Shown: in pieces, positions 1 to 64,000 of the stretch
How the letters are laid out: each line of letters begins with the position of its first letter
Position numbering within the stretch: the stretch's first letter is position 1
Assembly: GCF_033441515.1 (NCBI RefSeq)
Contig: NZ_JAWQJT010000001.1
Location: 124,001 to 188,000 of the forward strand
From: Amycolatopsis solani
GTDB lineage: Bacteria; Actinomycetota; Actinomycetes; Mycobacteriales; Pseudonocardiaceae
Reading direction: 5' to 3'
DNA: 64,000 bases
The notes under the pieces: model-generated
Told to the model about the DNA's origin: nothing
The model's input: the letters and a program-made list of their open reading frames with translations, nothing else
The model's database searches: none
Program-made: the position numbers and the translations under genes

Positions 1-359
1 AGGCGGTCGGTGTGCAGGTGCACCTTGACCAGCGGGTTGATCTCGGCGATCGACTCCTGCGCGGACGCGGCCTTGAGCTTGCCGACGTCGGACTGGCCGT
101 GGATGACCTGGCGCTGCAGGTTCGACTCGTCGACGACGTCGAAGTCGACGATGCCGAGCGTGCCGACGCCGGCCGCGGCCAGGTAGAGCAGCGCGGGGCT
201 GCCCAGGCCGCCGGCGCCGATGACCAGGACCTTGGCGTTCTTCAACCGCTTCTGCCCGGTCACCCCGACGTCCGGGATGATCAGGTGACGGCTGTACCTG
301 GCCACCTCTTCCTTGGTGAGCTCGGCAGCCGGCTCGACGAGCGGCGGCAGTGCTGACAT
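1..359 (-). CDS. moeZ: MoeZ/MoeB adenylyltransferase (N-terminal part; C-terminus outside window)
   Basis: The first 119 residues of an E1-like adenylyltransferase that activates the C-terminus of small ubiquitin-fold sulfur carrier proteins (molybdopterin, cysteine or thiamine-type sulfur transfer). Visible are the opening helix with ARYSRHLIIPDVG, the nucleotide-binding Rossmann loop GAGGLGSP at residues 48-55, and the DESNLQRQ motif near residue 80 that is characteristic of ThiF/MoeB proteins. The ATG lies at 359-357. The gene runs off the left edge, so the C-terminal rhodanese domain expected for MoeZ cannot be checked and MoeB remains possible. It sits just downstream of a DUF3152 gene on the same strand, the order I recall for M. 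tuberculosis Rv3206c-Rv3207c. Confidence 0.9.
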   Translation of the reverse strand, partial: MSALPPLVEPAAELTKEEVARYSRHLIIPDVGVTGQKRLKNAKVLVIGAGGLGSPALLYLAAAGVGTLGIVDFDVVDESNLQRQVIHGQSDVGKLKAASAQESIAEINPLVKVHLHTDR

Positions 360-421
360 GGGTCCTCCATCTCGCGCGCGGTTCGCGTCCATCCCACTAT
401 GCACAACCCGCGCAGGCAAAC

Positions 422-455
422 AGACCTTCCCCTATGCCACATGCTGGGAAGGTCT
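422..455 (-). terminator. hairpin at the end of the DUF3152 gene
   Basis: AGACCTTCCC (422-431) pairs with GGGAAGGTCT (446-455), a perfect 10 bp stem with a 14 nt loop. It touches the stop codon of the minus-strand DUF3152 gene and is followed on that strand by a short T-rich stretch. It probably ends or attenuates transcription before moeZ. Confidence 0.5.
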
Positions 456-1594
456 TACGGAGTGGGATTGGGCCAGGCGTTGGGCAGGCACACGCGGCCG
501 TCCTTGGCCACCTTGCCCTTGTCGCCGCCGGGGATGTCGTTGAGCATCGAGACGTAGTCGTCGGAGACGCCGAACGACTGCTGCATCATCACCGGCGCGG
601 GCTGGCCGTTGCCGCCGCAGCCGACGTGCTGGTTGCCCAGCGCGTGCCCGACCTCGTGGTTGATGGCGTACTGGCGGTACCCGGTCATGTCCGCGTTGAA
701 CGCCTTCGCGCCGCGCACCCAGCGGGCCAGGTTGATCAGCACCCGGCCCATGCTCTTGCGGTAGCAGGACGCCTCGAAGGTGATCTGGAAGCCGCACGCG
801 TCGGCGCGGTGCGTCGTCTCGGGCGTGGTGAGGCTCACGCGGAACGACGGGTTCGGGAAGTTCGCGTCGACGCGCTGGAGGGCGATCTTGCCGTCCCACG
901 TCCAGCTCTTGGGATCGGACAGCGTGCCCTGGACCGCGGCCGCGAAGGCGTCGTCGCCGGCGTAGCTGGCCGGGTCGATGCCGTCCTCGACGTCGACGGT
1001 GTAGGTGTACAGCTTCCCGGTGCCGATCTTGGGACCGCTGCCGGGGACGACGTGCCAGCTGCCCCGGCCGGCCTGGGTGAACGGGCTGCCGTTCGGCAGG
1101 TCGGCGGTGGGCACCTTGAGGTCGACCGGCTTGGCCGGGTTCTCCGGGATGCCCGCTTCGCCGTCGCCGTCGATGGCGCCGCCCGCCGCGTCGCCGCCCG
1201 CCGACTCGACGCCGGGCGCGCTGCTCTGCTCGGCGATCGGCTGGGCCGGGCTGGTGGCGGTGTTGACCACGACGAGCACGGTCAGCACGACGAGGATCGG
1301 CAGCGCGTAGACGCGCCAGCCGTAGGTCTTGGTGAGCTTCGCGAGACCCGACTTCGGCGGCGCCGGCTTCGGCTCGCGCGGCGCCTCTTCGTGCGGTTTC
1401 CAGGACGCGCTCAGCGGCTCGGCGCTGGTCCGGCGCCCGCCCGGGCGGTAGCGGTCCTCGGTGACGCGCTGCGCGGGCGCCTTCGACGACGGGCGGTACT
1501 GCCCCGTGCGCGGCGACTCTTCGGGCTCCGCGGTCCGGCGGGCCGACGCACGGTGGGGAGCCCGCCGATCGTCGCCTCGCGCGTCCTGCTTCAC
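455..1594 (-). CDS. DUF3152 membrane-anchored protein with metzincin-like zinc motif
   Basis: About 379 residues. A charged, proline-rich cytoplasmic N-terminus (1-90) is followed by one membrane helix at about 97-114 and an acidic linker. The extracytoplasmic DUF3152 domain covers about 155-379. It contains HEVGHALGNQH at about 313-323, which matches the metzincin zinc signature HExxHxxGxxH exactly, and several cysteines (CGF, SCY, VGCGG) that could form disulfides outside the cell. A secreted zinc peptidase role is inferred from the motif; the family is annotated as unknown function. Start choice is uncertain: GTG codons at 1603 and 1594 are both possible, and the N-terminus is not conserved enough to decide. 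Homologue by position: Rv3207c. Confidence 0.85.
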   Translation of the reverse strand: MKQDARGDDRRAPHRASARRTAEPEESPRTGQYRPSSKAPAQRVTEDRYRPGGRRTSAEPLSASWKPHEEAPREPKPAPPKSGLAKLTKTYGWRVYALPILVVLTVLVVVNTATSPAQPIAEQSSAPGVESAGGDAAGGAIDGDGEAGIPENPAKPVDLKVPTADLPNGSPFTQAGRGSWHVVPGSGPKIGTGKLYTYTVDVEDGIDPASYAGDDAFAAAVQGTLSDPKSWTWDGKIALQRVDANFPNPSFRVSLTTPETTHRADACGFQITFEASCYRKSMGRVLINLARWVRGAKAFNADMTGYRQYAINHEVGHALGNQHVGCGGNGQPAPVMMQQSFGVSDDYVSMLNDIPGGDKGKVAKDGRVCLPNAWPNPTP

Positions 1595-1683
1595 CCGGTC
1601 CACCGCACCAGGGTGCCACAGCGCCACCGAACCGTTATCGGCGACTGGCTGACCACGCAGGGGGTTGTTGTCACTCGATCGGG

Positions 1684-2661
1684 CTACCAGGTGCCGGCTT
1701 CGACGTGCTCCCACATGCCCAAAACGGCCTTCGCGACGACCACCGGACGTTCCATCTGGGCCACGTGCCCGGTTCGCGGCAGCACCAGCAGCCGGGCCCG
1801 CGGGATGGCCCGCGCGGTGCGCACGGCCCGCTTCACCGAGATGACGCGGTCCTCGCGGCCCCAGACCACCAGCGTCGGTGCCGTCACCCGCGGCGCGACC
1901 GACCACAGGGACGCCTTCCCGAGCGTCGACCACGCCCGGAAGATGGCGAACGTGCTGCGGGCCATCGCGGGCGCCGCCCAGGCGAAGCCCGCGCGGGCGC
2001 CGTGCTCCTCGCTCAGCTCGTCGAGCCTGCTGTCGGGGAACCTCGACGGGTCCGCGAAGCACAGCTTGATGACCTGCGCGGCGCGTTCACGCGGCCCGAG
2101 CCCGGCCAGCTGGGCCCGCACGCGCGCGCCGACCAGCGGCAGGTAGGCGAGCGCCATCCGCGGGTCCGACAGCCGCCGCGGGTCGGGGCGCCGGTCGGGG
2201 ACCGCGGGCGAGATGAGCGTGAGCGTCTTGACCAGTTCGGGGCGCCGGGCGGCGACGAGCAGCGCGATCGCGCCGCCCATGGAGTTGCCGAACAGGTGCA
2301 CCGGCGCGCCGACGGCTTCGATGTGCTTCGCGACGACATCGGCGTGGGCGTCGAGGGTGAAGTCGAAGCCTTCTTCGGGCTCGGAGTAGCCGAAGCCGGG
2401 CAGGTCGGGCGCGGTGCCGCCGGCGACGGGGGCGAGCAGCGCGGCCAGGTCGGTCCAGTTCGTCGACGAGCCGCCGAGCCCGTGCACGTAGACCGCGGGC
2501 ACGCCATCGGGGCCCGGCGTGCGGCGGACGTGGAGCCGGGCGGTGCCGACCTCTTCGAAGGCCGTCGGCCACGGGGGTTTCAACGGCTCGAGGGACGGCA
2601 ATTCCCTGGTCGACAGGGGCACGTGCGTCAGCGGCGCCCGCGCGGTCGCGGCGGTGTTCAC
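1684..2661 (-). CDS. alpha/beta hydrolase
   Basis: A 325-residue alpha/beta-hydrolase fold enzyme. The oxyanion-hole motif HGLGG is at 60-64, the nucleophile elbow GNSMGG puts Ser at 127, and the expected acid and histidine appear at D271 (WGRED) and H299 (TGHVAQME). No signal peptide is visible, so it is probably cytoplasmic. The GTG at 2661 is preferred because the upstream extension lacks hydrolase-like sequence and would run into the promoter of the divergent TetR gene. The head-to-head arrangement with the TetR gene leaves about 113 bp between starts and suggests the regulator controls it. Substrate cannot be told; esterase, lipase or meta-cleavage hydrolase are all possible. Confidence 0.85.
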   Translation of the reverse strand: MNTAATARAPLTHVPLSTRELPSLEPLKPPWPTAFEEVGTARLHVRRTPGPDGVPAVYVHGLGGSSTNWTDLAALLAPVAGGTAPDLPGFGYSEPEEGFDFTLDAHADVVAKHIEAVGAPVHLFGNSMGGAIALLVAARRPELVKTLTLISPAVPDRRPDPRRLSDPRMALAYLPLVGARVRAQLAGLGPRERAAQVIKLCFADPSRFPDSRLDELSEEHGARAGFAWAAPAMARSTFAIFRAWSTLGKASLWSVAPRVTAPTLVVWGREDRVISVKRAVRTARAIPRARLLVLPRTGHVAQMERPVVVAKAVLGMWEHVEAGTW

Positions 2662-2774
2662 TGACCCAGGATGCCCGACCCGTGGCACGGCATACATACC
2701 GGCGAGTAATCTTCAGGACGACTTCACGCGGTGGCGACCCCGCCCGTCGAAGGTGTGAAGACGGGAGGATGAGC

Positions 2775-3401
2775 ATGACGGAGATGACGCGGCTGCAGCA
2801 GCGCGGGGTGCGGCTGCCCCGGACGGAGCGCCGGGCCCAGCTCCTCGCCGCGGCGCAGCGGGTCTTCGCCGAGAACGGCTACCACGCCGCCGCGATGGAC
2901 GAGATCGCCGAAGTGGCCGGTGTCAGCAAGCCGGTCCTCTACCAGCACTTCCCCGGCAAGCTCGATCTGTACATCGCGCTGCTGGAGAGCCACGTCGACG
3001 AGCTGGTGAAGCGCGTGCAGACGGCGCTGGACTCGACGACGGAGAACCGCCAGCGCGTCCCGGCGACGGTCGGCGCGTTCTTCGACTTCGTCAGCAACGA
3101 CGCGGGCGCGTTCCGGATGGTGTTCGAGTCCGACCTGCGCGGCGAGCCCGCGGTCCAGGAAGCGGTCGACCGGGCGACGTCGGCGAGCGTGGACGCGATC
3201 ACGGAGACGATCACGGCGGACGCGGGCCTCGACGAGGACAAGGCGCGGCTGCTGGCCGTGGGGCTGGTCGGCATGAGCCAGGTCAGCGCCCGGTTCTGGC
3301 TGCAGCACCACCAGTCGATGAGCCGCGAGGAGGCGGTGGCCCTGACGGCCAACCTCGCCTGGCGCGGCATCGGCGGCGGCTTCCCCCTCAAGGACTCCTG
3401 A
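2775..3401 (+). CDS. TetR-family transcriptional regulator
   Basis: A 208-residue TetR repressor. The N-terminal helix-turn-helix spans about 20-65, with MDEIAEVAGVSKPVLYQHF as the recognition region, followed by an all-helical ligand-binding domain. ATG at 2775 is chosen because GGGAGG (2763-2768) lies 6 nt upstream; an ATG at 2769 would directly abut the Shine-Dalgarno. Position and orientation match the TetR gene Rv3208 between the DUF3152 and DUF3107 genes in M. tuberculosis. It is divergent from the alpha/beta hydrolase and ends in a 26 bp palindrome. Confidence 0.9.
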   Translation: MTEMTRLQQRGVRLPRTERRAQLLAAAQRVFAENGYHAAAMDEIAEVAGVSKPVLYQHFPGKLDLYIALLESHVDELVKRVQTALDSTTENRQRVPATVGAFFDFVSNDAGAFRMVFESDLRGEPAVQEAVDRATSASVDAITETITADAGLDEDKARLLAVGLVGMSQVSARFWLQHHQSMSREEAVALTANLAWRGIGGGFPLKDS

Positions 3402-3407
3402 GGCGGC

Positions 3408-3464
3408 ACTTTCATAGGGAAAGCTCCGCTTTGTGTCGCAAAGCGGAGCTTTCCCTATGAAAGT
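3408..3464. terminator. perfect 26 bp inverted repeat between convergent genes
   Basis: The left arm 3408-3433 (begins ACTTTCATAGGGAAAG) and right arm 3439-3464 are perfectly complementary over 26 bp with a TGTCG loop. It fills the gap between the TetR gene ending at 3401 and the minus-strand hydrolase ending at 3468, so it most likely acts as a bidirectional terminator. No U tract follows on either strand. Confidence 0.7.
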
Positions 3465-3467
3465 TGC

Positions 3468-4382
3468 CTAGGTGACGGCAGTGGCGACGCGGATCAGGGC
3501 CGAGAGGCGGCGGGCGACCTCGAAGGGGCGCTCCTGCGGGAGCATGTGCCCGGCGCCGGGGTAGCGGACGAACTCCGCGTGCGGCAGCTCGTCCGCGATC
3601 ACCTTCGCGTGCGCCAGGGGGCAGAGACGGTCCCGCTCCCCGGCCAAGACCACTGAAGGCACGTCGCAGAGCGCGCCCAGGCCGCCGACGCCGCGGTGGG
3701 ACGCGATCGCGTCCAGGAACAGCCCCGCGCTCGCCGGGTGCGCGCACAGCAGCTGCTCGACGACGCTGTCCACCTGCGCACGCCCCGGGCGCACGCCGAA
3801 GACGAGCCGGCGGGCACCCGAGCGGACCACGCCCGGCCGCAGCCGGAGCGTGTCGGACCGCAACCGGGCGAGCAGGCGGGCCACCCGCGGCTCGAAGCGC
3901 GTCACGCCGCGGCCGACCAGCCCGGGGAACCCGAGCGTCAGCTGGTCCATGTCCCCCGACGACGTCGCCACGAACGCCGCCCCCGCCAAGCGCTCCCTGA
4001 CGAGGGAAGGGTGCCGCTCCGCGAGCACCATCAGTGTCATGCCGCCCATCGAGTGCCCGGCCAGGACCAGGGGCCCGATGGGGACGCGGTCGGCGATCAG
4101 CTCGGCGAGGTCGTCGGCCAGCCGCGCGATCGTCGCCGAGCCCGGCCGGGCGTGCGCCGAACCGCCGTGACCGCGCAGGTCGTAGCGCAGCACCCGCACG
4201 CCGGGGTCGAGGTGCGGCAGCACGTAGTCCCACGTCCGGTGGTCCTGCGTCCAGCCGTGCACCAGCACCAGCGTCACCGCGGAATCCGCCGGACCCGACG
4301 CCACGACGTGCAGCGCGGCGCCGTCGCTCGCGACGAACCGGTGCCCGGCCGAGGGGTCGCGCAGCCGCGACGCGGTGGTCAC
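3468..4382 (-). CDS. alpha/beta hydrolase in AurF-like oxygenase cassette
   Basis: A 304-residue alpha/beta-hydrolase. HGW at 42-44 forms the oxyanion region, GHSMGG places the nucleophile at Ser111, and D251 (AGERD) and H279 (GAGHMLP) complete a likely triad. The GTG start overlaps the stop of the upstream diiron oxygenase gene by 4 nt (GTGA), indicating translational coupling and a shared pathway. Known relatives include esterases and epoxide or lipid hydrolases. The pairing suggests it processes an ester or acyl product of the oxygenase, or supplies its substrate; this is inference. Confidence 0.87.
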   Translation of the reverse strand: MTTASRLRDPSAGHRFVASDGAALHVVASGPADSAVTLVLVHGWTQDHRTWDYVLPHLDPGVRVLRYDLRGHGGSAHARPGSATIARLADDLAELIADRVPIGPLVLAGHSMGGMTLMVLAERHPSLVRERLAGAAFVATSSGDMDQLTLGFPGLVGRGVTRFEPRVARLLARLRSDTLRLRPGVVRSGARRLVFGVRPGRAQVDSVVEQLLCAHPASAGLFLDAIASHRGVGGLGALCDVPSVVLAGERDRLCPLAHAKVIADELPHAEFVRYPGAGHMLPQERPFEVARRLSALIRVATAVT

Positions 4383-5287
4383 CGGCCCGCCGGCAGCAGG
4401 AACGACTTGCGCCAGAAGTACTTCCCGGGCAGCCCGACCAGGCCGGACTCCTCGAGGAACGGCATGATCTTCTCCCCCGCCCACGCGATCGTCCCCTGCC
4501 AGTGCGGGTTGTTCAGCGCCGCTTCGACGCCGTCGCGCGGCCGGATGCCGACCGCCTTGTAGACGTGCGGGTTGATGAACGCCCGCGTCACGAAGTACGA
4601 GATGAGCGCGATGACGAACTGCTGGTAGGCGATTTCGGCCTTCGACAGCTTCGCCATGCCGCGCGTGACCTCTTCGCGGGCGAAGGTGACGTGCCGGGCT
4701 TCTTCGAGGACGTGGATCCGGTTGACCATCCGGACCAGCGGCTGGACGCCTTCGTCGTTCATCTGCTCGCGCTGCAGCCGGTCGAGGACCTCCTCGGCGA
4801 CCAGGATCGCGCCGTAGCGCGCCGGGCCGTAGGAGATCGACGGCATCAGCTTCGCCAGCTTCCGCAGCCACGGCACCGGGCCGTAGGCGGGGCAGCCGAT
4901 CCGCGACGCCATCCGCGCGAACATCGTCGAGTGCCGGCATTCGTCGGCGATCTCGGTGAGCGCGAACTGGGCGTGGGCGGACGTCGGGTCCTCTTCGTAG
5001 ACCTCCTTGAGCAGCATCTGCATCAGGAGGATCTCGAACCACAAGCCGGTGGTGGCGATGCTGGCGACCTCGTGCTTGCCCAGCTCGATGCGCTGCTCGG
5101 GGGTCAGCTCGTCCCACAGCTCCGTGCCGTACAGCGACGATCGCTCGTCCAGGATGTACCGCTTGCCCTCGACGAGCGGCGCCGTCCAGTCGATGTCGAC
5201 GTCGGGGTCGTAGAACTTGTTCGCCGACGACTTCAGCAGGCGGTCCGCGGTCTTCTCGCGGTCCGGTTCCTTCAGCGTCCGCGTCAT
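4379..5287 (-). CDS. AurF-like diiron oxygenase
   Basis: A 302-residue, mostly helical ferritin-like protein resembling the AurF (p-aminobenzoate N-oxygenase) family. Metal-ligand motifs are ADECRH (DExxH, 114-119) and EEARH (195-199), each preceded about 30 residues earlier by candidate glutamates (around 85 and 165-166), which matches the family pattern of repeated E...DExxH. It is probably an O2-activating enzyme in the cytosol; substrate unknown. ATG at 5287 has a purine-rich Shine-Dalgarno (GGAAGGGG). It is the first gene of a two-gene operon with the alpha/beta hydrolase and is divergent from a TetR gene across a 55 bp gap holding a clean palindrome, so it is likely repressed by that TetR. 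Confidence 0.82.
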   Translation of the reverse strand: MTRTLKEPDREKTADRLLKSSANKFYDPDVDIDWTAPLVEGKRYILDERSSLYGTELWDELTPEQRIELGKHEVASIATTGLWFEILLMQMLLKEVYEEDPTSAHAQFALTEIADECRHSTMFARMASRIGCPAYGPVPWLRKLAKLMPSISYGPARYGAILVAEEVLDRLQREQMNDEGVQPLVRMVNRIHVLEEARHVTFAREEVTRGMAKLSKAEIAYQQFVIALISYFVTRAFINPHVYKAVGIRPRDGVEAALNNPHWQGTIAWAGEKIMPFLEESGLVGLPGKYFWRKSFLLPAGR

Positions 5288-5318
5288 TGCCGACACCCCT
5301 TCCGCAATGTGTAACTTG

Positions 5319-5333
5319 AGGTAACAGTTACCT
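5319..5333. promoter_or_regulatory. palindromic TetR-type operator
   Basis: AGGTAAC-A-GTTACCT is a perfect 7+1+7 palindrome in the 55 bp between the divergent oxygenase gene (start 5287) and TetR gene (start 5343). Its position suits simultaneous repression of both. An extra half-site GTAAC lies just upstream at 5311. Confidence 0.65.
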
Positions 5334-5342
5334 GTGCGTAGC

Positions 5343-6110
5343 ATGACCTTCGTGATCGAACGTGTCAAGCGCTCCGGCAAGCAGTCCAGCAAGGCCTCGC
5401 GCGGCGAGGAGACGACCGGCGACGCCCGGCGCGACCGCTGGCGCAAACACCGGATCGCGCGGCGCAAGGAGTTCGTCGAAGCGGCGCTCCGCGCCCTCGA
5501 CACGCACGGCCCCGACCTCGGCATGGAGGACGTCGCCGCCGAGGCGGGCGTCACGAAACCCGTGCTGTACCGGCACTTCGACGACAAGGCCGACCTCTAC
5601 GTGGCGCTCGGCCAGCGCGGCACGGAAATCCTGTTCGAGCGCCTGATCCCGGCGATCAACGCGGAACTGGCGCCGGTGCCGCGGATCCGGATGGCGCTCG
5701 ACGCGTTCTTCACCGTGATCGAGGAGCACCCGAACCTGTACCGGCTGCTCGCGCACGGACGGCCGGAGAAGCCGGTGTCGTCGGACGTCGTGGCCGAGGA
5801 CAAGGAGCTGATCGCGTCGGCGCTGACCGCGTTGCTCGGCGACTACATGCGGATGTTCAACATGGACTCCGGCGCGGCCGAGCCGTGGGCGCACGGCATC
5901 GTCGGCATGGTCCAGAACACCGGCGAGTGGTGGCTGGACCGCCGCTCGATGGGCCGCGACTCGGTCGTGGAGTACCTGACGCAGATCATCTGGGCGGCCA
6001 TCGACGGGCTGAGCCGCCAGCACGGCGTCGTCATCGACCCGAACCAGCCCCTGGAAGCCAACAAGGTGGTCCAGCTGGGCCGCGCGGAATCGGCGGAGGA
6101 GACGTCATGA
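5343..6110 (+). CDS. TetR-family regulator of the oxygenase cassette
   Basis: About 255 residues, longer than a usual TetR because of a basic N-terminal extension of about 35 residues rich in Lys/Arg/Ser. The helix-turn-helix lies at about 60-80 (MEDVAAEAGVTKPVLYRHF). The C-terminal ligand domain contains GIVGMVQNTGEWWLDRRSM, as in regulators of lipid genes. ATG at 5343 is chosen; GTG at 5334 would start inside the operator. It overlaps the following DUF4873 gene by ATGA, so both are co-translated. Expected to bind the palindrome 10 bp upstream and autoregulate. Confidence 0.88.
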   Translation: MTFVIERVKRSGKQSSKASRGEETTGDARRDRWRKHRIARRKEFVEAALRALDTHGPDLGMEDVAAEAGVTKPVLYRHFDDKADLYVALGQRGTEILFERLIPAINAELAPVPRIRMALDAFFTVIEEHPNLYRLLAHGRPEKPVSSDVVAEDKELIASALTALLGDYMRMFNMDSGAAEPWAHGIVGMVQNTGEWWLDRRSMGRDSVVEYLTQIIWAAIDGLSRQHGVVIDPNQPLEANKVVQLGRAESAEETS

Positions 6111-6424
6111 GCGAGCACGACGAAGACGGTTACAGCGGCGAAGCGACCCTGGTGGTCGACGGCGTGTCCCTGACGGCGACGGTCGAGCTGCGCGGCTACT
6201 TCCAGCCGATCGACGGCTACTACCGCTGGTACGGCCGGGTGGCGGTGAACGAGGAGCTGACCCGCCTGGCGGGCGGCAAGAAGAAGGCCGTCACCATCCA
6301 GGCGGGCGAGCACTCGGCGGACGGCGAGCTGTCCGACCCGGACCCGTGGGGCCGCTACCGGATCATGGGCACGAGCACCCCGCCGTTCCACGTCCCCACG
6401 TCGCTCGAGGAGCTGAACGCCTAG
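6107..6424 (+). CDS. DUF4873 protein
   Basis: A 105-residue protein matching DUF4873, with a beta-rich pattern (DGYSGEATLVVDGVSL, VELRGYFQPIDGYYRWYGRV). In other actinomycetes this domain is found alone or at the C-terminus of flavin monooxygenases; its function is not established. Start ATG overlaps the TetR stop. Its linkage to a TetR/AurF-like oxygenase cassette agrees with a role near oxygenases. The end overlaps the convergent pyridoxamine-oxidase-like gene by 4 nt. Confidence 0.8.
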   Translation: MSEHDEDGYSGEATLVVDGVSLTATVELRGYFQPIDGYYRWYGRVAVNEELTRLAGGKKKAVTIQAGEHSADGELSDPDPWGRYRIMGTSTPPFHVPTSLEELNA

Positions 6425-6870
6425 GGCAGGCGCGGGCCCGGCAGCTCGACGCCGGGCAGGAGGCCGTTGGCGATGTCCGTGGCCCGCCACTTCTGCACGG
6501 TCAGCCGGACGGCGGTGACCGGCGCGGCCAGGAACGGCTCGGCCTCCGGGACCTTCGCGACGAGCAGCTCGCGCACCCGCGCGTCCTCCTCGGCGCCGAC
6601 GACCTCGGCCAGCGCCTGGGCCTGCAGGAACGGCTGCATCGGCGAACCGGTCGAGACGACCACCGACACCACCGGGTTCTCCCGGATCGCGGCCAGCGTC
6701 CGGCCGCGGTCCTCCAGCACCAGGTTCAAGGTGAATTCGCCGCTTTCGGCGAAGTACACCCCGCCGACCCAAGGCCCGGCGCTGCCCGAGGTGGCGAGGA
6801 ACAACGACTTGTGCGCGGAGAGCGTGTTCCGCACGAGATCCGCGACGGCGGACTGTTCGAGAGTGGTCAC
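6421..6870 (-). CDS. pyridoxamine 5'-phosphate oxidase-like flavin-binding protein
   Basis: A 149-residue split-barrel protein of the pyridoxamine-5'-phosphate-oxidase-like superfamily (FMN or F420 binding). It has the typical opening with short strands (LFLATSGSAGPWVGGVYF), a middle NPVVSVVVS strand and a C-terminal ATDI segment. Such small proteins bind FMN, F420 or heme; no residue here decides which. It converges on and overlaps the DUF4873 gene by 4 nt. ATG at 6870 is the only sensible start. Confidence 0.75.
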   Translation of the reverse strand: MTTLEQSAVADLVRNTLSAHKSLFLATSGSAGPWVGGVYFAESGEFTLNLVLEDRGRTLAAIRENPVVSVVVSTGSPMQPFLQAQALAEVVGAEEDARVRELLVAKVPEAEPFLAAPVTAVRLTVQKWRATDIANGLLPGVELPGPRLP

Positions 6871-6960
6871 CGGCCGAAGCTAGGCAGCTGCCCGGCGACA
6901 CACCAAAAGACCTGAGCCGATCCGGTGAAAAGTGCCGCCCACCAGGGGGACAACACGCGA

Positions 6961-6991
6961 AAGGCCGCCCCGGGGGCACCCCGGGACGGCC
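6961..6991 (-). terminator. rho-independent terminator after the DUF3107 gene
   Basis: A 14 bp stem with one mismatch (6961-6974 with 6978-6991, GCA loop), followed on the minus strand by CTTTCG. It lies 16 bp downstream of the DUF3107 stop codon. Confidence 0.65.
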
Positions 6992-7006
6992 TCGCGGGAC
7001 CGTCGG

Positions 7007-7237
7007 TCAGTCGCCGACGCCGAAGCCGACCTTGCGGACGTCGGACGGGGCGATCTCGACGTACGCGATGCGGTCGGACGGGACGATGTACTTCCGCCCC
7101 TTCTCGTCGCTGATGCGGAAGAGCCCGTCACCGGCCGTCAGGGCCTCGGCGACCAGCTTCTCCACCTCTTCGGGAGACTGGCCACTGGACACCACCAGCT
7201 CGCGCGGTGTGTCCTTGATGCCGATCTTGACCTCCAC
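7007..7237 (-). CDS. DUF3107 small protein
   Basis: A 76-residue protein matching DUF3107 (Rv3208A/TB9.4 type). It begins VEVKIGIKDTPRELVV and carries the conserved IAYVEIAPSDVRKVGFG ending. GTG at 7237 has an ideal GGAGG 6 nt upstream. Function is unknown; the family is conserved beside the TetR gene and RhlE helicase in mycobacteria. Size and fold suggest a soluble cytoplasmic protein. Confidence 0.9.
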   Translation of the reverse strand: MEVKIGIKDTPRELVVSSGQSPEEVEKLVAEALTAGDGLFRISDEKGRKYIVPSDRIAYVEIAPSDVRKVGFGVGD

Positions 7238-7356
7238 GTGGGACCTCCGCTGGAAATTCGTAAGGGATGTGCTCGGCAAGGCTAACCGAACGGGCTCGTT
7301 CCGGTGGCGCATGACCGCGCCTGACCGCGTCGTCAATTCCGGGTACTCCATCGGGG

Positions 7357-8010
7357 TCAGCCCAGGCCGAGCGCCTGCATGCGCTTCGTGTGCCCCTGTT
7401 GCAACCGCCGGAACAGCGCCGCAATTCCGGAGAGGTCGCCGGAGCCGCCGATGATGAGCTCGGCCAGCCCGTCGCGCTCGGCGACGACGTACTGGGCCTG
7501 GGTCAGTGCCTCGCCGAGCAGGCGGCGGCCCCACAGGGCGAGTTTGTCGCGGGTCTTGGGATCGGCTTCGATGCCGGCCGCCACTTCGCGCTCGGCGAAC
7601 GCGGAGTGCCCGGTGTCGGCGAGGACGGTCAGCACGAGGTCCTTGGTCTCCGGGTCCAGCCAGCTGGCGATCTCCCGGTAGAGGTCCGCGGCCAGCCCGT
7701 CGCCGACGTAGGCCTTGACCAGCGATTCCAGGTACGACTTCGGCGGCGTCGAGGCGTGCCAGGCGTCGACCTGGGCCACGAACGGCGCCATCGCGTCCTC
7801 GATCTTCACGCTCTGGGCGGCCAGGTGCTGGGCCAGCAGCCCGTAGTGACCGATCTCGGCGGCCGCCATCGTCGCGAGCGCGGCGCGCCCGGTCAGCGTC
7901 GGGGCGCTGCGCGAGTCCTCGGCCAGCCGGTCGAAGGCGGACAGTTCGAGGTAGGCGATCACACCCAGCAGGTCGACTACGCCTTCGCTGATCTCTTTCG
8001 GGTCGGTCAC
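7357..8010 (-). CDS. ferritin-like fold protein (Rv3210c type)
   Basis: A 217-residue helical protein of the ferritin-like superfamily related to tRNA-(ms2io6A)-hydroxylase-like proteins. It has four long helices with carboxylate and histidine ligand candidates ([38 protein letters not shown]). Position between DUF3107 and the DEAD-box helicase matches Rv3210c. GTG at 8010 is chosen because upstream sequence is not protein-like. Whether it binds iron or acts on tRNA is unknown; the ExxH spacing (EIGH) supports a metal site. Confidence 0.82.
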
Positions 8011-8084
8011 CCGGGCAGGGTATCGCCGAAGCACCCGGGCGTGCCGCGACGAGACCGATCCCACTGGTTCCGGCGCGGCGGGTA

Positions 8085-8113
8085 CTGTCGAAAAACTGCT
8101 GACCAGGTACACT
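8085..8113 (+). promoter_or_regulatory. possible promoter of the helicase gene
   Basis: CTGTCG (8085-8090) and TACACT (8108-8113) are 17 nt apart and resemble -35/-10 boxes. Transcription would then start near 8120, leaving a leader of over 200 nt before the helicase reading frame. Confidence 0.35.
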
Positions 8114-8333
8114 GCGAATGATATCGAAGCTTCCGTACGCCATACCGGCGTCGGGAACAGGCAGGTCACGTGGCTTGCCGACGTACTGCAATGTGCGTGC
8201 ACGCCTCTTCCGGCATTCCCGGGGACGGACCGGTTCCGCGCTTCAGATCAGCGCTGGGGACCAGGGGTTCCTCCCGGTCGAGTGTCGAGCGGACCCACGG
8301 CTGTGCGCGCTGGTCACGAGAGAGGCGATCACC
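8114..8333 (+). other. long 5' leader of the DEAD-box helicase mRNA (apparently noncoding)
   Basis: This stretch is open in the helicase frame but its translation is not protein-like and resembles no helicase N-terminus. Available starts are an ATG at 8118, a TTG at 8175 and a GTG at 8193, none with a Shine-Dalgarno. A long untranslated leader is common for DEAD-box helicase mRNAs that respond to cold or to their own product. I see no named riboswitch here. Confidence 0.4.
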
Positions 8334-10031
8334 CTGACCGCAGAAATTCCCACAACCGAACAGACCCCCGCCGTCGCGCTGGAACACAGCGAGACCGGAC
8401 CGGCCGCGCTCGACACCTCGCACCCGCTGCAGGCGGGCGTCGAGGTCGAGCCCGAGGCCCCGACCTTCGCGTCCTTCGGCGTCAAGCCGGAGATCGTGAA
8501 GGCGCTCGGTGAGGCCGGCATCGAGCGGACCTTCGCGATCCAGGCGCTCACGCTGCCGCTCGCGATGGCCGGCGACGACCTCATCGGCCAGGCCCGCACC
8601 GGCATGGGCAAGACGCTGGGCTTCGGCGTCCCGCTGCTGCACCGCGTGCAGGTGCCCGGCGACGGCACCCCGCAGGTGCTCGTCGTGGTGCCGACCCGCG
8701 AGCTGTGCATCCAGGTCGCCAACGACCTCAAGGGCGCCGGCAAGCACCTCGGCATCCGGACGCTGGCCATCTACGGCGGCCGCCCCTACGAGCCGCAGAT
8801 CGAGGCGCTCCGCAAGGGCATCGACGTCGTGATCGGCACCCCGGGCCGTCTCCTCGACCTCGCCGAGCAGCAGCACCTGGTGCTCGGCAAGGTCCGCGGC
8901 CTGGTGCTCGACGAGGCCGACGAGATGCTCGACCTGGGCTTCCTGCCCGACATCGAGCGCATCCTGCGGATGGTGCCGGACGAGCGCCAGACGATGCTGT
9001 TCTCGGCCACCATGCCGGGGCCGATCATCACGCTGGCCCGCACGTTCCTCAACCAGCCGACGCACATCCGCGCCGAGGAGAACGACGCGAGCGCGATCCA
9101 CGAGCGCACCACGCAGTTCGTCTACCGGGCGCACTCGATGGACAAGCCCGAGGTCATCGCCCGCATCCTGCAGGCGGCCGACCGCGGCCTCACGATGATC
9201 TTCAGCCGCACCAAGCGCACCGCGCAGAAGGTGGCCGACGACCTGGTCGAGCGCGGGTTCGCCGCGGCGGCCGTGCACGGTGACCTGGGCCAGGGCGCCC
9301 GCGAGCAGGCACTGCGCGCGTTCCGCTCCGGCAAGGTCGACGTGCTGGTCGCGACCGACGTCGCCGCCCGCGGCATCGACATCGACGACGTCACGCACGT
9401 GATCAACTACCAGTGCCCGGACGACGAGAAGACCTACGTCCACCGCATCGGCCGCACCGGCCGCGCGGGCCGCACCGGTGTCGCCGTCACGCTCGTCGAC
9501 TGGGACGAGATGCCGCGCTGGAAGCTGATCTCGGACACCCTGGGCCTCGACAAGCCGGAGCCGGTCGAGACGTACTCCTCCTCGAAGCACCTGTACGAGG
9601 ACCTGGGCATCCCGGAGGGCACCACCGGGCGGCTGCCGCTGGCCAAGCGCACCCGCGCGGGCCTGGGCGCCGAGGTGGAAGAGGACCTGGGCGGCAAGAA
9701 GCGCGGCCCGCGTGGCCGGGGCAAGACCGACGACACGGCCTCGGAAGAGGCGCCGCGCAAGCGGGCCCGGGCCCCGCGCAAGCGCACCCGCGGTGGTTCG
9801 CGGGCGGCCGAGGCGATCGAGGCCGCGGACAACGCCGCGACGACGTCGGAAGACGCTCCGGCAGCCGAGGGTCGTAGCCGGACCCGCCGCCGCACCCGCA
9901 CCGGCAACGCCCCGGAAGCGACCGGCCCGGCCGTCGAGAAGGAAGCCGGCGAGAACGCCGAGCGCCCGGCTCGTCGGCGCCGCCGTCGCCGCCCGGCGGC
10001 CACGTCTGATACACCTGCGTCGGCAGACTGA
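8334..10031 (+). CDS. rhlE: DEAD-box RNA helicase, RhlE type
   Basis: An ATP-dependent RNA helicase (about 565 residues from the suggested start). All motifs are present: Q-motif FGVKPEIV/TFAIQALTLP, Walker A ARTGMGKT (87-94), PTREL, GTPGR, DEAD (193-196), SAT (224-226), ARGIDI and HRIGRTGR (370-377). The C-terminal 120 residues are a basic Arg/Lys-Ala tail likely to bind RNA. The start is unusual: the only well-placed Shine-Dalgarno (GAGAGAGG) precedes a CTG at 8334 followed by TAEIPTTEQ; ordinary NTG starts lie only further upstream (8118, 8175, 8193). Homologue by position: Rv3211. Likely co-transcribed with the following gene. Confidence 0.93.
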   Translation: MTAEIPTTEQTPAVALEHSETGPAALDTSHPLQAGVEVEPEAPTFASFGVKPEIVKALGEAGIERTFAIQALTLPLAMAGDDLIGQARTGMGKTLGFGVPLLHRVQVPGDGTPQVLVVVPTRELCIQVANDLKGAGKHLGIRTLAIYGGRPYEPQIEALRKGIDVVIGTPGRLLDLAEQQHLVLGKVRGLVLDEADEMLDLGFLPDIERILRMVPDERQTMLFSATMPGPIITLARTFLNQPTHIRAEENDASAIHERTTQFVYRAHSMDKPEVIARILQAADRGLTMIFSRTKRTAQKVADDLVERGFAAAAVHGDLGQGAREQALRAFRSGKVDVLVATDVAARGIDIDDVTHVINYQCPDDEKTYVHRIGRTGRAGRTGVAVTLVDWDEMPRWKLISDTLGLDKPEPVETYSSSKHLYEDLGIPEGTTGRLPLAKRTRAGLGAEVEEDLGGKKRGPRGRGKTDDTASEEAPRKRARAPRKRTRGGSRAAEAIEAADNAATTSEDAPAAEGRSRTRRRTRTGNAPEATGPAVEKEAGENAERPARRRRRRRPAATSDTPASAD

Positions 10032-10056
10032 GGCCTACGCAGCGGGGGTCGGGTAA

Positions 10057-11400
10057 GTGAGCGAAGACGAGAAGGCGCCCGAAAGCGCGCCTGAAGAGGT
10101 CACGCCCGCGGAGGAACCGGCCCCCGAGTACGGCTCCGAAGACGTCCTGGAGGACGTTCCCGCCGCCGAGCCGGTTCCGCGGGTCAAGGCCCGTAGGTCG
10201 CCGTGGAACCGCGGGCGGGACCGGGTGCTCGCCGCGGCGATCGCGGTGGCCGTGCTGGCGGCCGGGCTGATCATCGGCACGACCAGCGACAGCGCGGCCA
10301 CGGATCACACCCGTGCGGCGGCACCCCCGCCGTTGCCCGCGGCCCCGGACAAGGTGCCGGGCTCGCTGGCGGAGCTGTGGAGCGCCCGCAGCGGCGCGAC
10401 CCCGGTCCCGGTGGTGGCCGGCGACGCGGTGGCCACGGCGGACGGCGGCGAGGTCGCCGCCCGCGACCCGCTCACCGGCCAGATCCGCTGGCACTACGCG
10501 CGTGACCTGCCGCTCTGCACGCTGAACGAGACGTGGGGGCGACTGAACGCCGTCTACCACAAGACGGAGAACTGCAGCGAAGTCACGCAGCTGGACCCGG
10601 GCACGGGCCGGATCACCGCGCAGCGCAACGGCAACGCGGAGCTGGGCACGCAGCTGGTCAGCGACGGTTCGCACGTGACGGCGACGGGCAAGAAGCTCCT
10701 CGACACCTGGCGCGACGACCTGGTGAAGAGCGCCGAGTACGGCCAGGTCCCGGCGCTGGTCAACGCGGGCAAGCAGCCTCGCACGGGCTGCACGTACGGC
10801 ACAGTGGCAGCGGCGTCGGGCAAGATCGGCGTGATCGAGCGCTGCCCCGGCGACCCGGCCGACCGCCTGACGGTCTACAAGGCGGCCCCGGAGAAGGACG
10901 ACGAACCCCAGGTCAGCTTCAGTTCGGTGCTGGCGGGCAAGCGCGCCCGCGTGATCGCGATGTCGGGCGAGCTGACCGCGGTGGTGCTCCCGGACCAGAA
11001 GCTCCTGGTGACCTACAACGGCGACGGCACCCAGCGCGCGGCGTACCCCCTGGACGTGCCGCCGTCGGACCTCGCCCAGGACCCGCCGTCGGGCGTCGAG
11101 GCGACCACCCAGACGGCGGCGAACGTGTACTGGTTCAGCGGTTCGAAGACGCTGGCCCTGTCCCGCGACGACCTGTCCCCCCGCTGGACCCTGAGCAGCG
11201 CGATGGGCCCGGGCATCACGTTCGCGAACCAGCTGGTCGTCCCGATCAAGGGCGGCCTGGCGGTGCTGAACGAGAACGACGGCTCGACCATCCGCACGGT
11301 CGGCGTCGACCGGCGCGGTTATTCGGGTGCGGTCCGCCTGGGAGCCGCGGGGCCGGTGCTGCTGGAGGAGCGCGGGGAGACGCTGACCGCGCTCAAGTGA
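10057..11400 (+). CDS. membrane-anchored PQQ-like beta-propeller protein (Rv3212 type)
   Basis: A 447-residue protein. The acidic cytoplasmic N-terminus (1-50) precedes a single membrane helix at about 52-72 (VLAAAIAVAVLAAGLIIG). The extracytoplasmic remainder has repeated WD/PQQ-like blades (GEVAARDPLTGQIRWHYAR, TQLDPGTGRITAQ, KTLALSRDDLSPRWTLSS, GGLAVLNENDGSTIRTVG). It follows the helicase by 25 nt on the same strand, the same pairing as Rv3211-Rv3212. Function unknown; it may be a scaffold or sensor at the cell envelope. The GTG start has a weak GGGGGTCGGG upstream. Confidence 0.85.
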   Translation: MSEDEKAPESAPEEVTPAEEPAPEYGSEDVLEDVPAAEPVPRVKARRSPWNRGRDRVLAAAIAVAVLAAGLIIGTTSDSAATDHTRAAAPPPLPAAPDKVPGSLAELWSARSGATPVPVVAGDAVATADGGEVAARDPLTGQIRWHYARDLPLCTLNETWGRLNAVYHKTENCSEVTQLDPGTGRITAQRNGNAELGTQLVSDGSHVTATGKKLLDTWRDDLVKSAEYGQVPALVNAGKQPRTGCTYGTVAAASGKIGVIERCPGDPADRLTVYKAAPEKDDEPQVSFSSVLAGKRARVIAMSGELTAVVLPDQKLLVTYNGDGTQRAAYPLDVPPSDLAQDPPSGVEATTQTAANVYWFSGSKTLALSRDDLSPRWTLSSAMGPGITFANQLVVPIKGGLAVLNENDGSTIRTVGVDRRGYSGAVRLGAAGPVLLEERGETLTALK

Positions 11401-11971
11401 GCCAGAAGAGGGTCAGCGCGGAGACGGCGAAGAGCACGACGGCAACCCCGGCCCCAGCGGCCGCGAGGCCGTTGCGCCGATCGGCGACCCGCTGAGCGAG
11501 CAGAGCGAGAGCCGCGGCGACGGGGTGACCGATCAGGAGGGTCGCGCCTGGCCCGGGGGCTCCGGTGTAAAGGCAGACTCCGGCTACGACGAGCACGCCG
11601 AGGGCGAGAACGGTGAGCCCGGCGGCCAGTGAGCCGGTGAGGCCGCGCCACCAGCGACCGCGGTCCTTGGGGCGGGCCGGGGCGTCGGTGGTGTCGGATT
11701 CGATGCGCTCGGGATCTGCCCGGTCTTGGGGCACGGTGTGCGCTTCGGTGGCGGCGCTCAGGTCGTGGGGCTCGGTTTTCGCCTCCGCCGCCCCGCTCGC
11801 TTGCTCCGGAGCCGCAGGAAGCTCTTCGGTGCCCGGCTCCTTCGAGGCGGCCCCCGCCTCAGCCGCCTGCTCCTCCGCCCCCTTCGGCGCCGCCCGTGGG
11901 GGTGGTGCTGTTCCGGGGGTGCCCGATGGCAAGGGCACCGTCGCCAGCTCGTCGGTGTCCGGTGAAGCCAC
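11393..11971 (-). CDS. hypothetical membrane protein with acidic low-complexity N-terminus
   Basis: A 192-residue protein not recognised as a named family. Residues 1-105 are Ala/Glu/Pro-rich and disordered. Three hydrophobic segments follow in the last 85 residues (LAAGLTVLALGVLVVAGV, ATLLIGHPVAAALALLA, AGVAVVLFAVSALTLFWL), separated by a short QRVADRRNG loop. Topology suggests the disordered part is cytoplasmic. The 3' end overlaps the convergent propeller gene by 8 nt. Confidence 0.72.
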   Translation of the reverse strand: MASPDTDELATVPLPSGTPGTAPPPRAAPKGAEEQAAEAGAASKEPGTEELPAAPEQASGAAEAKTEPHDLSAATEAHTVPQDRADPERIESDTTDAPARPKDRGRWWRGLTGSLAAGLTVLALGVLVVAGVCLYTGAPGPGATLLIGHPVAAALALLAQRVADRRNGLAAAGAGVAVVLFAVSALTLFWLT

Positions 11972-11983
11972 ATTCCCTCCCGT

Positions 11984-12835
11984 TCAGGGCGCGAGCAGGT
12001 CCCACGGCTGCGCCTGCGGGGCGGCTTCCTGGCCTGCCGCGCAGCTCGGCCTGAAGTCGCACCACGCGCAACGCCGGTCCGGGCGGGGCGGGAACAGCAC
12101 GTCCCCGTCTCCGTCCGCCTTCAGGGTATCCGTGGCCAGCCGGAGGTCATCGGCGGTCTCGCCGGCGCGTTGCAGGTGCCGGCGCAGGCTTTCCGGGGTG
12201 TGCTCGGCCGCCGCGATCGTGCCTGTCGGGAGGTGGTGCAGTTCGACCGTCGTGCACGGCATGCGCAACGTCCGCGCCGCGGCCACCGCGTACAGCGCCA
12301 GTGCCTGGGACGCCCGCGCTTCGTACTCGTCGGGCGGACGGCGGCCCGTCTTGTAGTCGACGATCACCAGCTCCCCCGCCCGCGCGTCGATGCGGTCCGC
12401 GCGGCCCTCGATGATCATCGAGGGCCGCGCCCCCGGCTCCGGGTTGACCGGCGCCGACACCCAGCGCTCCAGCCCGGCCGGCTCGTGCGTGACGTCGTTG
12501 TCCTCGACGTACTCCGCCACCCACCCCTTGGCCCGCGCCCGGTAGCGCGCCGCCTGCTCTTCGGTCTCGAAGCCCGCGTCCTTCCAGAACTCGGCCACCA
12601 GCGCCACCGCCCGCTGCGGCACCCGCTTGAGCACCGGCAGGTCGAACAGCGCCCGCAACGCGTTGTGCACCACCGCGCCGAGCGTGCTGTGCGCCCACGG
12701 CCCGGTCCGCTGCGGCGTCGGCCGGTCGAGGTAGGCGAGGCGGTACCGGCGCGGGCAGTCGTCGAAGGTCGCCAGCCGCGCCGGCGAGACCTTCGTGAGC
12801 CGCACCGGTTGCGCCACGCCGAAGTCGAACCCCAT
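11984..12835 (-). CDS. RecB-family PD-(D/E)XK nuclease with iron-sulfur cysteines
   Basis: A 283-residue nuclease of the Cas4/AddB-like RecB nuclease group. The catalytic core shows EGRADRID (D147) and VIVDYKTG (D160, K162). Four cysteines, C27 in FDDCPRRY and C256/C259/C265 in CAWCDFRPSC, are arranged as in the 4Fe-4S-stabilised nuclease domains. There is no helicase domain. The standalone form (Rv2119-like) is common in actinomycetes; role presumed in DNA repair, unproven. ATG at 12835 has AAGGAG close upstream; an upstream GTG is possible. Confidence 0.88.
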   Translation of the reverse strand: MGFDFGVAQPVRLTKVSPARLATFDDCPRRYRLAYLDRPTPQRTGPWAHSTLGAVVHNALRALFDLPVLKRVPQRAVALVAEFWKDAGFETEEQAARYRARAKGWVAEYVEDNDVTHEPAGLERWVSAPVNPEPGARPSMIIEGRADRIDARAGELVIVDYKTGRRPPDEYEARASQALALYAVAAARTLRMPCTTVELHHLPTGTIAAAEHTPESLRRHLQRAGETADDLRLATDTLKADGDGDVLFPPRPDRRCAWCDFRPSCAAGQEAAPQAQPWDLLAP

Positions 12836-12890
12836 TTGCTCCTTCACGACGCCCACGCTACGCACCACCACCGACACTTTCCGCGCGGAC

Positions 12891-15350
12891 CTACCGCACG
12901 ACGAGCACCGTGTGCGTGCCGCCGGAGACAGCCAGCGAACCGCTCCTCATCGGCTTCCCGTCCAGCAGCACCAGACGACCCGACGGCACCGCCAGCGACC
13001 CCGACGTCCCGCGGGGCGCGGAAACCGTCAGCGAGAACACCGAACCCTGCTGAGACCACGAAGCCGACAACGCACCCTTCGGCGTCGGCACCGCGCCCCT
13101 GGCCCACGCGACCGAACCCGGATGCGGCGAAACCGTCCAGGTCTCGAAGCCCGGCGACGTCGGCGAGACACCCAGCAGGTCGTTGGTCAACGCCGGCACC
13201 ACACCCGTCGACCAGCCGTGCGCCGCCGACGTGTAGCCCTGCTCGTAGTGCGAGCCGCCCTCGCCGATGCCTTCCCACGCCGTGGTTCCCGGGTCGTGGG
13301 TGGCCATCCAGCCGTACATCCGCTTGATCTGGTCGATCGCCGACGTCGCCTGCCCGCTCCGGAACCGCGCCTGCAGCTCCGGGAACGACGTGAACGCGTA
13401 CACGCGCTTCGTGCCGTCCGAGACGAGCGTGTCGTTGTCCATGAACGGGTTCCCGTACGGCAGCGCGCCGGCCGCGAGCCGCGCCAACGCCGAAGAAGCC
13501 TGCGCCGGCGACGCGATGCCGGCCAGGATCGCGTGGCTGTTGCCGTCCTGGCCGTGGCGCACCGCGCCCGTCCCCGAGTCGAGGTACGCCCCGGCTGCCG
13601 GGTCCCACAAGTAGGCATTCACCGCAGCCGCGACGCCGGAAGCCCGCGAAAGCCACCGATTCGCGTCAGCGGCGTGCCCGGTCGCCCGCGCCAGACCCGC
13701 CGCGCCCTGAAGCGCCCGGACGTACAACGCGTTGTAGTACGTCACTTCGCCCGTACGCGGCAGGAACGCGTAGTCGCCGTAGCCGCCGGTGCCGTTGAGG
13801 CCCTTCGCGAGCAACCCGCGCGAATCGGTGACCGACGGGTACCACGTGTCCAGCGTCTTCACGAGGTGCGAGTAGTACGAAGCCGCGTACGCGGTGTCGC
13901 CGGTGTAGAGCACGTAGTCCCAGCTCGACGTCACCCACCAGAGCGGGTAGTCGAACAGCGGCAACGTGTAGTCGTTGATCGACGCGGGCGGGATCCAGCC
14001 GTCCGCCCGCTGGTGGTCGGCCAGGTCCGCGAGCACGTTGCGAGCCGCGGTGCCGTCCTGGTGCGTCAGGTACTCGGTCAGCCCGGACACCGCGACGTCG
14101 CCGACGTACGGGTCGCGGTCGCGCTTCGCGCCGTCGTGCAGCACGAGCTTTCCGTCCAGTGACGGCGAAAACGCGCCGCGCGGGTCCACATCGGACTCGC
14201 GGAACGTGTCCATGCCCAGCTCGTTCGTATAGGACGCCGCGTACCAGTACTTGTTCAGGTCCTCGTCCGACGACTCGAACCAGCCCCGGTAGGTGTCCGG
14301 CGTGCCGAGGAACGGCGTGAAGTCGAGCGAGACGCCGTTGATCCGCACCTCACCGGACGGCTGCGTCAGCGGCGCGTCCGAAGCCAGCGCGTCGAGGCTG
14401 ATCCGCAGGTAGCGGAAGCCGCGCAGGCCGTCCGCGCACACCTGCGTGCCGGACGCGCAGCCCTTCGTGTCCCGCCAGACGGTGGGCGTCGCCGGCACGG
14501 CGATCTGGTCGCTGCCCGGCCCGCCGGCGAAGTCCGAGCGCGAGAAGTCGGAGCGTTCGCCCAGGTACTGCTGGGTTTCCGACGTCGACACCCGGACGCC
14601 GGGGTGGTTCGCCGACGCGCCCGCGAACGAGATCTTCGGGTACCCCGCGACGACCTTGCCGAAGTCCACCACCGCGACCGGCACCGGCGGGTCGGCGACC
14701 AGGCCGGGCCAGACCTCCGTGACGCGGCTGAACTCCCCCGACGGCGTGTTCTGGTCCTTCGTGACGGTGATCCGGACCTGCGCGGTCGTCACCGGCCGGT
14801 CGAACGTGACGGCCCGCTGGACCGCGGTGTTGCCGCTCACCGAAGCCGCGACGCGCCACGCGCCCGCGTCGAGCACCTCCACCGTGTAGTCCTGCGGCAC
14901 ACCGTCCACACTGGACAGGATGGTGACGCCGGGTAGCGCGACGGGCGCGGCCGAGGTGATGGTCAGGACGTCCGGGTAGGCGCCGAGCGTGTCGTCGTTC
15001 CAGAAGGTGTCGAGGTTGCCGTCGACGGCGTTGCCGGGCGCGTACGTCCGCGGCTGGCCGTTCCCGCCGTTGTTCGGGGCGTGGAACGACGACGCGGCCG
15101 CCGTCGTCCCCGTGGGCCAGGCCGGCTTCGGCGGCGGCGCCTGCCGCTTGAACGTCGCGACACCCCGGCCGAGCAGGCCGTCCGGGTTCGTGACGTCGCC
15201 GCTCGTCGACAGCACCTTCACCGGCCGGACGTCCCGGCTCGACGGCGCGACGACGTACTTCTGCCACCCCGGCGCGGCGTCGGCCGGGACGGCGACCACG
15301 CCGCTCGCCACCAGGACCGTGACCGGCAGGAATGCTCTGAGCCACTTCAT
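12891..15350 (-). CDS. secreted GH78-like alpha-L-rhamnosidase with discoidin-type carbohydrate module
   Basis: An 819-residue secreted enzyme. A Sec signal peptide (1-26, ending ADA-AP) is followed by an F5/8 type C-like (CBM32-type) module at about 85-215 (NAVDGNLDTFWNDD, VTKDQNTPSGEFSRVTEVWP) and a jelly-roll region. The six-hairpin catalytic domain occupies about 360-720 (RESDVDPRGAFS, WWVTSSWDYVLYTGD, EGGSHYEQGYTSAAHGWS) and a C-terminal beta domain closes it. It probably releases rhamnose or a similar sugar from plant glycans outside the cell. ATG at 15350 has GGAGG upstream, and a LacI-type operator lies 30 bp before the start, implying sugar-induced expression. Confidence 0.85.
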   Translation of the reverse strand: MKWLRAFLPVTVLVASGVVAVPADAAPGWQKYVVAPSSRDVRPVKVLSTSGDVTNPDGLLGRGVATFKRQAPPPKPAWPTGTTAAASSFHAPNNGGNGQPRTYAPGNAVDGNLDTFWNDDTLGAYPDVLTITSAAPVALPGVTILSSVDGVPQDYTVEVLDAGAWRVAASVSGNTAVQRAVTFDRPVTTAQVRITVTKDQNTPSGEFSRVTEVWPGLVADPPVPVAVVDFGKVVAGYPKISFAGASANHPGVRVSTSETQQYLGERSDFSRSDFAGGPGSDQIAVPATPTVWRDTKGCASGTQVCADGLRGFRYLRISLDALASDAPLTQPSGEVRINGVSLDFTPFLGTPDTYRGWFESSDEDLNKYWYAASYTNELGMDTFRESDVDPRGAFSPSLDGKLVLHDGAKRDRDPYVGDVAVSGLTEYLTHQDGTAARNVLADLADHQRADGWIPPASINDYTLPLFDYPLWWVTSSWDYVLYTGDTAYAASYYSHLVKTLDTWYPSVTDSRGLLAKGLNGTGGYGDYAFLPRTGEVTYYNALYVRALQGAAGLARATGHAADANRWLSRASGVAAAVNAYLWDPAAGAYLDSGTGAVRHGQDGNSHAILAGIASPAQASSALARLAAGALPYGNPFMDNDTLVSDGTKRVYAFTSFPELQARFRSGQATSAIDQIKRMYGWMATHDPGTTAWEGIGEGGSHYEQGYTSAAHGWSTGVVPALTNDLLGVSPTSPGFETWTVSPHPGSVAWARGAVPTPKGALSASWSQQGSVFSLTVSAPRGTSGSLAVPSGRLVLLDGKPMRSGSLAVSGGTHTVLVVR

Positions 15351-15379
15351 CGAGGCCTCCGAAAACCGACACCAGGCGA

Positions 15380-15393
15380 TTGAATCGTTTCAA
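15380..15393. promoter_or_regulatory. LacI-type operator upstream of the rhamnosidase
   Basis: TTGAATCGTTTCAA is a near-perfect dyad with a central CG, the form expected for LacI/GalR regulators. It lies 30 bp upstream of the rhamnosidase ATG on the minus strand. No LacI gene is in the window, so the regulator would act from elsewhere. Confidence 0.6.
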
Positions 15394-15485
15394 GCGCTGA
15401 GCTGAGGTTCAGGCTGCGCGAGCGGCGCCAACGATGTCAACGAACCCGCCGGTTCCTGTCCGGCAGGACAACCCGAAAGGCGGGG

Positions 15486-16115
15486 TCAGTTGCCGCCGGA
15501 GATGAAGCCCCGCACGGAGTTCGCGACGAGCTCGACGGCGATGGCCGCGAGCAGCAGGCCGGCCACCTTGGCCAGCAGCGTGATGCCGCTTTCCTTGATC
15601 AGCCGGATGACGACGCCGGAGTAGCGCATGCAGATGTAAATCACGAAGTGCGTCATGACGATCGCCGCCGCCAGCGCGATGTACGCGCCGATGTGGCCGT
15701 CGGCCTGCCGGACGAACACGATGGTCGCGGCGATCGCGCCGGGCCCGGCCAGCAGCGGCGTGCCGAGCGGCACGAGCGCGACGTTGACGTCTTCCGCGGC
15801 GGCCTCCGGCTCGTGCCCGCTGCCGGTGAGCAGCTGCAGCGCGATCAGCAGGAGCAGCAGGCCGCCGGCGCCCTGCAGCGCGGGGATGCCGATGCCGAGG
15901 TAGGCGAGGATCGCCTGGCCCGCGACCGCGAACAGGCTGATGACCAGCAGCGACACCAGCACAGCCTGCCGGGCGGCGCGCGCCCGCGTCGCGACCGGCT
16001 TGCGGCCGACGAGGCTGAGGAACACCGGCACGGTGCCGGGCGGGTCCATGATGACGACGAGGGTGATCGTCGCGCTCATGAAGAGCTTCGCGTCGAAGAC
16101 GTCGGCGATCGCCAT
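15486..16115 (-). CDS. MarC-family integral membrane protein
   Basis: A 209-residue membrane protein with six hydrophobic segments in the MarC/YchE pattern: MSATITLVVIMDPPGTVPVFLSL at the start, ALQGAGGLLLLLIALQLL in the middle, VPLGTPLLAGPGAIAATIVF, and a C-terminal AKVAGLLLAAIAVELVANSV. The conserved DPPGT and GPGAI motifs are clear. The name derives from early drug-resistance work but the transport function is unproven. The ATG begins 1 nt after the stop of the PHP gene, so the two are an operon. Confidence 0.88.
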   Translation of the reverse strand: MAIADVFDAKLFMSATITLVVIMDPPGTVPVFLSLVGRKPVATRARAARQAVLVSLLVISLFAVAGQAILAYLGIGIPALQGAGGLLLLLIALQLLTGSGHEPEAAAEDVNVALVPLGTPLLAGPGAIAATIVFVRQADGHIGAYIALAAAIVMTHFVIYICMRYSGVVIRLIKESGITLLAKVAGLLLAAIAVELVANSVRGFISGGN

Positions 16116-16116
16116 G

Positions 16117-16989
16117 TCAGCCCTTCACGACCTGGAACCCGGTCGCGCGCGCCACCAGCTGCTCCAGCTGCCCGGGGTCGGTGGTGCACGCGCCGAGCGG
16201 GATCGTCTTGTTGGTGCCGTGGTAGTCGCTGGACCCGGTGACGAGCAGGCCGAGCTCGCCGGCGAGCGCACGGGTGCGGGCGCGCGTCGGCTCGTCGTGG
16301 TTCGGGTGGTCGGCTTCGACGCCGGTGAGACCGCGCGCGGCCAGGCCCGCGAGGGTGTCCTCGCTGATCGTGGCGCCGCGGCTGAAGGCGAAGGGGTGCG
16401 CGATGACGGTGACGCCACCGGCCGCGGCGATCATGTCGATGGCCTCCTCGACCGGGGTGTCCCGGCGGGCGACGTAGTAGCCGCGGCGCGGGCTGAGGTA
16501 GTCGGCGAAGGCCTCGTCGACGGACTTGACCAGCCCGGCCCGGACCAGCGCCTGGGCCAGGTGCGGCCGCCCGGGCGGCGAGTCCTCGGGCAGCAGGCCG
16601 AAGATCTCGTCGATGTCGATCGGCAGGCCGTCCGCGGCCATCCGCTCCGCCATCCGGCGCAGCCGCGTCCGGCGCTCGACGCGCAGCCGCGTCTGCTCGG
16701 TGACGACCGGCTCGGACGTCGGGTCGAAGAGGTAGGCGAGCAGGTGGACGCTGATCTGGCGCCCGGTTCCGGGGTCGACGGAGACCGTGGAGAGCTCCGC
16801 GCCGGGCACGAGCGTCAGGCCGGGCGGGATGGCCGCGGTGGCCGGGGCCCAGCCCGCGGTGGTGTCGTGATCGGTGATCGCGACGACGTCGAGCCCGGCT
16901 CTCGCGGCCGCGGCGACGAGCCCGGCCGGCGTGTCGGTGCCGTCGGAAGCGGTGGAATGGGCGTGCAGGTCGATGCGCATCGTGTCCAT
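16117..16989 (-). CDS. PHP-domain phosphoesterase
   Basis: A 290-residue PHP metallo-phosphoesterase of the YciV/RnaAM kind. Metal-binding motifs are DLHAHSTASDG (7-17), AITDHD, GAELST, VIAHPF and GSSDYHG. Relatives hydrolyse 3',5'-nucleotide bisphosphates or act as 5'-3' exonucleases on short RNA. ATG codons at 16989 and 16980 are both possible. It directly precedes marC with a 1 nt gap. Confidence 0.9.
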   Translation of the reverse strand: MDTMRIDLHAHSTASDGTDTPAGLVAAAARAGLDVVAITDHDTTAGWAPATAAIPPGLTLVPGAELSTVSVDPGTGRQISVHLLAYLFDPTSEPVVTEQTRLRVERRTRLRRMAERMAADGLPIDIDEIFGLLPEDSPPGRPHLAQALVRAGLVKSVDEAFADYLSPRRGYYVARRDTPVEEAIDMIAAAGGVTVIAHPFAFSRGATISEDTLAGLAARGLTGVEADHPNHDEPTRARTRALAGELGLLVTGSSDYHGTNKTIPLGACTTDPGQLEQLVARATGFQVVKG

Positions 16990-17033
16990 TGTCGACGATG
17001 CGCTGGGTCACACGCTCGGCGGGATGAGGAGGC

Positions 17034-17594
17034 TCAGCCGACCGGCTTCTTGCCTCGGGCGGCGCGCTGGGCCTTGATCATGGAGAAGCGCTCGGCCTGC
17101 TTCTGCTTGTCGCCGAAGACGAGCTCCGAGATCGTGTCGTAGAACTCCTCGGGCCGCGGCAGGAAGTCGATCTTGTTGAGCGCCTGGATCTGCCCGGCCG
17201 ACTCGACAACCATCGTGCCGTAACCCATCATGCGGCCGGTGGCGGAACGCACGTAGCTGAGGTCGGTGACCTTGCTGATGGGCATCATCAGCACCTTGGT
17301 CGTGAACACCCCGGTGGTCATGACGAACCGCTTGTCGGTGACCACCAGCCGCTCGACCCACCACTCCATCACCACGTACGCGAACCGCAGGACGACGAGC
17401 AGCGCGACGTACCAGAGGATGTTCTGGCCGATGTAAAGCGCCGGTGGCAGCAGGTAGGACACCAGGACGCAGATGGCCAGCAGTGCGGCCGCCTCGAAGG
17501 TGTCCCACAGCAGCACCGCCCAGTGGCGGCGGATCCGGATGACCCGCCGCTCGGTGTCGAGGAGGTACTCGTCGGGGTCGCGTGGCGCGAACAT
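17034..17594 (-). CDS. membrane protein with bacterial PH domain (YdbT-like)
   Basis: A 186-residue protein. Two membrane helices (about 24-48 and 53-72) follow a short cytoplasmic start MFAPRDPDEYLLDTERRVI. The bacterial PH (bPH_2) domain then has VERLVVTDKRFVMTTGVF and ISKVTDLSYVRSATGRMMGYG, ending in a basic tail. PH-domain membrane proteins of this type are of unknown function, though B. subtilis relatives affect envelope stress resistance. ATG at 17594 is the clear start. Confidence 0.85.
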   Translation of the reverse strand: MFAPRDPDEYLLDTERRVIRIRRHWAVLLWDTFEAAALLAICVLVSYLLPPALYIGQNILWYVALLVVLRFAYVVMEWWVERLVVTDKRFVMTTGVFTTKVLMMPISKVTDLSYVRSATGRMMGYGTMVVESAGQIQALNKIDFLPRPEEFYDTISELVFGDKQKQAERFSMIKAQRAARGKKPVG

Positions 17595-17614
17595 GGCTCG
17601 AGGGTAGCCCTCTA

Positions 17615-17779
17615 TCAGCCCTTGAAGACGTTGCTGACGAAGGTGATCACCGATTCGGCCGAGTCACGGAGGAACTGGATGATGTTGCCGACGAGGCCAG
17701 CGGCCTGCCCCGGCTGGGCAATGACGAAGAACAGCACCAACGCGATACCGGCGAGGCCCGCAATCTTCTTCACGTTCAC
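17615..17779 (-). CDS. small membrane protein, 54 residues
   Basis: A short ORF starting with GTG at 17779 and encoding VNVKKIAGLAGIALVLFF, an AQPGQAAGLVG stretch and a C-terminal amphipathic tail (IIQFLRDSAESVITFVSNVF). One hydrophobic helix or a signal-like segment is visible. It lies 20 bp upstream of the PH-domain gene on the same strand. Similar tiny proteins occur in actinomycetes without known function. Confidence 0.65.
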   Translation of the reverse strand: MNVKKIAGLAGIALVLFFVIAQPGQAAGLVGNIIQFLRDSAESVITFVSNVFKG

Positions 17780-17964
17780 CGCGATCAAATCCCGTCTCTT
17801 ACGGTGACACCGGACAACAGACTTTTTACGTTGTACCGCACTCAACTGGCGCACGGGAGGTAAGTCCCGCGCTTGGGTCAGCACGTGGTCCGAAGTGTAC
17901 CGTACGGCTACTCTCCGTGTACAGGACATCCGTTTTCAGTTCGGTCACGTCTACCGTTGGGGAC

Positions 17965-18378
17965 ATGGAGGGCCTCAAGAGCACCACGATCCGCTGCGTC
18001 GGCGGCATCGCGTACGACGACCACGGCCGTTTGCTGCTCATCCGGCGCCGCAATGACCCCGGTTCGGGTCAATGGTCGCTGCCGGGTGGCCGAGTCGAAC
18101 CGGGCGAAACGGACGAAGCGGCGGTCATTCGGGAGCTTCGGGAAGAGACCGGACTGGACGTGATTCCGGGCACAGTGATCGGGAGCGTCCGGCGTGGGCC
18201 GTACTTGATCTTCGATTACGCGTGCGTGGTGACGGGTGGAGTGCTCACAGCGGGTGACGATGCGACGGAGGCGCGTTGGTCCGAAGCGGCAGACCTTTCG
18301 GACATGGACGCGGCCGGGGAGCTGGTGGATCTCCTGTACGTGACTTTGCGTGAGTGGGACGCCTTGCCCCGTGCTTGA
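17965..18378 (+). CDS. NUDIX hydrolase
   Basis: A 137-residue NUDIX pyrophosphohydrolase. The NUDIX box is complete: GGRVEPGETDEAAVIREL followed by REETGLD (Gx5Ex7REUxEExGU). It is preceded by the typical RRRNDPGSGQWSLP strand-loop. Substrate (damaged nucleotide, ADP-ribose or another) cannot be deduced. ATG at 17965 is chosen over an upstream GTG because conservation begins at TTIRCVGGIAYDD. It ends at the first of three large palindromes. Confidence 0.9.
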   Translation: MEGLKSTTIRCVGGIAYDDHGRLLLIRRRNDPGSGQWSLPGGRVEPGETDEAAVIRELREETGLDVIPGTVIGSVRRGPYLIFDYACVVTGGVLTAGDDATEARWSEAADLSDMDAAGELVDLLYVTLREWDALPRA

Positions 18379-18410
18379 GCCGGCCCGGGAGCGGCCGTTG
18401 GGAGCGCCGG

Positions 18411-18469
18411 GAGGTCGCGAATGAGTCATTGGGGACCTCTGGGGTCCCGAATGAGTCATTCGCGACCTC
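18411..18469. repeat. AATGASTCATT repeat pair 1 (hairpin)
   Basis: Arms 18411-18437 and 18443-18469 pair at 25 of 27 positions with a 5 nt loop. Each arm contains the 11 bp palindromic core AATGAGTCATT (18420-18430 and 18450-18460) flanked by GAGGTCGCG or its complement. First of three such hairpins between the convergent NUDIX and DUF2332 genes. Confidence 0.85.
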
Positions 18470-18541
18470 GGTAGAGCCGGTGCCGCCGGGGTCGGAGTGC
18501 CGCCGTGACCGGCCGCGGGCTGCAGCGAGAGCCGCCGCAAC

Positions 18542-18594
18542 GTCGCGAATGACTCATTCGCGACCTCCAGGGTCCCCAATGAGTCATTCACGAC
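18542..18594. repeat. AATGASTCATT repeat pair 2 (hairpin)
   Basis: Arms 18542-18565 and 18571-18594 pair with three mismatches. Cores are AATGACTCATT at 18548-18558 and AATGAGTCATT at 18578-18588, again with CGCGACCTC-type flanks. Confidence 0.82.
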
Positions 18595-18690
18595 CTCGGG
18601 GCCGGCGCGCGGGGGTGCCCGCCGCACTGGACCTCGCGGGCCCCGGGCACCCAGTGGCCGCCGTCCTGGGCGCGCTCGGCGGGCCGGCCT

Positions 18691-18749
18691 GATGTCTTGA
18701 ATGAGTCATTCAGGTCGCCGGAGGTCCTGAATGACTCATTCAAGACGTC
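18691..18749. repeat. AATGASTCATT repeat pair 3 (hairpin)
   Basis: Arms 18691-18714 and 18726-18749 pair over 24 bp, with one G-T wobble as the only flaw. Cores are at 18700-18710 and 18730-18740, with GTCTTG / CAAGAC flanks. The loop GTCGCCGGAGG-type sequence recurs in the element upstream of htrA. Confidence 0.85.
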
Positions 18750-18788
18750 CCGGGGTCGAAGCGCCGCCGTGACCGGCAGCGAAGCGGG

Positions 18789-19883
18789 CTAGAGCGGGAG
18801 CCAGGTCATCCGCTGCCCATGCGGGGCGGTCCGCGCCAAGGCGTGCGCCTCCGCCTTCCCGTCCTCCCACCGGACCACGCCCAGCGTCGCCAGCCCGTCC
18901 CCACCGGCAAGGTCCCCCCGGCCAGGCAGAACCTCCTCCAACCCCGCCCCGTAGAACTCCTCCGAAACCCACCACACCGGCCGCGAAGCCGCCAGCGAAG
19001 CGAGCTCCGCGACGAACTCCCCCCGCCGCGAAGCCGACAAGTACGCCAGAGCGTGGCTGGTCACCACCACCAACGGCCCCTCCAGCGACGAAGCCGCCGA
19101 AGCGAAGTCCGAAACCGCGTCCCCGGTGATCAACCGGGGGCGGTGCTTCCCCTGCTCGGCCGCCGCCGTGCGCAGCAAGCGGATCCGGTCCGGCTGGTCG
19201 GCCCACACGCACGCCTCGAGCCACGCAAGCTCGTCCTCGTCCGACAGGTCCACCGGGGCGCGGTCGAGGCCGGCCCGGTCGGTGATCGTCAGCTTCTTCG
19301 GCAGCTTCGGCGTGATCGCGCCCGGCGCCAGGTCCAGCGCGCAGTGCAGGCCGACCGCCGATTTGGCCGGGCCCGCCGTCAGCTGCTCGCCGCCGTCGCA
19401 CTGGTAGCGGTAGCCGAAGCGGTCCAGGCCCAGCAGGAGCCCCGCGCTGCAGCCGACCTCGAGCAGCGCGACCTTGCCGCCCGCCTCGCGCGCCGCCCGG
19501 GCCACGCCCGGGTACAGCAGCGCCGCGCGGCGGACCTCGTTCGTCTGCGTGTAGCGCGACGAAATCAGCGCCCGCGCCTTCTCCGCGCGCTCCAGCAGGA
19601 ACGACCGGAACAGCGGCCACGTCTCCGTGTCGACGCCGTCGAAGCCGCCCAGTGACGGGTAGTAGCGCGACAGCGGGTGGATCGGGTCCGCCTGCACGAG
19701 GCGGTGCGCGGTCGCCATCAGCAGCGTCGCGCGCACCTCGCCGTCGCGGGCGACCGACAGCAGGCCGGCGACGTCGTCGTCCGCGGCCGCCTCCAGCGCC
19801 AGGTGTTCGTAGAGCGGTGAGACCCCGCGGGCCTCGACTTCCGCGAACGTGCGCAGTACTTCCTTGATCGCGTCCAGGTCCAT
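18789..19883 (-). CDS. DUF2332 protein
   Basis: A 364-residue protein of the DUF2332 family, common in actinomycetes. It has an N-terminal helical part (LEAAADDDVAGLL, HPLSRYYPSLGG) and a central Rossmann-like segment with LLEVGCSAGLLLGLDRFGY, which resembles a methyltransferase SAM loop. The later region has VVVTSHALAYLSASRRGEFV and WWVSEEFYG. A SAM-dependent activity is inferred only from that loop. It follows the MaoC gene by 7 nt and is probably in the same operon. Confidence 0.85.
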   Translation of the reverse strand: MDLDAIKEVLRTFAEVEARGVSPLYEHLALEAAADDDVAGLLSVARDGEVRATLLMATAHRLVQADPIHPLSRYYPSLGGFDGVDTETWPLFRSFLLERAEKARALISSRYTQTNEVRRAALLYPGVARAAREAGGKVALLEVGCSAGLLLGLDRFGYRYQCDGGEQLTAGPAKSAVGLHCALDLAPGAITPKLPKKLTITDRAGLDRAPVDLSDEDELAWLEACVWADQPDRIRLLRTAAAEQGKHRPRLITGDAVSDFASAASSLEGPLVVVTSHALAYLSASRRGEFVAELASLAASRPVWWVSEEFYGAGLEEVLPGRGDLAGGDGLATLGVVRWEDGKAEAHALARTAPHGQRMTWLPL

Positions 19884-19890
19884 CAGAGCC

Positions 19891-20394
19891 TCATTCGTGC
19901 GGCACCGGCCGGCCCGGCTGCTCCCCGCCCCGAGTTTCCCCGTAGGAGCGCTTCGGCACCATCACCTTCCGCCGGAAGGTGCACACGATCAGGCCGTCCT
20001 GCTTGTAACCGCGCGTCTCGACGTAGACGACACCGCGGTCGTCCTTCGACTTCGACGGCGTCTTGTCGAGCACCTCGGTCTCGCCGTAGATGGTGTCGCC
20101 GTGGAACGTCGGCTTGACGTGCTTGAGCGACTCGACCTCGAGGTTCGCGATGGCCTTGCCGGAAACGTCGGGCACGGACATGCCCAGCAGCAGCGAGTAC
20201 ACGTAGTTCCCGACCACGACGTTCTTGCCGAAGTCGGTCGTCTCCCCGGCGTAGTGCGCGTCCAGGTGCAGCGGGTGGTGGTTCATGGTGATCAGGCAGA
20301 ACAGGTGGTCGTCGTATTCGGTGACCGTTTTGCCCGGCCAGTGCTTGTAGACCGCACCGACCTCGAACTCCTCGTAGTACCGACCGAACTGCAC
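19891..20394 (-). CDS. MaoC-family (R)-specific enoyl-CoA hydratase-like dehydratase
   Basis: A 167-residue hotdog-fold protein with the MaoC signature: YYEEFEVGAVYKHWPGKTVTEYDDHLFC at the start, then LDAHYAGETTDFGKNVVVG (the D...H dyad region) and the VKPTFHGDTIYGETEV strand. Such enzymes hydrate enoyl-CoA or mesaconyl-type thioesters in lipid or acid catabolism. GTG at 20394 has AGGAGA 7 nt upstream. First gene of an operon with DUF2332, divergent from corA. Confidence 0.88.
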   Translation of the reverse strand: MQFGRYYEEFEVGAVYKHWPGKTVTEYDDHLFCLITMNHHPLHLDAHYAGETTDFGKNVVVGNYVYSLLLGMSVPDVSGKAIANLEVESLKHVKPTFHGDTIYGETEVLDKTPSKSKDDRGVVYVETRGYKQDGLIVCTFRRKVMVPKRSYGETRGGEQPGRPVPHE

Positions 20395-20518
20395 TCGTCT
20401 TCTCCTGTCCGCGGTAACGCCGTGTGAGGCTGGTACGACACGCATCGGTAGTGAGGAGTACCCTCAACCATCGGTTCTCGCGCGTCAACGCGAGCCCCAC
20501 CACTCTGCACCCGGCCCG

Positions 20519-20528
20519 AAGGAGGTGA
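20519..20528 (+). promoter_or_regulatory. consensus Shine-Dalgarno of the corA leader peptide
   Basis: AAGGAGGTGA is fully complementary to the usual 16S rRNA tail and lies 8 nt before an ATG at 20537. It is the strongest ribosome-binding site seen in the window, yet serves only a 22-codon frame. Its GTGAGG (20525-20530) can pair with CCTCAC at 20583-20588. Confidence 0.75.
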
Positions 20529-20536
20529 GGAACCCG

Positions 20537-20605
20537 ATGAGCAGTGGCGATAGTCCGCTCCCTAGTAGTCCCAGCGTTCCCACCTCACGGGTCGTCTCCA
20601 GGTAG
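20537..20605 (+). CDS. corA leader peptide, 22 residues
   Basis: ATG to TAG, encoding MSSGDSPLPSSPSVPTSR plus four more residues. Seven serines and four prolines make up half the peptide. It has a near-perfect Shine-Dalgarno and ends 101 nt before the corA ATG. Its codons 12-15 form one arm of an 11 bp hairpin whose other arm lies after the stop codon, so ribosome position would change the fold. Salmonella corA (corL) and mgtA (mgtL, Pro-rich) are known precedents for leader-peptide control of Mg transport genes. Translation here is inferred from the ribosome-binding site and layout. Confidence 0.62.
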   Translation: MSSGDSPLPSSPSVPTSRVVSR

Positions 20606-20633
20606 GCCTTTTTCACCCCCTCGGGAACGCTGG
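20571..20633 (+). promoter_or_regulatory. attenuator-like hairpin overlapping the leader peptide
   Basis: CCAGCGTTCCC (20571-20581, inside the leader ORF) is perfectly complementary to GGGAACGCTGG (20623-20633, beyond its stop codon). A ribosome paused on the proline-rich half would block the stem. A five-T run (20609-20613) lies in the loop. Confidence 0.6.
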
Positions 20634-20640
20634 TGTCGCC

Positions 20641-20660
20641 GGGCGGACGCGTGTCCGCCC
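20641..20660 (+). promoter_or_regulatory. second hairpin in the corA leader
   Basis: GGGCGGAC-GCGT-GTCCGCCC, a perfect 8 bp stem, 46 nt before the corA ATG. No U tract follows, so it would act as a pause or Rho-related element, not as a classical terminator. Confidence 0.5.
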
Positions 20661-20706
20661 CTGGTCAGTCGTCTCGCACGACCACGCACGACGCCCAGGA
20701 GATCCC

Positions 20707-21795
20707 ATGCCTGCCATTCCTTCGCTCGGCGGCCTTCGCGGCCGCGGCAACAGCCGGGCCAAGGGCGTGCCCGTCCGCCCGGTTCCGGTGCCGCTGTCGG
20801 CGTACGTCGTCGATTGCGCGGTCTACGTCGGCGGTGAGCGCCTGCCCGGCCGCTGGACCCACACCGAAGCCATCAAAGAGGTCCGGAAGCGGCACGAAGG
20901 GTTCGTCTGGATCGGGCTGCACGAGCCGGACGCCGAGCAGATCCAGGGCGTCGCGGACACGTTCGGGCTGCACGAGCTGGCGGTCGAGGACGCGCTCGAA
21001 GCGCACCAGCGGCCGAAGCTCGAGCGCTACGACGACACACTGTTCCTCGTGGTGAAAACCGTCCGGTACGTCGAACACGAGTCCCCCACCACGGCGAACG
21101 AAATCGTCGAGACCGGCGAGCTCATGGTCTTCCTCGGCCGCGACTTCGTCATCACCGTGCGGCACGGGAACCACTCGGGCCTGGCGCGGCTGCGCCGGGA
21201 GCTCGACGACGACGCCGAGCGCCTGCAGCTGGGCCCGGCCGCGGTCGTGCACGCGATCGCCGACCACGTCGTCGACCACTACCTCGACGTCACGGGCCGG
21301 ATCGAGAACGACATCGACGTCATGGAGGCGCAGGTCTTCGCGCCCCGGTCGCAGGTCAGCGCCGAGCAGATCTACCTGATGAAGCGGGAGGTCCTCGAGC
21401 TGCGCCGCGCGGTGATGCCGCTGGCGACGCCGGTCCAGCGCCTCGCTGAGGGCTACACCCGGCTGGTGCCGGACGAGGTCCGCTCCTACTTCCGCGACGT
21501 CGCCGACCACCTCACGACCGTGTCCGAACGGGTGGCGGCGTTCGACGAACTGCTGTCCACACTGGTCGACGCGACGGTCGCGAAGATTTCGCTGCAGCAG
21601 AACACCGACATGCGCAAGATCACGTCGTGGGCGGCGATCATCACCGTGCCGACGATGATCGCCGGCATCTACGGCATGAACTTCGACTACCTGCCCGAAC
21701 TGCACTGGAAGTTCGGGTACCCGCTGGTGATCACCGTGATCCTCGGCATCTGCCTGTTGCTGTACCGAATATTCCGGAAGAACGGCTGGCTCTAG
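20707..21795 (+). CDS. corA: CorA-family magnesium/cobalt transporter
   Basis: A 362-residue divalent cation channel. The large cytoplasmic alpha/beta funnel occupies about 30-300 (GFVWIGLHEPDAEQ, ELAVEDALEAHQRPKLERYDDTLFLV). Two C-terminal helices (about 305-322 and 338-354) flank the signature YGMNFDYLPELHW, with GMN at 323-325, the selectivity filter. It ends in the usual basic tail RIFRKNG. ATG at 20707 has AGGAGA 5 nt upstream. It has a leader peptide and attenuator-like hairpins upstream and a 38-residue membrane protein gene 42 bp downstream. Position matches Rv1239c beside sugABC, now 10 kb away. Confidence 0.95.
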   Translation: MPAIPSLGGLRGRGNSRAKGVPVRPVPVPLSAYVVDCAVYVGGERLPGRWTHTEAIKEVRKRHEGFVWIGLHEPDAEQIQGVADTFGLHELAVEDALEAHQRPKLERYDDTLFLVVKTVRYVEHESPTTANEIVETGELMVFLGRDFVITVRHGNHSGLARLRRELDDDAERLQLGPAAVVHAIADHVVDHYLDVTGRIENDIDVMEAQVFAPRSQVSAEQIYLMKREVLELRRAVMPLATPVQRLAEGYTRLVPDEVRSYFRDVADHLTTVSERVAAFDELLSTLVDATVAKISLQQNTDMRKITSWAAIITVPTMIAGIYGMNFDYLPELHWKFGYPLVITVILGICLLLYRIFRKNGWL

Positions 21796-21837
21796 GTCCC
21801 CTTTCTTTCCACCGGAATCAGTGCAGGAGAATTCGTG

Positions 21838-21954
21838 ATGCCCCGGATGCTGTCCAACCTCAAGTTCTGGGCGCTCGCGCTCAGCGTGCTCTGGATCGTC
21901 GTCATCACTTTCGTCATCGTCGCCGACCCGGGGTTCGCGCACGGGATGAAATGA
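21838..21954 (+). CDS. 38-residue single-helix membrane protein downstream of corA
   Basis: A small frame with ATG at 21838 and AGGAGA 7 nt upstream. It encodes MPRMLSNLKF, one 20-residue hydrophobic helix (WALALSVLWIVVITFVIVA) and a short DPGFAHGMK tail. It lies 42 bp after corA on the same strand with no terminator between, so it is probably co-transcribed. E. coli and Salmonella use similarly small membrane proteins (MgtS, MgtR) to stabilise or degrade Mg transporters; a like role here is inference. Confidence 0.68.
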   Translation: MPRMLSNLKFWALALSVLWIVVITFVIVADPGFAHGMK

Positions 21955-21979
21955 CGCCCGGGGGTCGTACCCTGGGTGG

Positions 21980-22630
21980 GTGCCCAAAGCGCTGGTGGTC
22001 TCCGACGAGGTCGACGAGCGGTTGTGGACCGGCGCGGTCCGCGCCGTCTCCGTCGACCTCGTCATCGGTGCCGGCGACCTCCCCTACGACTACCTGGCGT
22101 TCCTGGCCGGCGCGCTCGACGTGCCGTGCGTGTTCGTGCCCGGCAACCACGACCCGGACCTGAGCGGTTACACGCGCTACGGCGGGCTGTCCATGAAGGA
22201 CGGTTTCCCCACGGCCTGGCCGGGCCCGGCGGGCGGCGTCAACGCGGACGGCCGGGTCGTCGACGTCGCCGGGCTGCGCATCGCCGGGCTGGGCGGCTCG
22301 ATCCGCTACAACGACGGGCCGAACCAGTGGACGCAGCGCCAGCAGGCGCGCCGCGCCCGCGCCCTGGTGCGGCGGGCGAAGTGGCGGCGCCGCCGTGACG
22401 GCCGTGCCGTCGACGTCCTGCTGACGCATTCGCCGCCGCTCGACCTCGGCGACCGGGCGGACCCGCCGCACCGCGGGTTCGCGTGCCTGCACCGGACGAT
22501 CGACGTGCTGCGCCCGAAGTGGTTGCTGCACGGGCACATCCACCCCCACGGCGAGCCGGTGCCGGACCGGGTCGTCGGCGAAACCCGCGTCCGCAACGTG
22601 GTGGGCCACCGGATCATGGAGTTTTCATGA
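21980..22630 (+). CDS. calcineurin-like metallophosphoesterase
   Basis: A 216-residue metallophosphoesterase. Metal motifs are VVSDEVD (reduced form of DxH), IGAGDLPYDY, PGNHDPDLS, LLTHSPPLD and HGHIHPHG. The usual first D-x-H is altered (SDEVD), which may change the metal centre. It overlaps the following ParB-like gene by ATGA, a strong coupling. GTG at 21980 follows the small membrane ORF by 25 nt. Confidence 0.85.
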   Translation: MPKALVVSDEVDERLWTGAVRAVSVDLVIGAGDLPYDYLAFLAGALDVPCVFVPGNHDPDLSGYTRYGGLSMKDGFPTAWPGPAGGVNADGRVVDVAGLRIAGLGGSIRYNDGPNQWTQRQQARRARALVRRAKWRRRRDGRAVDVLLTHSPPLDLGDRADPPHRGFACLHRTIDVLRPKWLLHGHIHPHGEPVPDRVVGETRVRNVVGHRIMEFS

Positions 22631-23466
22631 AGGAGACGGGATTCCCCCGCGCCGACGCGGAAAACGACTTCCTCCGCGCGCGCCGGGGCCAGGTGCTTTC
22701 ACGGCTCTCGACGTGGCTTCGCCGCGAGCCCGACGACGTCAACATCATGCTGCCGTTCCACGAAGTCGTGGAGGCGCTCGGCTACCTCGGCGAGCACCGG
22801 ATCGGGCGGCGGGTGATCAAGCTGGACTCGATCGTCGGCACGGTCGACCGCAGCCGCGACTTCGACCGCCGCTTCCGCCCGACGTCCGCCCGCGTCCGCG
22901 AACGCTGGGAACGCCTGGCGCTGGCCTCGCGCCGCGGCGAAGAGATCCCGCCGATCGAGGTGTACCGCGTCGGCGAGCTGCACTTCATCATCGACGGCCA
23001 CCACCGGGTTTCGGTCGCGATCGCGCAGGGACTGTCCACAATAGAGGCCGAAGTGACGGTAGTCCGGACCAAACTGGACCCGAGCGGCATCCGCCACCGC
23101 GGCGACCTGATCGTCAAGGACTACCGGCGCCTGTTCCTCGAGCGGGTTCCCCTGACGGGCCACGCGCGGGCGTCGGTGATCGTGACGGACCCGTGGGACT
23201 ACGCGCGGCTGGGCGAGCACGTGGAGGCGTGGGGCTTCCGGCTGATGCAGGACGAGGGCAAGTTCTCCGACCGGGCGAGCGTGGCGCAGCGGTGGTTCGA
23301 CGAGGAGTTCGTCCCGGTGGTGGCGATGCTGCGGCAGGCCGACCTGATCGGCGACCGGACCGACGCCGAGGCGTACATGTGGGTGGCGGCGGAGCGGTAC
23401 CGGCTGATCCGGACCCACCGCTGGGACGACGAGGTCATCGAGACGCTGCGGTCCCGGCAGCACTAG
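22627..23466 (+). CDS. ParB/Srx-fold protein
   Basis: A 279-residue protein whose central region has the ParB-N/sulfiredoxin motif HFIIDGHHRVSVAIAQG, preceded by IPPIEVYRVGELHF. The N-terminus holds DVNIMLPFHEVVEALGY and the C-terminal third is helical and charged. It lacks a ParB DNA-binding HTH, so chromosome partitioning is unlikely; nucleotide hydrolysis or kinase-like chemistry as in other ParB/Srx proteins is possible. It is translationally coupled to the metallophosphoesterase. Function unknown. Confidence 0.78.
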   Translation: MKETGFPRADAENDFLRARRGQVLSRLSTWLRREPDDVNIMLPFHEVVEALGYLGEHRIGRRVIKLDSIVGTVDRSRDFDRRFRPTSARVRERWERLALASRRGEEIPPIEVYRVGELHFIIDGHHRVSVAIAQGLSTIEAEVTVVRTKLDPSGIRHRGDLIVKDYRRLFLERVPLTGHARASVIVTDPWDYARLGEHVEAWGFRLMQDEGKFSDRASVAQRWFDEEFVPVVAMLRQADLIGDRTDAEAYMWVAAERYRLIRTHRWDDEVIETLRSRQH

Positions 23467-23555
23467 AAGCGCCCCAATGTGGCGTTGGTTGCGTCCAACG
23501 CACCCAATGTGGCGTTCGGTGCGTCTGACGCACCGAACGCCACATTGGGGCGCTT
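23467..23555. repeat. three-copy palindromic repeat between convergent genes
   Basis: The sequence CCCAATGTGGCGTT occurs as two direct copies (within 23467-23486 and at 23503-23516) and once inverted (23536-23549). The second and third copies form a perfect 23 bp stem (23503-23525 with 23527-23549) with a one-base centre; the first copy can pair with the same right arm over 20 bp (23467-23486 with 23536-23555). Mutually exclusive hairpins are therefore possible. Likely bidirectional terminator. Confidence 0.72.
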
Positions 23556-23565
23556 GGGGCCGGCG

Positions 23566-24306
23566 TCAGAAGTCCAGCCCGGGTGTCAGCGCCAGCTGGC
23601 GCACCTGCGCCTCGGTCAACGTCGGGTCCGGGCGCTGTCCCGGCAGCCGCACCCCCGACCGCTCCAGCACCCCGCTGTTGTTCGACCAGAACTGCACCAT
23701 CACGCCCGGCCCCGCCCGCGAGACCCGGTGGGTCAGCACCTCACCCGAGCGCAACGTCGACCGCCACAGCTCCCCCTGGGGCGTCCGTTCCGTCCGGCAC
23801 GAAACCTCCCCCGCCTCGCCGCACGCCGGCCCGCCGAAGCCGCCCGGCAGCATCAGCACGTACACCGAGCCCGAGCCCTGGGCGTCCGTCACCCGGACGC
23901 CCAGGTGGAACAACGCGTCCCGGGGCGCGTCGCCCGCCGGGTCGGCGATCAGGTGGAACGGGTCCGACGGCGGGGTCTCGCCGGGGATCGTCAGCCGCGT
24001 GATCCGCGCGTCCGGGGAAACCAGCGCGCGGATCGCGCGGCCCACCACGCAGCTCAGCCGGTCGGTCAGCGCCTCCCGCGTGTCCGACGCCGTGGGGCAC
24101 GGGACGTCCGCCACCTGACCCCGGTGCGGCAGGACCACCACGGTCAGCACCAGCGCGAGCAGCACCACCGCCAGCGCCGCCGCTCCCGTCAGCAGGTGAC
24201 GGCGGCGAGACGCGCGGGCCGCCGAGAGAACCGCGTCGCCGGACAGGCCGATCGGGGGCTCGTCTTCGGTCACGTACGCCGTCAGCAAGGACCGGACGTC
24301 TTCCAT
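23566..24306 (-). CDS. putative anti-sigma factor-like membrane protein
   Basis: A 246-residue protein. Residues 1-35 are cytoplasmic with an Arg-rich stretch (AARASRRRHL), then one membrane helix (LLTGAAALAVVLLALVLTVVVL) and an extracytoplasmic domain of about 185 residues with paired cysteines (VPCPTASD, LSCVVG, PACGEAGEVSC). Its start overlaps the ECF sigma gene stop by one base (TGATG), the classic sigma/anti-sigma layout. No zinc-binding HxxxCxxC motif is present, so the anti-sigma role rests on context. Confidence 0.72.
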   Translation of the reverse strand: MEDVRSLLTAYVTEDEPPIGLSGDAVLSAARASRRRHLLTGAAALAVVLLALVLTVVVLPHRGQVADVPCPTASDTREALTDRLSCVVGRAIRALVSPDARITRLTIPGETPPSDPFHLIADPAGDAPRDALFHLGVRVTDAQGSGSVYVLMLPGGFGGPACGEAGEVSCRTERTPQGELWRSTLRSGEVLTHRVSRAGPGVMVQFWSNNSGVLERSGVRLPGQRPDPTLTEAQVRQLALTPGLDF

Positions 24307-24800
24307 CACCACTCCTCGCTCGTCGGCGCCGGCAGGGCCGCGCGCAGGGCTTCGACCCCGCGGGACGTCTGGGACTTCACCGTGCCTTCGGCGACACGCA
24401 GCAGCGCCGCCACCTCGGCCACCGGCAGGTCCTCCAGGAACCGCAGGACGACCATCGCGCGCTGCCTCGGCGTCAGGCCGTCCAGCGCCCGCTCGACGTC
24501 GAGGCGCAGCGGGGTGTCCCGGCCCGGTGGCGACGCCGGCTCGGGCGGTGACGACGTCACGTACTCCCGCCCCGATTTCCGCCGCCCGGCGAGGAAGAGG
24601 TTCAGCAGGACGCGGCGCGCGTACGCGTCGACCGTGTCCGGCCGCACCCGGCGCCACCGGCGGTACAGCTGGACGAACATCGCCTGCACGAGGTCCTCCG
24701 CGCCGTGCCAGTCGCCGCACAGGGCGAACGCCACCCGGCGGAACCGCTGGACCCGCGCGGCGAAGTATTCGCTGAAATCGAGGTCTCTCGACGCCCCCAC
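24306..24800 (-). CDS. ECF sigma factor, SigE-family (short)
   Basis: A 164-residue ECF sigma factor. Region 2 shows FALCGDWHGAEDLVQAMFVQLYRRW, and region 4 shows LTPRQRAMVVLRFLEDLPVAEVAALL with the HTH VAEGTVKSQTSRGVEALR. It belongs to the short actinobacterial group often named SigE-family but distinct from true SigE at 47.4 kb. GTG at 24800 has AAGGAGG upstream. It is coupled to the membrane protein just downstream, its probable partner. Confidence 0.9.
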   Translation of the reverse strand: MGASRDLDFSEYFAARVQRFRRVAFALCGDWHGAEDLVQAMFVQLYRRWRRVRPDTVDAYARRVLLNLFLAGRRKSGREYVTSSPPEPASPPGRDTPLRLDVERALDGLTPRQRAMVVLRFLEDLPVAEVAALLRVAEGTVKSQTSRGVEALRAALPAPTSEEW

Positions 24801-24979
24801 CCGGCCTCCTTCGCCCGTTCTCAGTCTTACTAGTGCGCGAAGGGCCGGAAAGGTTCAAGCGTCCCCCGTGCGAGCTACGCGCGGGTGTCCACCGCGAGGG
24901 GACGATTCCCGGCCGCCGCTTCCCTAGCGTTCTCCGCAGTCGCGGCACGTCGGTGCGCGAGTTCGGCGAAGGAGTTCTG

Positions 24980-25810
24980 ATGAGGCTGCTGTGGCAGTTG
25001 CTCGCGGTCGCGGCGATCGCTTTCCTGGGCGGCCAGGCCGTCAACGCGGTGGCCGGCAACCCGTGGCTCACGCTGGTGGCCGGCGCGGTGACCGCCGTCC
25101 TCGCGGTGCTGGGGTACCGGTGGGTGGTGCGTCGGACCGAGCAGCGGCCGGTCGTGGAGCTGGGCAGGCCGACGACCGGGCTGGCGTGGGGGACGCTGAT
25201 CGGGTTCGCGCTGTTCGCGGCCGTCATCGCGAACATCGCGCTGCTCGGAGACTACGAAGTCCGCGGCTGGGGCACGGTCTCGGGCGCGGCCGGGCTCCTC
25301 GGCTTCATGGCCGCCGCGGCGGTGACGGAAGAGCTCCTGTTCCGCGGCGTGCTGTTCCGGATCATCGAGGAGCGCGCCGGCACCTGGCTCGCCCTGCTGC
25401 TGACCGGCGTCCTGTTCGGCCTTTCGCACCTGTTCAACGCGCACGCGACCCTGTGGGGCGCGCTCGCCATCGCGATCGAGGCCGGTGGCCTGCTGACCGC
25501 CGCGTACGTCGCCACCCGCAAGCTGTGGCTGCCGATCGGCGTGCACTTCGGCTGGAACTTCGCCGCGGCCGGCCTGTTCGGCACGGAGGTCTCGGGCAAC
25601 GGCACCCCGCAGGGCCTGCTGGACGGCGTGACGTCGGGCCCGGTCGCCGTCACCGGCGGCGCCTTCGGCCCGGAGGGCAGCCTGTACTCGCTGCTGTTCT
25701 GCCTCCTGGGCACCGGCGCGTTCCTGTGGCTGGCCCACCGGCGCGGCACCCTGGTCCCCCGCCGCAGGCGCGCCGGGCGGGTCGACAGCGTCACTACACT
25801 CGCCCGGTGA
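24980..25810 (+). CDS. CPBP-family intramembrane metalloprotease
   Basis: A 276-residue membrane protein with about eight helices. The CPBP (Abi/CAAX protease-like) motifs are EELLFRG (E117, E118, R122), SHLFN (H150, N153) and HFGWN (H189, N193). Such proteins cleave within membranes or process bacteriocin-like peptides. ATG at 24980 has AAGGAG 6 nt upstream. The stop overlaps the histidine kinase start (GTGA), forming a three-gene operon with a two-component system that may regulate it. Confidence 0.9.
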   Translation: MRLLWQLLAVAAIAFLGGQAVNAVAGNPWLTLVAGAVTAVLAVLGYRWVVRRTEQRPVVELGRPTTGLAWGTLIGFALFAAVIANIALLGDYEVRGWGTVSGAAGLLGFMAAAAVTEELLFRGVLFRIIEERAGTWLALLLTGVLFGLSHLFNAHATLWGALAIAIEAGGLLTAAYVATRKLWLPIGVHFGWNFAAAGLFGTEVSGNGTPQGLLDGVTSGPVAVTGGAFGPEGSLYSLLFCLLGTGAFLWLAHRRGTLVPRRRRAGRVDSVTTLAR

Positions 25811-26940
25811 TCGAGCGGTTCCGGGCGCGGTGGCGCCGGTTCGACGTCACCGTCCGGGACCTCCCGCTCGCGGTGCTGGTCCTGGCGCTGGCCTTCCTGC
25901 CCGTGGTGCAGAGCCACGGGACGCAGCTCGGCGGTCTCCCACAGCGGCCCTTCGACGCGCTGGCCCTGGTGGCCGCCGGGCTCGAATGCCTCCCGCTGGC
26001 CGTCCGGCGGCGGTGGCCCGCCCTGTGCCTCACGCTGGTGTCGCTCGGGTTCGCCGTCGACCAGCTCCGCGGCTACCACTTGGTCTCCGGCACGGCGCTG
26101 GCGATCGCGTTGCTGAGCGCGGGCGCCCACTTGGATCGGCACCGGCGCACCACCGCGCTGCTGTTCTCCGCGGCGTACGTCCCGCTCTCGGTCGTCCTCT
26201 TCCGGCTCGGTACGGAGCCGCCGGAAGAGTTCGTGACGTTCTACCTGCTGCTGGTGTTCGCGTGGGGCCTCGGCGCGTGGCTGCGCGCCACCCGCACCGC
26301 CGAGGCCGGCCGGCGCCGCCGCGTCGCCGAAGACACCCGCGCGGCCGAACGCGCCCGGATCGCGCGCGAACTCCACGACGTCGTCACCCACCACGTGACG
26401 GCGATGGTCGTGCAGGCCGAGGCGGCCCGGTACCTGACCGCCGCCCCCGACCGCCTCGGCGAGTCGCTGACCGCGATCACCGGCACCGGCCGCCGGGCCA
26501 TCGCGGACCTGCGGCACCTGCTCGACCTGCTCGAACCCGGCCACGGTCCCGACGTCACGCCGCCGCCGGGCGGTCTCCGCACGCTGGTGGACCACGCGAT
26601 CGAGGCCGGGCAGCCGGTGGAGTTCACCGAGGAGGGCACGCCCGCCGACGCCGCGGGCAGCGCCGAGCTCGTGGCCTACCGCGTCGTGCAGGAAGCGCTC
26701 ACGAACGCCCTCAAGCACGCCCGCGGCAGCCGCACCTCGGTGCGGGTGCGCCACGGCGGACAGGAGATCGAAGTGGAGATCGGCACGGCGGGCGCGGGCG
26801 GCCCGTCCCCCGGCGGGAGCGGGCGCGGCCTGGCCGGCCTGCGCGAACGGGTCGGCGTCCTCGGCGGCGACTTCAGCGCCGACCGGCAGGGTGCGGGGTT
26901 CGTCGTGCGCGCCCGGATCCCCACCGGGGACCGGGCGTGA
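25807..26940 (+). CDS. NarL-type sensor histidine kinase
   Basis: A 377-residue membrane sensor. About five hydrophobic segments occupy 18-160, with no large extracytoplasmic domain. The HisKA_3 dimerisation helix holds the phospho-accepting His190 in RIARELHDVVTHHV, and the HATPase domain shows VVQEALTNALKHA and GRGLAGLRERVGVLGG. It overlaps both the CPBP protease stop and the response regulator start by 4 nt. A lipid- or envelope-stress input is likely for this architecture (LiaS/DesK-like), but the signal is unknown. Confidence 0.92.
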   Translation: MIERFRARWRRFDVTVRDLPLAVLVLALAFLPVVQSHGTQLGGLPQRPFDALALVAAGLECLPLAVRRRWPALCLTLVSLGFAVDQLRGYHLVSGTALAIALLSAGAHLDRHRRTTALLFSAAYVPLSVVLFRLGTEPPEEFVTFYLLLVFAWGLGAWLRATRTAEAGRRRRVAEDTRAAERARIARELHDVVTHHVTAMVVQAEAARYLTAAPDRLGESLTAITGTGRRAIADLRHLLDLLEPGHGPDVTPPPGGLRTLVDHAIEAGQPVEFTEEGTPADAAGSAELVAYRVVQEALTNALKHARGSRTSVRVRHGGQEIEVEIGTAGAGGPSPGGSGRGLAGLRERVGVLGGDFSADRQGAGFVVRARIPTGDRA

Positions 26941-27593
26941 CCGCGCCGATCCGGGTCCTGGTCTGCGACGACCAGATGCTGATCCGCACCGGCCTGGTCA
27001 CGATCATCGGCGCGCAGCCGGACTTCGAGGTGGCGGGTGAGTGCGGGGACGGGCGGGCCGCGGTCGAGCTCGCCGGGCGGGTGCGCCCGGACGTCGTGGT
27101 GATGGACGTGCGCATGCCGGTGCTCGACGGCATCGAAGCCACCCGCCTGCTGGCCGGGCCCGGCGTCGCGCACCCGGTCAAGGTGCTCGTGCTGACGACG
27201 TTCAACCTCGACGAGTACGTCTACGAGGCACTGCGCGCGGGGGCGAGCGGGTTCCTGCTCAAGGACGCGCCGCCGGAGCACCTGCTGCACGGGATCCGGA
27301 CGGTCGCCACCGGCGCGGCGCTGCTCGACCCGGAGGTGACGCGCCGGCTCGTGGGCCGGCACGCCGCCCGGATCCGGCCCGCCGGCACCGCGGCCGGCCA
27401 CCCGCTGACGCCTCGCGAGCTGGAGGTACTGCGCCTGCTCGCGGACGGCCTCTCGAACGCCGAAATCGCCGCGAAGCTCGTCATCAGCCCGGAAACCGTC
27501 AAGACGTTCGTCTCCCGGATCCTCACCAAGCTCGACCTCCGCGACCGCGTCCAGGCGGTCGTCTACGCCTACCGCCACGGCCTGGTCACCTGA
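26937..27593 (+). CDS. NarL/LuxR-family response regulator
   Basis: A 218-residue regulator. The receiver domain has acidic pocket D11/D12 (LVCDDQ), phosphoacceptor D57 in VVMDVRMPVLDG and the lysine of FLLKDA. The C-terminal LuxR HTH is LTPRELEVLRLLADGLSN followed by AEIAAKLVISPETVKTFV. It is coupled to the kinase by a GTGA overlap and ends 5 nt before a strong terminator. It may control the upstream protease gene or the neighbouring exporter. Confidence 0.94.
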   Translation: MTAPIRVLVCDDQMLIRTGLVTIIGAQPDFEVAGECGDGRAAVELAGRVRPDVVVMDVRMPVLDGIEATRLLAGPGVAHPVKVLVLTTFNLDEYVYEALRAGASGFLLKDAPPEHLLHGIRTVATGAALLDPEVTRRLVGRHAARIRPAGTAAGHPLTPRELEVLRLLADGLSNAEIAAKLVISPETVKTFVSRILTKLDLRDRVQAVVYAYRHGLVT

Positions 27594-27597
27594 CGCG

Positions 27598-27634
27598 CCG
27601 CCGGCGCGGGCCCCCCGAAGGCCCGCGCCGGCGG
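27598..27634. terminator. bidirectional terminator between response regulator and exporter genes
   Basis: A perfect 15 bp GC stem (27598-27612 with 27620-27634) and a 7 nt loop in the 44 bp gap between two convergent genes. Confidence 0.75.
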
Positions 27635-27637
27635 GTC

Positions 27638-29137
27638 TCACATGTGGACGGCGCCGGGAGCGGCTTCGCCCTTCGGGACGCCCGGGCGCAGCAGCAGGCC
27701 GCTGAGCACCGCGCCGACCGCGAAGATCACGGCCGCCCAGGTGAACGCCGTCGTGTAGCTCTCGATCGACGCCTCGGCCGCGAGCTGCGGGGTCGGGACC
27801 TTGCCCGCGAGGTACGCCGTCGCCGCGTTGCCGGCCAGCGTCGACAGCAGCGCCGTGCCGATCGAACCGCCGACCTGCTGCATGGTGTTGACCGCCGCCG
27901 ACGCGACCCCCGCGTCGTGCGCCTCGACCCCGAAGGTCGCGACGCTCATCGCCGGCGCCATCGCCAGGCCGATGCCGAAGCCCATGACCAGCAGCGGGCC
28001 GAGCACGCCGGAGGCGTAGGTGCTGTCGAGGCCGATCCCGCTCAGCCAGAACAGGCCGACGGCGGCGATCGCCATGCCGGTCGGGACCAGCGGGCGCGGA
28101 CCGAACCGCGGCAGCAGCACGGCCGTCGCCGTCGTCGCGGACAGCATCAGCGTCGCGACCATCGGCAGGAAGCCGACGCCGCTCTCGATCGGCGTGAACT
28201 TCAGGTTCTGCTGCACGTAGAACGTCAGGAACAGGAAGATCGCGAACATGCCGATGGCGAGCAGGAACATCGCCAGGTACGAGCCGCCGCGGTTGCGGTC
28301 GAGCAGCACGCGCAGCGGGAGCAGCGGGTGCGAGACGCGCTGCTGCAGCCACACGAACACGCCCAGCAGCACCACACCGGCGGCGAGGAAGCCCCACACC
28401 GAGACCGCCGACCACGAGTGCGACTCCGCGTTCGCGAAGCCGTAGACGAGGGCGAACAGACCGGCCGACGCCGTGATCGTGCCCGGCAGGTCGAGCTTCG
28501 GGCGCGGGCCGCCGGACTCCTCGCGGCGCAGCAGGAACGAGCCGCCGACGAAGGCCACCACGGCGAAGATGATGTTGACGAACATGCACCAGCGCCAGTC
28601 GAGGTACTCGGTCAGCACGCCGCCGAGCAGCAGGCCGATCGCCGCACCGCCACCACCGATGGCACCGAAGACGCCGAACGCGCGACCGCGCTCCTTCGGG
28701 TCGGTGAACGTCGTCGTCAGCAGGGAAAGCGCGGCGGGCGCGAGCAGTGCGCCGAACACACCCTGCGCGGCCCGCGCGATCAGCAGCATCTCGATGTTGG
28801 CGGCCGCGCCCCCCAGCGCGGACACCGCGGCGAAGCCGGCCAGGCCGACCAGGAAGGCGTTCTTGCGGCCGAAGAGGTCGGCGAGCCGCCCGCCGAGCAG
28901 CAGCAGGCTGCCGAACGCGAGCGCGTACGCGGTGACGACCCACTGGCGGGCGTCGTTGGAGAAACCGAGGTCGACCTGGGCCGAGGGCAGCGCGATGTTC
29001 ACGACGGTGGCGTCCAGCACGACCATCAGCTGGGCGATGCCGATCATCACCAGAATCAGCCACCGCCGGCTGTGGTGGGGGTTCTCGGCGGCGCGCACGT
29101 CCCCCGGCGGCGCGACCTCGAGAGTGGATTCGGACAT
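27638..29137 (-). CDS. DHA2-family (EmrB/QacA) MFS exporter
   Basis: A 499-residue, 14-helix drug:H+ antiporter. It begins with a hydrophilic stretch, then LMVVLDATVVNIALP (the DHA2 motif in helix 1), GRLADLFGRKNAFLVG (motif A), and GGVLTEYLDWRWCMFVNI (motif C/D region). Likely exports toxic amphiphiles. Divergent from a TetR gene 120 bp away, the usual local repressor arrangement. Confidence 0.93.
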   Translation of the reverse strand: MSESTLEVAPPGDVRAAENPHHSRRWLILVMIGIAQLMVVLDATVVNIALPSAQVDLGFSNDARQWVVTAYALAFGSLLLLGGRLADLFGRKNAFLVGLAGFAAVSALGGAAANIEMLLIARAAQGVFGALLAPAALSLLTTTFTDPKERGRAFGVFGAIGGGGAAIGLLLGGVLTEYLDWRWCMFVNIIFAVVAFVGGSFLLRREESGGPRPKLDLPGTITASAGLFALVYGFANAESHSWSAVSVWGFLAAGVVLLGVFVWLQQRVSHPLLPLRVLLDRNRGGSYLAMFLLAIGMFAIFLFLTFYVQQNLKFTPIESGVGFLPMVATLMLSATTATAVLLPRFGPRPLVPTGMAIAAVGLFWLSGIGLDSTYASGVLGPLLVMGFGIGLAMAPAMSVATFGVEAHDAGVASAAVNTMQQVGGSIGTALLSTLAGNAATAYLAGKVPTPQLAAEASIESYTTAFTWAAVIFAVGAVLSGLLLRPGVPKGEAAPGAVHM

Positions 29138-29257
29138 GGGTGTCCCCTCACTGGGAGTGATCAGGAAGGTATGTGGAGTAGGTATCTCCCCTTACGCGAC
29201 CCAAGGTACACACAAACCGGAGAGGGTGCCTCTACTTTGTGAGTTAGACTGGTCGGT

Positions 29258-29923
29258 ATGGCACGGGACGCTGGTCCCGCCGCACCGGCGCGGCCGCTGC
29301 GGCGTGACGCTGAACTCAACCGCCGTCGCATCCTGGCGTCGGCCCGCGTGGTCTTCGGCCAGCGCGGGCTCGAAGCCACGCTGGACGACATCGCGCACCA
29401 CGCCGGCCTCGGCGTCGGCACGGTCTACCGCCGGTTCCCCAGCAAGGAACACCTGGTCGAGGCCATGTTCGCCGAACGCATGGAGGAAATCGGCGACCTC
29501 GCCGAAGAGGCGTTGAAGGCCGAAGACGCGTGGCAGGCGTTCGTGGACTTCACCTGGAAGTCGATCGAACTCCACTCGGGCGACCGCGGCCTGCGCGAGA
29601 TCATGCTGTCCAACAAGTTCGGCCACGAGCACGTCGCGGAAGAGAAAGCCCGCATGGTGCCGTTGATCACACAGCTCGTCGAACGCGCCCAGGCGGCGGG
29701 CGGCCTGCGCGCCGACTTCGCCCCGACGGACATCCCGCTGCTGCACATGATGATCGGCTCGGCGATCGAGTTCACGTCCGCGGTGGAGCCGGACCTGTGG
29801 CGCCGCTGCCTGGCGATGCTCCTGGACGGCCTGCGTGCGGAGCCCGGCAAGCCGTCGAAGCTGCCGCGCCCCCCTCTCGGGGTGGACGAGGTGGACGAAG
29901 CGATGTCGTGCTGGCGCCCCTGA
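29258..29923 (+). CDS. TetR-family repressor of the exporter
   Basis: A 221-residue TetR regulator. The HTH lies at about 22-65 (LDDIAHHAGLGVGTVYRRFP). Its ligand domain includes IMLSNKFGHEHVAEEKARM. ATG at 29258 sits immediately after TAGACTGGTCGGT, so the transcript may have a very short leader. A small dyad AGAGG-GTG-CCTCT (29221-29233) in the shared region is a candidate operator. It probably represses the divergent exporter and itself. Confidence 0.92.
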   Translation: MARDAGPAAPARPLRRDAELNRRRILASARVVFGQRGLEATLDDIAHHAGLGVGTVYRRFPSKEHLVEAMFAERMEEIGDLAEEALKAEDAWQAFVDFTWKSIELHSGDRGLREIMLSNKFGHEHVAEEKARMVPLITQLVERAQAAGGLRADFAPTDIPLLHMMIGSAIEFTSAVEPDLWRRCLAMLLDGLRAEPGKPSKLPRPPLGVDEVDEAMSCWRP

Positions 29924-29933
29924 GGGCAGCGCT

Positions 29934-30128
29934 TCACTCGGACGGGATGACCGCCCACAGGATCACGTAAGCCACGAACTGCGGGCCGGGCAGCAGGCAG
30001 GACAGCACGGCCAGCAGCCGGACCGTGCCGGGCTTCATGCCCCAGCGCTGGGCCAGGCCCGCGCAGACGCCGCCGAGCATGCGGCCGTGGCGGGGGCGGG
30101 ACAGGCGGCGGGTGACCGGTGCGCTCAT
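29934..30128 (-). CDS. PspC-domain membrane protein
   Basis: A 64-residue PspC-domain protein: RMLGGVCAGLAQRWGMKPGTVRL followed by one helix (LLAVLSCLLPGPQFVAYVILWAV). Small PspC proteins act in envelope-stress (phage-shock) responses, here without other psp genes nearby. ATG at 30128 has AGGAAA upstream. It ends 10 nt from the convergent TetR gene. Confidence 0.85.
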   Translation of the reverse strand: MSAPVTRRLSRPRHGRMLGGVCAGLAQRWGMKPGTVRLLAVLSCLLPGPQFVAYVILWAVIPSE

Positions 30129-30381
30129 CGTCGTTTCCTTTTCCTCGAAGTTCCGATGAACCCAGTTCACCACCGGACGGCCCGCTCCCGCATCGCTCGC
30201 GGGAAGGACCGTTCCCTTAGGGGACGGTAAAGCCGAAAAACATTCGTGAGTCCGGGAAATCCCGGGCCGCCCGTGCGGAATCCGCCTGAACTGCGGGTTT
30301 CCCGGCGAAGACACCGGAAATACTGAGAGATGTCCCCGTCAGGGCTGGTTTTTCCGGCCGATGTGGTGATACTTGCTCCCC

Positions 30382-31275
30382 GTGTACCCCCGTGCGAAAA
30401 GCTTGGCCGTCGCGATGTTCTGCGCCCTGCTCACGGCGGCGTGCTCGACGACGCAGGCGGCGCCCGACCACACCGGCCCGTCGCCGCTGACGGCGTCCGC
30501 CGCGCTGGGCGACTTCGGCAGCGTCGACTACTGCAGTCTCCTGAACGTGGCCGAAGTGGCGCCCGGCGCGGTCGCCGTGCCGACGTTCGAGACCTGCCTG
30601 GCCACCCGCGGCACGCAGAAGGTCCAGCTCGGGCCGCTGGCGTTCGACTCCGACCCGAACATCAAGCCCTACCCCTACCTCGGCTCGGTGCCCGAAGGCG
30701 TGGCGATCCAGCAGTCGATGTTCAACGACCGCAGCGCGTGCACCCGCGCGATCACCTTCGCCGACGGCAACCGGCTCGACCTGTCGGTCACCGACACCGG
30801 CAGCGACCAGGCCACGCGGTGCGGTGTCGCGGACGCCGCCGTCGGTTCGGCGCTGGCCGCCGTCACCGCGAACAAGGTCGGCAGGCTGACGTTCCCGGAC
30901 CGCTCGTGGGGCCGGGTGGCGCCGTGCGTGCTGCTCGACAGCCACGACCTCGACGCCGCCGCCGGCCCGGGCAGCAAGCCGACCACCAGCCTGTCCGGGC
31001 ACAGCTGCATCCGCGGCAAGGTCAGCGTCAAGCTGACGGTCGAGACGACGGAACCCCAGTCCCCACCGGAAATCCTGGGCGGCCGCCCGGCCCGGGTCCG
31101 CACCGCGGGCGCGTTCTGCCTGGTCGACACCACCCAGCCGGCCCCCGGCGTCCCGGGCCGCCGCGAGCTGGCGGAGATCAGCGTGGTGGAGACGGCGGGC
31201 ACGGCGAACGACGCCACCTGCGCACTGGCCCGCACGGCGGCGACATCGATCCTGCCCCGCCTCCCCACGCCCTGA
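30382..31275 (+). CDS. secreted lipoprotein, DUF3558-like
   Basis: A 297-residue lipoprotein. The signal sequence ends in the lipobox LLTAAC (Cys at about 21). The mature part has an even scatter of cysteines (DYCSLL, FETCLA, RSACTRAI, ATRCGVAD, APCVLL, HSCIRG, GAFCLVD, DATCALA) suggesting several disulfides, in the style of actinobacterial DUF3558 lipoproteins; this family match is tentative. A likely -10 box TGATACT at 30367-30373 is close enough to the GTG at 30382 for a nearly leaderless transcript. Ends 2 nt before a perfect palindrome. Confidence 0.78.
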   Translation: MYPRAKSLAVAMFCALLTAACSTTQAAPDHTGPSPLTASAALGDFGSVDYCSLLNVAEVAPGAVAVPTFETCLATRGTQKVQLGPLAFDSDPNIKPYPYLGSVPEGVAIQQSMFNDRSACTRAITFADGNRLDLSVTDTGSDQATRCGVADAAVGSALAAVTANKVGRLTFPDRSWGRVAPCVLLDSHDLDAAAGPGSKPTTSLSGHSCIRGKVSVKLTVETTEPQSPPEILGGRPARVRTAGAFCLVDTTQPAPGVPGRRELAEISVVETAGTANDATCALARTAATSILPRLPTP

Positions 31276-31277
31276 CG

Positions 31278-31325
31278 GGTCGTGAGTGGCAAGTCGGGTT
31301 AGAACCCGACTTGCCACTCACGACC
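31278..31325. terminator. 23 bp inverted repeat (TCGTGAGTG family, copy A)
   Basis: Arms 31278-31300 and 31303-31325 are perfectly complementary with a two-base centre. The arms read GGTCGTGAGTGGCAAGTCGG and so on, and closely match the element at 54073-54120. It fills the gap between the convergent lipoprotein and sugC genes and is a likely bidirectional terminator. Confidence 0.72.
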
Positions 31326-31337
31326 GCGGCGGCAGAC

Positions 31338-32513
31338 CTAGTCCTCGTACGTCAGGTTCTTGCCGTTCGAGGGGTCGAACAGCTTGATCTTGTCCGCGTC
31401 GTACCAGACCTCGAGGTCCACGTTCTCCGCCGCCGACGACTCGGCCGACAACCGGGCCACGATCTGGGATTCGCCGCCCGGGACGTCGGACGAACCGCTG
31501 TCCGCGGCCAGCTCCGCCAATTCCTCGGACGTCGCCGTCTCGCCCTCCAGCGTGAAGTGGGCGAACTTCTCCGAACCCATCGACTCGAGCACGTCGATGT
31601 GCGCGGTGAACGTCCCCCCGCCGCTCTTGTCGGCCACCAGCGCGGCGTCCTCGAAGTGCTCCGGCCGGATGCCGACGATCAGCTCACGCGGCGCGTCGGC
31701 CCGCTCCACCAGCCGGCGGACCCGGTCGGTCAACGGCGTCGTGCCCAGCGCCGACCGCAGCTCGTTGTTCTCCAGCGTCGCCGGGACGAAGTTCATCGAC
31801 GGCGAACCGATGAACCCGGCCACGAACAGGTTCGCCGGGTTGTCGTAGAGGAACTGTGGCGAACCGATCTGCTGCACGTACCCCGCCCGCAGCACCACGA
31901 CCCGGTCGCCCAGGGTCATGGCTTCGGTCTGGTCGTGCGTCACGTACAACGTCGTGGTGCCCAGCTGCTTCTGGATCTTCGACACCGACGTCCGCATCTG
32001 GCCGCGCAGCTTGGCGTCCAGGTTGGACAGCGGCTCGTCCATCAGGAACGCCTTCGGGCTGCGGACGATCGCCCGTCCCATCGCCACGCGCTGGCGCTGG
32101 CCACCGGAGAGGTTGGCCGGCTTGCGGTCCAGGTGCGCGGTCAGGTCGAGGATCGTCGCCGCTTCCTCCACCTTCGCCCGCACCGTCTTGTCGTCCACTT
32201 TGGCCAGTCGCAGCGGGAACGCCATGTTCTCCCGCACGCTCATGTGCGGGTAGAGCGCGTAGGACTGGAACACCATCGCGATGTCCCGGTCCTTCGGGGC
32301 CTTCTCGTTGACGCGCTTGCCGTCGATGCGCAGCTCACCGGAGGAGATGTCCTCCAGGCCGGCCACCATGTTCAGCGTCGTCGACTTCCCGCAGCCGGAC
32401 GGGCCGACCAGGATGATGAACTCGCCGTCGGCGATGGTGATGTCCACTTCGGACACGGCGAGGGCGCCGTCGGGGTACTTCTTCGACACCTTGTCGAGCA
32501 CGATCTCTGCCAT
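31338..32513 (-). CDS. sugC: trehalose ABC importer ATPase SugC
   Basis: A 391-residue MalK-type ATPase. Walker A GPSGCGKST (37-45), Q-loop VFQSYALYPHM, signature LSGGQRQRVAMGR, Walker B AFLMDEPLSNLDAKLR and H-loop YVTHDQTEAMT are all intact. The C-terminal TOBE-like regulatory domain has ELIVGIRPEHFED and is somewhat longer than usual, with an acidic insert near SEELAELAADSGSSD. Last gene of lpqY-sugA-sugB-sugC, which in M. tuberculosis recycles trehalose. It follows sugB by 4 nt. Confidence 0.93.
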   Translation of the reverse strand: MAEIVLDKVSKKYPDGALAVSEVDITIADGEFIILVGPSGCGKSTTLNMVAGLEDISSGELRIDGKRVNEKAPKDRDIAMVFQSYALYPHMSVRENMAFPLRLAKVDDKTVRAKVEEAATILDLTAHLDRKPANLSGGQRQRVAMGRAIVRSPKAFLMDEPLSNLDAKLRGQMRTSVSKIQKQLGTTTLYVTHDQTEAMTLGDRVVVLRAGYVQQIGSPQFLYDNPANLFVAGFIGSPSMNFVPATLENNELRSALGTTPLTDRVRRLVERADAPRELIVGIRPEHFEDAALVADKSGGGTFTAHIDVLESMGSEKFAHFTLEGETATSEELAELAADSGSSDVPGGESQIVARLSAESSAAENVDLEVWYDADKIKLFDPSNGKNLTYED

Positions 32514-32517
32514 AGCG

Positions 32518-33357
32518 CTACCCCTTCACCGCACCGGACGTCAGCCCCGCCACGATGCGACGCTGGAAGAACAAGACGAACACAATGATGGGAATGGTGA
32601 TCACGACCGCGGCCGCGCTCACCTGCCCGGTCGGGTCCTCGAACTGCGAGGACCCGGTGAAGAACGACAACGCCGCCGGCACCGTGCGCGACGCCGTCGT
32701 CGACGTCAGCGAGATGGCGAACAGGAAGTCGTTCCAGCAGAAGATGAACACCAGGATCGCCGTGGTGAACACACCCGGCGCGGCCAGCGGCGCGATCACC
32801 TTCCGGAACGCCTGGGCCGGCGTCGCCCCGTCCATCTTCGCCGCCTTTTCCAGCTCCCACGGGATTTCCCGGAAGAACGCCGACAGCGTGTAGATCGACA
32901 GCGGCAGCGCGAACGTGATGTAGGGCAGGATCAGCCCCGGCCATGTGTCGAACAACGCCAGGTTCCGCTCGATGTTGAACAACGGCGTCACCAGCGACAC
33001 CTGCGGGAACATCGCGATCAGCAGCGACAGCCCGACCAGCAGCTGCTTGCCGGGGAACTCCAGCCGCGCGATCGCGTACGCGGCCATCGTGCCCAGCACC
33101 ACCGCGATCACCGTCGAGATGATCGCGATGCCGATCGAGTTGACCAGCGCCAGCAGGAACTCCGAGGTCTGGAAGATGTCCGCGTAGTTCTGCCAGGTCC
33201 ACGACCGCGGGATGAAGTTCCCGTCGGTCAGCGTGTCCTTGGTCTTGAACGACAGCGAAACCACCCAGAGCACCGGCACCAGCGCGAACACCAGCACGAG
33301 GATGTCGACCAGGCCCCACCTGAGCTTGCGGCCCGTCGTGACGGTTCCCATCACCAT
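32518..33357 (-). CDS. sugB: trehalose ABC importer permease SugB
   Basis: A 279-residue MalG-type permease with six helices. The EAA loop that contacts the ATPase is [20 protein letters not shown]. The ATG at 33357 overlaps the sugA stop by one base (TGATG). It forms the channel with SugA. Confidence 0.93.
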
Positions 33358-34319
33358 CAGCGCTTACCCCCGTCGTCCGAACCCGGTGCGGCCGTGCCGA
33401 ACACCTTGATGAAGACGAAGGCGATGATCGCCACGGTGATGAAGATCAGCACCGCCATCGTCGACCCGATCCCGAGGTTGAGCCCCTTGACCAGGTTGTT
33501 GTAGGTCTGCATGGAGACCGACCCGGTGTCCTGCGCGCCCGAGGTGAGCACGTAGATGTTGTCGAAGATGCGGAACGCGTCCAGCGTGCGGAACAGCAGC
33601 GCCACCAGGATCGCCGGCTTCATCACCGGCAGCATCACCTTGGTGAACCGCTGCCACGCGCTCGCACCGTCCATCGACGCGGCCTTGAGCAGGTCGTCCG
33701 GCACCAGCGCCAGGCCCGCCATCAGCAGCAGCGCCATGAACGGCGTGGTCTTCCACACCTCGGCGCCGATGATGATGAACAGCGACGGCCACTGCTCGGT
33801 CAGCGGTGCCGCGTCGGCGGCCAGCCAGTTCGCCAGGTAGCCGGTCTTCGGCGTCCACGCGTAGTACCACGAGAACGCCGCGACGACCGTGACGATGCCG
33901 TACGGGATCAGCGCGACCGTGCGCACCAGCCCGCGCCCGACGAGCGTCCGGTGCATCACCAGCGCCAGCGCCATGCCGAGGACGAACTCGATCGCCACCG
34001 ACACCACGGTGAGGAACATCGTGGTGCCGAACGCGGTCCACCAGTACGAATTGGACAGCACGGCCCCGTAGTTGTCGAAACCGACGAACTCCTGCTGCGC
34101 CGGGAACCTGAGGTCGTAGCGCTGCAGCGACAGCCAGATCGAGTAGAGGATCGGGTAGCCGGTGACCGCGATCATCACGATGAACGCGGGCGCGCACAGC
34201 CACAGCCCGAGCCGCCGCTCGGCCTTCTTCCCCTCGGACAGGGCGGGCTTGCCCTTCTTGTGGGACACGGGTTCCTGAGCGGCGGTGGCCCCCGCGGTGG
34301 TCGGGTCCTGGACGGTCAC
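33357..34319 (-). CDS. sugA: trehalose ABC importer permease SugA
   Basis: A 320-residue MalF-type permease. A cytoplasmic basic N-terminus (1-37) precedes six helices; the EAA loop is [20 protein letters not shown]. The GTG start overlaps the lpqY stop by 4 nt. The sequence [19 protein letters not shown] is typical of the first helix. Confidence 0.93.
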
Positions 34320-35638
34320 GGGATCACTCCCTTCGACTGGAGCGCGTCGTTGAGCTGCTCGCGCAACTTGTCCGCGGTGACCTTCGGGTCGATTTCGCTC
34401 GGCGGGGAAAGGACCTTGGACATCACCGTCGACAGGTTCTGGTAGGCCGGGGTCAGCGGCCGCACCGCGGAGTCCTTGATGGCCGCGATGATGGAGTCGC
34501 GCATCGGGTACTTCAGCGCCATGTTCGGGTTGTCGGCGCTCGCCGGCTTCGACGGGTCGAGCGGCGCGTCGTTGTGGTACACCGACTCGATGGTCGGCGG
34601 GACACCGTCGTTGATCGCCGAGAACTTCTGGTTCTCCGCGTTGCGCAGGCACAGCGCCGCTTCGAACGCCTCGGGCTTGTGCGCCGAGAGCGAGCTGACG
34701 GCGAGGTCGTAGCCACCGATCGTGGTCTTCGCCGGCGTGCCCGCCTTCGCCTCGGGGTAGACGGCCCACTTCATGTGCGAAACGTCCTGCGGCTTTTCCT
34801 TGGCGTACGAGGCGTAGACGAACGGCCAGTTCAGCTCGAACGCGGCGTCACCGCGCTGGAACGCCTGCCGGACGTCGTCCTCCTTGGAGTTGGTCAGCGA
34901 CGGGTCCGTGATCCCCGACGACGTGACCTCCTTCAGCAGCGCGAGCGCCTGCACCGCGCCGTCGTCCATCACGACGGACTTGCCGTCGTCGGAGACGATG
35001 TGCCCGCCCATCGAGTTGACGAGCGTGTTGTAGAAGACGACGAGGCCTTCGTACTGCGCGCCGGTGAAGACGATGCTGTACGGCTTGCCCGCCGCCTTCA
35101 GCTCCTTCGACTTGGCGATCATCTCCTGCCACGTCTTCGGCGGCGTCGGCGTGATCCGGTCGTCGTACCAGAGCAGCTGGACGTTGGTGTTCTTCGTCGC
35201 GGCGTAGAGCTTCCCGTCGTAGGTCGCCGTTTCCAGCGGCCCCTGCAGGACGCCCTGCGTGGCTTCGGCCTTGTTCTGTCCCGTCCACTCCTCGACCCAG
35301 CCGGCTTCGGCGAACTCCGAAACCCAGGTCACGTCGAGGCCGAGGACGTCCATCGCGGAGTCGCCGGCGGCGAGCCGCCGGGCCATCTGCAGGCGCTGGT
35401 CGTCCGCGCCGCGCTGCAGTTTGTTGTAGACGATCTCGTACTTCCCGCCGGCCGCCGCGTTGCAGTTGTCGACGACTTTCTGGAAGCTGTCTTCGGGCGC
35501 GTAGTAGACGTTGATCTTCAGGCCGCCACCCGATCCGCAACCGGCCAGCAGACCGGTCACCAATGCCCCTGCCCCCAGCAGGACCGCGGCACGGCCGGGC
35601 GAGCGTCCCCGTTCGCCCGCGCCGATCCTCTTCCCCAT
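34316..35638 (-). CDS. lpqY: trehalose-binding lipoprotein LpqY
   Basis: A 440-residue extracytoplasmic solute-binding lipoprotein. The lipobox LLAGC puts the lipidated Cys at 34. The mature domain has the family-1 sugar-binding fold (VLGLDVTWVSEFAEAGWVEE, TNVQLLWYDDRITPTPPKTW, FQRGDAAFELNWPFVYASY). It heads the LpqY-SugA-SugB-SugC operon, which imports trehalose released from the mycolate cycle in mycobacteria. The assignment rests on operon order and neighbours as in Rv1235-Rv1238; another disaccharide is possible. A 20 bp palindromic operator lies 25 bp upstream. Confidence 0.9.
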   Translation of the reverse strand: MGKRIGAGERGRSPGRAAVLLGAGALVTGLLAGCGSGGGLKINVYYAPEDSFQKVVDNCNAAAGGKYEIVYNKLQRGADDQRLQMARRLAAGDSAMDVLGLDVTWVSEFAEAGWVEEWTGQNKAEATQGVLQGPLETATYDGKLYAATKNTNVQLLWYDDRITPTPPKTWQEMIAKSKELKAAGKPYSIVFTGAQYEGLVVFYNTLVNSMGGHIVSDDGKSVVMDDGAVQALALLKEVTSSGITDPSLTNSKEDDVRQAFQRGDAAFELNWPFVYASYAKEKPQDVSHMKWAVYPEAKAGTPAKTTIGGYDLAVSSLSAHKPEAFEAALCLRNAENQKFSAINDGVPPTIESVYHNDAPLDPSKPASADNPNMALKYPMRDSIIAAIKDSAVRPLTPAYQNLSTVMSKVLSPPSEIDPKVTADKLREQLNDALQSKGVIP

Positions 35639-35662
35639 AAGGCCTCCTCACCCGCGTGCACG

Positions 35663-35682
35663 CCGGTTACCGCGGTACCCGG
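35663..35682. promoter_or_regulatory. palindromic operator upstream of lpqY
   Basis: CCGGTTACCGCGGTACCCGG is a 20 bp dyad with a single mismatched pair, 25 bp before the lpqY ATG. Its length and central CGCG suggest a LacI- or GntR-type sugar regulator. No such regulator gene is adjacent. Confidence 0.6.
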
Positions 35683-35895
35683 TGGGCACCGCGACGCGAT
35701 GAGGCGAACCGCGCCAGCACCCCGACGTGCTAGTGCTCGGGCCGCCGCGCTGGTTGGGCGAGGCCGCCCGACTGGTGTCGGACAACTTATGCCGGGCGAT
35801 CACACCCCGCAAGCAGTATCGGTAACGATTCAGCCCACCGCGCGCCGAATCGTGATTTTTCCCTGGTAGAGGCGGAGTTTATAGGGGGTCGGACG

Positions 35896-36414
35896 CTAGG
35901 GGCTCGGCTTGAGCGCGAGCTTGGCGAGCAATTCGCGCCCCTGTTCGGCGGAACGCGGCTGGCACAGGACGTCGTACCGGCCGGCGACGAGCTGGCTCGC
36001 CGAGGAGAAGTCCCGCCGCCGCCCCCGCGACATGCTGTACCCGATGGCGGCGAACATCATCCCGGACAGCACGCCGAGCACGAGGCCGGTGAGCACCTGC
36101 AGGAAGAAGCCCTGGCTGACGAACAGCCCGAGCAGCAGCCCGGCGAAGATGCCGAACCAGGCGCCGGACACCGCGCCGGTGGCGAGCACGCGGCCCCAGG
36201 ACAGCTTCCCGATGACGCGCTCGACGAGCATCAGGTCGACGCCGACGATGGTGACGTCGGAGACCGAGAACTCGCTCTCGGCGAGGAAGTCGACGGCCTG
36301 CTGCGCCTCGCCGTAGGTCGCGTACGACCCGATCGGCCAGCCGGTCGGCGGAGTCGGCAGCCGCGGCAGGCCTTGGGACGCCCGGCCCCCGCCGAAGGGA
36401 CTACTCACCATCAT
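35896..36414 (-). CDS. general stress protein 17M-like (YflT domain) membrane protein
   Basis: A 172-residue protein matching the YflT/general-stress family (Rv1234 position). It begins with a Gly/Pro-rich stretch, then WPIGSYATYGEAQQAVDFLAESEF with SVSDVTIVGVDLMLVERVIGKLS, followed by two hydrophobic segments (AWFGIFAGLLLGLFVSQGFF, LTGLVLGVLSGMMFAAIGY) and a basic tail. Function unknown; family members respond to general stress. ATG codons at 36414 and 36411 are alternatives. Confidence 0.85.
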   Translation of the reverse strand: MMVSSPFGGGRASQGLPRLPTPPTGWPIGSYATYGEAQQAVDFLAESEFSVSDVTIVGVDLMLVERVIGKLSWGRVLATGAVSGAWFGIFAGLLLGLFVSQGFFLQVLTGLVLGVLSGMMFAAIGYSMSRGRRRDFSSASQLVAGRYDVLCQPRSAEQGRELLAKLALKPSP

Positions 36415-36597
36415 CACCTGCGCACTCGTGGTCTCGGGCGTCCATCTTGTCAAGAAGGCCGGAACCGTGCGAGCCGCTTACCCCGAAAGGCCGGACCGCG
36501 TGGGACTTCGCCGAGCGAACCGGCGGCCAGCGACGCGAATCGAGCAGGAGATCACCAGACCTCCCCCGCCCCTCGTCCTCGCCGCCCTTCAGTCGGC

Positions 36598-36643
36598 GGT
36601 CGAGCTTGTCAAGGCACGCTTTCCCGCCTTGACAAGCTCGACC
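36598..36643. repeat. 18 bp inverted repeat in the 36.4-37.0 kb gap
   Basis: GGTCGAGCTTGTCAAGGC (36598-36615) is perfectly complementary to 36626-36643, with a 10 nt loop. The dyad extends outwards with few mismatches (TCAGTCGGC against GCCGGCGGCTGA), and further GC-rich arms (about 36562-36580 and 36655-36680) also pair. A CTTGTCAAG variant lies at about 36447. Confidence 0.68.
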
Positions 36644-36778
36644 GGCGGCTGAAAACTCCGCGAGGAGGGGCGGGGGATGTCGAGGCCGCCACCTTTGGGC
36701 GAAAAGATGTCCTCGCCGGACAGGCAGGCTCTGGGATGACCTGCCGTCCCGCTGCTCACCCACCTTGCGCGGTGGGTC

Positions 36779-36924
36779 GCTGGGTGGTCATCCCGTCGCC
36801 TGAGCGAGGCCTATCACTTTGAGCCGGGCCCGCAAGCTTGCGTTGTTCTCTCGCGTTGGTCTCTGTGTTGCGGGCCCGGCTCAAAGTGATTTGACGGCCT
36901 CAGGCGACGGGATGACCACCCAGC
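36779..36924. repeat. 57 bp inverted repeat (large stem-loop)
   Basis: Arms 36779-36835 and 36868-36924 are the same length (57) and match at about 49 positions; all differences fall in one 9-position block in the middle. The outer 26 and inner 23 positions are perfect (outer part reads GCTGGGTGGTCATCCCGTCG). The loop is 32 nt. It lies downstream of the acyl-CoA dehydrogenase and upstream of the stress-protein gene, both minus strand. It may be a terminator or a mobile-element remnant; no transposase is present. Confidence 0.78.
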
Positions 36925-36984
36925 TCTTTTTCAAGCCCGTGGAGGTCCATTTGTCGACACGGCGACAATCGCCGTCCGGGTAAC

Positions 36985-38181
36985 TCAGCTCCGTGACTTG
37001 TACTCCCGCAGCAGGCCGCGGCTGATGATCGTCTTCTGGATCTCGCTCGTGCCCTCGCCGATCAGCAGGAACGGGGCCTCGCGCATCAGGCGCTCGATCT
37101 CGTACTCCTTCGAGTACCCGTAGCCGCCGTGGATGCGGAACGCGTCCTGCGTGACCTCCGCGCAGTACTCCGACGCGATCAGCTTCGCCATCCCGGCCTC
37201 GACGTCGTTGCGCTCGCCCGAATCCTTCAGCCGGGCCGCGTTCACCATCATCAGGTGGGCCGCTTCGACCTTGGTCGCCATCTCCGCGAGCTTGAACGCC
37301 ACGGCCTGGTGCTCGGCGATCGCCTTGCCGAACGTCTTGCGCTGCTGGGCGTACTCCACCGCCAGCTCGAACGCGCGGATCGCGATGCCGCACGCCCGCG
37401 CCGCGACGTTCACGCGGCCGACCTCGACACCGTCCATCATGTACGCGAACCCGCGGCCCGGGGCCTCGCCGAGGACCATGTCGGCCCCGATGCGGTAGCC
37501 GTCGAAGACCGCTTCGGTCGTGTCGACGCCCTTGTAGCCCATCTTGTCGATCTTGCCGGGGATGGTCAGGCCCGGCGCCACCTCGCCGAAGCCCTCGGGC
37601 TTCTCGACCAGGAACGTCGTCAGGTTCTGGTGGGCCTTCTCGGCCCCTTCGTCCGTCTTGACGAGCAGCGCGATCAGGTTGGACGAGCCGCCGTTGGTCA
37701 GCCACATCTTGGAGCCGTCGATGACGTAACCGTCGCCGTCGCGGCGGGCGCGGGTCTTGATCGCGGCGACGTCCGAGCCGAGGTCCGGTTCCGACATCGA
37801 GAACGAGCCGCGGACCTCGCCGGTGGCCATGCGCGGGAGGAAGTGCTGCTTCTGCGCTTCCGTGCCGTGGCGGGAGATCATGTGCGCCACGATGAAGTGG
37901 GTGTTGATGACGCCGGAGACGCTCATCCAGCCCCGCGCGATCTCCTCGACGACCAGCGCGTAGGTCAGCAGCGACTCGCCGAGCCCGCCGTACTCCTCCG
38001 GGATCGTGATCCCGAACAGGCCCATCTCCTTCATGCCCTCGACGATGTCCGCCGGGTAGGTGTCGGCGTGTTCGAGCTCCTGTGCGTGCGGGATGACCTC
38101 CTTGTCCACGAACTGGCGGACGGTGGCGAGGATCTCCGACTGCACGTCGGTGAGGCCGGCGGTCTGGGCGAGACGGGCCAT
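36985..38181 (-). CDS. acyl-CoA dehydrogenase
   Basis: A 398-residue FAD-dependent acyl-CoA dehydrogenase. Family motifs are present: FSMSEPDLGSDVAAIKT, KMWLTNGGSSNLIALLVKT, RKTFGKAIAEHQAVAFKLAEMA and IHGGYGYSKEYEIERLMREA with the FAD-binding LLIGEGTSEIQKTIISRGLL end. The catalytic base is likely the Glu in GEGTSEIQ region or the nearby YEIERL glutamate, as in short- and branched-chain enzymes. Chain length cannot be told. ATG at 38181 has GGGAG 5 nt upstream. Confidence 0.93.
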   Translation of the reverse strand: MARLAQTAGLTDVQSEILATVRQFVDKEVIPHAQELEHADTYPADIVEGMKEMGLFGITIPEEYGGLGESLLTYALVVEEIARGWMSVSGVINTHFIVAHMISRHGTEAQKQHFLPRMATGEVRGSFSMSEPDLGSDVAAIKTRARRDGDGYVIDGSKMWLTNGGSSNLIALLVKTDEGAEKAHQNLTTFLVEKPEGFGEVAPGLTIPGKIDKMGYKGVDTTEAVFDGYRIGADMVLGEAPGRGFAYMMDGVEVGRVNVAARACGIAIRAFELAVEYAQQRKTFGKAIAEHQAVAFKLAEMATKVEAAHLMMVNAARLKDSGERNDVEAGMAKLIASEYCAEVTQDAFRIHGGYGYSKEYEIERLMREAPFLLIGEGTSEIQKTIISRGLLREYKSRS

Positions 38182-38312
38182 CACGGCTCCCTTTCCGGAA
38201 TACGACGCCGCTCCCGGCGCTGGGTTACCGGTGAGTATGACCGGAAAAGCCGGACCCTGCTATGAGGGCGCTCACGATTCCCGCCGTAGAGTGCGGCGCG
38301 GAGGGGAGCACC

Positions 38313-38675
38313 ATGACTTATCCGCAGGACCCGAACAATCCGTACGGTCAGCAATATGGCCAGCAGTACGGCTACCAGCAGCCCGGCTACCCGCAGTACC
38401 CCGGTTACCCGGGCGGCTACCAGCCCCCGGTGGAGGGCTCCGGCCTCGCCGTCGGGTCGCTGGTCTGCTCGATCCTCGGGCTCGTCCTCTGCTTCGCCGT
38501 CGGCATCGCGGGCATCATCATGGGCCACATCGCCTACGGCAAGGCCAAGCGCGGCGTCGCCGACGGCCAGGGCCTCGCGCTGGCGGGGATCATCATCGGC
38601 TACTGCGCGGTCGCGCTGAACATCGGGCTGTTCGCCTTGTTCATCGGGATCGGCGCGTTCAGCGGCTGGCGCTAG
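38313..38675 (+). CDS. DUF4190 membrane protein 1
   Basis: A 120-residue protein. The first 45 residues are Tyr/Gln/Gly/Pro-rich repeats (YGQQYGQQYGYQQPGYPQYP), followed by two hydrophobic helices separated by HIAYGKAKRGVADGQGLA, the DUF4190 core. ATG at 38313 has GAGGGGAG upstream. It is the first of two tandem paralogues, occupying the place of Rv1233c. Function unknown; the tails may drive protein-protein contact or phase separation. Confidence 0.85.
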   Translation: MTYPQDPNNPYGQQYGQQYGYQQPGYPQYPGYPGGYQPPVEGSGLAVGSLVCSILGLVLCFAVGIAGIIMGHIAYGKAKRGVADGQGLALAGIIIGYCAVALNIGLFALFIGIGAFSGWR

Positions 38676-38709
38676 CCTTGGCTTCCCGCACGCACCGAGG
38701 GGACCCGTC

Positions 38710-39333
38710 ATGACCGACCCGTCCGGGGACAAGGACCGCCCGGCCACCGACCCGACCGTGGCCTACGACCCGCCGCCCGCCGCGGACACGACGTCGTACG
38801 AGCCGGAGAAGTACGACCCGCCGGCCGGCGACGCGACGATCGCGGACACCACCGTCGCGGAACCGGCGGCCACCCAGTCGCCCGCCGCGCCGGAGCCGGA
38901 GCAGCCGGGTCCGCTGCCGCCCGGCTCGTTCGAGACGCCGGCCGCGCACATCCCCGGCACGCCCTACGCCGCGCCGGGCCAGCCGCAGCCGGTGTACGCG
39001 CCGCCCGCGTACCCGCCGCCGCCGTACCCGCCGTACCAGTCGTACGTGACGCCGCCGCAGTACCCGCAGCCGTACGGGGTTTCGGCGCGCGGGCAGGACA
39101 ACGCGCTGGCGATCGGCGCCCTGGTCTGCTCGATCCTCGGCTTCTGCTCCGGCATCACGGCGATCGCCGGCCTGGTCATGGGCCACATCGCGCTGAGCAA
39201 GACGAACCGCGGTGAAGCGGGCGGCCGCGGCCTGGCCACGGCCGCCGTGATCGTCGGCTACGTCGTCGTCGCGCTCTGGGTCGGGTTCTTCACCACCCTG
39301 ATCGTGCTGAGCGCGAACGGGCAGCTGAACTAG
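38710..39333 (+). CDS. DUF4190 membrane protein 2 (paralogue)
   Basis: A 207-residue paralogue of the preceding protein. Its disordered N-terminus of about 130 residues runs from acidic (SYEPEKYDPPAGDATIADTT) to Pro/Tyr-rich (YAPPAYPPPPYPPYQSY). The conserved core is ALAIGALVCSILGFCSGITA, then HIALSKTNRGEAGGRGLATA and a final helix. It overlaps the convergent SPFH gene by 4 nt. Confidence 0.85.
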   Translation: MTDPSGDKDRPATDPTVAYDPPPAADTTSYEPEKYDPPAGDATIADTTVAEPAATQSPAAPEPEQPGPLPPGSFETPAAHIPGTPYAAPGQPQPVYAPPAYPPPPYPPYQSYVTPPQYPQPYGVSARGQDNALAIGALVCSILGFCSGITAIAGLVMGHIALSKTNRGEAGGRGLATAAVIVGYVVVALWVGFFTTLIVLSANGQLN

Positions 39334-40181
39334 TCCGGCAGCACCGCGTCGCCGGGGGCCCGCGGCGCCGGGGTCGCGTGACCGTTCACCTCCGGCTTCG
39401 CCTCGGCCGGCGGCTCCGGCGGCGCGGGCTTCGGCGTCTGCGCGTCCAGGAACCGCAGGAGCTCCACCGGGAACGGCAGCACCAGCGTCGAGTTCTTCTC
39501 CGACGACACCTGCACGACGGTCTCCAGCAGCCGCAGCTGCAACGCCGACGGGGTGTCGGCCATCGTCGCCGCGGCCTGCGCGAGCTTGTGCGACGCCTGC
39601 AGCTCGCCGTCGGCGGAGATGACGCGCGCGCGCCGTTCCCGCTCCGCCTCGGCCTGGCGCGACATCGAGCGCTTCATCGCCTCCGGCAGTGCGACGTCCT
39701 TGATCTCGACGCGGTCGATGTGGATGCCCCAGTCCAGCGCCGGGCTGTCGATCATCAGCTCCAGGCCCTCGTTGAGGCGCTCGCGGTTGGAGAGCAGGTC
39801 GTCGAGCTCGCTCTTGCCGATGATCGAGCGCAGCGACGTCTGCGCGACCTGGCCGACCGCCGACCGGTAGTCCTGGACGTTGACCGCGGCGACGACCGGG
39901 TCGATGACCTTGAAGTAGACGACCGCGTCGACCCGGACGGTGACGTTGTCGCGGGTGATGCCGTCCTGGGCGGGGATCGGCATGGTGACGATCTGCATGT
40001 TGACCTTCTGGATGCGGTCCATGAACGGCACCAGCACCGCCAGCCCCGGCTCCCGCACCTTCGCCCGCACCCGGCCGAACCGGAAGACGAGTCCGCGTTC
40101 GTACTGCTTGACGACGCGCACGCTGGCCGCGAGCCAGGCTCCACCCGCGACGACGACGGCGCTGAGGATCTCCACCACCAT
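39330..40181 (-). CDS. SPFH/stomatin-like protein (slipin)
   Basis: A 283-residue prohibitin/stomatin homologue. One N-terminal helix (MVVEILSAVVVAGGAWLAAS) anchors the SPFH domain (KQYERGLVFRFGRVRAKVREPG, RDNVTVRVDAVVYFKVIDP), followed by a charged coiled coil (MSRQAEAERERRARVISADG) and a Pro/Ala-rich tail. Slipins organise membrane microdomains; a partner NfeD-type protease is not in the window. ATG at 40181 has GGGAG 7 nt upstream. Confidence 0.92.
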   Translation of the reverse strand: MVVEILSAVVVAGGAWLAASVRVVKQYERGLVFRFGRVRAKVREPGLAVLVPFMDRIQKVNMQIVTMPIPAQDGITRDNVTVRVDAVVYFKVIDPVVAAVNVQDYRSAVGQVAQTSLRSIIGKSELDDLLSNRERLNEGLELMIDSPALDWGIHIDRVEIKDVALPEAMKRSMSRQAEAERERRARVISADGELQASHKLAQAAATMADTPSALQLRLLETVVQVSSEKNSTLVLPFPVELLRFLDAQTPKPAPPEPPAEAKPEVNGHATPAPRAPGDAVLPD

Positions 40182-40275
40182 GGCTGCTCCCGGGGTTGCG
40201 TTTCCCCTGAAAGCCCAGCGTACGCCCGCCGCGACCAGGACGAAACGCGCTGGACGGGACTGCCAGGCTGAGGTG

Positions 40276-41184
40276 GTGACCGATCTTCGCGTTCCGCCGC
40301 TCTTCGCCGCCCGCGCGCCCCGGGTGCTCGGCCCCGAGGCCGTCCCCTGGCTCGCGGACCTACCCCGGCTCGCCGCCCGGTACGCCCGCCGGTGGGGCCT
40401 GACGTTCGAGGGCGAGGCGATGCACGGCTACGTCGGCGTGGCGCAGCCGGCACGCCTGCCCGACGGCACGCCGGTGGTGCTGAAGCTCGGCTGGCGCGAC
40501 GAAGAGTCGGCGGACGAGCCCCTCGCACTGTCCACATGGGCCGGTCGGGGTGCGGTGCTGCTGCTGGACTCCGCGCCGGCCGACGGCGTCCTGCTGCTCG
40601 AACGGCTCGACGCGGACCACACCCTGGACGACCTCCCGCTGCGCGAAGCGATCCCGCTCATCGGCGGTCTGGCGCGCCGGCTTGCCGTGCCCGCGCCGCC
40701 GTCGCTGAAGCGGCACCTGCGCACCGAAGCCGCGGAGCTGGCCGAAGAGCTGCCCCGCCGCTGGGCCGAGCTCGGCGAGCCGTTCGAGCGGCGGCTGGTC
40801 GACGACGCCGTCGCGCTCTGCCGCGAGCTCGGGCCGGACGCGGGTGAGCTGCTGGTGAACGAGGACCTGCACTTCGAGAACGTCCTCGCCGGCACGCGCG
40901 AACCGTGGCTGGTGATCGATCCCAAGCCCTTGGCGGGCGACCTCGAGTGGGGTGTCATCCCGTTGTTCTGGAACCGCTTCACCGAGTCCACACTGGACGA
41001 ACGGTTCGCGCTGATCGTCGCTTCGCACGAACTGGACGCTTCGAAGGCACGGGCGTGGACGCTCGTGCGAGCCGTGCAGAACTGGATCTGGATGGTCGAA
41101 GAGCTCGACGAGACCGGCGAAGACAGCGACGACCCGGCGTTCGTCACAGTGGCGGAAATCGCCCCCTGGGCAGCCAGCCGATAG
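40276..41184 (+). CDS. aminoglycoside/hydroxyurea phosphotransferase-like kinase
   Basis: A 302-residue protein of the APH(6)/hydroxyurea kinase group. The phosphotransferase signature is LLVNEDLHFENVLAG with the catalytic Asp and metal-binding Asn, followed by PWLVIDPKPLAGDLEWGVIP. The usual glycine-rich N-lobe is weak (GVAQPARLPDGTPVVLKLGW). Environmental homologues often have unknown physiological substrates. GTG at 40276 and 40273 are both possible starts. Confidence 0.85.
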   Translation: MTDLRVPPLFAARAPRVLGPEAVPWLADLPRLAARYARRWGLTFEGEAMHGYVGVAQPARLPDGTPVVLKLGWRDEESADEPLALSTWAGRGAVLLLDSAPADGVLLLERLDADHTLDDLPLREAIPLIGGLARRLAVPAPPSLKRHLRTEAAELAEELPRRWAELGEPFERRLVDDAVALCRELGPDAGELLVNEDLHFENVLAGTREPWLVIDPKPLAGDLEWGVIPLFWNRFTESTLDERFALIVASHELDASKARAWTLVRAVQNWIWMVEELDETGEDSDDPAFVTVAEIAPWAASR

Positions 41185-41194
41185 TGTCAGCGGC

Positions 41195-42472
41195 ATGGCC
41201 GCGGTCAACAGGGTTTTCGCAGCTCAGCTGTCCGGGTTGCCGGTATTCGGCCCGGACGGCGAGTCGATCGGCCGGGTTCGCGACCTGGTCGCCGGGCTGC
41301 GCCTCGACGCGCAGCCGCCGCGGATCCTCGGCCTCGTCGTCGAGCTGAGCACGCGGCGGCGCGTCTTCGTGCCGATGCTGCGGGTCACCGCGATCGAGCC
41401 GACCGCCGTGACGCTCGCCACCGGCTCGGTCAACATGCGCCAGTTCGTCCAGCGGCCCAACGAGGTGCTGGTGCTCGGCCAGTTGCTCGACGCGCACGCC
41501 GCCCTCACCGCGTCCGGCACGCGCATCACCGTCGTCGACGCCGGGATGGAGCCGACCCGCACCCGTGACTGGGTGCTGGCCAAGCTGGCCATCCGGGAGC
41601 GGCGGGGCGGGCTGGGCCGCCGCCGTTCGGCGATGCAGGTGCTGCCCTGGTCGGAGGTCTCCGGGCTGGGCCTGGCCGACCTCGGCGCGCAGCCGCAGGG
41701 CGCCGGCCAGCTGCTCATGCTGTTCGACACCATGCGGCCGGCCGACATCGCCGCGACCGTGCGCGACCTGCCGCTCAAGCGGCGCCACGAGGTCGCCGAC
41801 GCGATGGACGACGAGCGCCTCGCCGACGTCATCGAAGAGCTGCCGGACGACGACCAGAAGGAGCTGCTGGCGTACCTGGCCGAGGAGCGCGCCGCCGACG
41901 TCCTGGAGGCGATGAACCCCGACGACGCGGCCGACCTGCTGGCCGAGCTCGCCCCGGCCGACCAGAGCCGGCTGCTGGAACTGATGGAGCCGGAGGAGTC
42001 GGCGCCGGTCAAGCGGCTGCTGAAGTACTCGTCCGACACCGCGGGCGGCCTGATGACGCCGGAGCCGGTCGTGCTCACCCCGGACACGACGATCGCGGAG
42101 GCGCTGGCCCACATCCGCAACCCCGAGCTGCCCCCGGCGCTGGCCAGCATGGTGTTCGTCTGCCGCCCGCCGACCGCGACGCCGACCGGGCGCTACGTCG
42201 GCGTCGTCCACTTCCAGCGGCTCCTGCGCGAGCCGCCGGCCGAACTGGTGGCCAGCGCCGTCGACACCGGGCTGCCCCCGCTGAAACCGGAGGCCTCGCT
42301 GGCCGAGGTCACGCGGTACTTCGCGGCCTACAACCTGACCTGCGGGCCGGTCATCGACGCCGAGGACCACCTGATCGGCGCGGTGACCGTCGACGACGTC
42401 CTCGACCACCTGCTGCCCGAGGACTGGCGCGAGACCGGCCTGCACGACACCTTGGAGGAACACCGTGCCTGA
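41195..42472 (+). CDS. PRC-barrel/MgtE-N/CBS protein lacking a transport domain
   Basis: A 425-residue soluble protein corresponding to Rv1232c. Order of parts: PRC-barrel-like segment (VFGPDGESIGRVRDLVAGLR), central MgtE N-domain repeats (DIAATVRDLPLKRRHEVADA, RAADVLEAMNPDDAADLLAE), then paired CBS domains (GGLMTPEPVVLTPDTTIAEA, AYNLTCGPVIDAEDHLIGAV). The Mg-permeating membrane domain of MgtE is absent, so it cannot transport but could sense Mg2+ or nucleotide and act on a partner. Overlaps the DUF1003 gene by 8 nt. Confidence 0.9.
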   Translation: MAAVNRVFAAQLSGLPVFGPDGESIGRVRDLVAGLRLDAQPPRILGLVVELSTRRRVFVPMLRVTAIEPTAVTLATGSVNMRQFVQRPNEVLVLGQLLDAHAALTASGTRITVVDAGMEPTRTRDWVLAKLAIRERRGGLGRRRSAMQVLPWSEVSGLGLADLGAQPQGAGQLLMLFDTMRPADIAATVRDLPLKRRHEVADAMDDERLADVIEELPDDDQKELLAYLAEERAADVLEAMNPDDAADLLAELAPADQSRLLELMEPEESAPVKRLLKYSSDTAGGLMTPEPVVLTPDTTIAEALAHIRNPELPPALASMVFVCRPPTATPTGRYVGVVHFQRLLREPPAELVASAVDTGLPPLKPEASLAEVTRYFAAYNLTCGPVIDAEDHLIGAVTVDDVLDHLLPEDWRETGLHDTLEEHRA

Positions 42473-42974
42473 GCCGACTTCGGGACGGCGGCTCGACCAG
42501 CCCCGCGGCCAGAACCGGTTCAGGCTGAACATCGACCCCGATTCGTTCGGCCGGTTCACCGAGCGGATCGCGCGGTTCCTCGGCACCGGGAAGTACCTGT
42601 TCTGGCAGACGCTGATCGTGATCGTCTGGATCGTGCTGAACCTGGCGGCGGTGTCGCTGCGCTGGGACCCGTACCCGTTCATCCTGCTCAACCTGGCGTT
42701 TTCGACGCAGGCGGCGTACGCGGCGCCGCTGATCCTGCTCGCGCAGAACCGGCAGGACGACCGCGACCGCGTCTCCCTGGAGGAGGACCGGAACCGGGCA
42801 CTGCAGACGAAAGCCGACACGGAATACCTGGCCCGGGAGCTGGCGGCGCTGCGGCTGGCGGTCGGCGAGGTGGCCACGCGGGACTACCTGCGCAGCGAGC
42901 TGGACCGGCTCCGGGAGGACCTTTCCGTGAAGCCCAGGAAGGCCAAGGCGGACCGGGGCGCTACCGGTACGTAA
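42465..42974 (+). CDS. DUF1003 membrane protein
   Basis: A 169-residue protein of the DUF1003 family (Rv1231c position). Two helices (YLFWQTLIVIVWIVLNLAAV and FILLNLAFSTQAAYAAPLIL) with the conserved RWDPYPFILLNLAFS motif, then AQNRQDDRDRVSLEEDRN and a C-terminal coiled coil. Coupled to the MgtE-like protein by an 8 nt overlap, which suggests a complex, perhaps in Mg or envelope homeostasis. Confidence 0.9.
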   Translation: MPEPTSGRRLDQPRGQNRFRLNIDPDSFGRFTERIARFLGTGKYLFWQTLIVIVWIVLNLAAVSLRWDPYPFILLNLAFSTQAAYAAPLILLAQNRQDDRDRVSLEEDRNRALQTKADTEYLARELAALRLAVGEVATRDYLRSELDRLREDLSVKPRKAKADRGATGT

Positions 42975-42984
42975 CATGGGCGGG

Positions 42985-44130
42985 GTGACCAGTACGCAGC
43001 AGCTCCCCAGCGTCGACGACGTCCGCAGCGCGCTGAAGAGCGTGCAAGACCCGGAGATCCGCAAACCCATCACGGACCTGGGGATGGTCAAGGACGTGGT
43101 CGTCGGCGACGACGGCGTCGTGACGGTCGGGATCTACCTGACGGTCGCGGGCTGCCCGCTGAAGGCGACGCTGACCAACGACACGAAGGAAGCCGTCTCG
43201 AAGCTCCCCGGCGTCGCGGACGTGCGCGTCGAGCTCGACGTCATGAGTGACGAACAGCGCTCCGAGCTGCGGAAGTCGCTGCGCGGGGACGCGGCGGAGC
43301 CGGTGATCCCGTTCGCGCAGCCGGGCTCGATGACCCGCGTGTACTGCGTGGCCTCGGGCAAGGGCGGCGTCGGCAAGTCGTCGGTCACGGTGAACCTGGC
43401 CGCGGCGATGGCCGCGCGGGGCCTGTCGGTCGGCGTCGTGGACGCGGACATCTACGGCCACTCGATCCCCCGCATGCTGGGCGCGCGCGAGAAGCCGACC
43501 AAGGTCGACACGATGATCATGCCGCCGCAGTCCCACGGCGTGAAGGTGATCTCGATCGGCATGTTCACCCCGGGCAACACCCCGGTGGTGTGGCGCGGCC
43601 CGATGCTGCACCGCGCGCTGCAGCAGTTCCTCGCCGACGTGTTCTGGGGCGACCTCGACATCCTGCTGCTGGACCTGCCGCCGGGCACCGGTGACATCGC
43701 GATCTCGGTGGCCCAGCTGATCCCGAACGCGGAGATCCTGGTCGTCACGACCCCGCAGCAGGCGGCGGCCGAGGTGGCCGAGCGCGCGGGCGCGATCGCG
43801 CTGCAGACGCGCCAGCGCGTGGCGGGCGTCATCGAGAACATGTCGTGGCTGGAGCAGGCCGACGGCTCCCGGCTCGAGCTCTTCGGCGCCGGCGGCGGCC
43901 AGACGGTGGCCGACTCGCTGACGAAGTCGATCGGCTCCGAGGTCCCGCTGCTCGGCCAGGTCCCGATGGACCCGCGGGTGGTCGCCCAGGGCGACGCGGG
44001 CACACCGATCGTGCTGTCCGAGCCGGAGGCGCCCGCGTCGGCGGTGCTGAACGACGTCGCGAAGAAGCTTTCGGTCCGGGCCCGCGGCCTGGCGGGGATG
44101 ATGCTGAACGTGACGCCGGCCGGCCGCTGA
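42985..44130 (+). CDS. mrp: Mrp/ApbC-family P-loop ATPase (Fe-S cluster carrier)
   Basis: A 381-residue protein. The N-terminal MIP18/DUF59 domain (1-95) is followed by the deviant Walker A GKGGVGKSSVTVNLAA, then VDADIYGHSIPRMLG, LLLDLPPGTGDIAIS and VTTPQQAAAEVAERAG. The CXXC that bridges a 4Fe-4S cluster in Nbp35/ApbC dimers is missing: after ENMSW the sequence continues LEQADGSRLELFG, as I recall for mycobacterial Mrp. GTG 42985 is preferred; ATG 42976 would add three residues. It begins 10 nt after the DUF1003 gene. Confidence 0.93.
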   Translation: MTSTQQLPSVDDVRSALKSVQDPEIRKPITDLGMVKDVVVGDDGVVTVGIYLTVAGCPLKATLTNDTKEAVSKLPGVADVRVELDVMSDEQRSELRKSLRGDAAEPVIPFAQPGSMTRVYCVASGKGGVGKSSVTVNLAAAMAARGLSVGVVDADIYGHSIPRMLGAREKPTKVDTMIMPPQSHGVKVISIGMFTPGNTPVVWRGPMLHRALQQFLADVFWGDLDILLLDLPPGTGDIAISVAQLIPNAEILVVTTPQQAAAEVAERAGAIALQTRQRVAGVIENMSWLEQADGSRLELFGAGGGQTVADSLTKSIGSEVPLLGQVPMDPRVVAQGDAGTPIVLSEPEAPASAVLNDVAKKLSVRARGLAGMMLNVTPAGR

Positions 44131-44143
44131 TCTTCCTGCCGGA

Positions 44144-44177
44144 CACTGAAGGCCACCCCGCGGGGTGGCCTTCAGTG
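44144..44177. terminator. perfect 17 bp palindrome between mrp and tatB
   Basis: CACTGAAGGCCACCCCG (44144-44160) is immediately followed by its exact complement (44161-44177). It sits in the 49 bp between two convergent genes and is probably a bidirectional terminator. Confidence 0.75.
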
Positions 44178-44179
44178 CG

Positions 44180-44590
44180 TCAGGTGGCGTCCGGGTCGAT
44201 CGGGGGGCGCTCCCCCGGCTTCAGCGGCTCCGGCTGGGACTGGGTCTGCCCGACCGTCGTGCCGTTCGAGCCGTTGGTTCCGTTGGTCCCGTTCGTGATG
44301 CCCTTGAGGCCGAGCGGGTCCGCGTCGCCGTCGAAGAGGTGCTGGGTCACCACGCGCTTGGGGTCGAAGTTGCGCAGCCCGCGCAGGTCCTCGAGGGGTT
44401 TGCGGAGCTGGTCGAACTCCGGGCCCATCTCCTCGCGCAACTGCTCACGCGCACCCGTCGCGAAGTCGCGGACCTTCTTCACGCTCTTCGCCAGCCAGGA
44501 CGCCGCCTCGGGGAGGCGTTCCGGGCCGAGGATGAAGAGACCGGCGATGATGAGGACGAGGATTTCGCCCCACCCGACGCTGTCGAACAC
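44180..44590 (-). CDS. tatB: Sec-independent translocase subunit TatB
   Basis: A 136-residue TatB. The membrane helix at about 3-20 ends in the conserved LGPERLPE motif, followed by an amphipathic helix ([18 protein letters not shown]) and an extended acidic region. The C-terminus has short NGT repeats ([12 protein letters not shown]). GTG at 44590 has GGAGG 6 nt upstream. Next to htrA as in Rv1223-Rv1224. Confidence 0.93.
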
Positions 44591-44668
44591 CAGTCAACCT
44601 CCGCAGCTGAACCTACCCGCCCAGGGTACCCGCAGCCCGCCGTGCGCCGGCAGGCCGAACGCGGGAAC

Positions 44669-46183
44669 TCAGTCGGAAGCCAGGGTTACGTCCACGACGA
44701 AGCTCGCGCCATCGCGGGCCAGTGACACCGGGACCACTTCGCCGACGTCGTGGGCGCGGACCGCGACCGTCAGTTCCGCGGAGTCGCGGACCAGCCGGTT
44801 GCCGATCTTCGTGATCACGTCGCCCTCCTTGATGCCCGCGTTGGCGGCCGGGCCGCCGGGGGCGACGTTCTTGACCTGCGCGCCCATCGTGGACGAGCCG
44901 GCGACCGTCGACGACGCGTTGATGCCGATGTCCGCGTGCTGGACCTTGCCGTCCTTGATCAGCGACTTCGCGATCTTGATCGCGTAGTCGCTCGGGATGG
45001 CGAAGCCGATGCCGATGCTGCCGCCGTCCGCGCTGGACGAGCGGATCGACGAGTTGATGCCGACCAGCGCACCGGTGGAGTCGACGAGCGCGCCGCCCGA
45101 GTTGCCGTGGTTGATCGCGGCGTCGGTCTGGATGGCTTCGTAGGTGACCGGCGGGGCGCCGCTGTCGCCGCCCGCGGTGATCGGCCGGTTCAGCGCGCTG
45201 ACAATGCCCGCGGTGACGGAGTTCTGCAGCGCCAGCGGCGAGCCGATCGCCATCACGGTGTCGCCGACCTGCAGGTCGGCGGACTTGCCGATCTGCAGCA
45301 CGGTCGGGTTGGTGACGTTCACCTTCACGACGGCGAGGTCGGTCTTCTGGTCGGCGCCGACGAGCTTGGCCTCGGTGCGGGTGCCGTCGACGAAGATCGC
45401 GGTCACCTTGACGCCCGGGTCCGCGGCGGCGGAGGCGATGACGTGCTCGTTGGTGAGGATGTAGCCCTGCGGGTCGATCATCACGCCGGAGCCCTGCTCA
45501 CCGGACTCGGCGCCGGGCTTGAAGACCTCGAGTGAAACGACGGCAGGCGCGACGCGCTTGGCGATCTCCGCCACCGAACCGGCCGGACGCTCCTTCGCGG
45601 CCTCGGCTTCGGAGATCGTCGCGGACCCGGTGAGCTCGGTGCCGGTGTCGGCGACCCACCAGCCGACGAGGCCGCCGGCCGCGCCGACGAGCAGCGCGAC
45701 GACGCCGAGCAGAGCCAGCGCCTTCGGCTGCACGCGACGTCCGAAGAGCAGCTCGGGCAGGCTGAGCAACGCTCCCGGCGGCCGTTTGGCGGGCTTTTCC
45801 TCTTCCTCGGCGGGCATCGCGGGCCCGGCCAGCACGGCCCCGGCACCCGGATCGCGCCACGGGTCGCTCGTGCTGTGCCAGAGCGGCGGATCGGCTTCCT
45901 TCGGGTCACCGGTGGCTTCCCGCGGCCGCTCGAGCAGCACACCCTCGGCCCCAGGCGGCCGCCGGAAGGCTTCGGCGAGCGACTCGGGCGCGGGCGGCGC
46001 GAGGTTGACGCCGTTGGCCTTCTGCGGGCTGTAGAGCTTGTCGAACGCCCCGTCGACCCCCTGCGGCCGCCCGAACACGGCGGCCTGGGCCGGATCGACG
46101 GCGGGCCGCGCGAGCGGCCGCGGACCCAGCCTGTCGGCATCACGCGCGCCGGGCTGCTCGGGATTCACGTTCGGCTCGGTCAT
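44669..46183 (-). CDS. htrA: membrane-anchored HtrA/DegP serine protease
   Basis: A 504-residue protease. A proline-rich cytoplasmic N-terminus of about 150 residues precedes one membrane helix (about 155-177), the trypsin-like domain with triad H247 (NEHV), D282 (KTDLAVVK) and S362 (GNSGGAL), and one PDZ domain (about 410-500). It degrades or refolds damaged envelope proteins. It lies downstream of sigE-rseA but separated from rseA by a 612 bp gap filled with a repeat element. No SigE-type promoter was seen directly upstream. ATG 46183 or 46186 are alternatives. Confidence 0.93.
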   Translation of the reverse strand: MTEPNVNPEQPGARDADRLGPRPLARPAVDPAQAAVFGRPQGVDGAFDKLYSPQKANGVNLAPPAPESLAEAFRRPPGAEGVLLERPREATGDPKEADPPLWHSTSDPWRDPGAGAVLAGPAMPAEEEEKPAKRPPGALLSLPELLFGRRVQPKALALLGVVALLVGAAGGLVGWWVADTGTELTGSATISEAEAAKERPAGSVAEIAKRVAPAVVSLEVFKPGAESGEQGSGVMIDPQGYILTNEHVIASAAADPGVKVTAIFVDGTRTEAKLVGADQKTDLAVVKVNVTNPTVLQIGKSADLQVGDTVMAIGSPLALQNSVTAGIVSALNRPITAGGDSGAPPVTYEAIQTDAAINHGNSGGALVDSTGALVGINSSIRSSSADGGSIGIGFAIPSDYAIKIAKSLIKDGKVQHADIGINASSTVAGSSTMGAQVKNVAPGGPAANAGIKEGDVITKIGNRLVRDSAELTVAVRAHDVGEVVPVSLARDGASFVVDVTLASD

Positions 46184-46315
46184 CATTCCCCGGTGCAGAA
46201 GAAGATCAGGTGGCTGGGCGTGACGATACCCAAGCCCAGTGCTCCGAGTCTGCCGGTCCGGCGGTGAAGTGGCTGTTTCTTGGGCTACGGCGGGGAGGGG
46301 CGACGCTCACCGGAT

Positions 46316-46637
46316 GTCTTGAATGACTCATTCCTGTCGCCGGAGGACAGGGTCCCGGCAAAGTCGCGTGTGCGCGATCGGCCGGATCCGCCGCGATGTT
46401 GTGAACGACCCGTTCACGACGCTCGGGCCACCGATCCCCGGACGCCACCTCCCGCACACCGAGCGGCTTGCCGAAGGCGGCGTCGCGAATGACTCATTCG
46501 GGACCTCCAAAGCCGCCAATGACTCATTCGCGACCTCGCTCGAACTGCCCACTCCGCCTGCCGGCGGTGAAGCGAGCCGAGGCCGGCGACTTTGCCGGGA
46601 CCCTGTCGCCGGAGGACTTGAATGAGTCATTCAAGAC
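46316..46637. repeat. 322 bp element with 51 bp terminal inverted repeats (AATGASTCATT family)
   Basis: Ends 46316-46366 and 46587-46637 are both 51 bp and inverted: GTCTTGAATGACTCATTC at the outer ends and CAGGGTCCCGGCAAAGTCG at the inner ends match exactly (outer core reads AATGAGTCATT on the right). In between, a 16 bp CCTGTCGCCGGAGGAC lies in the same orientation in both ends (46333-46348, 46602-46617), as if flipped in one arm. Inside are two more cores (46488-46498, 46518-46528), forming a hairpin, and a variant GTGAACG-ACC-CGTTCAC (46401-46417). No coding sequence was seen within it. Confidence 0.78.
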
Positions 46638-46693
46638 ACCCCGAGACCCGCCGGGCCCGGACACGACCTTGCCGGCCCCCGCGCGAGGTCCTG

Positions 46694-46704
46694 AATGAGT
46701 CATT
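46694..46704. repeat. additional AATGAGTCATT copy
   Basis: A single core flanked by GGTCCTG and CAGGGC, 57 bp beyond the 322 bp element and 95 bp from the rseA stop. Fits the same family but has no near partner. A separate weak hairpin at about 46752-46783 may end rseA transcription. Confidence 0.7.
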
Positions 46705-46798
46705 CAGGGCACTGGGCTGATCCGCGGCGGCCCGCCCGCTCCGGACACGACGAAGGCCGCCACGGGGGGGTTCCTCGCGACGGCCTCGGTCAAGCTGT

Positions 46799-47449
46799 TC
46801 AGCGGATGCCGGCGGGTACCGCGGCGGGTGACGTGCTCACCGGGATCGACTTCGGCGCCGGCTGCGGGGGCACCGCCAGCTGGGCCGGGAGCAGGTTCGC
46901 CGGCTGCGGTGCGCCGCCGCCCTGCTCGGGGCTGCCGTCGCCGTCCGCGGACGTGCCGACCAGCGCCAGCGCGCTCAGCACCAGGCCGGACACGACGACA
47001 CCCGCGCCCTGGGCCGCGCGGCGCTTGAAGCGGCCGCCGCCGAGGACGTTCGGGGACTGGCCCAGCGGAGCCGACGACCCCAGCGGCGCCACGCCGCCCA
47101 GCACGCCGGAGTCACGCAGGCCCGCGACCCGGTCGGGGCGCTGGACCGCGACCAGCTGGCCGTCGGCCGTGATCGCCAGGTTGTCCGGGGTGCCCGGCAG
47201 CTCCGTGTGCTGCGGGATCGACTGCAGGCTCGCCAGGAACCCCGCCGACATCGAGGGGGCGCCGGCGTGCCGGATCGCGTCGACCGCCTGCCGCTGGGCG
47301 CGGACCTCGGCCGCGCACGCCTGGCAGCGCGTGATGTGCGACGCCGCGCGGTCGCGGGCGCCGTGCGAAAGCTCTCCGTCCACGAACGCCACCACGACGT
47401 CCGGCAGCAAGTGCGACTCGGGGAGTCCCCAGCCTCGCGGTGCGGTCAT
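46799..47449 (-). CDS. rseA: anti-sigma-E factor RseA
   Basis: A 216-residue ZAS-type anti-sigma factor. The zinc motif HITRCQAC (H38, C42, C45) is intact; the following region has the [19 protein letters not shown] segment. A hydrophobic stretch at about 150-165 ([17 protein letters not shown]) may be a membrane anchor, and the tail is Pro/Ala-rich. The ATG overlaps the sigE stop by 4 nt. Confidence 0.9.
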
Positions 47450-48057
47450 ACCGACACCTTCGCAGACTCCGGTGCGTAAGCGCGCCGTCGCTCGAGCGAA
47501 GCGCGCAACGCCTGGCGGCCGCGGTGGATCCGGCTGCGGACGGTGCCCAGCTTGACACCGAGCGTCGCGCCGATCTCCTCGTACGACAGGCCCTCGACGT
47601 CACACAGCACGACCGCGGCGCGGAACTCCGGGGGCAGCTCGTCGAGCGCCGCCTGCAGGTCGGGGTCCAGGTGGGTGTCCGTGTAGACCTGCTCGGGGCT
47701 CGGGTCGTCGCCCACGATGCGGTCGGTGTCCTCGGGCAGGCCTTCCATCCGCACGCGCGAGCGGCGGCGGGCCATGTCCAGGAAGAGGTTGGTGGTGATC
47801 CGGTGCAGCCAGCCCTCGAACGTGCCCGGCTTGTACGACGCCAGCGAGCGGAAGACCCGGATGAAGGTCTCCTGCGTCAGGTCCTCGGCGTCGTGGGTGT
47901 TGCCGGTCAGGCGGTAGGCGAGCCGGTAGACCCGGTCGCCGTGTTCGCGCACGACCTCGTCCCAGGACGGCGGCGTCCAAGTCGCCTCGTCCAGGGTCAC
48001 CGGCTGAGCCCCGGCGTCGGCAACGGCGTTCTGCATGGCGGGAGCAGGCACCTCCAT
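47446..48057 (-). CDS. sigE: ECF sigma factor SigE
   Basis: A 203-residue ECF sigma factor. Region 2 ([40 protein letters not shown]) and region 4 ([20 protein letters not shown] followed by the [23 protein letters not shown]) are complete. ATG 48057 has AGGAGA 7 nt upstream and lies about 20 nt after the predicted SigE-type promoter; a GTG at 48081 would overlap the -10 box. Coupled to rseA. Controls envelope-stress genes in mycobacteria. Confidence 0.94.
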
Positions 48058-48083
48058 CTGCGTCTCTCCTGTCTGCTCCACCC

Positions 48084-48110
48084 AACGCGGGCCTCGGCCA
48101 CGGTGTTCCC
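48084..48110 (-). promoter_or_regulatory. ECF-type autoregulatory promoter of sigE
   Basis: On the minus strand, GGGAACA (-35, 48110-48104) and CGTT (-10, 48087-48084) are separated by 16 nt, fitting the SigE-type consensus GGAAC-N15/16-CGTT. Transcription would start near 48077, giving a 20 nt leader to the ATG at 48057. Confidence 0.55.
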
Positions 48111-48247
48111 GTGTGTCTGGATTTCAGTCTGTCGGGGTTCCTTATGGTTCTAGTGAGACTGGACTGAGAGCAGGCTGAGAAGTTCTTCCCGGGTGCTTAC
48201 CCGGGAGCCTGCGAGGATTTATCGACAACCAACGCTAACCTCCGTGC

Positions 48248-48892
48248 GTGAACACGCCCACCCCTGCGGCCGCGCCGGCCGATTCCGGGTTCGTCGACGG
48301 GTACCTGCCCGACGACGAAGTGCTGTCTTCGGCGCGCGCACGGGCCGAAGACCTGGGCTGCGTCCCGCTCAGCGCGGGCGCGGGCGCGACGTTGCGCTTC
48401 CTGGCCGCGACGCTGCGGGCGAAGGCGGTCGTCGAGGTCGGCACGGGCGCCGGCGTCAGCGGGCTGAGCCTGCTGCGCGGCATGGCCCCCGACGGCATCC
48501 TGACCTCGATCGACGTCGAGCCGGAGTACCAGCGGGCCGCGCGCGCGACGTTCCGCGAGGCCGGCTACGCGCCGGGCCGCACGCGCCTGATCATCGGGCG
48601 GGCGCTGGACGTCCTGCAGCGGCTCACGCCGGGCGGGTACGACCTGGTGTTCGTCGATTCCGCGCACATCGAGTACCCGGGGTGCTACGAGCTGGGCGTG
48701 TCGCTGCTGCGGCGGGGCGGGATCATCGCGTTCCACAACGTGCTGGCGGGCGGCCGGGTGATCGACCCGTCCCACCGCGACCCGGAGACGCTGGCGCTGC
48801 GCGAGGTGGCGCGAGCGTTCCGCGAGGACGACCGCCTGGTCCCGGCGTTGCTCCCGGTGGGCGGCGGGCTGCTGGTCGCGGCCGCGATCTGA
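48248..48892 (+). CDS. class I SAM-dependent O-methyltransferase (Rv1220c type)
   Basis: A 214-residue methyltransferase of the catechol-O-methyltransferase-like group. SAM-binding motifs are VVEVGTGAGVSGLSLLRGM, LTSIDVEPEYQRAARATF and YDLVFVDSAHIEYPGCY. The second catalytic metal ligand position reads AFHNVLAGG where many relatives have VDNVL, so metal dependence is uncertain. It is divergent from sigE, as in Rv1220c-Rv1221. GTG at 48248. Confidence 0.9.
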   Translation: MNTPTPAAAPADSGFVDGYLPDDEVLSSARARAEDLGCVPLSAGAGATLRFLAATLRAKAVVEVGTGAGVSGLSLLRGMAPDGILTSIDVEPEYQRAARATFREAGYAPGRTRLIIGRALDVLQRLTPGGYDLVFVDSAHIEYPGCYELGVSLLRRGGIIAFHNVLAGGRVIDPSHRDPETLALREVARAFREDDRLVPALLPVGGGLLVAAAI

Positions 48893-48947
48893 CTCAGCTG
48901 TCCACAACCTCGCGAGCCTGTGCACAACTCGCGTTTGCTCCGCCAAG

Positions 48948-49000
48948 GTCGCGAATGACTCATTGGGGACCTCGGAGGTCCCCAATGAGTCATTCGCGAC
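48948..49000. repeat. AATGASTCATT repeat pair 4, perfect 25 bp stem
   Basis: Arms 48948-48972 and 48976-49000 are perfectly complementary with a CGG loop; cores at 48954-48964 and 48984-48994. Flanks match pair 1 (GTCGCG and GGGGACCT). It separates the convergent methyltransferase and MFS genes. Confidence 0.87.
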
Positions 49001-49055
49001 ACCACAGCAGCCAGCACCACCCGACCTCAGCGGCAACACCGGCCCGAAAGCGCCA

Positions 49056-49070
49056 TGAACGATCCGTTCA
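49056..49070. repeat. variant palindrome TGAACG-ATC-CGTTCA
   Basis: Differs from the main core but matches the variant at 46401-46417 (shared TGAACGAYCCGTTCACGAC). It occurs in the same intergenic region as a regular pair, suggesting a second core type in the same family. Confidence 0.6.
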
Positions 49071-49091
49071 CGACGTGCCCGCCGCTCCGGA

Positions 49092-50276
49092 TCAGCTCGC
49101 CACCAGCTCCCGCCGCGCCACCCGGACCCGCGTCCCGGCGCCGACCGCCGCCACCGCGAGCAGCAGCCAGGCCACCACCACCGCGATCAGCCACGGCCAG
49201 CCCTCGTGGCCGTACACCCACGCGCCGGCCGCGCCGCCGACGCTGCTGCCCAGGTAGTACGTCGCCGTGTACATGCCGCCGACCTGGCCGCGCGCGTTCT
49301 CGGGGGCGTCGGCCGCCGCCCAGCCGTTCGCGACCGCGTGCGCGGCGAAGAACGCGCAGGTCAGCACCAGGAACCCGGCGATGACCAGCGGCAGGGAGTC
49401 GGGCAGCGTCAGGGCCGCGCCGGCCGCCGTCAGCAGCAGGGCGCCGATCACCGCGCGGCGGCGGCCGACGCGTGCGACCAGGCGGCCGGCCGCGGCCGAG
49501 GACACCGAGCCGGTCGCGTAGGCGAGGAACACCAGCGACGCGACCGCCGGCGACAGGTCCAGCGGGTCGCCGGTCAGCCGGAAGCCGGCGGCGTTGTAGA
49601 GCGCGACGAACGAGCCCATCGCGAGCAGCGCGACCGCGTACTGCGCGAGCAGCACCGGCTTGCGCACCGCCGTGACCAGCCCCTGCCCGACCGCGCGGAG
49701 CTGGGCGTTCCCCCGCGGGCGCGTGCCCGGCGGCAGCGTCACGACGGTGATCGCCGAGCACACCGCGCCCACCCCCGCGACGACGAACAGCGCGCCGCGC
49801 CAGCCGAGCGGGCCCGCGGTGAACCCGCTGGCGAGCCTGCCGAGCATGCCGCCGATGGTGTTGCCGGCGATCATCGCGCCGACCGCGGCGGCGACACCCG
49901 CGCGGCCCAGGCGTTCGGCCAGGTAGGCGGCCGCGACGCCGGGGAAGCCGGCGATCGCGATCCCCTGCAGCGCGCGCAGGACGAGCAGTGCCGGGTACGT
50001 CGGCATCAGCGGCAGCAGCAGCCCGAACACGACCGACGCGATGACGGACGTCAGGATCACCGGCCGTCGTCCGACCACTTCCGACAGCGCGGCGATCGGC
50101 AGGACGGCGATGGCGAGCGCACCGGTCGCGACGCTGACGGCGAGCGCCGCGCCGCCGGGGTCCAGGTGGTACTGCGCGGCGAGCTGCGGCAGCACCGGCT
50201 GCGGCGCGTAGAGCAGGGCGAAGGAGGAGATCCCGGCCGCGGCGACGGCGATCTTGACTCGGCGCGTGGAAGTCAC
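49092..50276 (-). CDS. MFS transporter (12-helix, DHA1-like)
   Basis: A 394-residue permease with 12 predicted helices. The loop between helices 2 and 3 has LSEVVGRRPVILTSV (motif A) and LQGIAIAGFPGVAAAYLAER is typical of sugar or drug efflux (YnfM/YgaY-like) members. GTG at 50276 directly abuts GGAGG, so initiation is poorly placed or leaderless; an upstream start is possible. Divergent from a LysR gene, whose likely target it is. Confidence 0.87.
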   Translation of the reverse strand: MTSTRRVKIAVAAAGISSFALLYAPQPVLPQLAAQYHLDPGGAALAVSVATGALAIAVLPIAALSEVVGRRPVILTSVIASVVFGLLLPLMPTYPALLVLRALQGIAIAGFPGVAAAYLAERLGRAGVAAAVGAMIAGNTIGGMLGRLASGFTAGPLGWRGALFVVAGVGAVCSAITVVTLPPGTRPRGNAQLRAVGQGLVTAVRKPVLLAQYAVALLAMGSFVALYNAAGFRLTGDPLDLSPAVASLVFLAYATGSVSSAAAGRLVARVGRRRAVIGALLLTAAGAALTLPDSLPLVIAGFLVLTCAFFAAHAVANGWAAADAPENARGQVGGMYTATYYLGSSVGGAAGAWVYGHEGWPWLIAVVVAWLLLAVAAVGAGTRVRVARRELVAS

Positions 50277-50338
50277 CCTCCGAAAGTAAGCAGAGCTAAC
50301 CAATACGTCCAATGCGTTCACCTGGCATGATTCATGCG

Positions 50339-51232
50339 GTGACGTATGACTCGCTGTCAGCCCAGGTCGCACCGCACCTGCCGCTGCTGGCCGCCCTGCG
50401 GAAGACGAGGAACATCACACGCGCGGCCGAGCTGCTGGGCGTCCCGCAACCGACGGTCAGCCGCCGGCTCGCGGCGCTGGCGGACGCGCTGGGCGCGCCC
50501 CTGACGGTGCCGGACGGCCGCGGGATCCGCCTCACCCGCGCGGCGGACCTGCTGGCCGAAGCGGCGGAGCGCGGCCTGGCGGCGCTCGACACCGGCGTCC
50601 GGCTGGCGCGGGAGGAGGTGTCCCCGGAGTCGGGTCTGGTGGTGCTCGGGTTCCTGCACCTGCTCGGCCGGTCGCTGGTGCCGTCCCTGCTGCGCGGCCA
50701 CCGGGCGCGGTACCCGGGCGTGCGGTTCACGCTGGTCCAGGGCTCGCGGCAGGAGATGATCGACCGCCTGGCGGGCGGCGAGCTGGACCTGGCCCTGCTG
50801 GCGCCGCTGCCGTCGGTGCCCGCGCTGGCGTCGGCGGGCCTGGTCGAGGAGGAGATCCTGCTGTCGGTGCCGGCGGGTCACCCACTGGCCGGCCGGCGCT
50901 CGGTGCGGGTCGCGGAGCTGGCGGACGAGGAGTTCGTGCTGCTGGAGCAGGGTTACGGCGTGCGGACGTTGACGGACGAGCTCTGCGCGGCGGCGGGGTT
51001 CACCCCGCGCATCGCGTTCGAGGGCCAGGAGTCGGACACGGTCCGCGGCCTGGTGGCGGCGGGCTTGGGGGTGGCGCTGCTGCCGCGGTTCGGCCCGGGC
51101 AGCCCGGCGGGGGTCGCGGAGGTGCCGCTGTCGCCGCCGCCGTACCGGACGATCGGGCTGGCTTGGCGGGCGGAGGAGCCGATGACCCCGGCGGTGAACG
51201 GCTTCCGCGACCACGTGCTAGCCGGGATTTGA
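50339..51232 (+). CDS. LysR-family regulator
   Basis: A 297-residue LysR regulator. The winged HTH is LPLLAALRKTRNITRAAELL followed by GVPQPTVSRRLAALADALG, and the effector domain (90-297) has the periplasmic-binding fold (RLAGGELDLALLAPLPSVP, LVAAGLGVALLPRFGPGSPA). GTG 50339 fits homologues; ATG 50327 is an alternative. Divergent from the MFS gene with a 62 bp gap, so it probably activates or represses that exporter. Confidence 0.92.
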   Translation: MTYDSLSAQVAPHLPLLAALRKTRNITRAAELLGVPQPTVSRRLAALADALGAPLTVPDGRGIRLTRAADLLAEAAERGLAALDTGVRLAREEVSPESGLVVLGFLHLLGRSLVPSLLRGHRARYPGVRFTLVQGSRQEMIDRLAGGELDLALLAPLPSVPALASAGLVEEEILLSVPAGHPLAGRRSVRVAELADEEFVLLEQGYGVRTLTDELCAAAGFTPRIAFEGQESDTVRGLVAAGLGVALLPRFGPGSPAGVAEVPLSPPPYRTIGLAWRAEEPMTPAVNGFRDHVLAGI

Positions 51233-51330
51233 GCCCCCATCCCCCGCCGGACAGCCCCCGCCCAACCCTGGGGGGCGTCCCTGCTCCAGCCTATCGGCAC
51301 CCACCGACGAACCCGGCCGCGAACAGCAGG

Positions 51331-51360
51331 TTGTCCACACCCCAGCCGGGTTGTGGACAA
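51331..51360. promoter_or_regulatory. two inverted DnaA boxes
   Basis: TTGTCCACA (51331-51339) and TGTGGACAA (51352-51360), both perfect matches to the actinobacterial DnaA box, face each other across 12 bp between convergent genes. They can also form a 9 bp hairpin. A weaker CTGTCCACA lies at 48898. No dnaA or dnaN is near. Confidence 0.6.
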
Positions 51361-51365
51361 ACCCC

Positions 51366-52820
51366 TCAGCCCAGGGAAGCCGCCAGCTCCACCAGTGTTC
51401 GGGCCGCGAAGCCCGTTGCTCCCGGGACCACCTCGTCGTAGTTCTTCTCCGACCGTGCCGGTCCCGCGATGTCCAGGTGCGCCCACGGGAGCCCGGACGT
51501 GAACTCACGCAGGAACAGCGCCGCCGTGATGCTGCCCGGGCCTCCCGGCGTCTGGCGGACGTCGCCGAACTCGCCGCGGACGTTGTCCGCGTAGTCCTCC
51601 ACCAGGGGCATGCGCCACCACGCCTCGCCCACCCGCGCGCCCGCCGCGACGACCGCCGTGGCCAGCGCGGTGTCCGAAGCGAACAGACCGCCCGTCCGCA
51701 GGCCCAGCGAGACCTTCATGGCGCCCGTCAGCGTCGCCGCGTCGACCACGTAGTCCGGGCTGAACCGGCGGATGCCGTACGCCAGCGCGTCCGCCAGGAC
51801 CATGCGGCCCTCCGCGTCCGTGTTCGACACCTCTGTGGTCTTGCCGCCGTAGTGGCGGACGATGTCGCCTGGCCGGTACGCCGAGCCCGACACGTGGTTC
51901 TCCGCCGCCGGCACCAGCGCCGTCACGCGGATCGGCAGGCCCAGCGCCGCGATCGCGCGGGTGGCGGCGATCACCGCCGCGCCGCCCGCCATGTCCGTGC
52001 GCATCAGGTGCATGCCGTCGGCCGGCTTGATGGACAGGCCGCCCGTGTCGAACGTGATGCCCTTGCCCACCAGGAGCAGGTGCTTCGCGGCCCCCGACGG
52101 CTTGTACGACATTTCGATCAGGCGCGGCGGACGGGCCGAGCCGCCGCCGACCGCCACGACGCCGCCGAAGCCCTGCGTCGTCAGCCACTTCTCGTCGCGG
52201 ACCGTCACCTCGACACCCGGTCCGGCCACCTTGGACGCGGTGTCCGCCAGCCACGCCGGGCTCTTCACGTTCGACGGCGTGTTCGCCAGGTCGCGGGTCA
52301 GCGCCGTCGCCGCGGCCAGTGCCGAAGCGCGGGCGACCAGCTCGCCGAAAGCCGGGTCCGCGGTCACGAGCCGCACCGTCCGCACCGACGGCTTCGGGTC
52401 CTCACCGGACACCTTGAAGCGGTACCCGCCCAGCAGCAGCCCGAGCGCCAGCTCGGTCACGTGCTCGCCGGACGCCTCTTCCGGCAGCGCCACCTGCACC
52501 GCGCGGAAGGCCTTCCCCCCACCGTCGACGTCCTCCGCCAGCGCCGCGTTCACCGCGCGGACCAGCGCCGCGCCGGTCTTGCGGTACTGCTTCGGCTCGC
52601 CGTCGCCGAGGCCCGCGACCCAGCGGGGACCGTCGCCGGGGATCGCCTGCACGTCGCCCGCTTTGCCGGTGATCCGGATGCCGCCGACCTCGAGCGGCTC
52701 GGACTCGACGTCGTCCGCCGGCGCGGTCACGAGCCGGGCCGTCGGGGTGCCGCGGCGGAGCTCCGCCGCCACCTCGATGTCGAGCAGACTGGTCGGAACG
52801 GGGGGTAGCGGATTACGCAC
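51366..52820 (-). CDS. pepA: leucyl aminopeptidase (M17 family)
   Basis: A 484-residue M17 metallopeptidase. The N-terminal macro-like domain (1-165) precedes the catalytic domain with LLVGKGITFDTGGLSIKP (Lys and Asp ligands), MHLMRTDMAGGAAVIAA and NTDAEGRMVLADALAYG (Asp, Glu and Arg). It releases N-terminal residues from peptides and in some bacteria handles Cys-Gly. GTG 52820 has GGAGG 9 nt upstream; TTG at 52829 would abut it. Confidence 0.93.
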   Translation of the reverse strand: MRNPLPPVPTSLLDIEVAAELRRGTPTARLVTAPADDVESEPLEVGGIRITGKAGDVQAIPGDGPRWVAGLGDGEPKQYRKTGAALVRAVNAALAEDVDGGGKAFRAVQVALPEEASGEHVTELALGLLLGGYRFKVSGEDPKPSVRTVRLVTADPAFGELVARASALAAATALTRDLANTPSNVKSPAWLADTASKVAGPGVEVTVRDEKWLTTQGFGGVVAVGGGSARPPRLIEMSYKPSGAAKHLLLVGKGITFDTGGLSIKPADGMHLMRTDMAGGAAVIAATRAIAALGLPIRVTALVPAAENHVSGSAYRPGDIVRHYGGKTTEVSNTDAEGRMVLADALAYGIRRFSPDYVVDAATLTGAMKVSLGLRTGGLFASDTALATAVVAAGARVGEAWWRMPLVEDYADNVRGEFGDVRQTPGGPGSITAALFLREFTSGLPWAHLDIAGPARSEKNYDEVVPGATGFAARTLVELAASLG

Positions 52821-52853
52821 AGTGAGCAACCTCCGGGCGCTGAGGAACCGCGA

Positions 52854-52879
52854 CCCCGGCCTCCGAAGGGAGACCGGGG
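52854..52879 (-). terminator. hairpin between DUF3117 and aminopeptidase genes
   Basis: CCCCGGCCTCC and GGAGACCGGGG pair with one mismatch around a GAAG loop. It lies downstream of the DUF3117 gene and upstream of the aminopeptidase start, so it may terminate the former. Confidence 0.5.
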
Positions 52880-52910
52880 TGCGACGGAAGGACGGTTCGA
52901 GGGAGGCTTG

Positions 52911-53078
52911 CTAGCCCGTGACCTCCGCCAGTGCGGCGCCGAGGTCCTTCGCTTCTTCCGCGGAAAGTTCGACGACGAGTCGCCCACCGCCCTCGAGCGG
53001 TACGCGCATCACGAGGCCCCGCCCCTCCTTAGTCACTTCGAGGGGACCATCTCCGGTCCGGGGCTTCATGGCCGCCAT
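52911..53078 (-). CDS. DUF3117 small protein (Rv1211 type)
   Basis: A 55-residue protein beginning MAAMKPRTGDGPLEVTKEGR and continuing LVMRVPLEGGGRLVVELSAE, a full match to DUF3117. ATG at 53078 has GGAGGGAG upstream. The family is highly conserved in actinobacteria and of unknown function. Confidence 0.92.
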   Translation of the reverse strand: MAAMKPRTGDGPLEVTKEGRGLVMRVPLEGGGRLVVELSAEEAKDLGAALAEVTG

Positions 53079-53276
53079 AGCGTGCTCCCTCCGTCTCAAC
53101 CGGCGCGCCCGGGTCGCGCTCGCGTGAAAGCCAGCCGGGTCTGGTGTCCATTGTCCCTCATCAGCGGCCGGGCGCATCAGCGGACCGATCATTTGCCGCT
53201 GTATCGGTGCTGGTATGCGGCCCGGGAGAGGTGGAAGACTCTCGGCCGACCGAAGTTTTCCGCGCAAGGAGAAGAC

Positions 53277-54071
53277 GTGACCACATCCGACGTCCTGCTG
53301 ATCGCCGACGCCGAAGGGGTGCGCACCCTCACCCTCAACCGGCCGCAGGCGTACAACTCGCTGACCGTCGAGCTGAAGGAAGCACTGCTCGCGGCGCTGC
53401 GGGCGGCGGCGGGCGACGAAGCCGTCCGCGCGGTGGTGCTGACCGGGTCCGGCAAGGCGTTCTGCGCCGGCCAGGACCTGAAGGAACACGTGGGGCTGCT
53501 CCAGGCGGGTGACCCCGCCCCGCTACAGACGGTGAAGGAGCACTACAACCCGATCGTCAAGGCGATCGTGGACATGGAGAAGCCGGTCATCGCGGCCGTC
53601 AACGGCACCGCCGCGGGCGCCGGGGCCGCCTTCGCCTACGCCAGTGACCTGCGGATCGCCGCCGAATCGTCGTCGTTCCTGATGGCCTTCGCCAACGTCG
53701 GGCTCGGCCCGGACTCGGGTGCGTCGTGGACGCTGCAGCGGCTGGTCGGCTACGGCCGCGCCGCCGAGCTGATGCTGCTGGCCCGGACCGTCGACGCCGC
53801 CGAGGCGCTGCGGCTCGGCCTGGTCGGCGAGGTCGTGCCGGACGAGGAACTCCCGGCCCGCGCCCAGAAGATCGCGGCGAAGCTGGCGAACGGGCCGACC
53901 GTGGCCTACGCGAAGATCAAGGGCGTGCTCAACCTGGCCGCGCAGTCGACGTTCGACGAGGCCCTCGCCGCGGAGGACGCCGCCCAGGCCGCCCTCGGCG
54001 CGACCGCCGACCACACCGAGGCCGTCGAGGCCTTCGTCGGCAAGCGCAAGCCGAACTTCCAGGGCAAGTAA
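53277..54071 (+). CDS. enoyl-CoA hydratase/isomerase
   Basis: A 264-residue crotonase-fold enzyme. Oxyanion-hole motifs are SGKAFCAGQDLKEHVGLLQ and PVIAAVNGTAAGAGAAFAYA; the region SFLMAFANVGLGPDSGASWT carries a Pro-Asp pair in place of the usual catalytic Glu, as in PaaG-type isomerases (1,2-epoxyphenylacetyl-CoA isomerase). It may thus act in phenylacetate or fatty acid breakdown. GTG at 53277 has AAGGAGA 6 nt upstream. Confidence 0.9.
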   Translation: MTTSDVLLIADAEGVRTLTLNRPQAYNSLTVELKEALLAALRAAAGDEAVRAVVLTGSGKAFCAGQDLKEHVGLLQAGDPAPLQTVKEHYNPIVKAIVDMEKPVIAAVNGTAAGAGAAFAYASDLRIAAESSSFLMAFANVGLGPDSGASWTLQRLVGYGRAAELMLLARTVDAAEALRLGLVGEVVPDEELPARAQKIAAKLANGPTVAYAKIKGVLNLAAQSTFDEALAAEDAAQAALGATADHTEAVEAFVGKRKPNFQGK

Positions 54072-54072
54072 C

Positions 54073-54120
54073 GCTCGTGAGTGTTTAGTCGGGTTCTAAC
54101 CCGACTAAACACTCACGAGC
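54073..54120. terminator. 23 bp inverted repeat (TCGTGAGTG family, copy B)
   Basis: Arms 54073-54095 and 54098-54120 are perfectly complementary with a CT centre. It shares TCGTGAGTG and GTCGGGTT with copy A at 31278, while the four bases between (TTTA here, GCAA there) differ with compensating changes in the other arm. The stem runs 8 bp into the last codons of the glycosylase gene. Confidence 0.75.
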
Positions 54121-54679
54121 CGGCGCGGAAGCAGCCCTGGACGTGGTCGTCGACCATGCCGGTCGCCTGCATCAGCGCGTAGCACGTGGTCGGGCCGAGG
54201 AAGACGAACCCGCGCTTCTTCAGCTCCTTGGCCATCGCCTTGGACTCGTCCGTGATCGCCGGGACGTCGGCCATCGTCTTCGGACGGCGATGTGAAGAAG
54301 GCGCGAACGACCACAGCAGGTCGTCCAACGGCGTGTCCAAAGCACCGATCGCCTGCGCGTTCTTGATCGCGGCCAGAATCTTGGCCCGGTTCCGCACGAT
54401 CGACGCGTCCTGCATCAGCCGCTCGACGTCGGCGTCGCCGAACTTCGCCACCTGCGCCGGCTTGAACCGCTTGAACGCCTTCCGGAAGTTCTCGCGCTTG
54501 CGCAGGATCGTGATCCACGACAGTCCCGACTGGAACGACTCGAGGCACAGCCGCTCGTACAGCTCGTCCTGCCCGTGGAGCGGCACGCCCCACTCCTCGT
54601 CGTGGTAGGCCACGTAGTCCGGGGCCGAATTGCCCCAGCTGCACCGCGGGACGCCGTCGGTGCCGAACAGCTCAGTCAT
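54113..54679 (-). CDS. tag: DNA-3-methyladenine glycosylase I (TagA)
   Basis: A 188-residue alkylbase glycosylase. It has the family opening RCSWGNSAPDYVAYHDEEWG, FQSGLSWITILRKRENFRKA, and the C-terminal FVFLGPTTCYALMQATGMV motif. It removes 3-methyladenine from DNA. Zinc ligands (C15, H28 and later H/C in DDHVQGC) are present. ATG 54679 overlaps the stop of the SRPBCC gene by 8 nt; a GTG six bases upstream is possible. Position matches Rv1210. Confidence 0.93.
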   Translation of the reverse strand: MTELFGTDGVPRCSWGNSAPDYVAYHDEEWGVPLHGQDELYERLCLESFQSGLSWITILRKRENFRKAFKRFKPAQVAKFGDADVERLMQDASIVRNRAKILAAIKNAQAIGALDTPLDDLLWSFAPSSHRRPKTMADVPAITDESKAMAKELKKRGFVFLGPTTCYALMQATGMVDDHVQGCFRAGS

Positions 54680-55130
54680 CCCCACCCACCGAATAGTCCT
54701 CCGCGAACCGCGCGAACCGCCGCAGCGACTGGCGCACGCCCAGCGCGAACGCCGGCCGCACCAACGGCCAGCCGAGCCGGCCCAGCGGCCCGAACGGCAG
54801 CCGCAGGTGCTCGGCCCAGACGAACGTCGAGCGCGTCGCGCCCTTCGGCACCACCTGGAACACGCCGGTGCCCTGCACGACGCTGCCGAGGTGCCGGACG
54901 GCGCACCGCACCGGCGGCTCCCAGCTCGTGATCTCCATCTTGTCCGTGAACCCGATGCCGGCCACCCCGGTGAACGCCGACAGGCGCGACCCGACGCTGC
55001 GGCCGTTGCCCTCGACGACCTCCACCTCGGTGCCGAGCATCCACTCGCCCTGGCGCGTCCAGTCGGTGAGCGCGAGCCAGGTCGTCCCGGCCGGCGCGCG
55101 CACGTCGACCGACAGGATCAGATCCGTCAC
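54672..55130 (-). CDS. SRPBCC (START-like) family protein
   Basis: A 152-residue polyketide cyclase/START-like protein: DLILSVDVRAPAGTTWLALT, TDWTRQGEWMLGTEVEVVEG and TRSTFVWAEHLRLPFGPLGR. Such proteins bind hydrophobic ligands. It sits between the DivIVA-like and glycosylase genes with overlaps at both ends, so all are one operon. GTG at 55130. Confidence 0.87.
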   Translation of the reverse strand: MTDLILSVDVRAPAGTTWLALTDWTRQGEWMLGTEVEVVEGNGRSVGSRLSAFTGVAGIGFTDKMEITSWEPPVRCAVRHLGSVVQGTGVFQVVPKGATRSTFVWAEHLRLPFGPLGRLGWPLVRPAFALGVRQSLRRFARFAEDYSVGGDD

Positions 55131-55450
55131 TGGGCGCCTTCGGGCGAACTCTCCCGTTCGCGTTCGCGCTGTTCCAGCTCGCCGACCCGGGCGCGCAGCT
55201 CGTCGAGCTCGACGCCGAGGCGCCGCAGCACCCAGTCCACTTCGGACATCTTGTAGCCGCGCAGCACCAGCTGGAAGCGGACCTCCGTCAGGTCCTCGCC
55301 GGTGATGTCCTCGGCGGGCAGCCGCGTCGGCGAGCTGCCCGGCGGCAGCGGGGCGAGCTCCTCACCCCGGCCGAAGACCACGGCGGCGAGCAGGAACACC
55401 ACGGCGGCCACCAGCAGCATGACTACGAGGTAGATCAGCGCGGTCGTCAC
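55127..55450 (-). CDS. DivIVA-domain membrane protein (Rv1209 type)
   Basis: A 107-residue protein. An N-terminal membrane helix (TALIYLVVMLLVAAVVFLLA) is followed by RLPAEDITGEDLTEVRFQLV, a DivIVA-like segment RGYKMSEVDWVLRRLGVEL and a coiled-coil tail. May link to polar growth proteins. GTG start overlaps the upstream HAAS gene stop by 4 nt. Confidence 0.85.
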   Translation of the reverse strand: MTTALIYLVVMLLVAAVVFLLAAVVFGRGEELAPLPPGSSPTRLPAEDITGEDLTEVRFQLVLRGYKMSEVDWVLRRLGVELDELRARVGELEQRERERESSPEGAQ

Positions 55451-56115
55451 GCGACGATCGTGGCATACCCACCCCAGGATCGTCTCGCGAGCACGACGAG
55501 CCGCAGCGAAAGCAGCACCCAGGCGACCATCAACAGGGCGCACGGGACGCTCAGGAACAGCCTCGACGCGTCGACGAACCCGGTCGCGCCGATCAGCAGC
55601 CCGACCGACGCCAGGTTGACGCCGACCGCGACCGCGATGAGGCTGCCGCAGAACCGCGCGAGCCCGGTGCCGTCCAGGCGGCGGCTCAGCCAGCGGATGC
55701 CGAGCAGCGCGAGCACGCCGATCACCGGCACGACGAACACCGCGCCGTGGGTGACGTGCGTGACGACCTTGTACCACTCCGGCGTCGGCGTCGAGATCTT
55801 CGTCCACTCGCCGAAGGTGAGGATCCGGGCGTAGTCCCACGCGATCTGCATCGCCGGGACGCCGATGACGAGCTTCCACAGCGTCCGGACACCGCTGAGC
55901 ATGCCGAGCTCGGCCTGGTAGTCGCGGGCGACGACGGCGGGCGGGCCGAAGTCGGCGACGGCGCGGCGCTCGGCGTCCTCCTCGCTCCAGCCGCCCGCGC
56001 GGTACGCGTCCGCGGCGTCGTGCAGGCCGTCCCGCGCCTCCCCCAGCAGGTCGGCCTTGAACCGGCCGCAGCCGTGCAGTCTGCGGTCCAGATCCCCCAG
56101 GTATTCGTCGATCAT
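55447..56115 (-). CDS. HAAS-domain membrane protein (PadR partner)
   Basis: A 222-residue protein. The N-terminal HAAS-type helical domain (YLGDLDRRLHGCGRFKADLL, WSEEDAERRAVADFGPPAVV) is followed by four to five hydrophobic helices. Such proteins are usually coded directly after PadR regulators and may modulate them. ATG at 56115 overlaps the PadR stop by 4 nt. Confidence 0.85.
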   Translation of the reverse strand: MIDEYLGDLDRRLHGCGRFKADLLGEARDGLHDAADAYRAGGWSEEDAERRAVADFGPPAVVARDYQAELGMLSGVRTLWKLVIGVPAMQIAWDYARILTFGEWTKISTPTPEWYKVVTHVTHGAVFVVPVIGVLALLGIRWLSRRLDGTGLARFCGSLIAVAVGVNLASVGLLIGATGFVDASRLFLSVPCALLMVAWVLLSLRLVVLARRSWGGYATIVA

Positions 56116-56429
56116 GTCCCCAGCACTCCCCCGATGACCGTGGTGAACTCCCGCCACTCGGCGCGTTCGGCGGCCAGTGCCTGCTGGCCGGAGCGGGTGA
56201 GCCGGTAGGTGCGCCGCTTGCGGCCGGAGACGACGTCCCACTCGCTGGCCAGCCAGCCGGCCCGTTCGAGCCGGCGCAGCGCCGGGTAGACGGTGCCGGT
56301 CGGCAGGTCGAGCGCGCCGTCGCTGCGCAGCTGGAGCGCCTCGATGATCGCGTAGCCGTGCAGCTTCCGGCCGTCGAGCACGGCCAGGAGCAGCGCGTCG
56401 AGGTGCCCGCGCAGGGTATCCGCCTTCAT
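56112..56429 (-). CDS. PadR-family regulator
   Basis: A 105-residue PadR repressor: winged HTH LLAVLDGRKLHGYAIIEALQ and LDLPTGTVYPALRRLERAGW, then a short helix. It lacks the C-terminal dimer helix of larger PadR proteins. Upstream, a possible -10 TAGACT (minus strand, 56443-56438) is very near the ATG. It is divergent from cydA and could bind the dyads in the 140 bp between. Confidence 0.9.
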   Translation of the reverse strand: MKADTLRGHLDALLLAVLDGRKLHGYAIIEALQLRSDGALDLPTGTVYPALRRLERAGWLASEWDVVSGRKRRTYRLTRSGQQALAAERAEWREFTTVIGGVLGT

Positions 56430-56534
56430 AGGTACGCAGTCTACGCATCCCCACCCCGGAGAGGCTATTGCCCGGGCGCGGGGGACGCACCAGGGGATAT
56501 CCCGGAGATGACCCGGATCTCATAGATTTGGTGG

Positions 56535-56562
56535 CTACATGTAGGCAGGCTACGTATATAGT
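56535..56562 (+). promoter_or_regulatory. cydA promoter region with CTACATGTAG dyad
   Basis: CTACATGTAG (56535-56544) is a perfect 10 bp palindrome of the kind bound by PadR proteins. TATAGT (56557-56562) is a good -10 box only 8 nt before the cydA ATG at 56571, so transcription would start at or within a few bases of it. Confidence 0.5.
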
Positions 56563-56570
56563 CCGTCGGC

Positions 56571-57731
56571 ATGGACGCACTCCCGGTCGCGAGACTCCAG
56601 TTCGCGACGACGACCTCGTTCCACTTCCTGTTCGTGCTGCTCACGCTGGGGCTGGTCACCGTGGTGGCCGTGATGCAGACGCGCGCGGCGGTCGGCGGCA
56701 AGCCCGAACTGCTGCGCATGACCCGCTACTGGGGCCGCTTGTACGTGATCAACTACGCGCTGGGGATCGTCACCGGAATCGTGATGGAATTCCAGTTCGG
56801 ACTGACCTGGACCGGGCTTTCCGCATTCGCGGGCGACGTCTTCGGCGCGCCGCTGGCCATTGAGACGCTGGTCGCGTTCTTCCTGGAGTCGACCTTCCTC
56901 GGCCTGTGGATCTTCGGCTTCGGGCGGCTGGGCAAGTGGCTGCACCTGGCGCTGATCTGGCTGGTCACGCTGACCGCGTACGCGTCGGCGCTGTTCATCA
57001 TGCTGGCCAACTCGTTCCTGCAGAACCCGGTCGGCAGCCGGCTCGAAGGCGGCACCCTGCACCTCGACGACTTCGGCGCGCTGTTCTCGAACCCGGCGCT
57101 GGTCGCGTCGCTGCCGCACGTGCTCAGCGCCGCACTGGTGACCGGCGGGTTCTTCGTCGTCGGCGTCAGCGCCTACCACTTCCTCAAGCGCACGACGGAG
57201 GTCGAGTTCTTCCGCCGCTCGATGCGGATCGGCGTGGTCACCGCCCTGATCGGCTCGATCTTCGTGGTCAACCAGGGCTTCGCCCAGTTCGGCCAGCTGA
57301 AGATGTACCAGCCCGACAAGCTCAAGGTGGGTGCGGTCGGGCTGCCGCTGGGCCTGATGATCATGCTCGCGTTCCTGATGCTGCTCTGCGCGCTGCTGGG
57401 CACGCTGCTGCTGTTCCGGAACTGGCTCACCAAGGCCCGGTTCCTGCACTACCTGATGGTCGCGGCGATCCCGTTGCCGTTCCTCGCGTCGATCATGGGC
57501 TGGTTGGTGCGCGAGCTCGGCCGCCAGCCGTGGCTGGTCTGGGGGAAGCTGCGCACGGCCGACGCCGTCGCGGACGTCCCGGCCGGGCAGATCCTGTTCT
57601 CCTTCATCGCTTTCTCGCTGCTGTTCGCCGCGCTCGCGGTCGCCGACTGGGTGCTCCTGGCGCGCGTCGCCAAGCGCGGCCCGGACCCGGTCGACGAGCC
57701 GGCCGAGCAGCCCGCCCTGAGCGGAGTCTGA
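56571..57731 (+). CDS. cydA: cytochrome bd-type oxidase subunit I lacking the Q-loop
   Basis: A 386-residue CydA; usual members are about 450-520. Heme ligands H18 (SFHFLFV) and H183 (LPHVLSA), E98 and E106 (AIETLVAFFLEST) and GRQPW (318-322 region) are present. After K250 (YQPDKLK, the E. coli K252 position) the next helix starts within about 10 residues (LPLGLMIMLAFLML), whereas E. coli has about 140 residues to Met393. The quinol-binding Q-loop, including the conserved Glu of KLAAIE, is therefore gone. Frame is intact and flanking helices continue, so this is not a frameshift. First gene of cydABDC. Confidence 0.9.
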   Translation: MDALPVARLQFATTTSFHFLFVLLTLGLVTVVAVMQTRAAVGGKPELLRMTRYWGRLYVINYALGIVTGIVMEFQFGLTWTGLSAFAGDVFGAPLAIETLVAFFLESTFLGLWIFGFGRLGKWLHLALIWLVTLTAYASALFIMLANSFLQNPVGSRLEGGTLHLDDFGALFSNPALVASLPHVLSAALVTGGFFVVGVSAYHFLKRTTEVEFFRRSMRIGVVTALIGSIFVVNQGFAQFGQLKMYQPDKLKVGAVGLPLGLMIMLAFLMLLCALLGTLLLFRNWLTKARFLHYLMVAAIPLPFLASIMGWLVRELGRQPWLVWGKLRTADAVADVPAGQILFSFIAFSLLFAALAVADWVLLARVAKRGPDPVDEPAEQPALSGV

Positions 57732-57734
57732 CCG

Positions 57735-58721
57735 GTGGTGACCTTCTGGTGGTGCGTTCTCGGCCTGCTGACCTGCGGGTACTTCGCGCTCGCTGGCTAC
57801 GACTACGGCGTCGGCATGCTCCTGCCCGCGTTCGAAACCGACGAACGGCGGCGGCGCCGGATGCTCGGCGCGCTCGGCCCGTTCTTCCTGGCCAACGAGG
57901 TGTGGCTGGTCGCGGCGATCGGGCTGCTGTTCGGCGCGTTCCCGCACCTGGAGGGCAAGGTGTTCGCCGGGGCCTACGTCCTGGTCGTGACGCTGCTGCT
58001 CGGCCTGGTCACGTTCACGGCGTCGATGCAGCTGCGCAGCCGCCGCCCGGACGCGCGGCGCGGTGCCTGGACCGCGGGCATCGTCGGCGGCGCGCTGGTC
58101 ACGGCACTGTCGTGGGGCCTGTTCCTCGGCAACCTCGTGGCCGGGCTGCCGCTGGCCGCCGACGGCTCGCCGTCCGGGGACGTCCTCGCGCTCTTCAGCC
58201 CGTACGCCGTGCTGTGGGGACTCGGGTTCGTCGCGCTGTTCGCCTTGCAGGGCGCGGCGTTCCTCGCCGTGCGCGGCCCGGCCGAGCTGACCGGGCGCGC
58301 GGTGCGGCTGGCCCGCGCGTTCACCGCGCCCGTGCTGGCGTTCCTGGTGATCGCGACGGTGTGGGGCTTCTTCACACTCGACGGCGTCACGGCGCTTGGC
58401 GCGGGTGTCGCGGTGCTGGCGTTCGCCGCCCTCGCCGTCACCCGGCTCGGCTTGGCGCTGCGCCGCAACCGGGTCGCGCTGATCGGCTCGATGGTGCTGG
58501 CCGCCTGCCCGGCCCTGCTCGCCGGCACGCTGCGGTTCCCCGCCGTGCTGGCCTCGCCCGGCTACACGCTGACGGTCGAGCAGGCGGCGACGGCGCCGGG
58601 GACGTTCGCGCTGCTGGCGTGGTTCGCGCCGCCGTCGCTGCTGGTGCTGCTGGTCGTGCAGTGGCTGACCTGGCGCGCCCACCGCCATCCCGTCGACCAG
58701 CGCTCGCTGCTGCACTTCTAA
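57735..58721 (+). CDS. cydB: cytochrome bd-type oxidase subunit II, divergent
   Basis: A 328-residue, eight-helix CydB. The YFALAGYDYGVGMLLPAFE motif matches the usual GYFVLEGFDFGVGML, but the conserved GPVWDGNEVW reads GPFFLANEVW, so the Asp on the proton path (E. coli D58 region) is a Leu here. The usual AFEYR motif reads SMQLR. It follows cydA by 3 nt. A GTG at 57738 is an alternative start. Confidence 0.88.
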   Translation: MVTFWWCVLGLLTCGYFALAGYDYGVGMLLPAFETDERRRRRMLGALGPFFLANEVWLVAAIGLLFGAFPHLEGKVFAGAYVLVVTLLLGLVTFTASMQLRSRRPDARRGAWTAGIVGGALVTALSWGLFLGNLVAGLPLAADGSPSGDVLALFSPYAVLWGLGFVALFALQGAAFLAVRGPAELTGRAVRLARAFTAPVLAFLVIATVWGFFTLDGVTALGAGVAVLAFAALAVTRLGLALRRNRVALIGSMVLAACPALLAGTLRFPAVLASPGYTLTVEQAATAPGTFALLAWFAPPSLLVLLVVQWLTWRAHRHPVDQRSLLHF

Positions 58722-58731
58722 GGGGAACGCC

Positions 58732-60294
58732 GTGCCCGCTCTGCCCGGACTCCGGCGCTACCTGGCCGTGCTGGCCGCGCTCGGGGTGCTCACCGCCGCG
58801 GCGGTGCTGCTGCAGGCCGAAGGTCTCGCCACGCTGCTCACCGGTGGCGGGGTCTCGCTGTTCCTCATCGTCGCGATCGCCGCGCGGGTCCTGCTTTCGT
58901 GGGGGCACGGCGTCCTCAGTGGACGGTTCGCGGCTTCGGTGCGCGGTGGCCTGCGCCGCCGGCTGCTCGATTCCCGCGCCGACCGCGCGGGCGTCGTCGC
59001 GACGCAGGTGACGCGCGGGATCGACGCCACGGACGGCTACCTGACCGGGTACCTGCCCGCGCTGGTCGTGTCGGTGGTGGTGCCGGTGGCGGTGCTCGCG
59101 CGGCTGTTCACGACGGACCTGGTGCCGGCGCTGGTCGTCACGGCGACGCTGCCGCTGGTCCCGGTGTTCGCGATCCTGGTCGGCAAGCACACCGCGACGC
59201 GCACCGAGCGGCAGTGGTCGCTGCTGACCCGGCTGGGCGGCCACTTCCTCGACGTGGTCCGGGGTCTGGGCACGCTCCGGCTGTTCGGCCGGGCGGCGGC
59301 GCAGGCGTCGACGGTCCGGTCGATGGCGGCCGCCCACGCGGACGCGACGATGAAGACGCTGCGGGTCGCGTTCCTTTCGGCGCTGGTGCTGGAACTGGTG
59401 GCGACGATGTCGGTGGCGCTGGTCGCGGTCCCGATCGGCTTCCGCCTCCTGGACGGCGGCCTCGACGCGCGGACGGCGTTGCTGGTGCTCGTGCTGGCCC
59501 CGGAGGCGTACCTGCCCCTGCGCGCGGCGGGCGCGAAGTTCCACGCGGCGGCGGAGGGGCTGACGGCGTTGCGGGAAGCCCTTGCGGTCCCGGTGGTTTC
59601 CCCTCGTACGGCGGTTTCGACTCGACGGCGGGGTGCGCCTTCGCTGGTGCTGGACCGGGTTTCGGTGGCTTACGACGGGGTTCCGGCGTTGTCCGAAGTG
59701 GACTTGCGCGTGCCGGCGGGTTCGCGGATCGCTTTGGTGGGGCCGAGCGGGTCGGGGAAGAGCACGGTGCTGGCGGTGCTGCTGGGGTTCGTCACGCCGA
59801 CGTCGGGGCGGGTGCTCGTCGACGGGGTGGACCTGCGCTCGCTGTCGCCGTCGGACTGGCTCGCGGAGGTGGCGTGGGTGCCGCAGCGGCCGACATTGTT
59901 CCGGGGATCGCTGGCGGAGAACATCGCTTTGGGGTTGCCGTCGGCGGACGTCCCGGCGTCCGCCCGGGCCGCGGCGTTGGACTCCGTGGCGGCGGGATTG
60001 CCCGCGGGGTACGCGACCCAGGTGGGCGAGCTGGGCGAGGGCTTGTCGGCGGGACAGCGGCAGCGGGTGGGCCTGGCGCGGGCACTGGCCCGGACGTCGT
60101 CGGGGCTGGTGCTGCTCGACGAACCGACGACCCGGCTGGATTCGCGCACGGAGGAGACGGTCCTGTCCGCGACCCGGCGCCTGCTGCCGAACCGGACGGC
60201 GGTGCTGGTGGCCCACCGCCCGGCGCTGGCGTCACTGGCGGACCGGGTGGTGGAGCTGCGCGACGGCCGGATCCGCACGGAGGTGGCGGCGTGA
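58732..60294 (+). CDS. cydD: ABC exporter CydD (cytochrome bd assembly)
   Basis: A 520-residue ABC half-transporter. Six N-terminal helices precede the ATPase: Walker A GPSGSGKST, signature LSAGQRQRVGLARALA, Walker B LVLLDEPTTRLD and H-loop AHRPAL. CydDC exports glutathione/cysteine or heme-related thiols needed for bd oxidase assembly. It overlaps cydC by 4 nt. Confidence 0.93.
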   Translation: MPALPGLRRYLAVLAALGVLTAAAVLLQAEGLATLLTGGGVSLFLIVAIAARVLLSWGHGVLSGRFAASVRGGLRRRLLDSRADRAGVVATQVTRGIDATDGYLTGYLPALVVSVVVPVAVLARLFTTDLVPALVVTATLPLVPVFAILVGKHTATRTERQWSLLTRLGGHFLDVVRGLGTLRLFGRAAAQASTVRSMAAAHADATMKTLRVAFLSALVLELVATMSVALVAVPIGFRLLDGGLDARTALLVLVLAPEAYLPLRAAGAKFHAAAEGLTALREALAVPVVSPRTAVSTRRRGAPSLVLDRVSVAYDGVPALSEVDLRVPAGSRIALVGPSGSGKSTVLAVLLGFVTPTSGRVLVDGVDLRSLSPSDWLAEVAWVPQRPTLFRGSLAENIALGLPSADVPASARAAALDSVAAGLPAGYATQVGELGEGLSAGQRQRVGLARALARTSSGLVLLDEPTTRLDSRTEETVLSATRRLLPNRTAVLVAHRPALASLADRVVELRDGRIRTEVAA

Positions 60295-61883
60295 ACCTCT
60301 GGGCCGTGTCCACAAGGGACACCCTCCGCCTCGCCCGTGCCGCCCTCCTCGGCGCCGGCGCCGAACTCGCCGCCCTCGCGCTCATGGCCACCGCCGCCTG
60401 GCTGCTCCTGCGCGCCGCCGAACGGCCGCCGCTCGGGGCGCTCACCCTCGCCATCGTCGGGGTCCGGACCCTCGCCCTCCTCCGCGGTGGCCTCCGGTAC
60501 GCCGAACGCCTCGCCGGGCACGAAGTCGTCCTCCGCTGGCTCGGGGCCCTGCGCACCCGCGTCTACCAGGCCCTCGTGCCCGGCTCGCGGTACTCCGGCG
60601 GCGACCTCGTCACCCGGCTGGTGTCCGATGTGGACGCTCTCCAGGACGCCGTCCTCCGGTGGCTGCTGCCCGCGGGTGTCGCCGCCATCGTGGGGGCCAC
60701 CGCCGTCGGCGTCACCGCGACCGCCTCCGTGGCCGCCGCAGCCGCGCTTGCCGCCGGGTTGCTCACAGCGGGGGTCGTCCTGCCCTGGCTGGTCGTCCGC
60801 GGCACCGCCCGTGCCGCCCGCGAAAGTGCCCCGAAACGCGCTGAGCTGGCCGAACGCGCGGTCGAGCTCGTCACCGGGCACCGGGAACTCGTCGCCGCCG
60901 GTGCGCTGGACGGCCACCGCGCCCTGGCAGCCCGCGTCGTCGGCGAGATCGCCGCGAACGAGCGGGCCGTCTCAGACCGATCCGCCCTGCTCGGGGCCGC
61001 CGGGGTGCTCGTCCAGCTCGGCACCACCGTCGCCGTCGCGCTGCTGGCCGGTGCCTCCGTGCCCTGGACCGCCGCGCTCACCCTGGCCGCCATGACCAGC
61101 TTCGAGGTCGTGCTCCCGCTGATCGGCGCCGCCCGGCGGGTACCGGAGATCCGCGCGTCGGCCGGCCGGGTGCGGGCCGTCCTCAGCGAACCGGCCGTCC
61201 CCGAAGGCACGCGGACGCCCGGAAAGGGGCACTTCACGCTCGAAGGCGCCGGCGTCCGCCACCCCGGCCGCGCGCCCGCGCTGCGGCACGTCGACCTGGA
61301 CCTGCCACCCGGCAAGCGCGTCGGGATCCTCGGCCCCAGCGGGGCCGGCAAGACGACGCTGCTCCGCCTCCTGCTCGGCAGCCAGTCACCCACCGAAGGC
61401 CGGGTGCTCCTCGACGGCCACCCGCTGAGCGAGTACGCCGACCTGCCGGAGATCATCTCCGGCGCCGAAGCCGACGCGCACGTCTTCCACACGACCGTCC
61501 GCGAGAACCTCCTGCTCGCGAAGCCGGACGCCACCGACGACGAACTGCGGGCCGCGTGCGCGGTCGCCGGGTTCGACCTGGACCTCGACCGCGGCACCGG
61601 CCCGGACGGCGACGCCCTCTCCGGCGGTCAGCGGCAACGGCTCGTGCTGGCCCGCGCGGTGCTGGCGGACCCGGCGGTGCTGGTGCTCGACGAGCCCGTC
61701 GAAGGCCTCGACCCCGCGCACGGCGACGCCGTCCTGAAGAACGTCCTCGCCCACGCGAAGGGCACGGTCGTCCTGGTCACCCACCGCCCCGAGCACCTCG
61801 ACGGCTTCGACGAGGTGCTCACCCTCGAGGACGGGCGAGCACTTCCCGCATCGGCGGCCGGTCGGCGACCCGGACGTCGGTGA
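60291..61883 (+). CDS. cydC: ABC exporter CydC (cytochrome bd assembly)
   Basis: A 530-residue ABC half-transporter, partner of CydD. Six helices (1-285), then Walker A GPSGAGKTT, signature LSGGQRQRLVLARAVL and Walker B VLVLDEPVEGLD. The GTG start is coupled to cydD. Its last 65 nt overlap the convergent gpgS gene on the opposite strand, with both frames fully read. Confidence 0.92.
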   Translation: MNLWAVSTRDTLRLARAALLGAGAELAALALMATAAWLLLRAAERPPLGALTLAIVGVRTLALLRGGLRYAERLAGHEVVLRWLGALRTRVYQALVPGSRYSGGDLVTRLVSDVDALQDAVLRWLLPAGVAAIVGATAVGVTATASVAAAAALAAGLLTAGVVLPWLVVRGTARAARESAPKRAELAERAVELVTGHRELVAAGALDGHRALAARVVGEIAANERAVSDRSALLGAAGVLVQLGTTVAVALLAGASVPWTAALTLAAMTSFEVVLPLIGAARRVPEIRASAGRVRAVLSEPAVPEGTRTPGKGHFTLEGAGVRHPGRAPALRHVDLDLPPGKRVGILGPSGAGKTTLLRLLLGSQSPTEGRVLLDGHPLSEYADLPEIISGAEADAHVFHTTVRENLLLAKPDATDDELRAACAVAGFDLDLDRGTGPDGDALSGGQRQRLVLARAVLADPAVLVLDEPVEGLDPAHGDAVLKNVLAHAKGTVVLVTHRPEHLDGFDEVLTLEDGRALPASAAGRRPGRR

Positions 61884-62739
61884 CGTCCGGCAGCCACTCC
61901 TCGTCGACCTGGACGAACTGGGTGAACGGCGCGTCGGCGGCCGGGACCCCGCAGCGCTCCAGCGCCGTGCCGAGGATCTGCCGGGACATCACGCCGAGCT
62001 GGGCCAGCGACCGGTTCCGGTGCTTGCGGACGCCGAGGTTGACCTGGGCGAGCCCGGCGAGGCCGTACCGCGCCTCGGCGTCGAGGAGCAGCCCGATCTC
62101 GACGCCGTACCCGGCCGCGAACGGCACCGACTCGAGGAACTCGCGCGTGCCCGCGTACTCGCCGCCGAGGGGCTGGACCAGCCCGCCGAGCGCGGGCCGC
62201 AGCGCCGAGAGCACCGGCCGGGCCAGCAGCTCGGTGACGCGCCCGCCGCCGCTGCTCTCCAGCCGCAGCGGACGGCGGTAGAAGCCCTTGACCAGGTGCA
62301 CCCCCGGCTCGGTGACCAGCGGTCCGAGCAGCGACGGCACGAACGCCGGGTCCGGGTCGACCAGGTCGGAGTCGAGGAAGACGACGAGGTCGCCGGTGGT
62401 GGCGGCCAGCGAGCGCCACAGCACCTCGCCCTTGCCGGGGACCGGCGGCAGGTCCGGCAGCACGTCCTCGCGGCGCACCACCCGGGCGCCCGCGGCTTCG
62501 GCGGTCCGCGCGGTGGCGTCCGTGGACCCGGAGTCCACGACGACGAGCTCGTCGACGACCGAACCGACCAGCGGGCGGACCGACGCGACGACGTCACCGA
62601 CGGTCCGCTCTTCGTCGAGGGCCGGTAGCACGACGGAAACCGTCCGGTCACCCTTCGCGGTCACGATGTCCCCGGGCGTCCAACCGGGCTCCTGCCACGT
62701 ACGCCGCTCGAACCAACTCACGAGTAACGATCGTGCCAT
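61819..62739 (-). CDS. gpgS: glucosyl-3-phosphoglycerate synthase GpgS
   Basis: A 306-residue GT81 glycosyltransferase. Motifs are VVLPALDEERTVGDVV, VVDSGSTDATARTA, the metal-binding DSD in VVFLDSDLVDPDP (about 123-125) and GYGVEIGLLLDAEARYGLAG. It makes glucosyl-3-phosphoglycerate from UDP-glucose (or GDP-glucose), the first step of methylglucose lipopolysaccharide synthesis. Homologue: Rv1208. ATG at 62739; the start is only 6 nt from the divergent acyltransferase. Confidence 0.94.
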   Translation of the reverse strand: MARSLLVSWFERRTWQEPGWTPGDIVTAKGDRTVSVVLPALDEERTVGDVVASVRPLVGSVVDELVVVDSGSTDATARTAEAAGARVVRREDVLPDLPPVPGKGEVLWRSLAATTGDLVVFLDSDLVDPDPAFVPSLLGPLVTEPGVHLVKGFYRRPLRLESSGGGRVTELLARPVLSALRPALGGLVQPLGGEYAGTREFLESVPFAAGYGVEIGLLLDAEARYGLAGLAQVNLGVRKHRNRSLAQLGVMSRQILGTALERCGVPAADAPFTQFVQVDEEWLPDVTDVRVADRPPMREVLARPRG

Positions 62740-62745
62740 GCTGGG

Positions 62746-63447
62746 GTGACCGTCACCGAGGAGGAGGACCACTTGATCGCGCAGCTCGTCCGCTTCGTGC
62801 TGGGGCCGCTGGCCAGGGCGCTCTACCGGCCCGAGGTGCGCGGCGTGGAGAACGTGCCCGCCACGGGCCCGGTGCTGCTGGCGGCCAACCACCGGGCGGC
62901 GCTCGACACCGGCGTGATCACGTTCGCCACCCCGCGCCAGGTGAAGTTCCTCGGCAAGGCGGAGTACTTCACCGGCAAGGGCCTCAAGGGCAAGCTGATG
63001 GCCGGGTTCGTCGGCGGCCTCGGCTACATCCCGGTCGAGCGCGGCAACGCCCAGGCCGGGCTCGCCGCGCTGGAAGCGGCGCGCAAGGTCCTCGACGCGG
63101 GTGGCGTCTTCGCGATCTACCCGGAGGGCACCCGGTCACTGGACGGCCGGCTGCACCGCGGCCACACCGGCGTCGCGGCGCTGGCGCTGGCGACCGGCGC
63201 GAAGGTGGTGCCGGTCGCGCTCACCGGCACCGAAGGCCTCCAGCCGAACGGCGCGAAGATCCCCCGGCGCGCGAAGATCGGGATCACGTTCGGCAAGCCG
63301 CTGGACTTCTCGCGCTACGAGGGCCAGGACTACGCGCCGGCGATCCGCCGGTCGGTCACCGACGAGGTCATGTACGCGATCCTGGAGCTCTCGGGCCAGG
63401 AATACGTGGACACCTACCACAAGAGGCCGAGCGAAGGCGTCGCCTGA
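62746..63447 (+). CDS. PlsC-type 1-acyl-glycerol-3-phosphate acyltransferase
   Basis: A 233-residue lysophosphatidic acid acyltransferase family member. Catalytic NHRAALD (NHx4D), then YIPVERGNAQAG and AIYPEGTRSLDGRL. It adds a second acyl chain to glycerolipid precursors or transfers acyl groups to glycans. GTG 62746 is used; TTG at 62773 has a strong GAGGAGG upstream and is a real alternative. It shares a very short divergent region with gpgS, suggesting linked control of lipoglycan synthesis. Confidence 0.92.
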   Translation: MTVTEEEDHLIAQLVRFVLGPLARALYRPEVRGVENVPATGPVLLAANHRAALDTGVITFATPRQVKFLGKAEYFTGKGLKGKLMAGFVGGLGYIPVERGNAQAGLAALEAARKVLDAGGVFAIYPEGTRSLDGRLHRGHTGVAALALATGAKVVPVALTGTEGLQPNGAKIPRRAKIGITFGKPLDFSRYEGQDYAPAIRRSVTDEVMYAILELSGQEYVDTYHKRPSEGVA

Positions 63448-63451
63448 GGCG

Positions 63452-64000
63452 TCACCAGGGCGCCGGGCCCTCGTCGTCGACGAACGTGCCCGTCGGGCCG
63501 TCCGTGGGGATCGTCGCCATCCGCACCGCCGCGACCGCGCCCTGGGCCGGGGTCCGGAAGCCGGTGTGGCCGTTCAGGTCCGTCGCGCAATAGCCGGGGC
63601 AGACGGCGTTGACCAGGATCCCGTCGGGACGCAGCTCGCGCGCGTACTGCAGAGTCAACGACGTCAACGCGGTCTTCGACGGGGTGTAGCCGGCGGAGAT
63701 CGGCAGCTGGGCCTCGGGGTCGGCGTTCCGGGTCAGTGACGCGGCACTGCTGGAGACGTTGACGACGCGCGGCGCGGCCGACCGGCGCAGCAGCGGCAGC
63801 AGGGCGTTCGTGACCGTGATGACGCCGAAGAAGTTCGTCTCGAAGATCGTGCGCAGCGTGCCCAGGTCGGCGGTGCTGGGGCGCTGCTGCGCCAGGTCCG
63901 TGCCCGGCGGGCGGGCGATCGCGGCGTTGTTGACCAGCACGTCGAGCCGGCCGTAGCGCTCGTCGAGGTGCGCGGCGGCCGCGGCGGCCGACGCCGGGTC
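63452..64000 (-). CDS. short-chain dehydrogenase/reductase (partial; N-terminus outside window)
   Basis: The last 182 residues of a classical SDR: DVLVNNAAIA (NNAG-type motif), VVNVSSSAASLTR with catalytic Ser, YTPSKTALT (YxxxK), and LVNAVCPGYCATDLNGHTGF. It lacks the cofactor-binding N-terminus, which lies to the right of the window. NAD(P)H preference and substrate cannot be judged. Ends 4 nt from the convergent acyltransferase. Confidence 0.9.
   Translation of the reverse strand, partial: DPASAAAAAAHLDERYGRLDVLVNNAAIARPPGTDLAQQRPSTADLGTLRTIFETNFFGVITVTNALLPLLRRSAAPRVVNVSSSAASLTRNADPEAQLPISAGYTPSKTALTSLTLQYARELRPDGILVNAVCPGYCATDLNGHTGFRTPAQGAVAAVRMATIPTDGPTGTFVDDEGPAPW

Follow-up and report, generated by a model that had tools for sequence, protein, structure and literature searches.

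AATGASTCATT hairpins at gene ends of Amycolatopsis are insertion sites and cargo of an ISAs1-type MITE

The AATGASTCATT repeat of Amycolatopsis is the arm core of a hairpin of ~60 nt, in which two near-palindromic arms start 30 bp apart; an ISAs1-type MITE inserts into the loops of hairpins of this kind, in most cases duplicating 11 bp of the target, and has hairpins as its own cargo. Taken as a whole, we consider it fairly probable that these elements are REP-like hairpins at gene 3' ends, which probably act as bidirectional transcript ends and are partly spread by the MITE. The repeat had been described in an earlier note on the window, i.e., the entire 64-kb stretch of DNA that was analysed, and the observation is real. 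All 13 exact cores that the note had placed in three clusters were found (18420-18740, 46322-46704 and 48954-48994). Dinucleotide shuffles predict 0.09 cores and none of 100 shuffles reached 13, which bears out that the clustering exceeds chance. The claimed inverted pairs with stems of 24-27 nt were likewise recovered, and in five pairs the spacing is exactly 30 bp, the two cores of each forming one hairpin. A second core type, TGAACGAYCCGTTCA, is indeed present in two of the three regions (at 46402 and 49056). The features of the window are as follows:

3402-3467: convergent spacer with another hairpin; the sister genome G025 has an AATGASTCATT pair at the same place
18411-18469: AATGASTCATT pair 1, cores 18420 and 18450, GTCGCG-type flanks, one hairpin
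18534-18602: AATGASTCATT pair 2, cores 18548 and 18578, arms 81% complementary across 32 nt
18691-18749: AATGASTCATT pair 3, cores 18700 and 18730, GTCTTG-type flanks, 24-nt arms that are 96% complementary
31276-31337: convergent spacer; five species, each with its own hairpin sequence
46322-46631: AATGASTCATT pair 4, split, arms 46322-46332 and 46621-46631; the MITE interrupts a 30-bp-spaced pair
46337-46347: target duplication, left copy TCGCCGGAGGA, 11 bp, same as 46606-46616
46348-46605: ISAs1-type MITE, 258 bp, inverted ends CAGGGTCCCGGCAAAGTCGC and GCGACTTTGCCGGGACCCTG, no transposase gene inside
46402-46416: TGAACGACCCGTTCA arm within the MITE, second core type
46477-46539: AATGASTCATT pair 5, cores 46488 and 46518, cargo of the MITE, arms 86% complementary
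46606-46616: target duplication, right copy, 11 bp
46690-46713: lone AATGAGTCATT arm, core 46694, CCTG..CAGG flanks
48937-49084: composite of pair 6 and the TGAACGATCCGTTCA arm, with full-length or partial copies again in G069 and G025
48948-49000: AATGASTCATT pair 6, cores 48954 and 48984, perfect 26-bp stem, z -10.8
49056-49070: TGAACGATCCGTTCA arm, second core type
51254-51276: GC hairpin GCCCCC..GGGGGC, like the loop sites of full-length ISAs1 copies in sister genomes

The genome-wide count proposed in the earlier note gave 521 cores in the 10.28-Mb Amycolatopsis genome, and 0 for a reversed control pattern. The cores also lie outside genes, as had been claimed: 0 of 81 sampled cores fell within predicted genes, in a sample of 21 stretches (464,000 bases, 409,485 of them called coding) of which 10 were picked for holding copies. 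The count is not near chance, nor is the frequency equal in coding sequence, the two outcomes that the note had set against its own reading.

The hairpins cluster behind genes. Strong hairpins were found in 58 of 78 convergent, 42 of 248 tandem and 2 of 172 divergent spacers, counts that, like the spacer identities given below, leave out junction C1:141780 because the gene caller missed a NUDIX gene there (the junction is convergent, but was entered as tandem in one arm tally). The stem starts at a median of 7 and 9.5 nt from the stop codons. Eight of the 81 sampled cores lie in spacers labelled divergent by the gene caller, and two divergent spacers in sister genomes contain arms. Within the window, pairs 1-3 share the spacer 18379-18788 between the convergent NUDIX (17917-18378, + strand) and DUF2332 (18789-19883, - strand) genes, the arms of pair 1 (18411-18437 and 18443-18469) being 93% complementary with an MFE of -52.1 and a z of -7.9; pair 6 is flanked by convergent O-methyltransferase and MFS genes. 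Comparison of orthologous junctions with sister species, also suggested earlier, showed that different hairpins often occupy the same spot. The compared genes of these species are 94-95% identical. Median identity of orthologous spacers is 0.54-0.61 for convergent and 0.93 for divergent ones, and of the 31 convergent comparisons in which both sides have a hairpin, 13 fall below 60% identity. From the low convergent versus high divergent identity we conclude that hairpins are exchanged between species: at orthologous convergent spacers, hairpins are swapped for other hairpins.

Intrinsic terminators have a stable hairpin shortly after the stop codon, and such a hairpin is present here. A U-tract was looked for after the AATGASTCATT stems, and none of 72 tails had at least 4 T in 8 nt (mean 1.46 T versus 1.29 expected); after convergent hairpins in general, at least 4 T were seen in 5 of 116. 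Judging from the DNA, the hairpins are probably bidirectional transcript ends, by terminating transcription or by blocking decay from the 3' end. In Streptomyces, the accessible text of PMC8780764 reports a U-rich motif at about 25% of transcript 3' ends and describes the U-lacking ends as weaker terminators, with a stability not above that of random intergenic positions. The Amycolatopsis elements resemble these U-lacking ends in being gene-end hairpins without a U-tract, and differ from the 3' ends in that report in being known here from DNA sequence alone.

The earlier note had also raised the possibility of another transposase with matching ends. This held in part: an ISAs1-type MITE with ends CAGGGNYCCGGCAAAGTCG is present, but the transposase gene itself lies in a sister species and none was matched in the own genome, for which 23 of the 28 candidates from a first look were scored. 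The ends of the window MITE, CAGGG..CCGGCAAAGTCG, are common to locus L306 of a sister genome, where an ISAs1 transposase lies between the matching ends (NF033564 at 1.5e-54, far over the cut-off). Taking out 46348-46616, that is, the 258-bp MITE and one 11-bp copy, restores the 30-bp spacing of 46322 and 46621, and the flanks, once joined, give a fold of -44.6 kcal/mol. Among 34 distinct insertions with exact duplications of 9-12 bp, 24 have one of 11 bp; the norm for the ISAs1 family is 8-10 bp. The flanks of the 34 insertions pair at 6.5 of 10, compared with 3.4 when shifted. For an insertion in G017, the empty site is found in both the own genome and G025. Full-length ISAs1 copies in sister genomes likewise sit in hairpin loops; two of the 13 distinct ones (L386 and L389) lack an exact duplication of at least 9 bp. 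Four insertions in G073 have exact duplications and no stem, hence a hairpin is not required for insertion. Two candidates were set aside: L297, with 1459 bp between end-like sequences, in which no transposase-like frame was recognised, and an 18-bp repeat around the G069 insert at C1:3417, which was not taken as a target duplication because the insert resembles a piece of the end of a different gene.

The MITEs regularly carry hairpins. Eleven of the 15 two-ended MITEs of the own genome hold an exact pair inside, and of the same 15, 7 have exact arms on both outer flanks and 3 on one. Among elements picked for two nearby ends, all 12 gene-free ones in G025 have arm cargo (two arms in 11, a single arm in 1) and 5 of 7 in G017 have pair cargo. 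Because the MITE both lands in and carries hairpins, part of the copies would have spread by nesting. In the reading we favour, the hairpins that lie a short way past stop codons, chiefly where two genes converge, would serve as transcript ends; an ISAs1-family transposon and its MITEs land in their loops; and the cargo would spread some copies hairpin into hairpin. Such nesting may be tolerated as the element supplies its own hairpins, and copies that lack MITE ends may derive from MITEs that have decayed, or may have arisen by conversion from other copies.

The alternative that survives best, although we regard it as unlikely, is that the hairpins multiply by conversion or template switching, with the ISAs1 MITEs as incidental passengers that prefer GC-rich loops. 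It gains from the scarcity of MITE contact, as a recognised MITE contains or adjoins only 42 of the 521 cores and about 92% lie away from recognised MITE ends; from the core-rich sister genomes G030, G031 and G069 (238, 213 and 162 cores), in which no exact MITE end was found; and from the inserts of G017 and G069 at one site, which may be one old insertion or two and in which the enclosed hairpin differs in flank type. Across 80 genomes, cores and MITE ends are weakly associated (13/23 versus 17/57, Fisher p 0.04, uncorrected for ancestry). This weak association, the few cores in contact with a MITE, the core-rich genomes lacking exact ends, the absent U-tract, the cores and arms in divergent spacers and the stemless G073 insertions all speak against the favoured reading. 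Against this alternative, unrelated hairpins swap at a single site, a replacement for which homology by itself does not account, and the frequency of pair cargo given above also counts against it.

A further and more speculative proposal goes beyond partial spread by the MITE. The ISAs1-type DDE transposon might read hairpin structure more than sequence and cut at stem-loop junctions, so that the 11-bp duplication would be the loop. By carrying fresh hairpins it could seal the gene end and provide new landing sites, and the hairpins would form a self-renewing, exchangeable stock with a core set by each lineage's last expansion. We hold this only tentatively. If true, a REP-like system in GC-rich Actinobacteria would have been built without RAYTs, and the turnover of convergent spacers between such closely related species, next to stable promoter-side spacers, would be explained. 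Two questions would also become testable: whether a DDE transposase can select its target by DNA hairpin structure, and whether transcript ends in Actinobacteria come from a pool of hairpins that are mobile and interchangeable.

AATGASTCATT is the form that one lineage has of a more general architecture, TGAA-N7-TTCA-N15-TGAA-N7-TTCA, which extends across the Pseudonocardiaceae: 54 of the 80 genomes of the genus contain it, and so do 89 of 390 from the family. Among these 80 genus genomes, the N15 spacer occurs at 3378 places, versus 150 for all 25 spacers from N16 to N40 together. With 30 bp close to three helical turns, two dimers could bind on one face, and the arms might be double-strand sites for a putative DNA-binding protein of nucleoid or segregation function. 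The sharp 30-bp period and the near-palindromic 15-bp arms, whose flanks self-pair (0.72 and 0.69), fit this idea, which we nevertheless judge improbable: the N7 centre is not constant, either from lineage to lineage or inside one genome, hairpins without the AATGASTCATT core fill the same places in sister species, and pairing of the flanks also extends from one arm to the other (0.80 and 0.73). Covariation between arms is modest and does not separate one long hairpin from two short ones. Known RNA families do not account for the element, as Rfam gave 0 matches at the gathering score in the window and 8 element loci gave 5 sub-threshold matches of microRNA type.

The likeness to REP/BIME drawn in the earlier note stands as far as the elements are short, extragenic, palindromic, paired, present in hundreds of copies and mostly at gene 3' ends; membership in a RAYT-mobilised family is not supported. 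Mobilisation by RAYT or another Y1 transposase, to which copy number, paired inverted layout and extragenic 3'-end position would point, can practically be dismissed, since PF01797 matches none of the 80 genus genomes, the own genome included (5 of 14 control genomes match), in agreement with the earlier remark that the window has no REP-associated transposase, and the tag of the GTAG super-family is not enriched beside the arms (GT[AG]G or its complement in 15 of 81 flanks versus 0.28 of random windows). As to the CGTC super-family, whose members have an unpaired CGTC tag at one end, CGTC or GACG occurs in 45 of 81 flanks versus 0.41 of random windows and is missing from some arms. As far as the accessible text of Di Nocera et al. 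(2013, PMC3733652) describes them, REP/BIME of the GTAG and CGTC families share the hundreds of short palindromes, the opposite-orientation pairs, the location downstream of genes and between convergent or unidirectional ones, and the lineage-specific sequence. The Amycolatopsis elements differ in a genus without RAYT or enriched GTAG tag, a pair of near-palindromic arms with a constant period of 30 bp, a freely varying centre and an ISAs1 MITE as partial vehicle.

Insertion sequences that target REPs are named by Tobes and Pareja (2006, PMC1525189) for the IS3, IS110, IS4, IS256 and IS5 families, with repeated palindromes chosen as targets, as here. ISAs1 is absent from the accessible part of that text, and in our case the duplicated bases are the loop, and the insert is mostly a MITE and carries a similar hairpin. 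The match to ISAs1-family transposons lies in a transposase profile hit (NCBIfam NF033564) between the same inverted ends as in the MITEs; loop preference and hairpin cargo set the present elements apart. Among the matches listed in the open-access literature, no paper dealt with ISAs1 loop preference, hairpin cargo or hairpin targeting, and none with the AATGASTCATT repeats. IS110 was rejected as the mobiliser. The 421-aa IS110-family protein of G025 (L315) is enclosed by a MITE, adjacent to the inner arm (3-bp overlap), and is on that ground read as a passenger. An IS110-family gene thus interrupts one MITE next to an AATGASTCATT arm, much as the bridge-RNA-guided IS621 enters REPs according to the accessible text of PMC11208160, but as a single case and a passenger, not as the source of the 11-bp duplications.

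In A. solani the AATGASTCATT palindrome forms part of a paired hairpin unit with a fixed architecture. The 13-fold occurrence in three clusters described in the earlier note was recovered exactly (13 cores, against 0.09 expected from shuffling of the window), as were two copies of the second core type, TGAACGAYCCGTTCA. The 10.28-Mb genome, in which the window spans C1:124001-188000, holds 521 cores and no reversed-control match, so that the excess over chance extends genome-wide. The unit consists of two arms (core plus flanks) with a start-to-start offset of 30 bp; in 464 kb of A. solani sequence, this exact spacing accounted for 36 of 67 consecutive core-to-core distances, counted from 81 cores in 14 stretches. 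Besides being nearly self-palindromic, each arm pairs with its partner over 24-27 nt. Across 36 pairs, cross-pair complementarity was 0.80 of cells in the outer and 0.73 in the inner flanks (reshuffled, 0.70 and 0.64), and within-arm self-pairing of the flanks was 0.72 and 0.69 (reshuffled, 0.64 and 0.61); none of these four values was reached in 1000 shuffles (0/1000), although kinship among repeat copies inflates the tests. As both kinds of pairing are raised, they give no sharp decision between a single long hairpin and two short ones. Some units go beyond a pair: three consecutive arms with the same 30-bp period occur in other genomes (G161:C3:19384 and 19414; G009:C1:5539541 and 5539571; G014:C1:239667 and 239697). 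A 32-nt direct repeat, 91% identical (window 18486-18517 and 18750-18781), adjoins the pairs of the first cluster. In G014, runs of N lie between hairpin arms (C1:4326377-4326446, 1981638-1981707 and 7263536-7263634), one of them beside TCTTCCGATCT, apparently the terminal part of an Illumina adapter; these look like assembly faults caused by the hairpins.

Arms with other centres, e.g. TGAACGACCCTTTCA, occupy equivalent places in sister species. The architecture TGAA-N7-TTCA-N15-TGAA-N7-TTCA was found at 3378 places in 54 of 80 genus genomes (at most 471 per genome) and, across the family, in 89 of 390 genomes from 19 of 46 genera, with zero reversed-control matches throughout both searches. 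In a class-wide sample of 394 genomes, four matched (A. solani, plus three others with 2-3 places each); the reversed control gave a single match apiece in four different genomes. When N15 was replaced by each of the 25 longer spacers N16 to N40, the same 80 genus genomes yielded 150 places in total, chance juxtapositions of separate units included, against 3378 for N15. TGAA, TTCA and N15 were fixed by the search pattern; nearly all matches listed also have G at N7 position 2 and C at position 6, which the pattern did not require. The exact form GAATGASTCATTC occurs in 23 of the 80 genus genomes, with 1 to 584 copies.

The hairpins sit between genes, mostly at their 3' ends. No sampled core (0/81) fell within a predicted gene, as had been noticed for the window, although 409,485 of the 464,000 bases were called coding; 10 of the 21 sampled stretches had been chosen for holding repeat copies. 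Of the 81 cores, the gene caller assigned 53 to tandem, 20 to convergent and 8 to divergent spacers, and six of the tandem cores become convergent once a missed NUDIX gene is added. In a comparison of 328 kb against as many as four sister genomes, arms with one or the other core type occurred in 9/114 convergent, 9/441 tandem (five of these nine at the NUDIX junction) and 2/198 divergent spacer-by-species cases. Strong hairpins, defined by a stem score of at least 12 whatever the sequence, occupied 58/78 convergent, 42/248 tandem and 2/172 divergent spacers of 25-400 nt; the mean of three shuffles reached this score in 0.00 of spacers. For the 58 convergent hairpins, from three genomes, the median distance between stop codon and stem is 7 nt on one side and 9.5 nt on the other. 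The second cluster (window 44669-48081) is flanked on one side by a gene for an HtrA-like protease and on the other by one for an RseA-like anti-sigma factor adjoining sigE; the SigE model matched over its cut-off and the HtrA and RseA models below theirs.

Hairpins at equivalent places are exchanged between species. Median spacer identity between A. solani and the sister genomes G025, G017 and G069 was 0.93 for divergent and 0.89-0.93 for tandem spacers, and 0.54, 0.55 and 0.61 for convergent ones. Identity fell below 60% despite a strong hairpin on both sides in 13 of 31 convergent versus 1 of 18 tandem comparisons. At window 31276-31337 the hairpin sequence differs in each of five species, some of which share its end. 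An AATGASTCATT pair occupies 3402-3467 in G025, where the other four species carry hairpins of two other kinds. The spacer at 48893-49091 measures 199 bp in A. solani, 158 in G017, 88 in G069 and 1 in G042. A further spacer (36418-36984) contains a stretch of several hundred bases with long inverted repeats, GGATGACCACCCAGC and CACTTTGAGCCGGGCCCGCAA, which is common to G017 and G031, is lacking in G025, G069, G042 and G065, and is perhaps another mobile or structured element.

We infer that transcripts arriving from either side are terminated or protected by the hairpins: spacers on the promoter side are spared, the stems lie right behind stop codons, and one hairpin takes the place of another. 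Four or more T followed the stem in only 5/116 tails of convergent hairpins and 0/72 of AATGASTCATT pairs. In S. avermitilis, a U-rich motif is reported at about 25% of mapped 3' ends, and U-lacking ends are described as weaker (PMC8780764). The absent U-tract therefore weakens the label of plain terminator and is still compatible with a 3'-end role.

Regarding mobilisation, a RAYT, the Y1 transposase of REP/BIME repeats suggested for a search, found no support: PF01797 matched in none of the 80 genus genomes, A. solani among them, but did so in 5 of 14 controls. No enrichment of a GT[AG]G tag was seen beside arms (15/81 against 0.28 of random windows); CGTC or GACG stood beside 45/81 (against 0.41 of random windows). 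The other proposal, a different transposase with matching ends, holds in part. One arm pair in the window is split into halves, at 46322 and 46621, by a short ISAs1-type element without a transposase gene (MITE):

46348-46605: MITE, 258 bp; inverted ends, CAGGGTCCCGGCAAAGTCGC; flanking duplication, exact, 11 bp

In A. solani, the end motif matched 28 times; with as many as 4 mismatches tolerated in the second end, 15 elements had both ends and 6 ends stood alone. An exact AATGASTCATT pair is cargo in 11 of these 15, and an exact arm lies outside on both sides in 7 and on one side in 3. The empty site of a G017 insertion is present in A. solani and G025; its flanking repeat in G017 measures 15 bp, that of the G069 insert at the same site 11 bp. 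Among loci hand-picked for two nearby ends, TGAA-N7-TTCA arms stood on both sides in 10 of 13 from G025, AATGASTCATT arms lay inside all 12 G025 elements lacking an IS110 gene (two arms in 11, one in 1), and 5 of 7 G017 elements carried them. The remaining G025 element is interrupted beside its inner arm, with a 3-bp overlap, by a gene matching NF033542 at 6e-75:

L315:2267-3532 (G025): IS110-family recombinase gene, next to an AATGASTCATT arm within the MITE

This is a single case; IS621, likewise of the IS110 family, is reported to target REP elements of E. coli (PMC11208160).

The MITE ends are shared, in sister genomes, by longer elements (1233-1349 bp, in one case 1521) that encode an ISAs1-family transposase (for locus L306, NF033564 at 1.5e-54, also PF01609 and PF13808). 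The L306 protein matched in 20/80 genus genomes, many as fragments, but not in A. solani (23 of 28 candidate places scored), and only 42 of the 521 cores are MITE-linked (25 arms inside MITEs, 17 sides with an adjacent arm). The end motif occurs in 30 of 80 genus genomes, in 13/23 core-bearing versus 17/57 others (p 0.04, ancestry ignored). G030, G031 and G069 have 238, 213 and 162 cores yet no exact MITE end, in a search that misses ends off by one base, such as CAAAGTCTT of the transposase-bearing G029. The composite at window 48937-49084 is repeated many times in G069, where some copies adjoin a piece of MITE end and no clear outer boundary is seen. Cores away from MITEs may be explained by decayed MITEs or inter-copy conversion.

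Hairpin loops are a strongly preferred landing site in some genomes, not a rule. Exact 10-12-bp duplications flank 11 of 13 distinct full-length ISAs1 copies, and most of these 11 sit between short GC stems of the GCCCCC..GGGGGC kind, so that the duplicated bases correspond to the loop. In a set of 34 different insertions whose exact duplications measure 9-12 bp (11 bp in 24 of them), flanks paired at a mean of 6.5/10 positions versus 3.4 when shifted, and 12 reached 8/10; scores were 4-7 for the 11 full-length copies in the set and only 3-4, meaning no stem, for four G073 insertions. By entering a hairpin loop, a hairpin-carrying MITE would leave behind a longer hairpin; folding predicted one nested structure for the window stretch with its MITE. 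One full-length ISAs1 copy without an exact duplication (L386, G075:C4) lies beside a further end-like sequence and a long C run.
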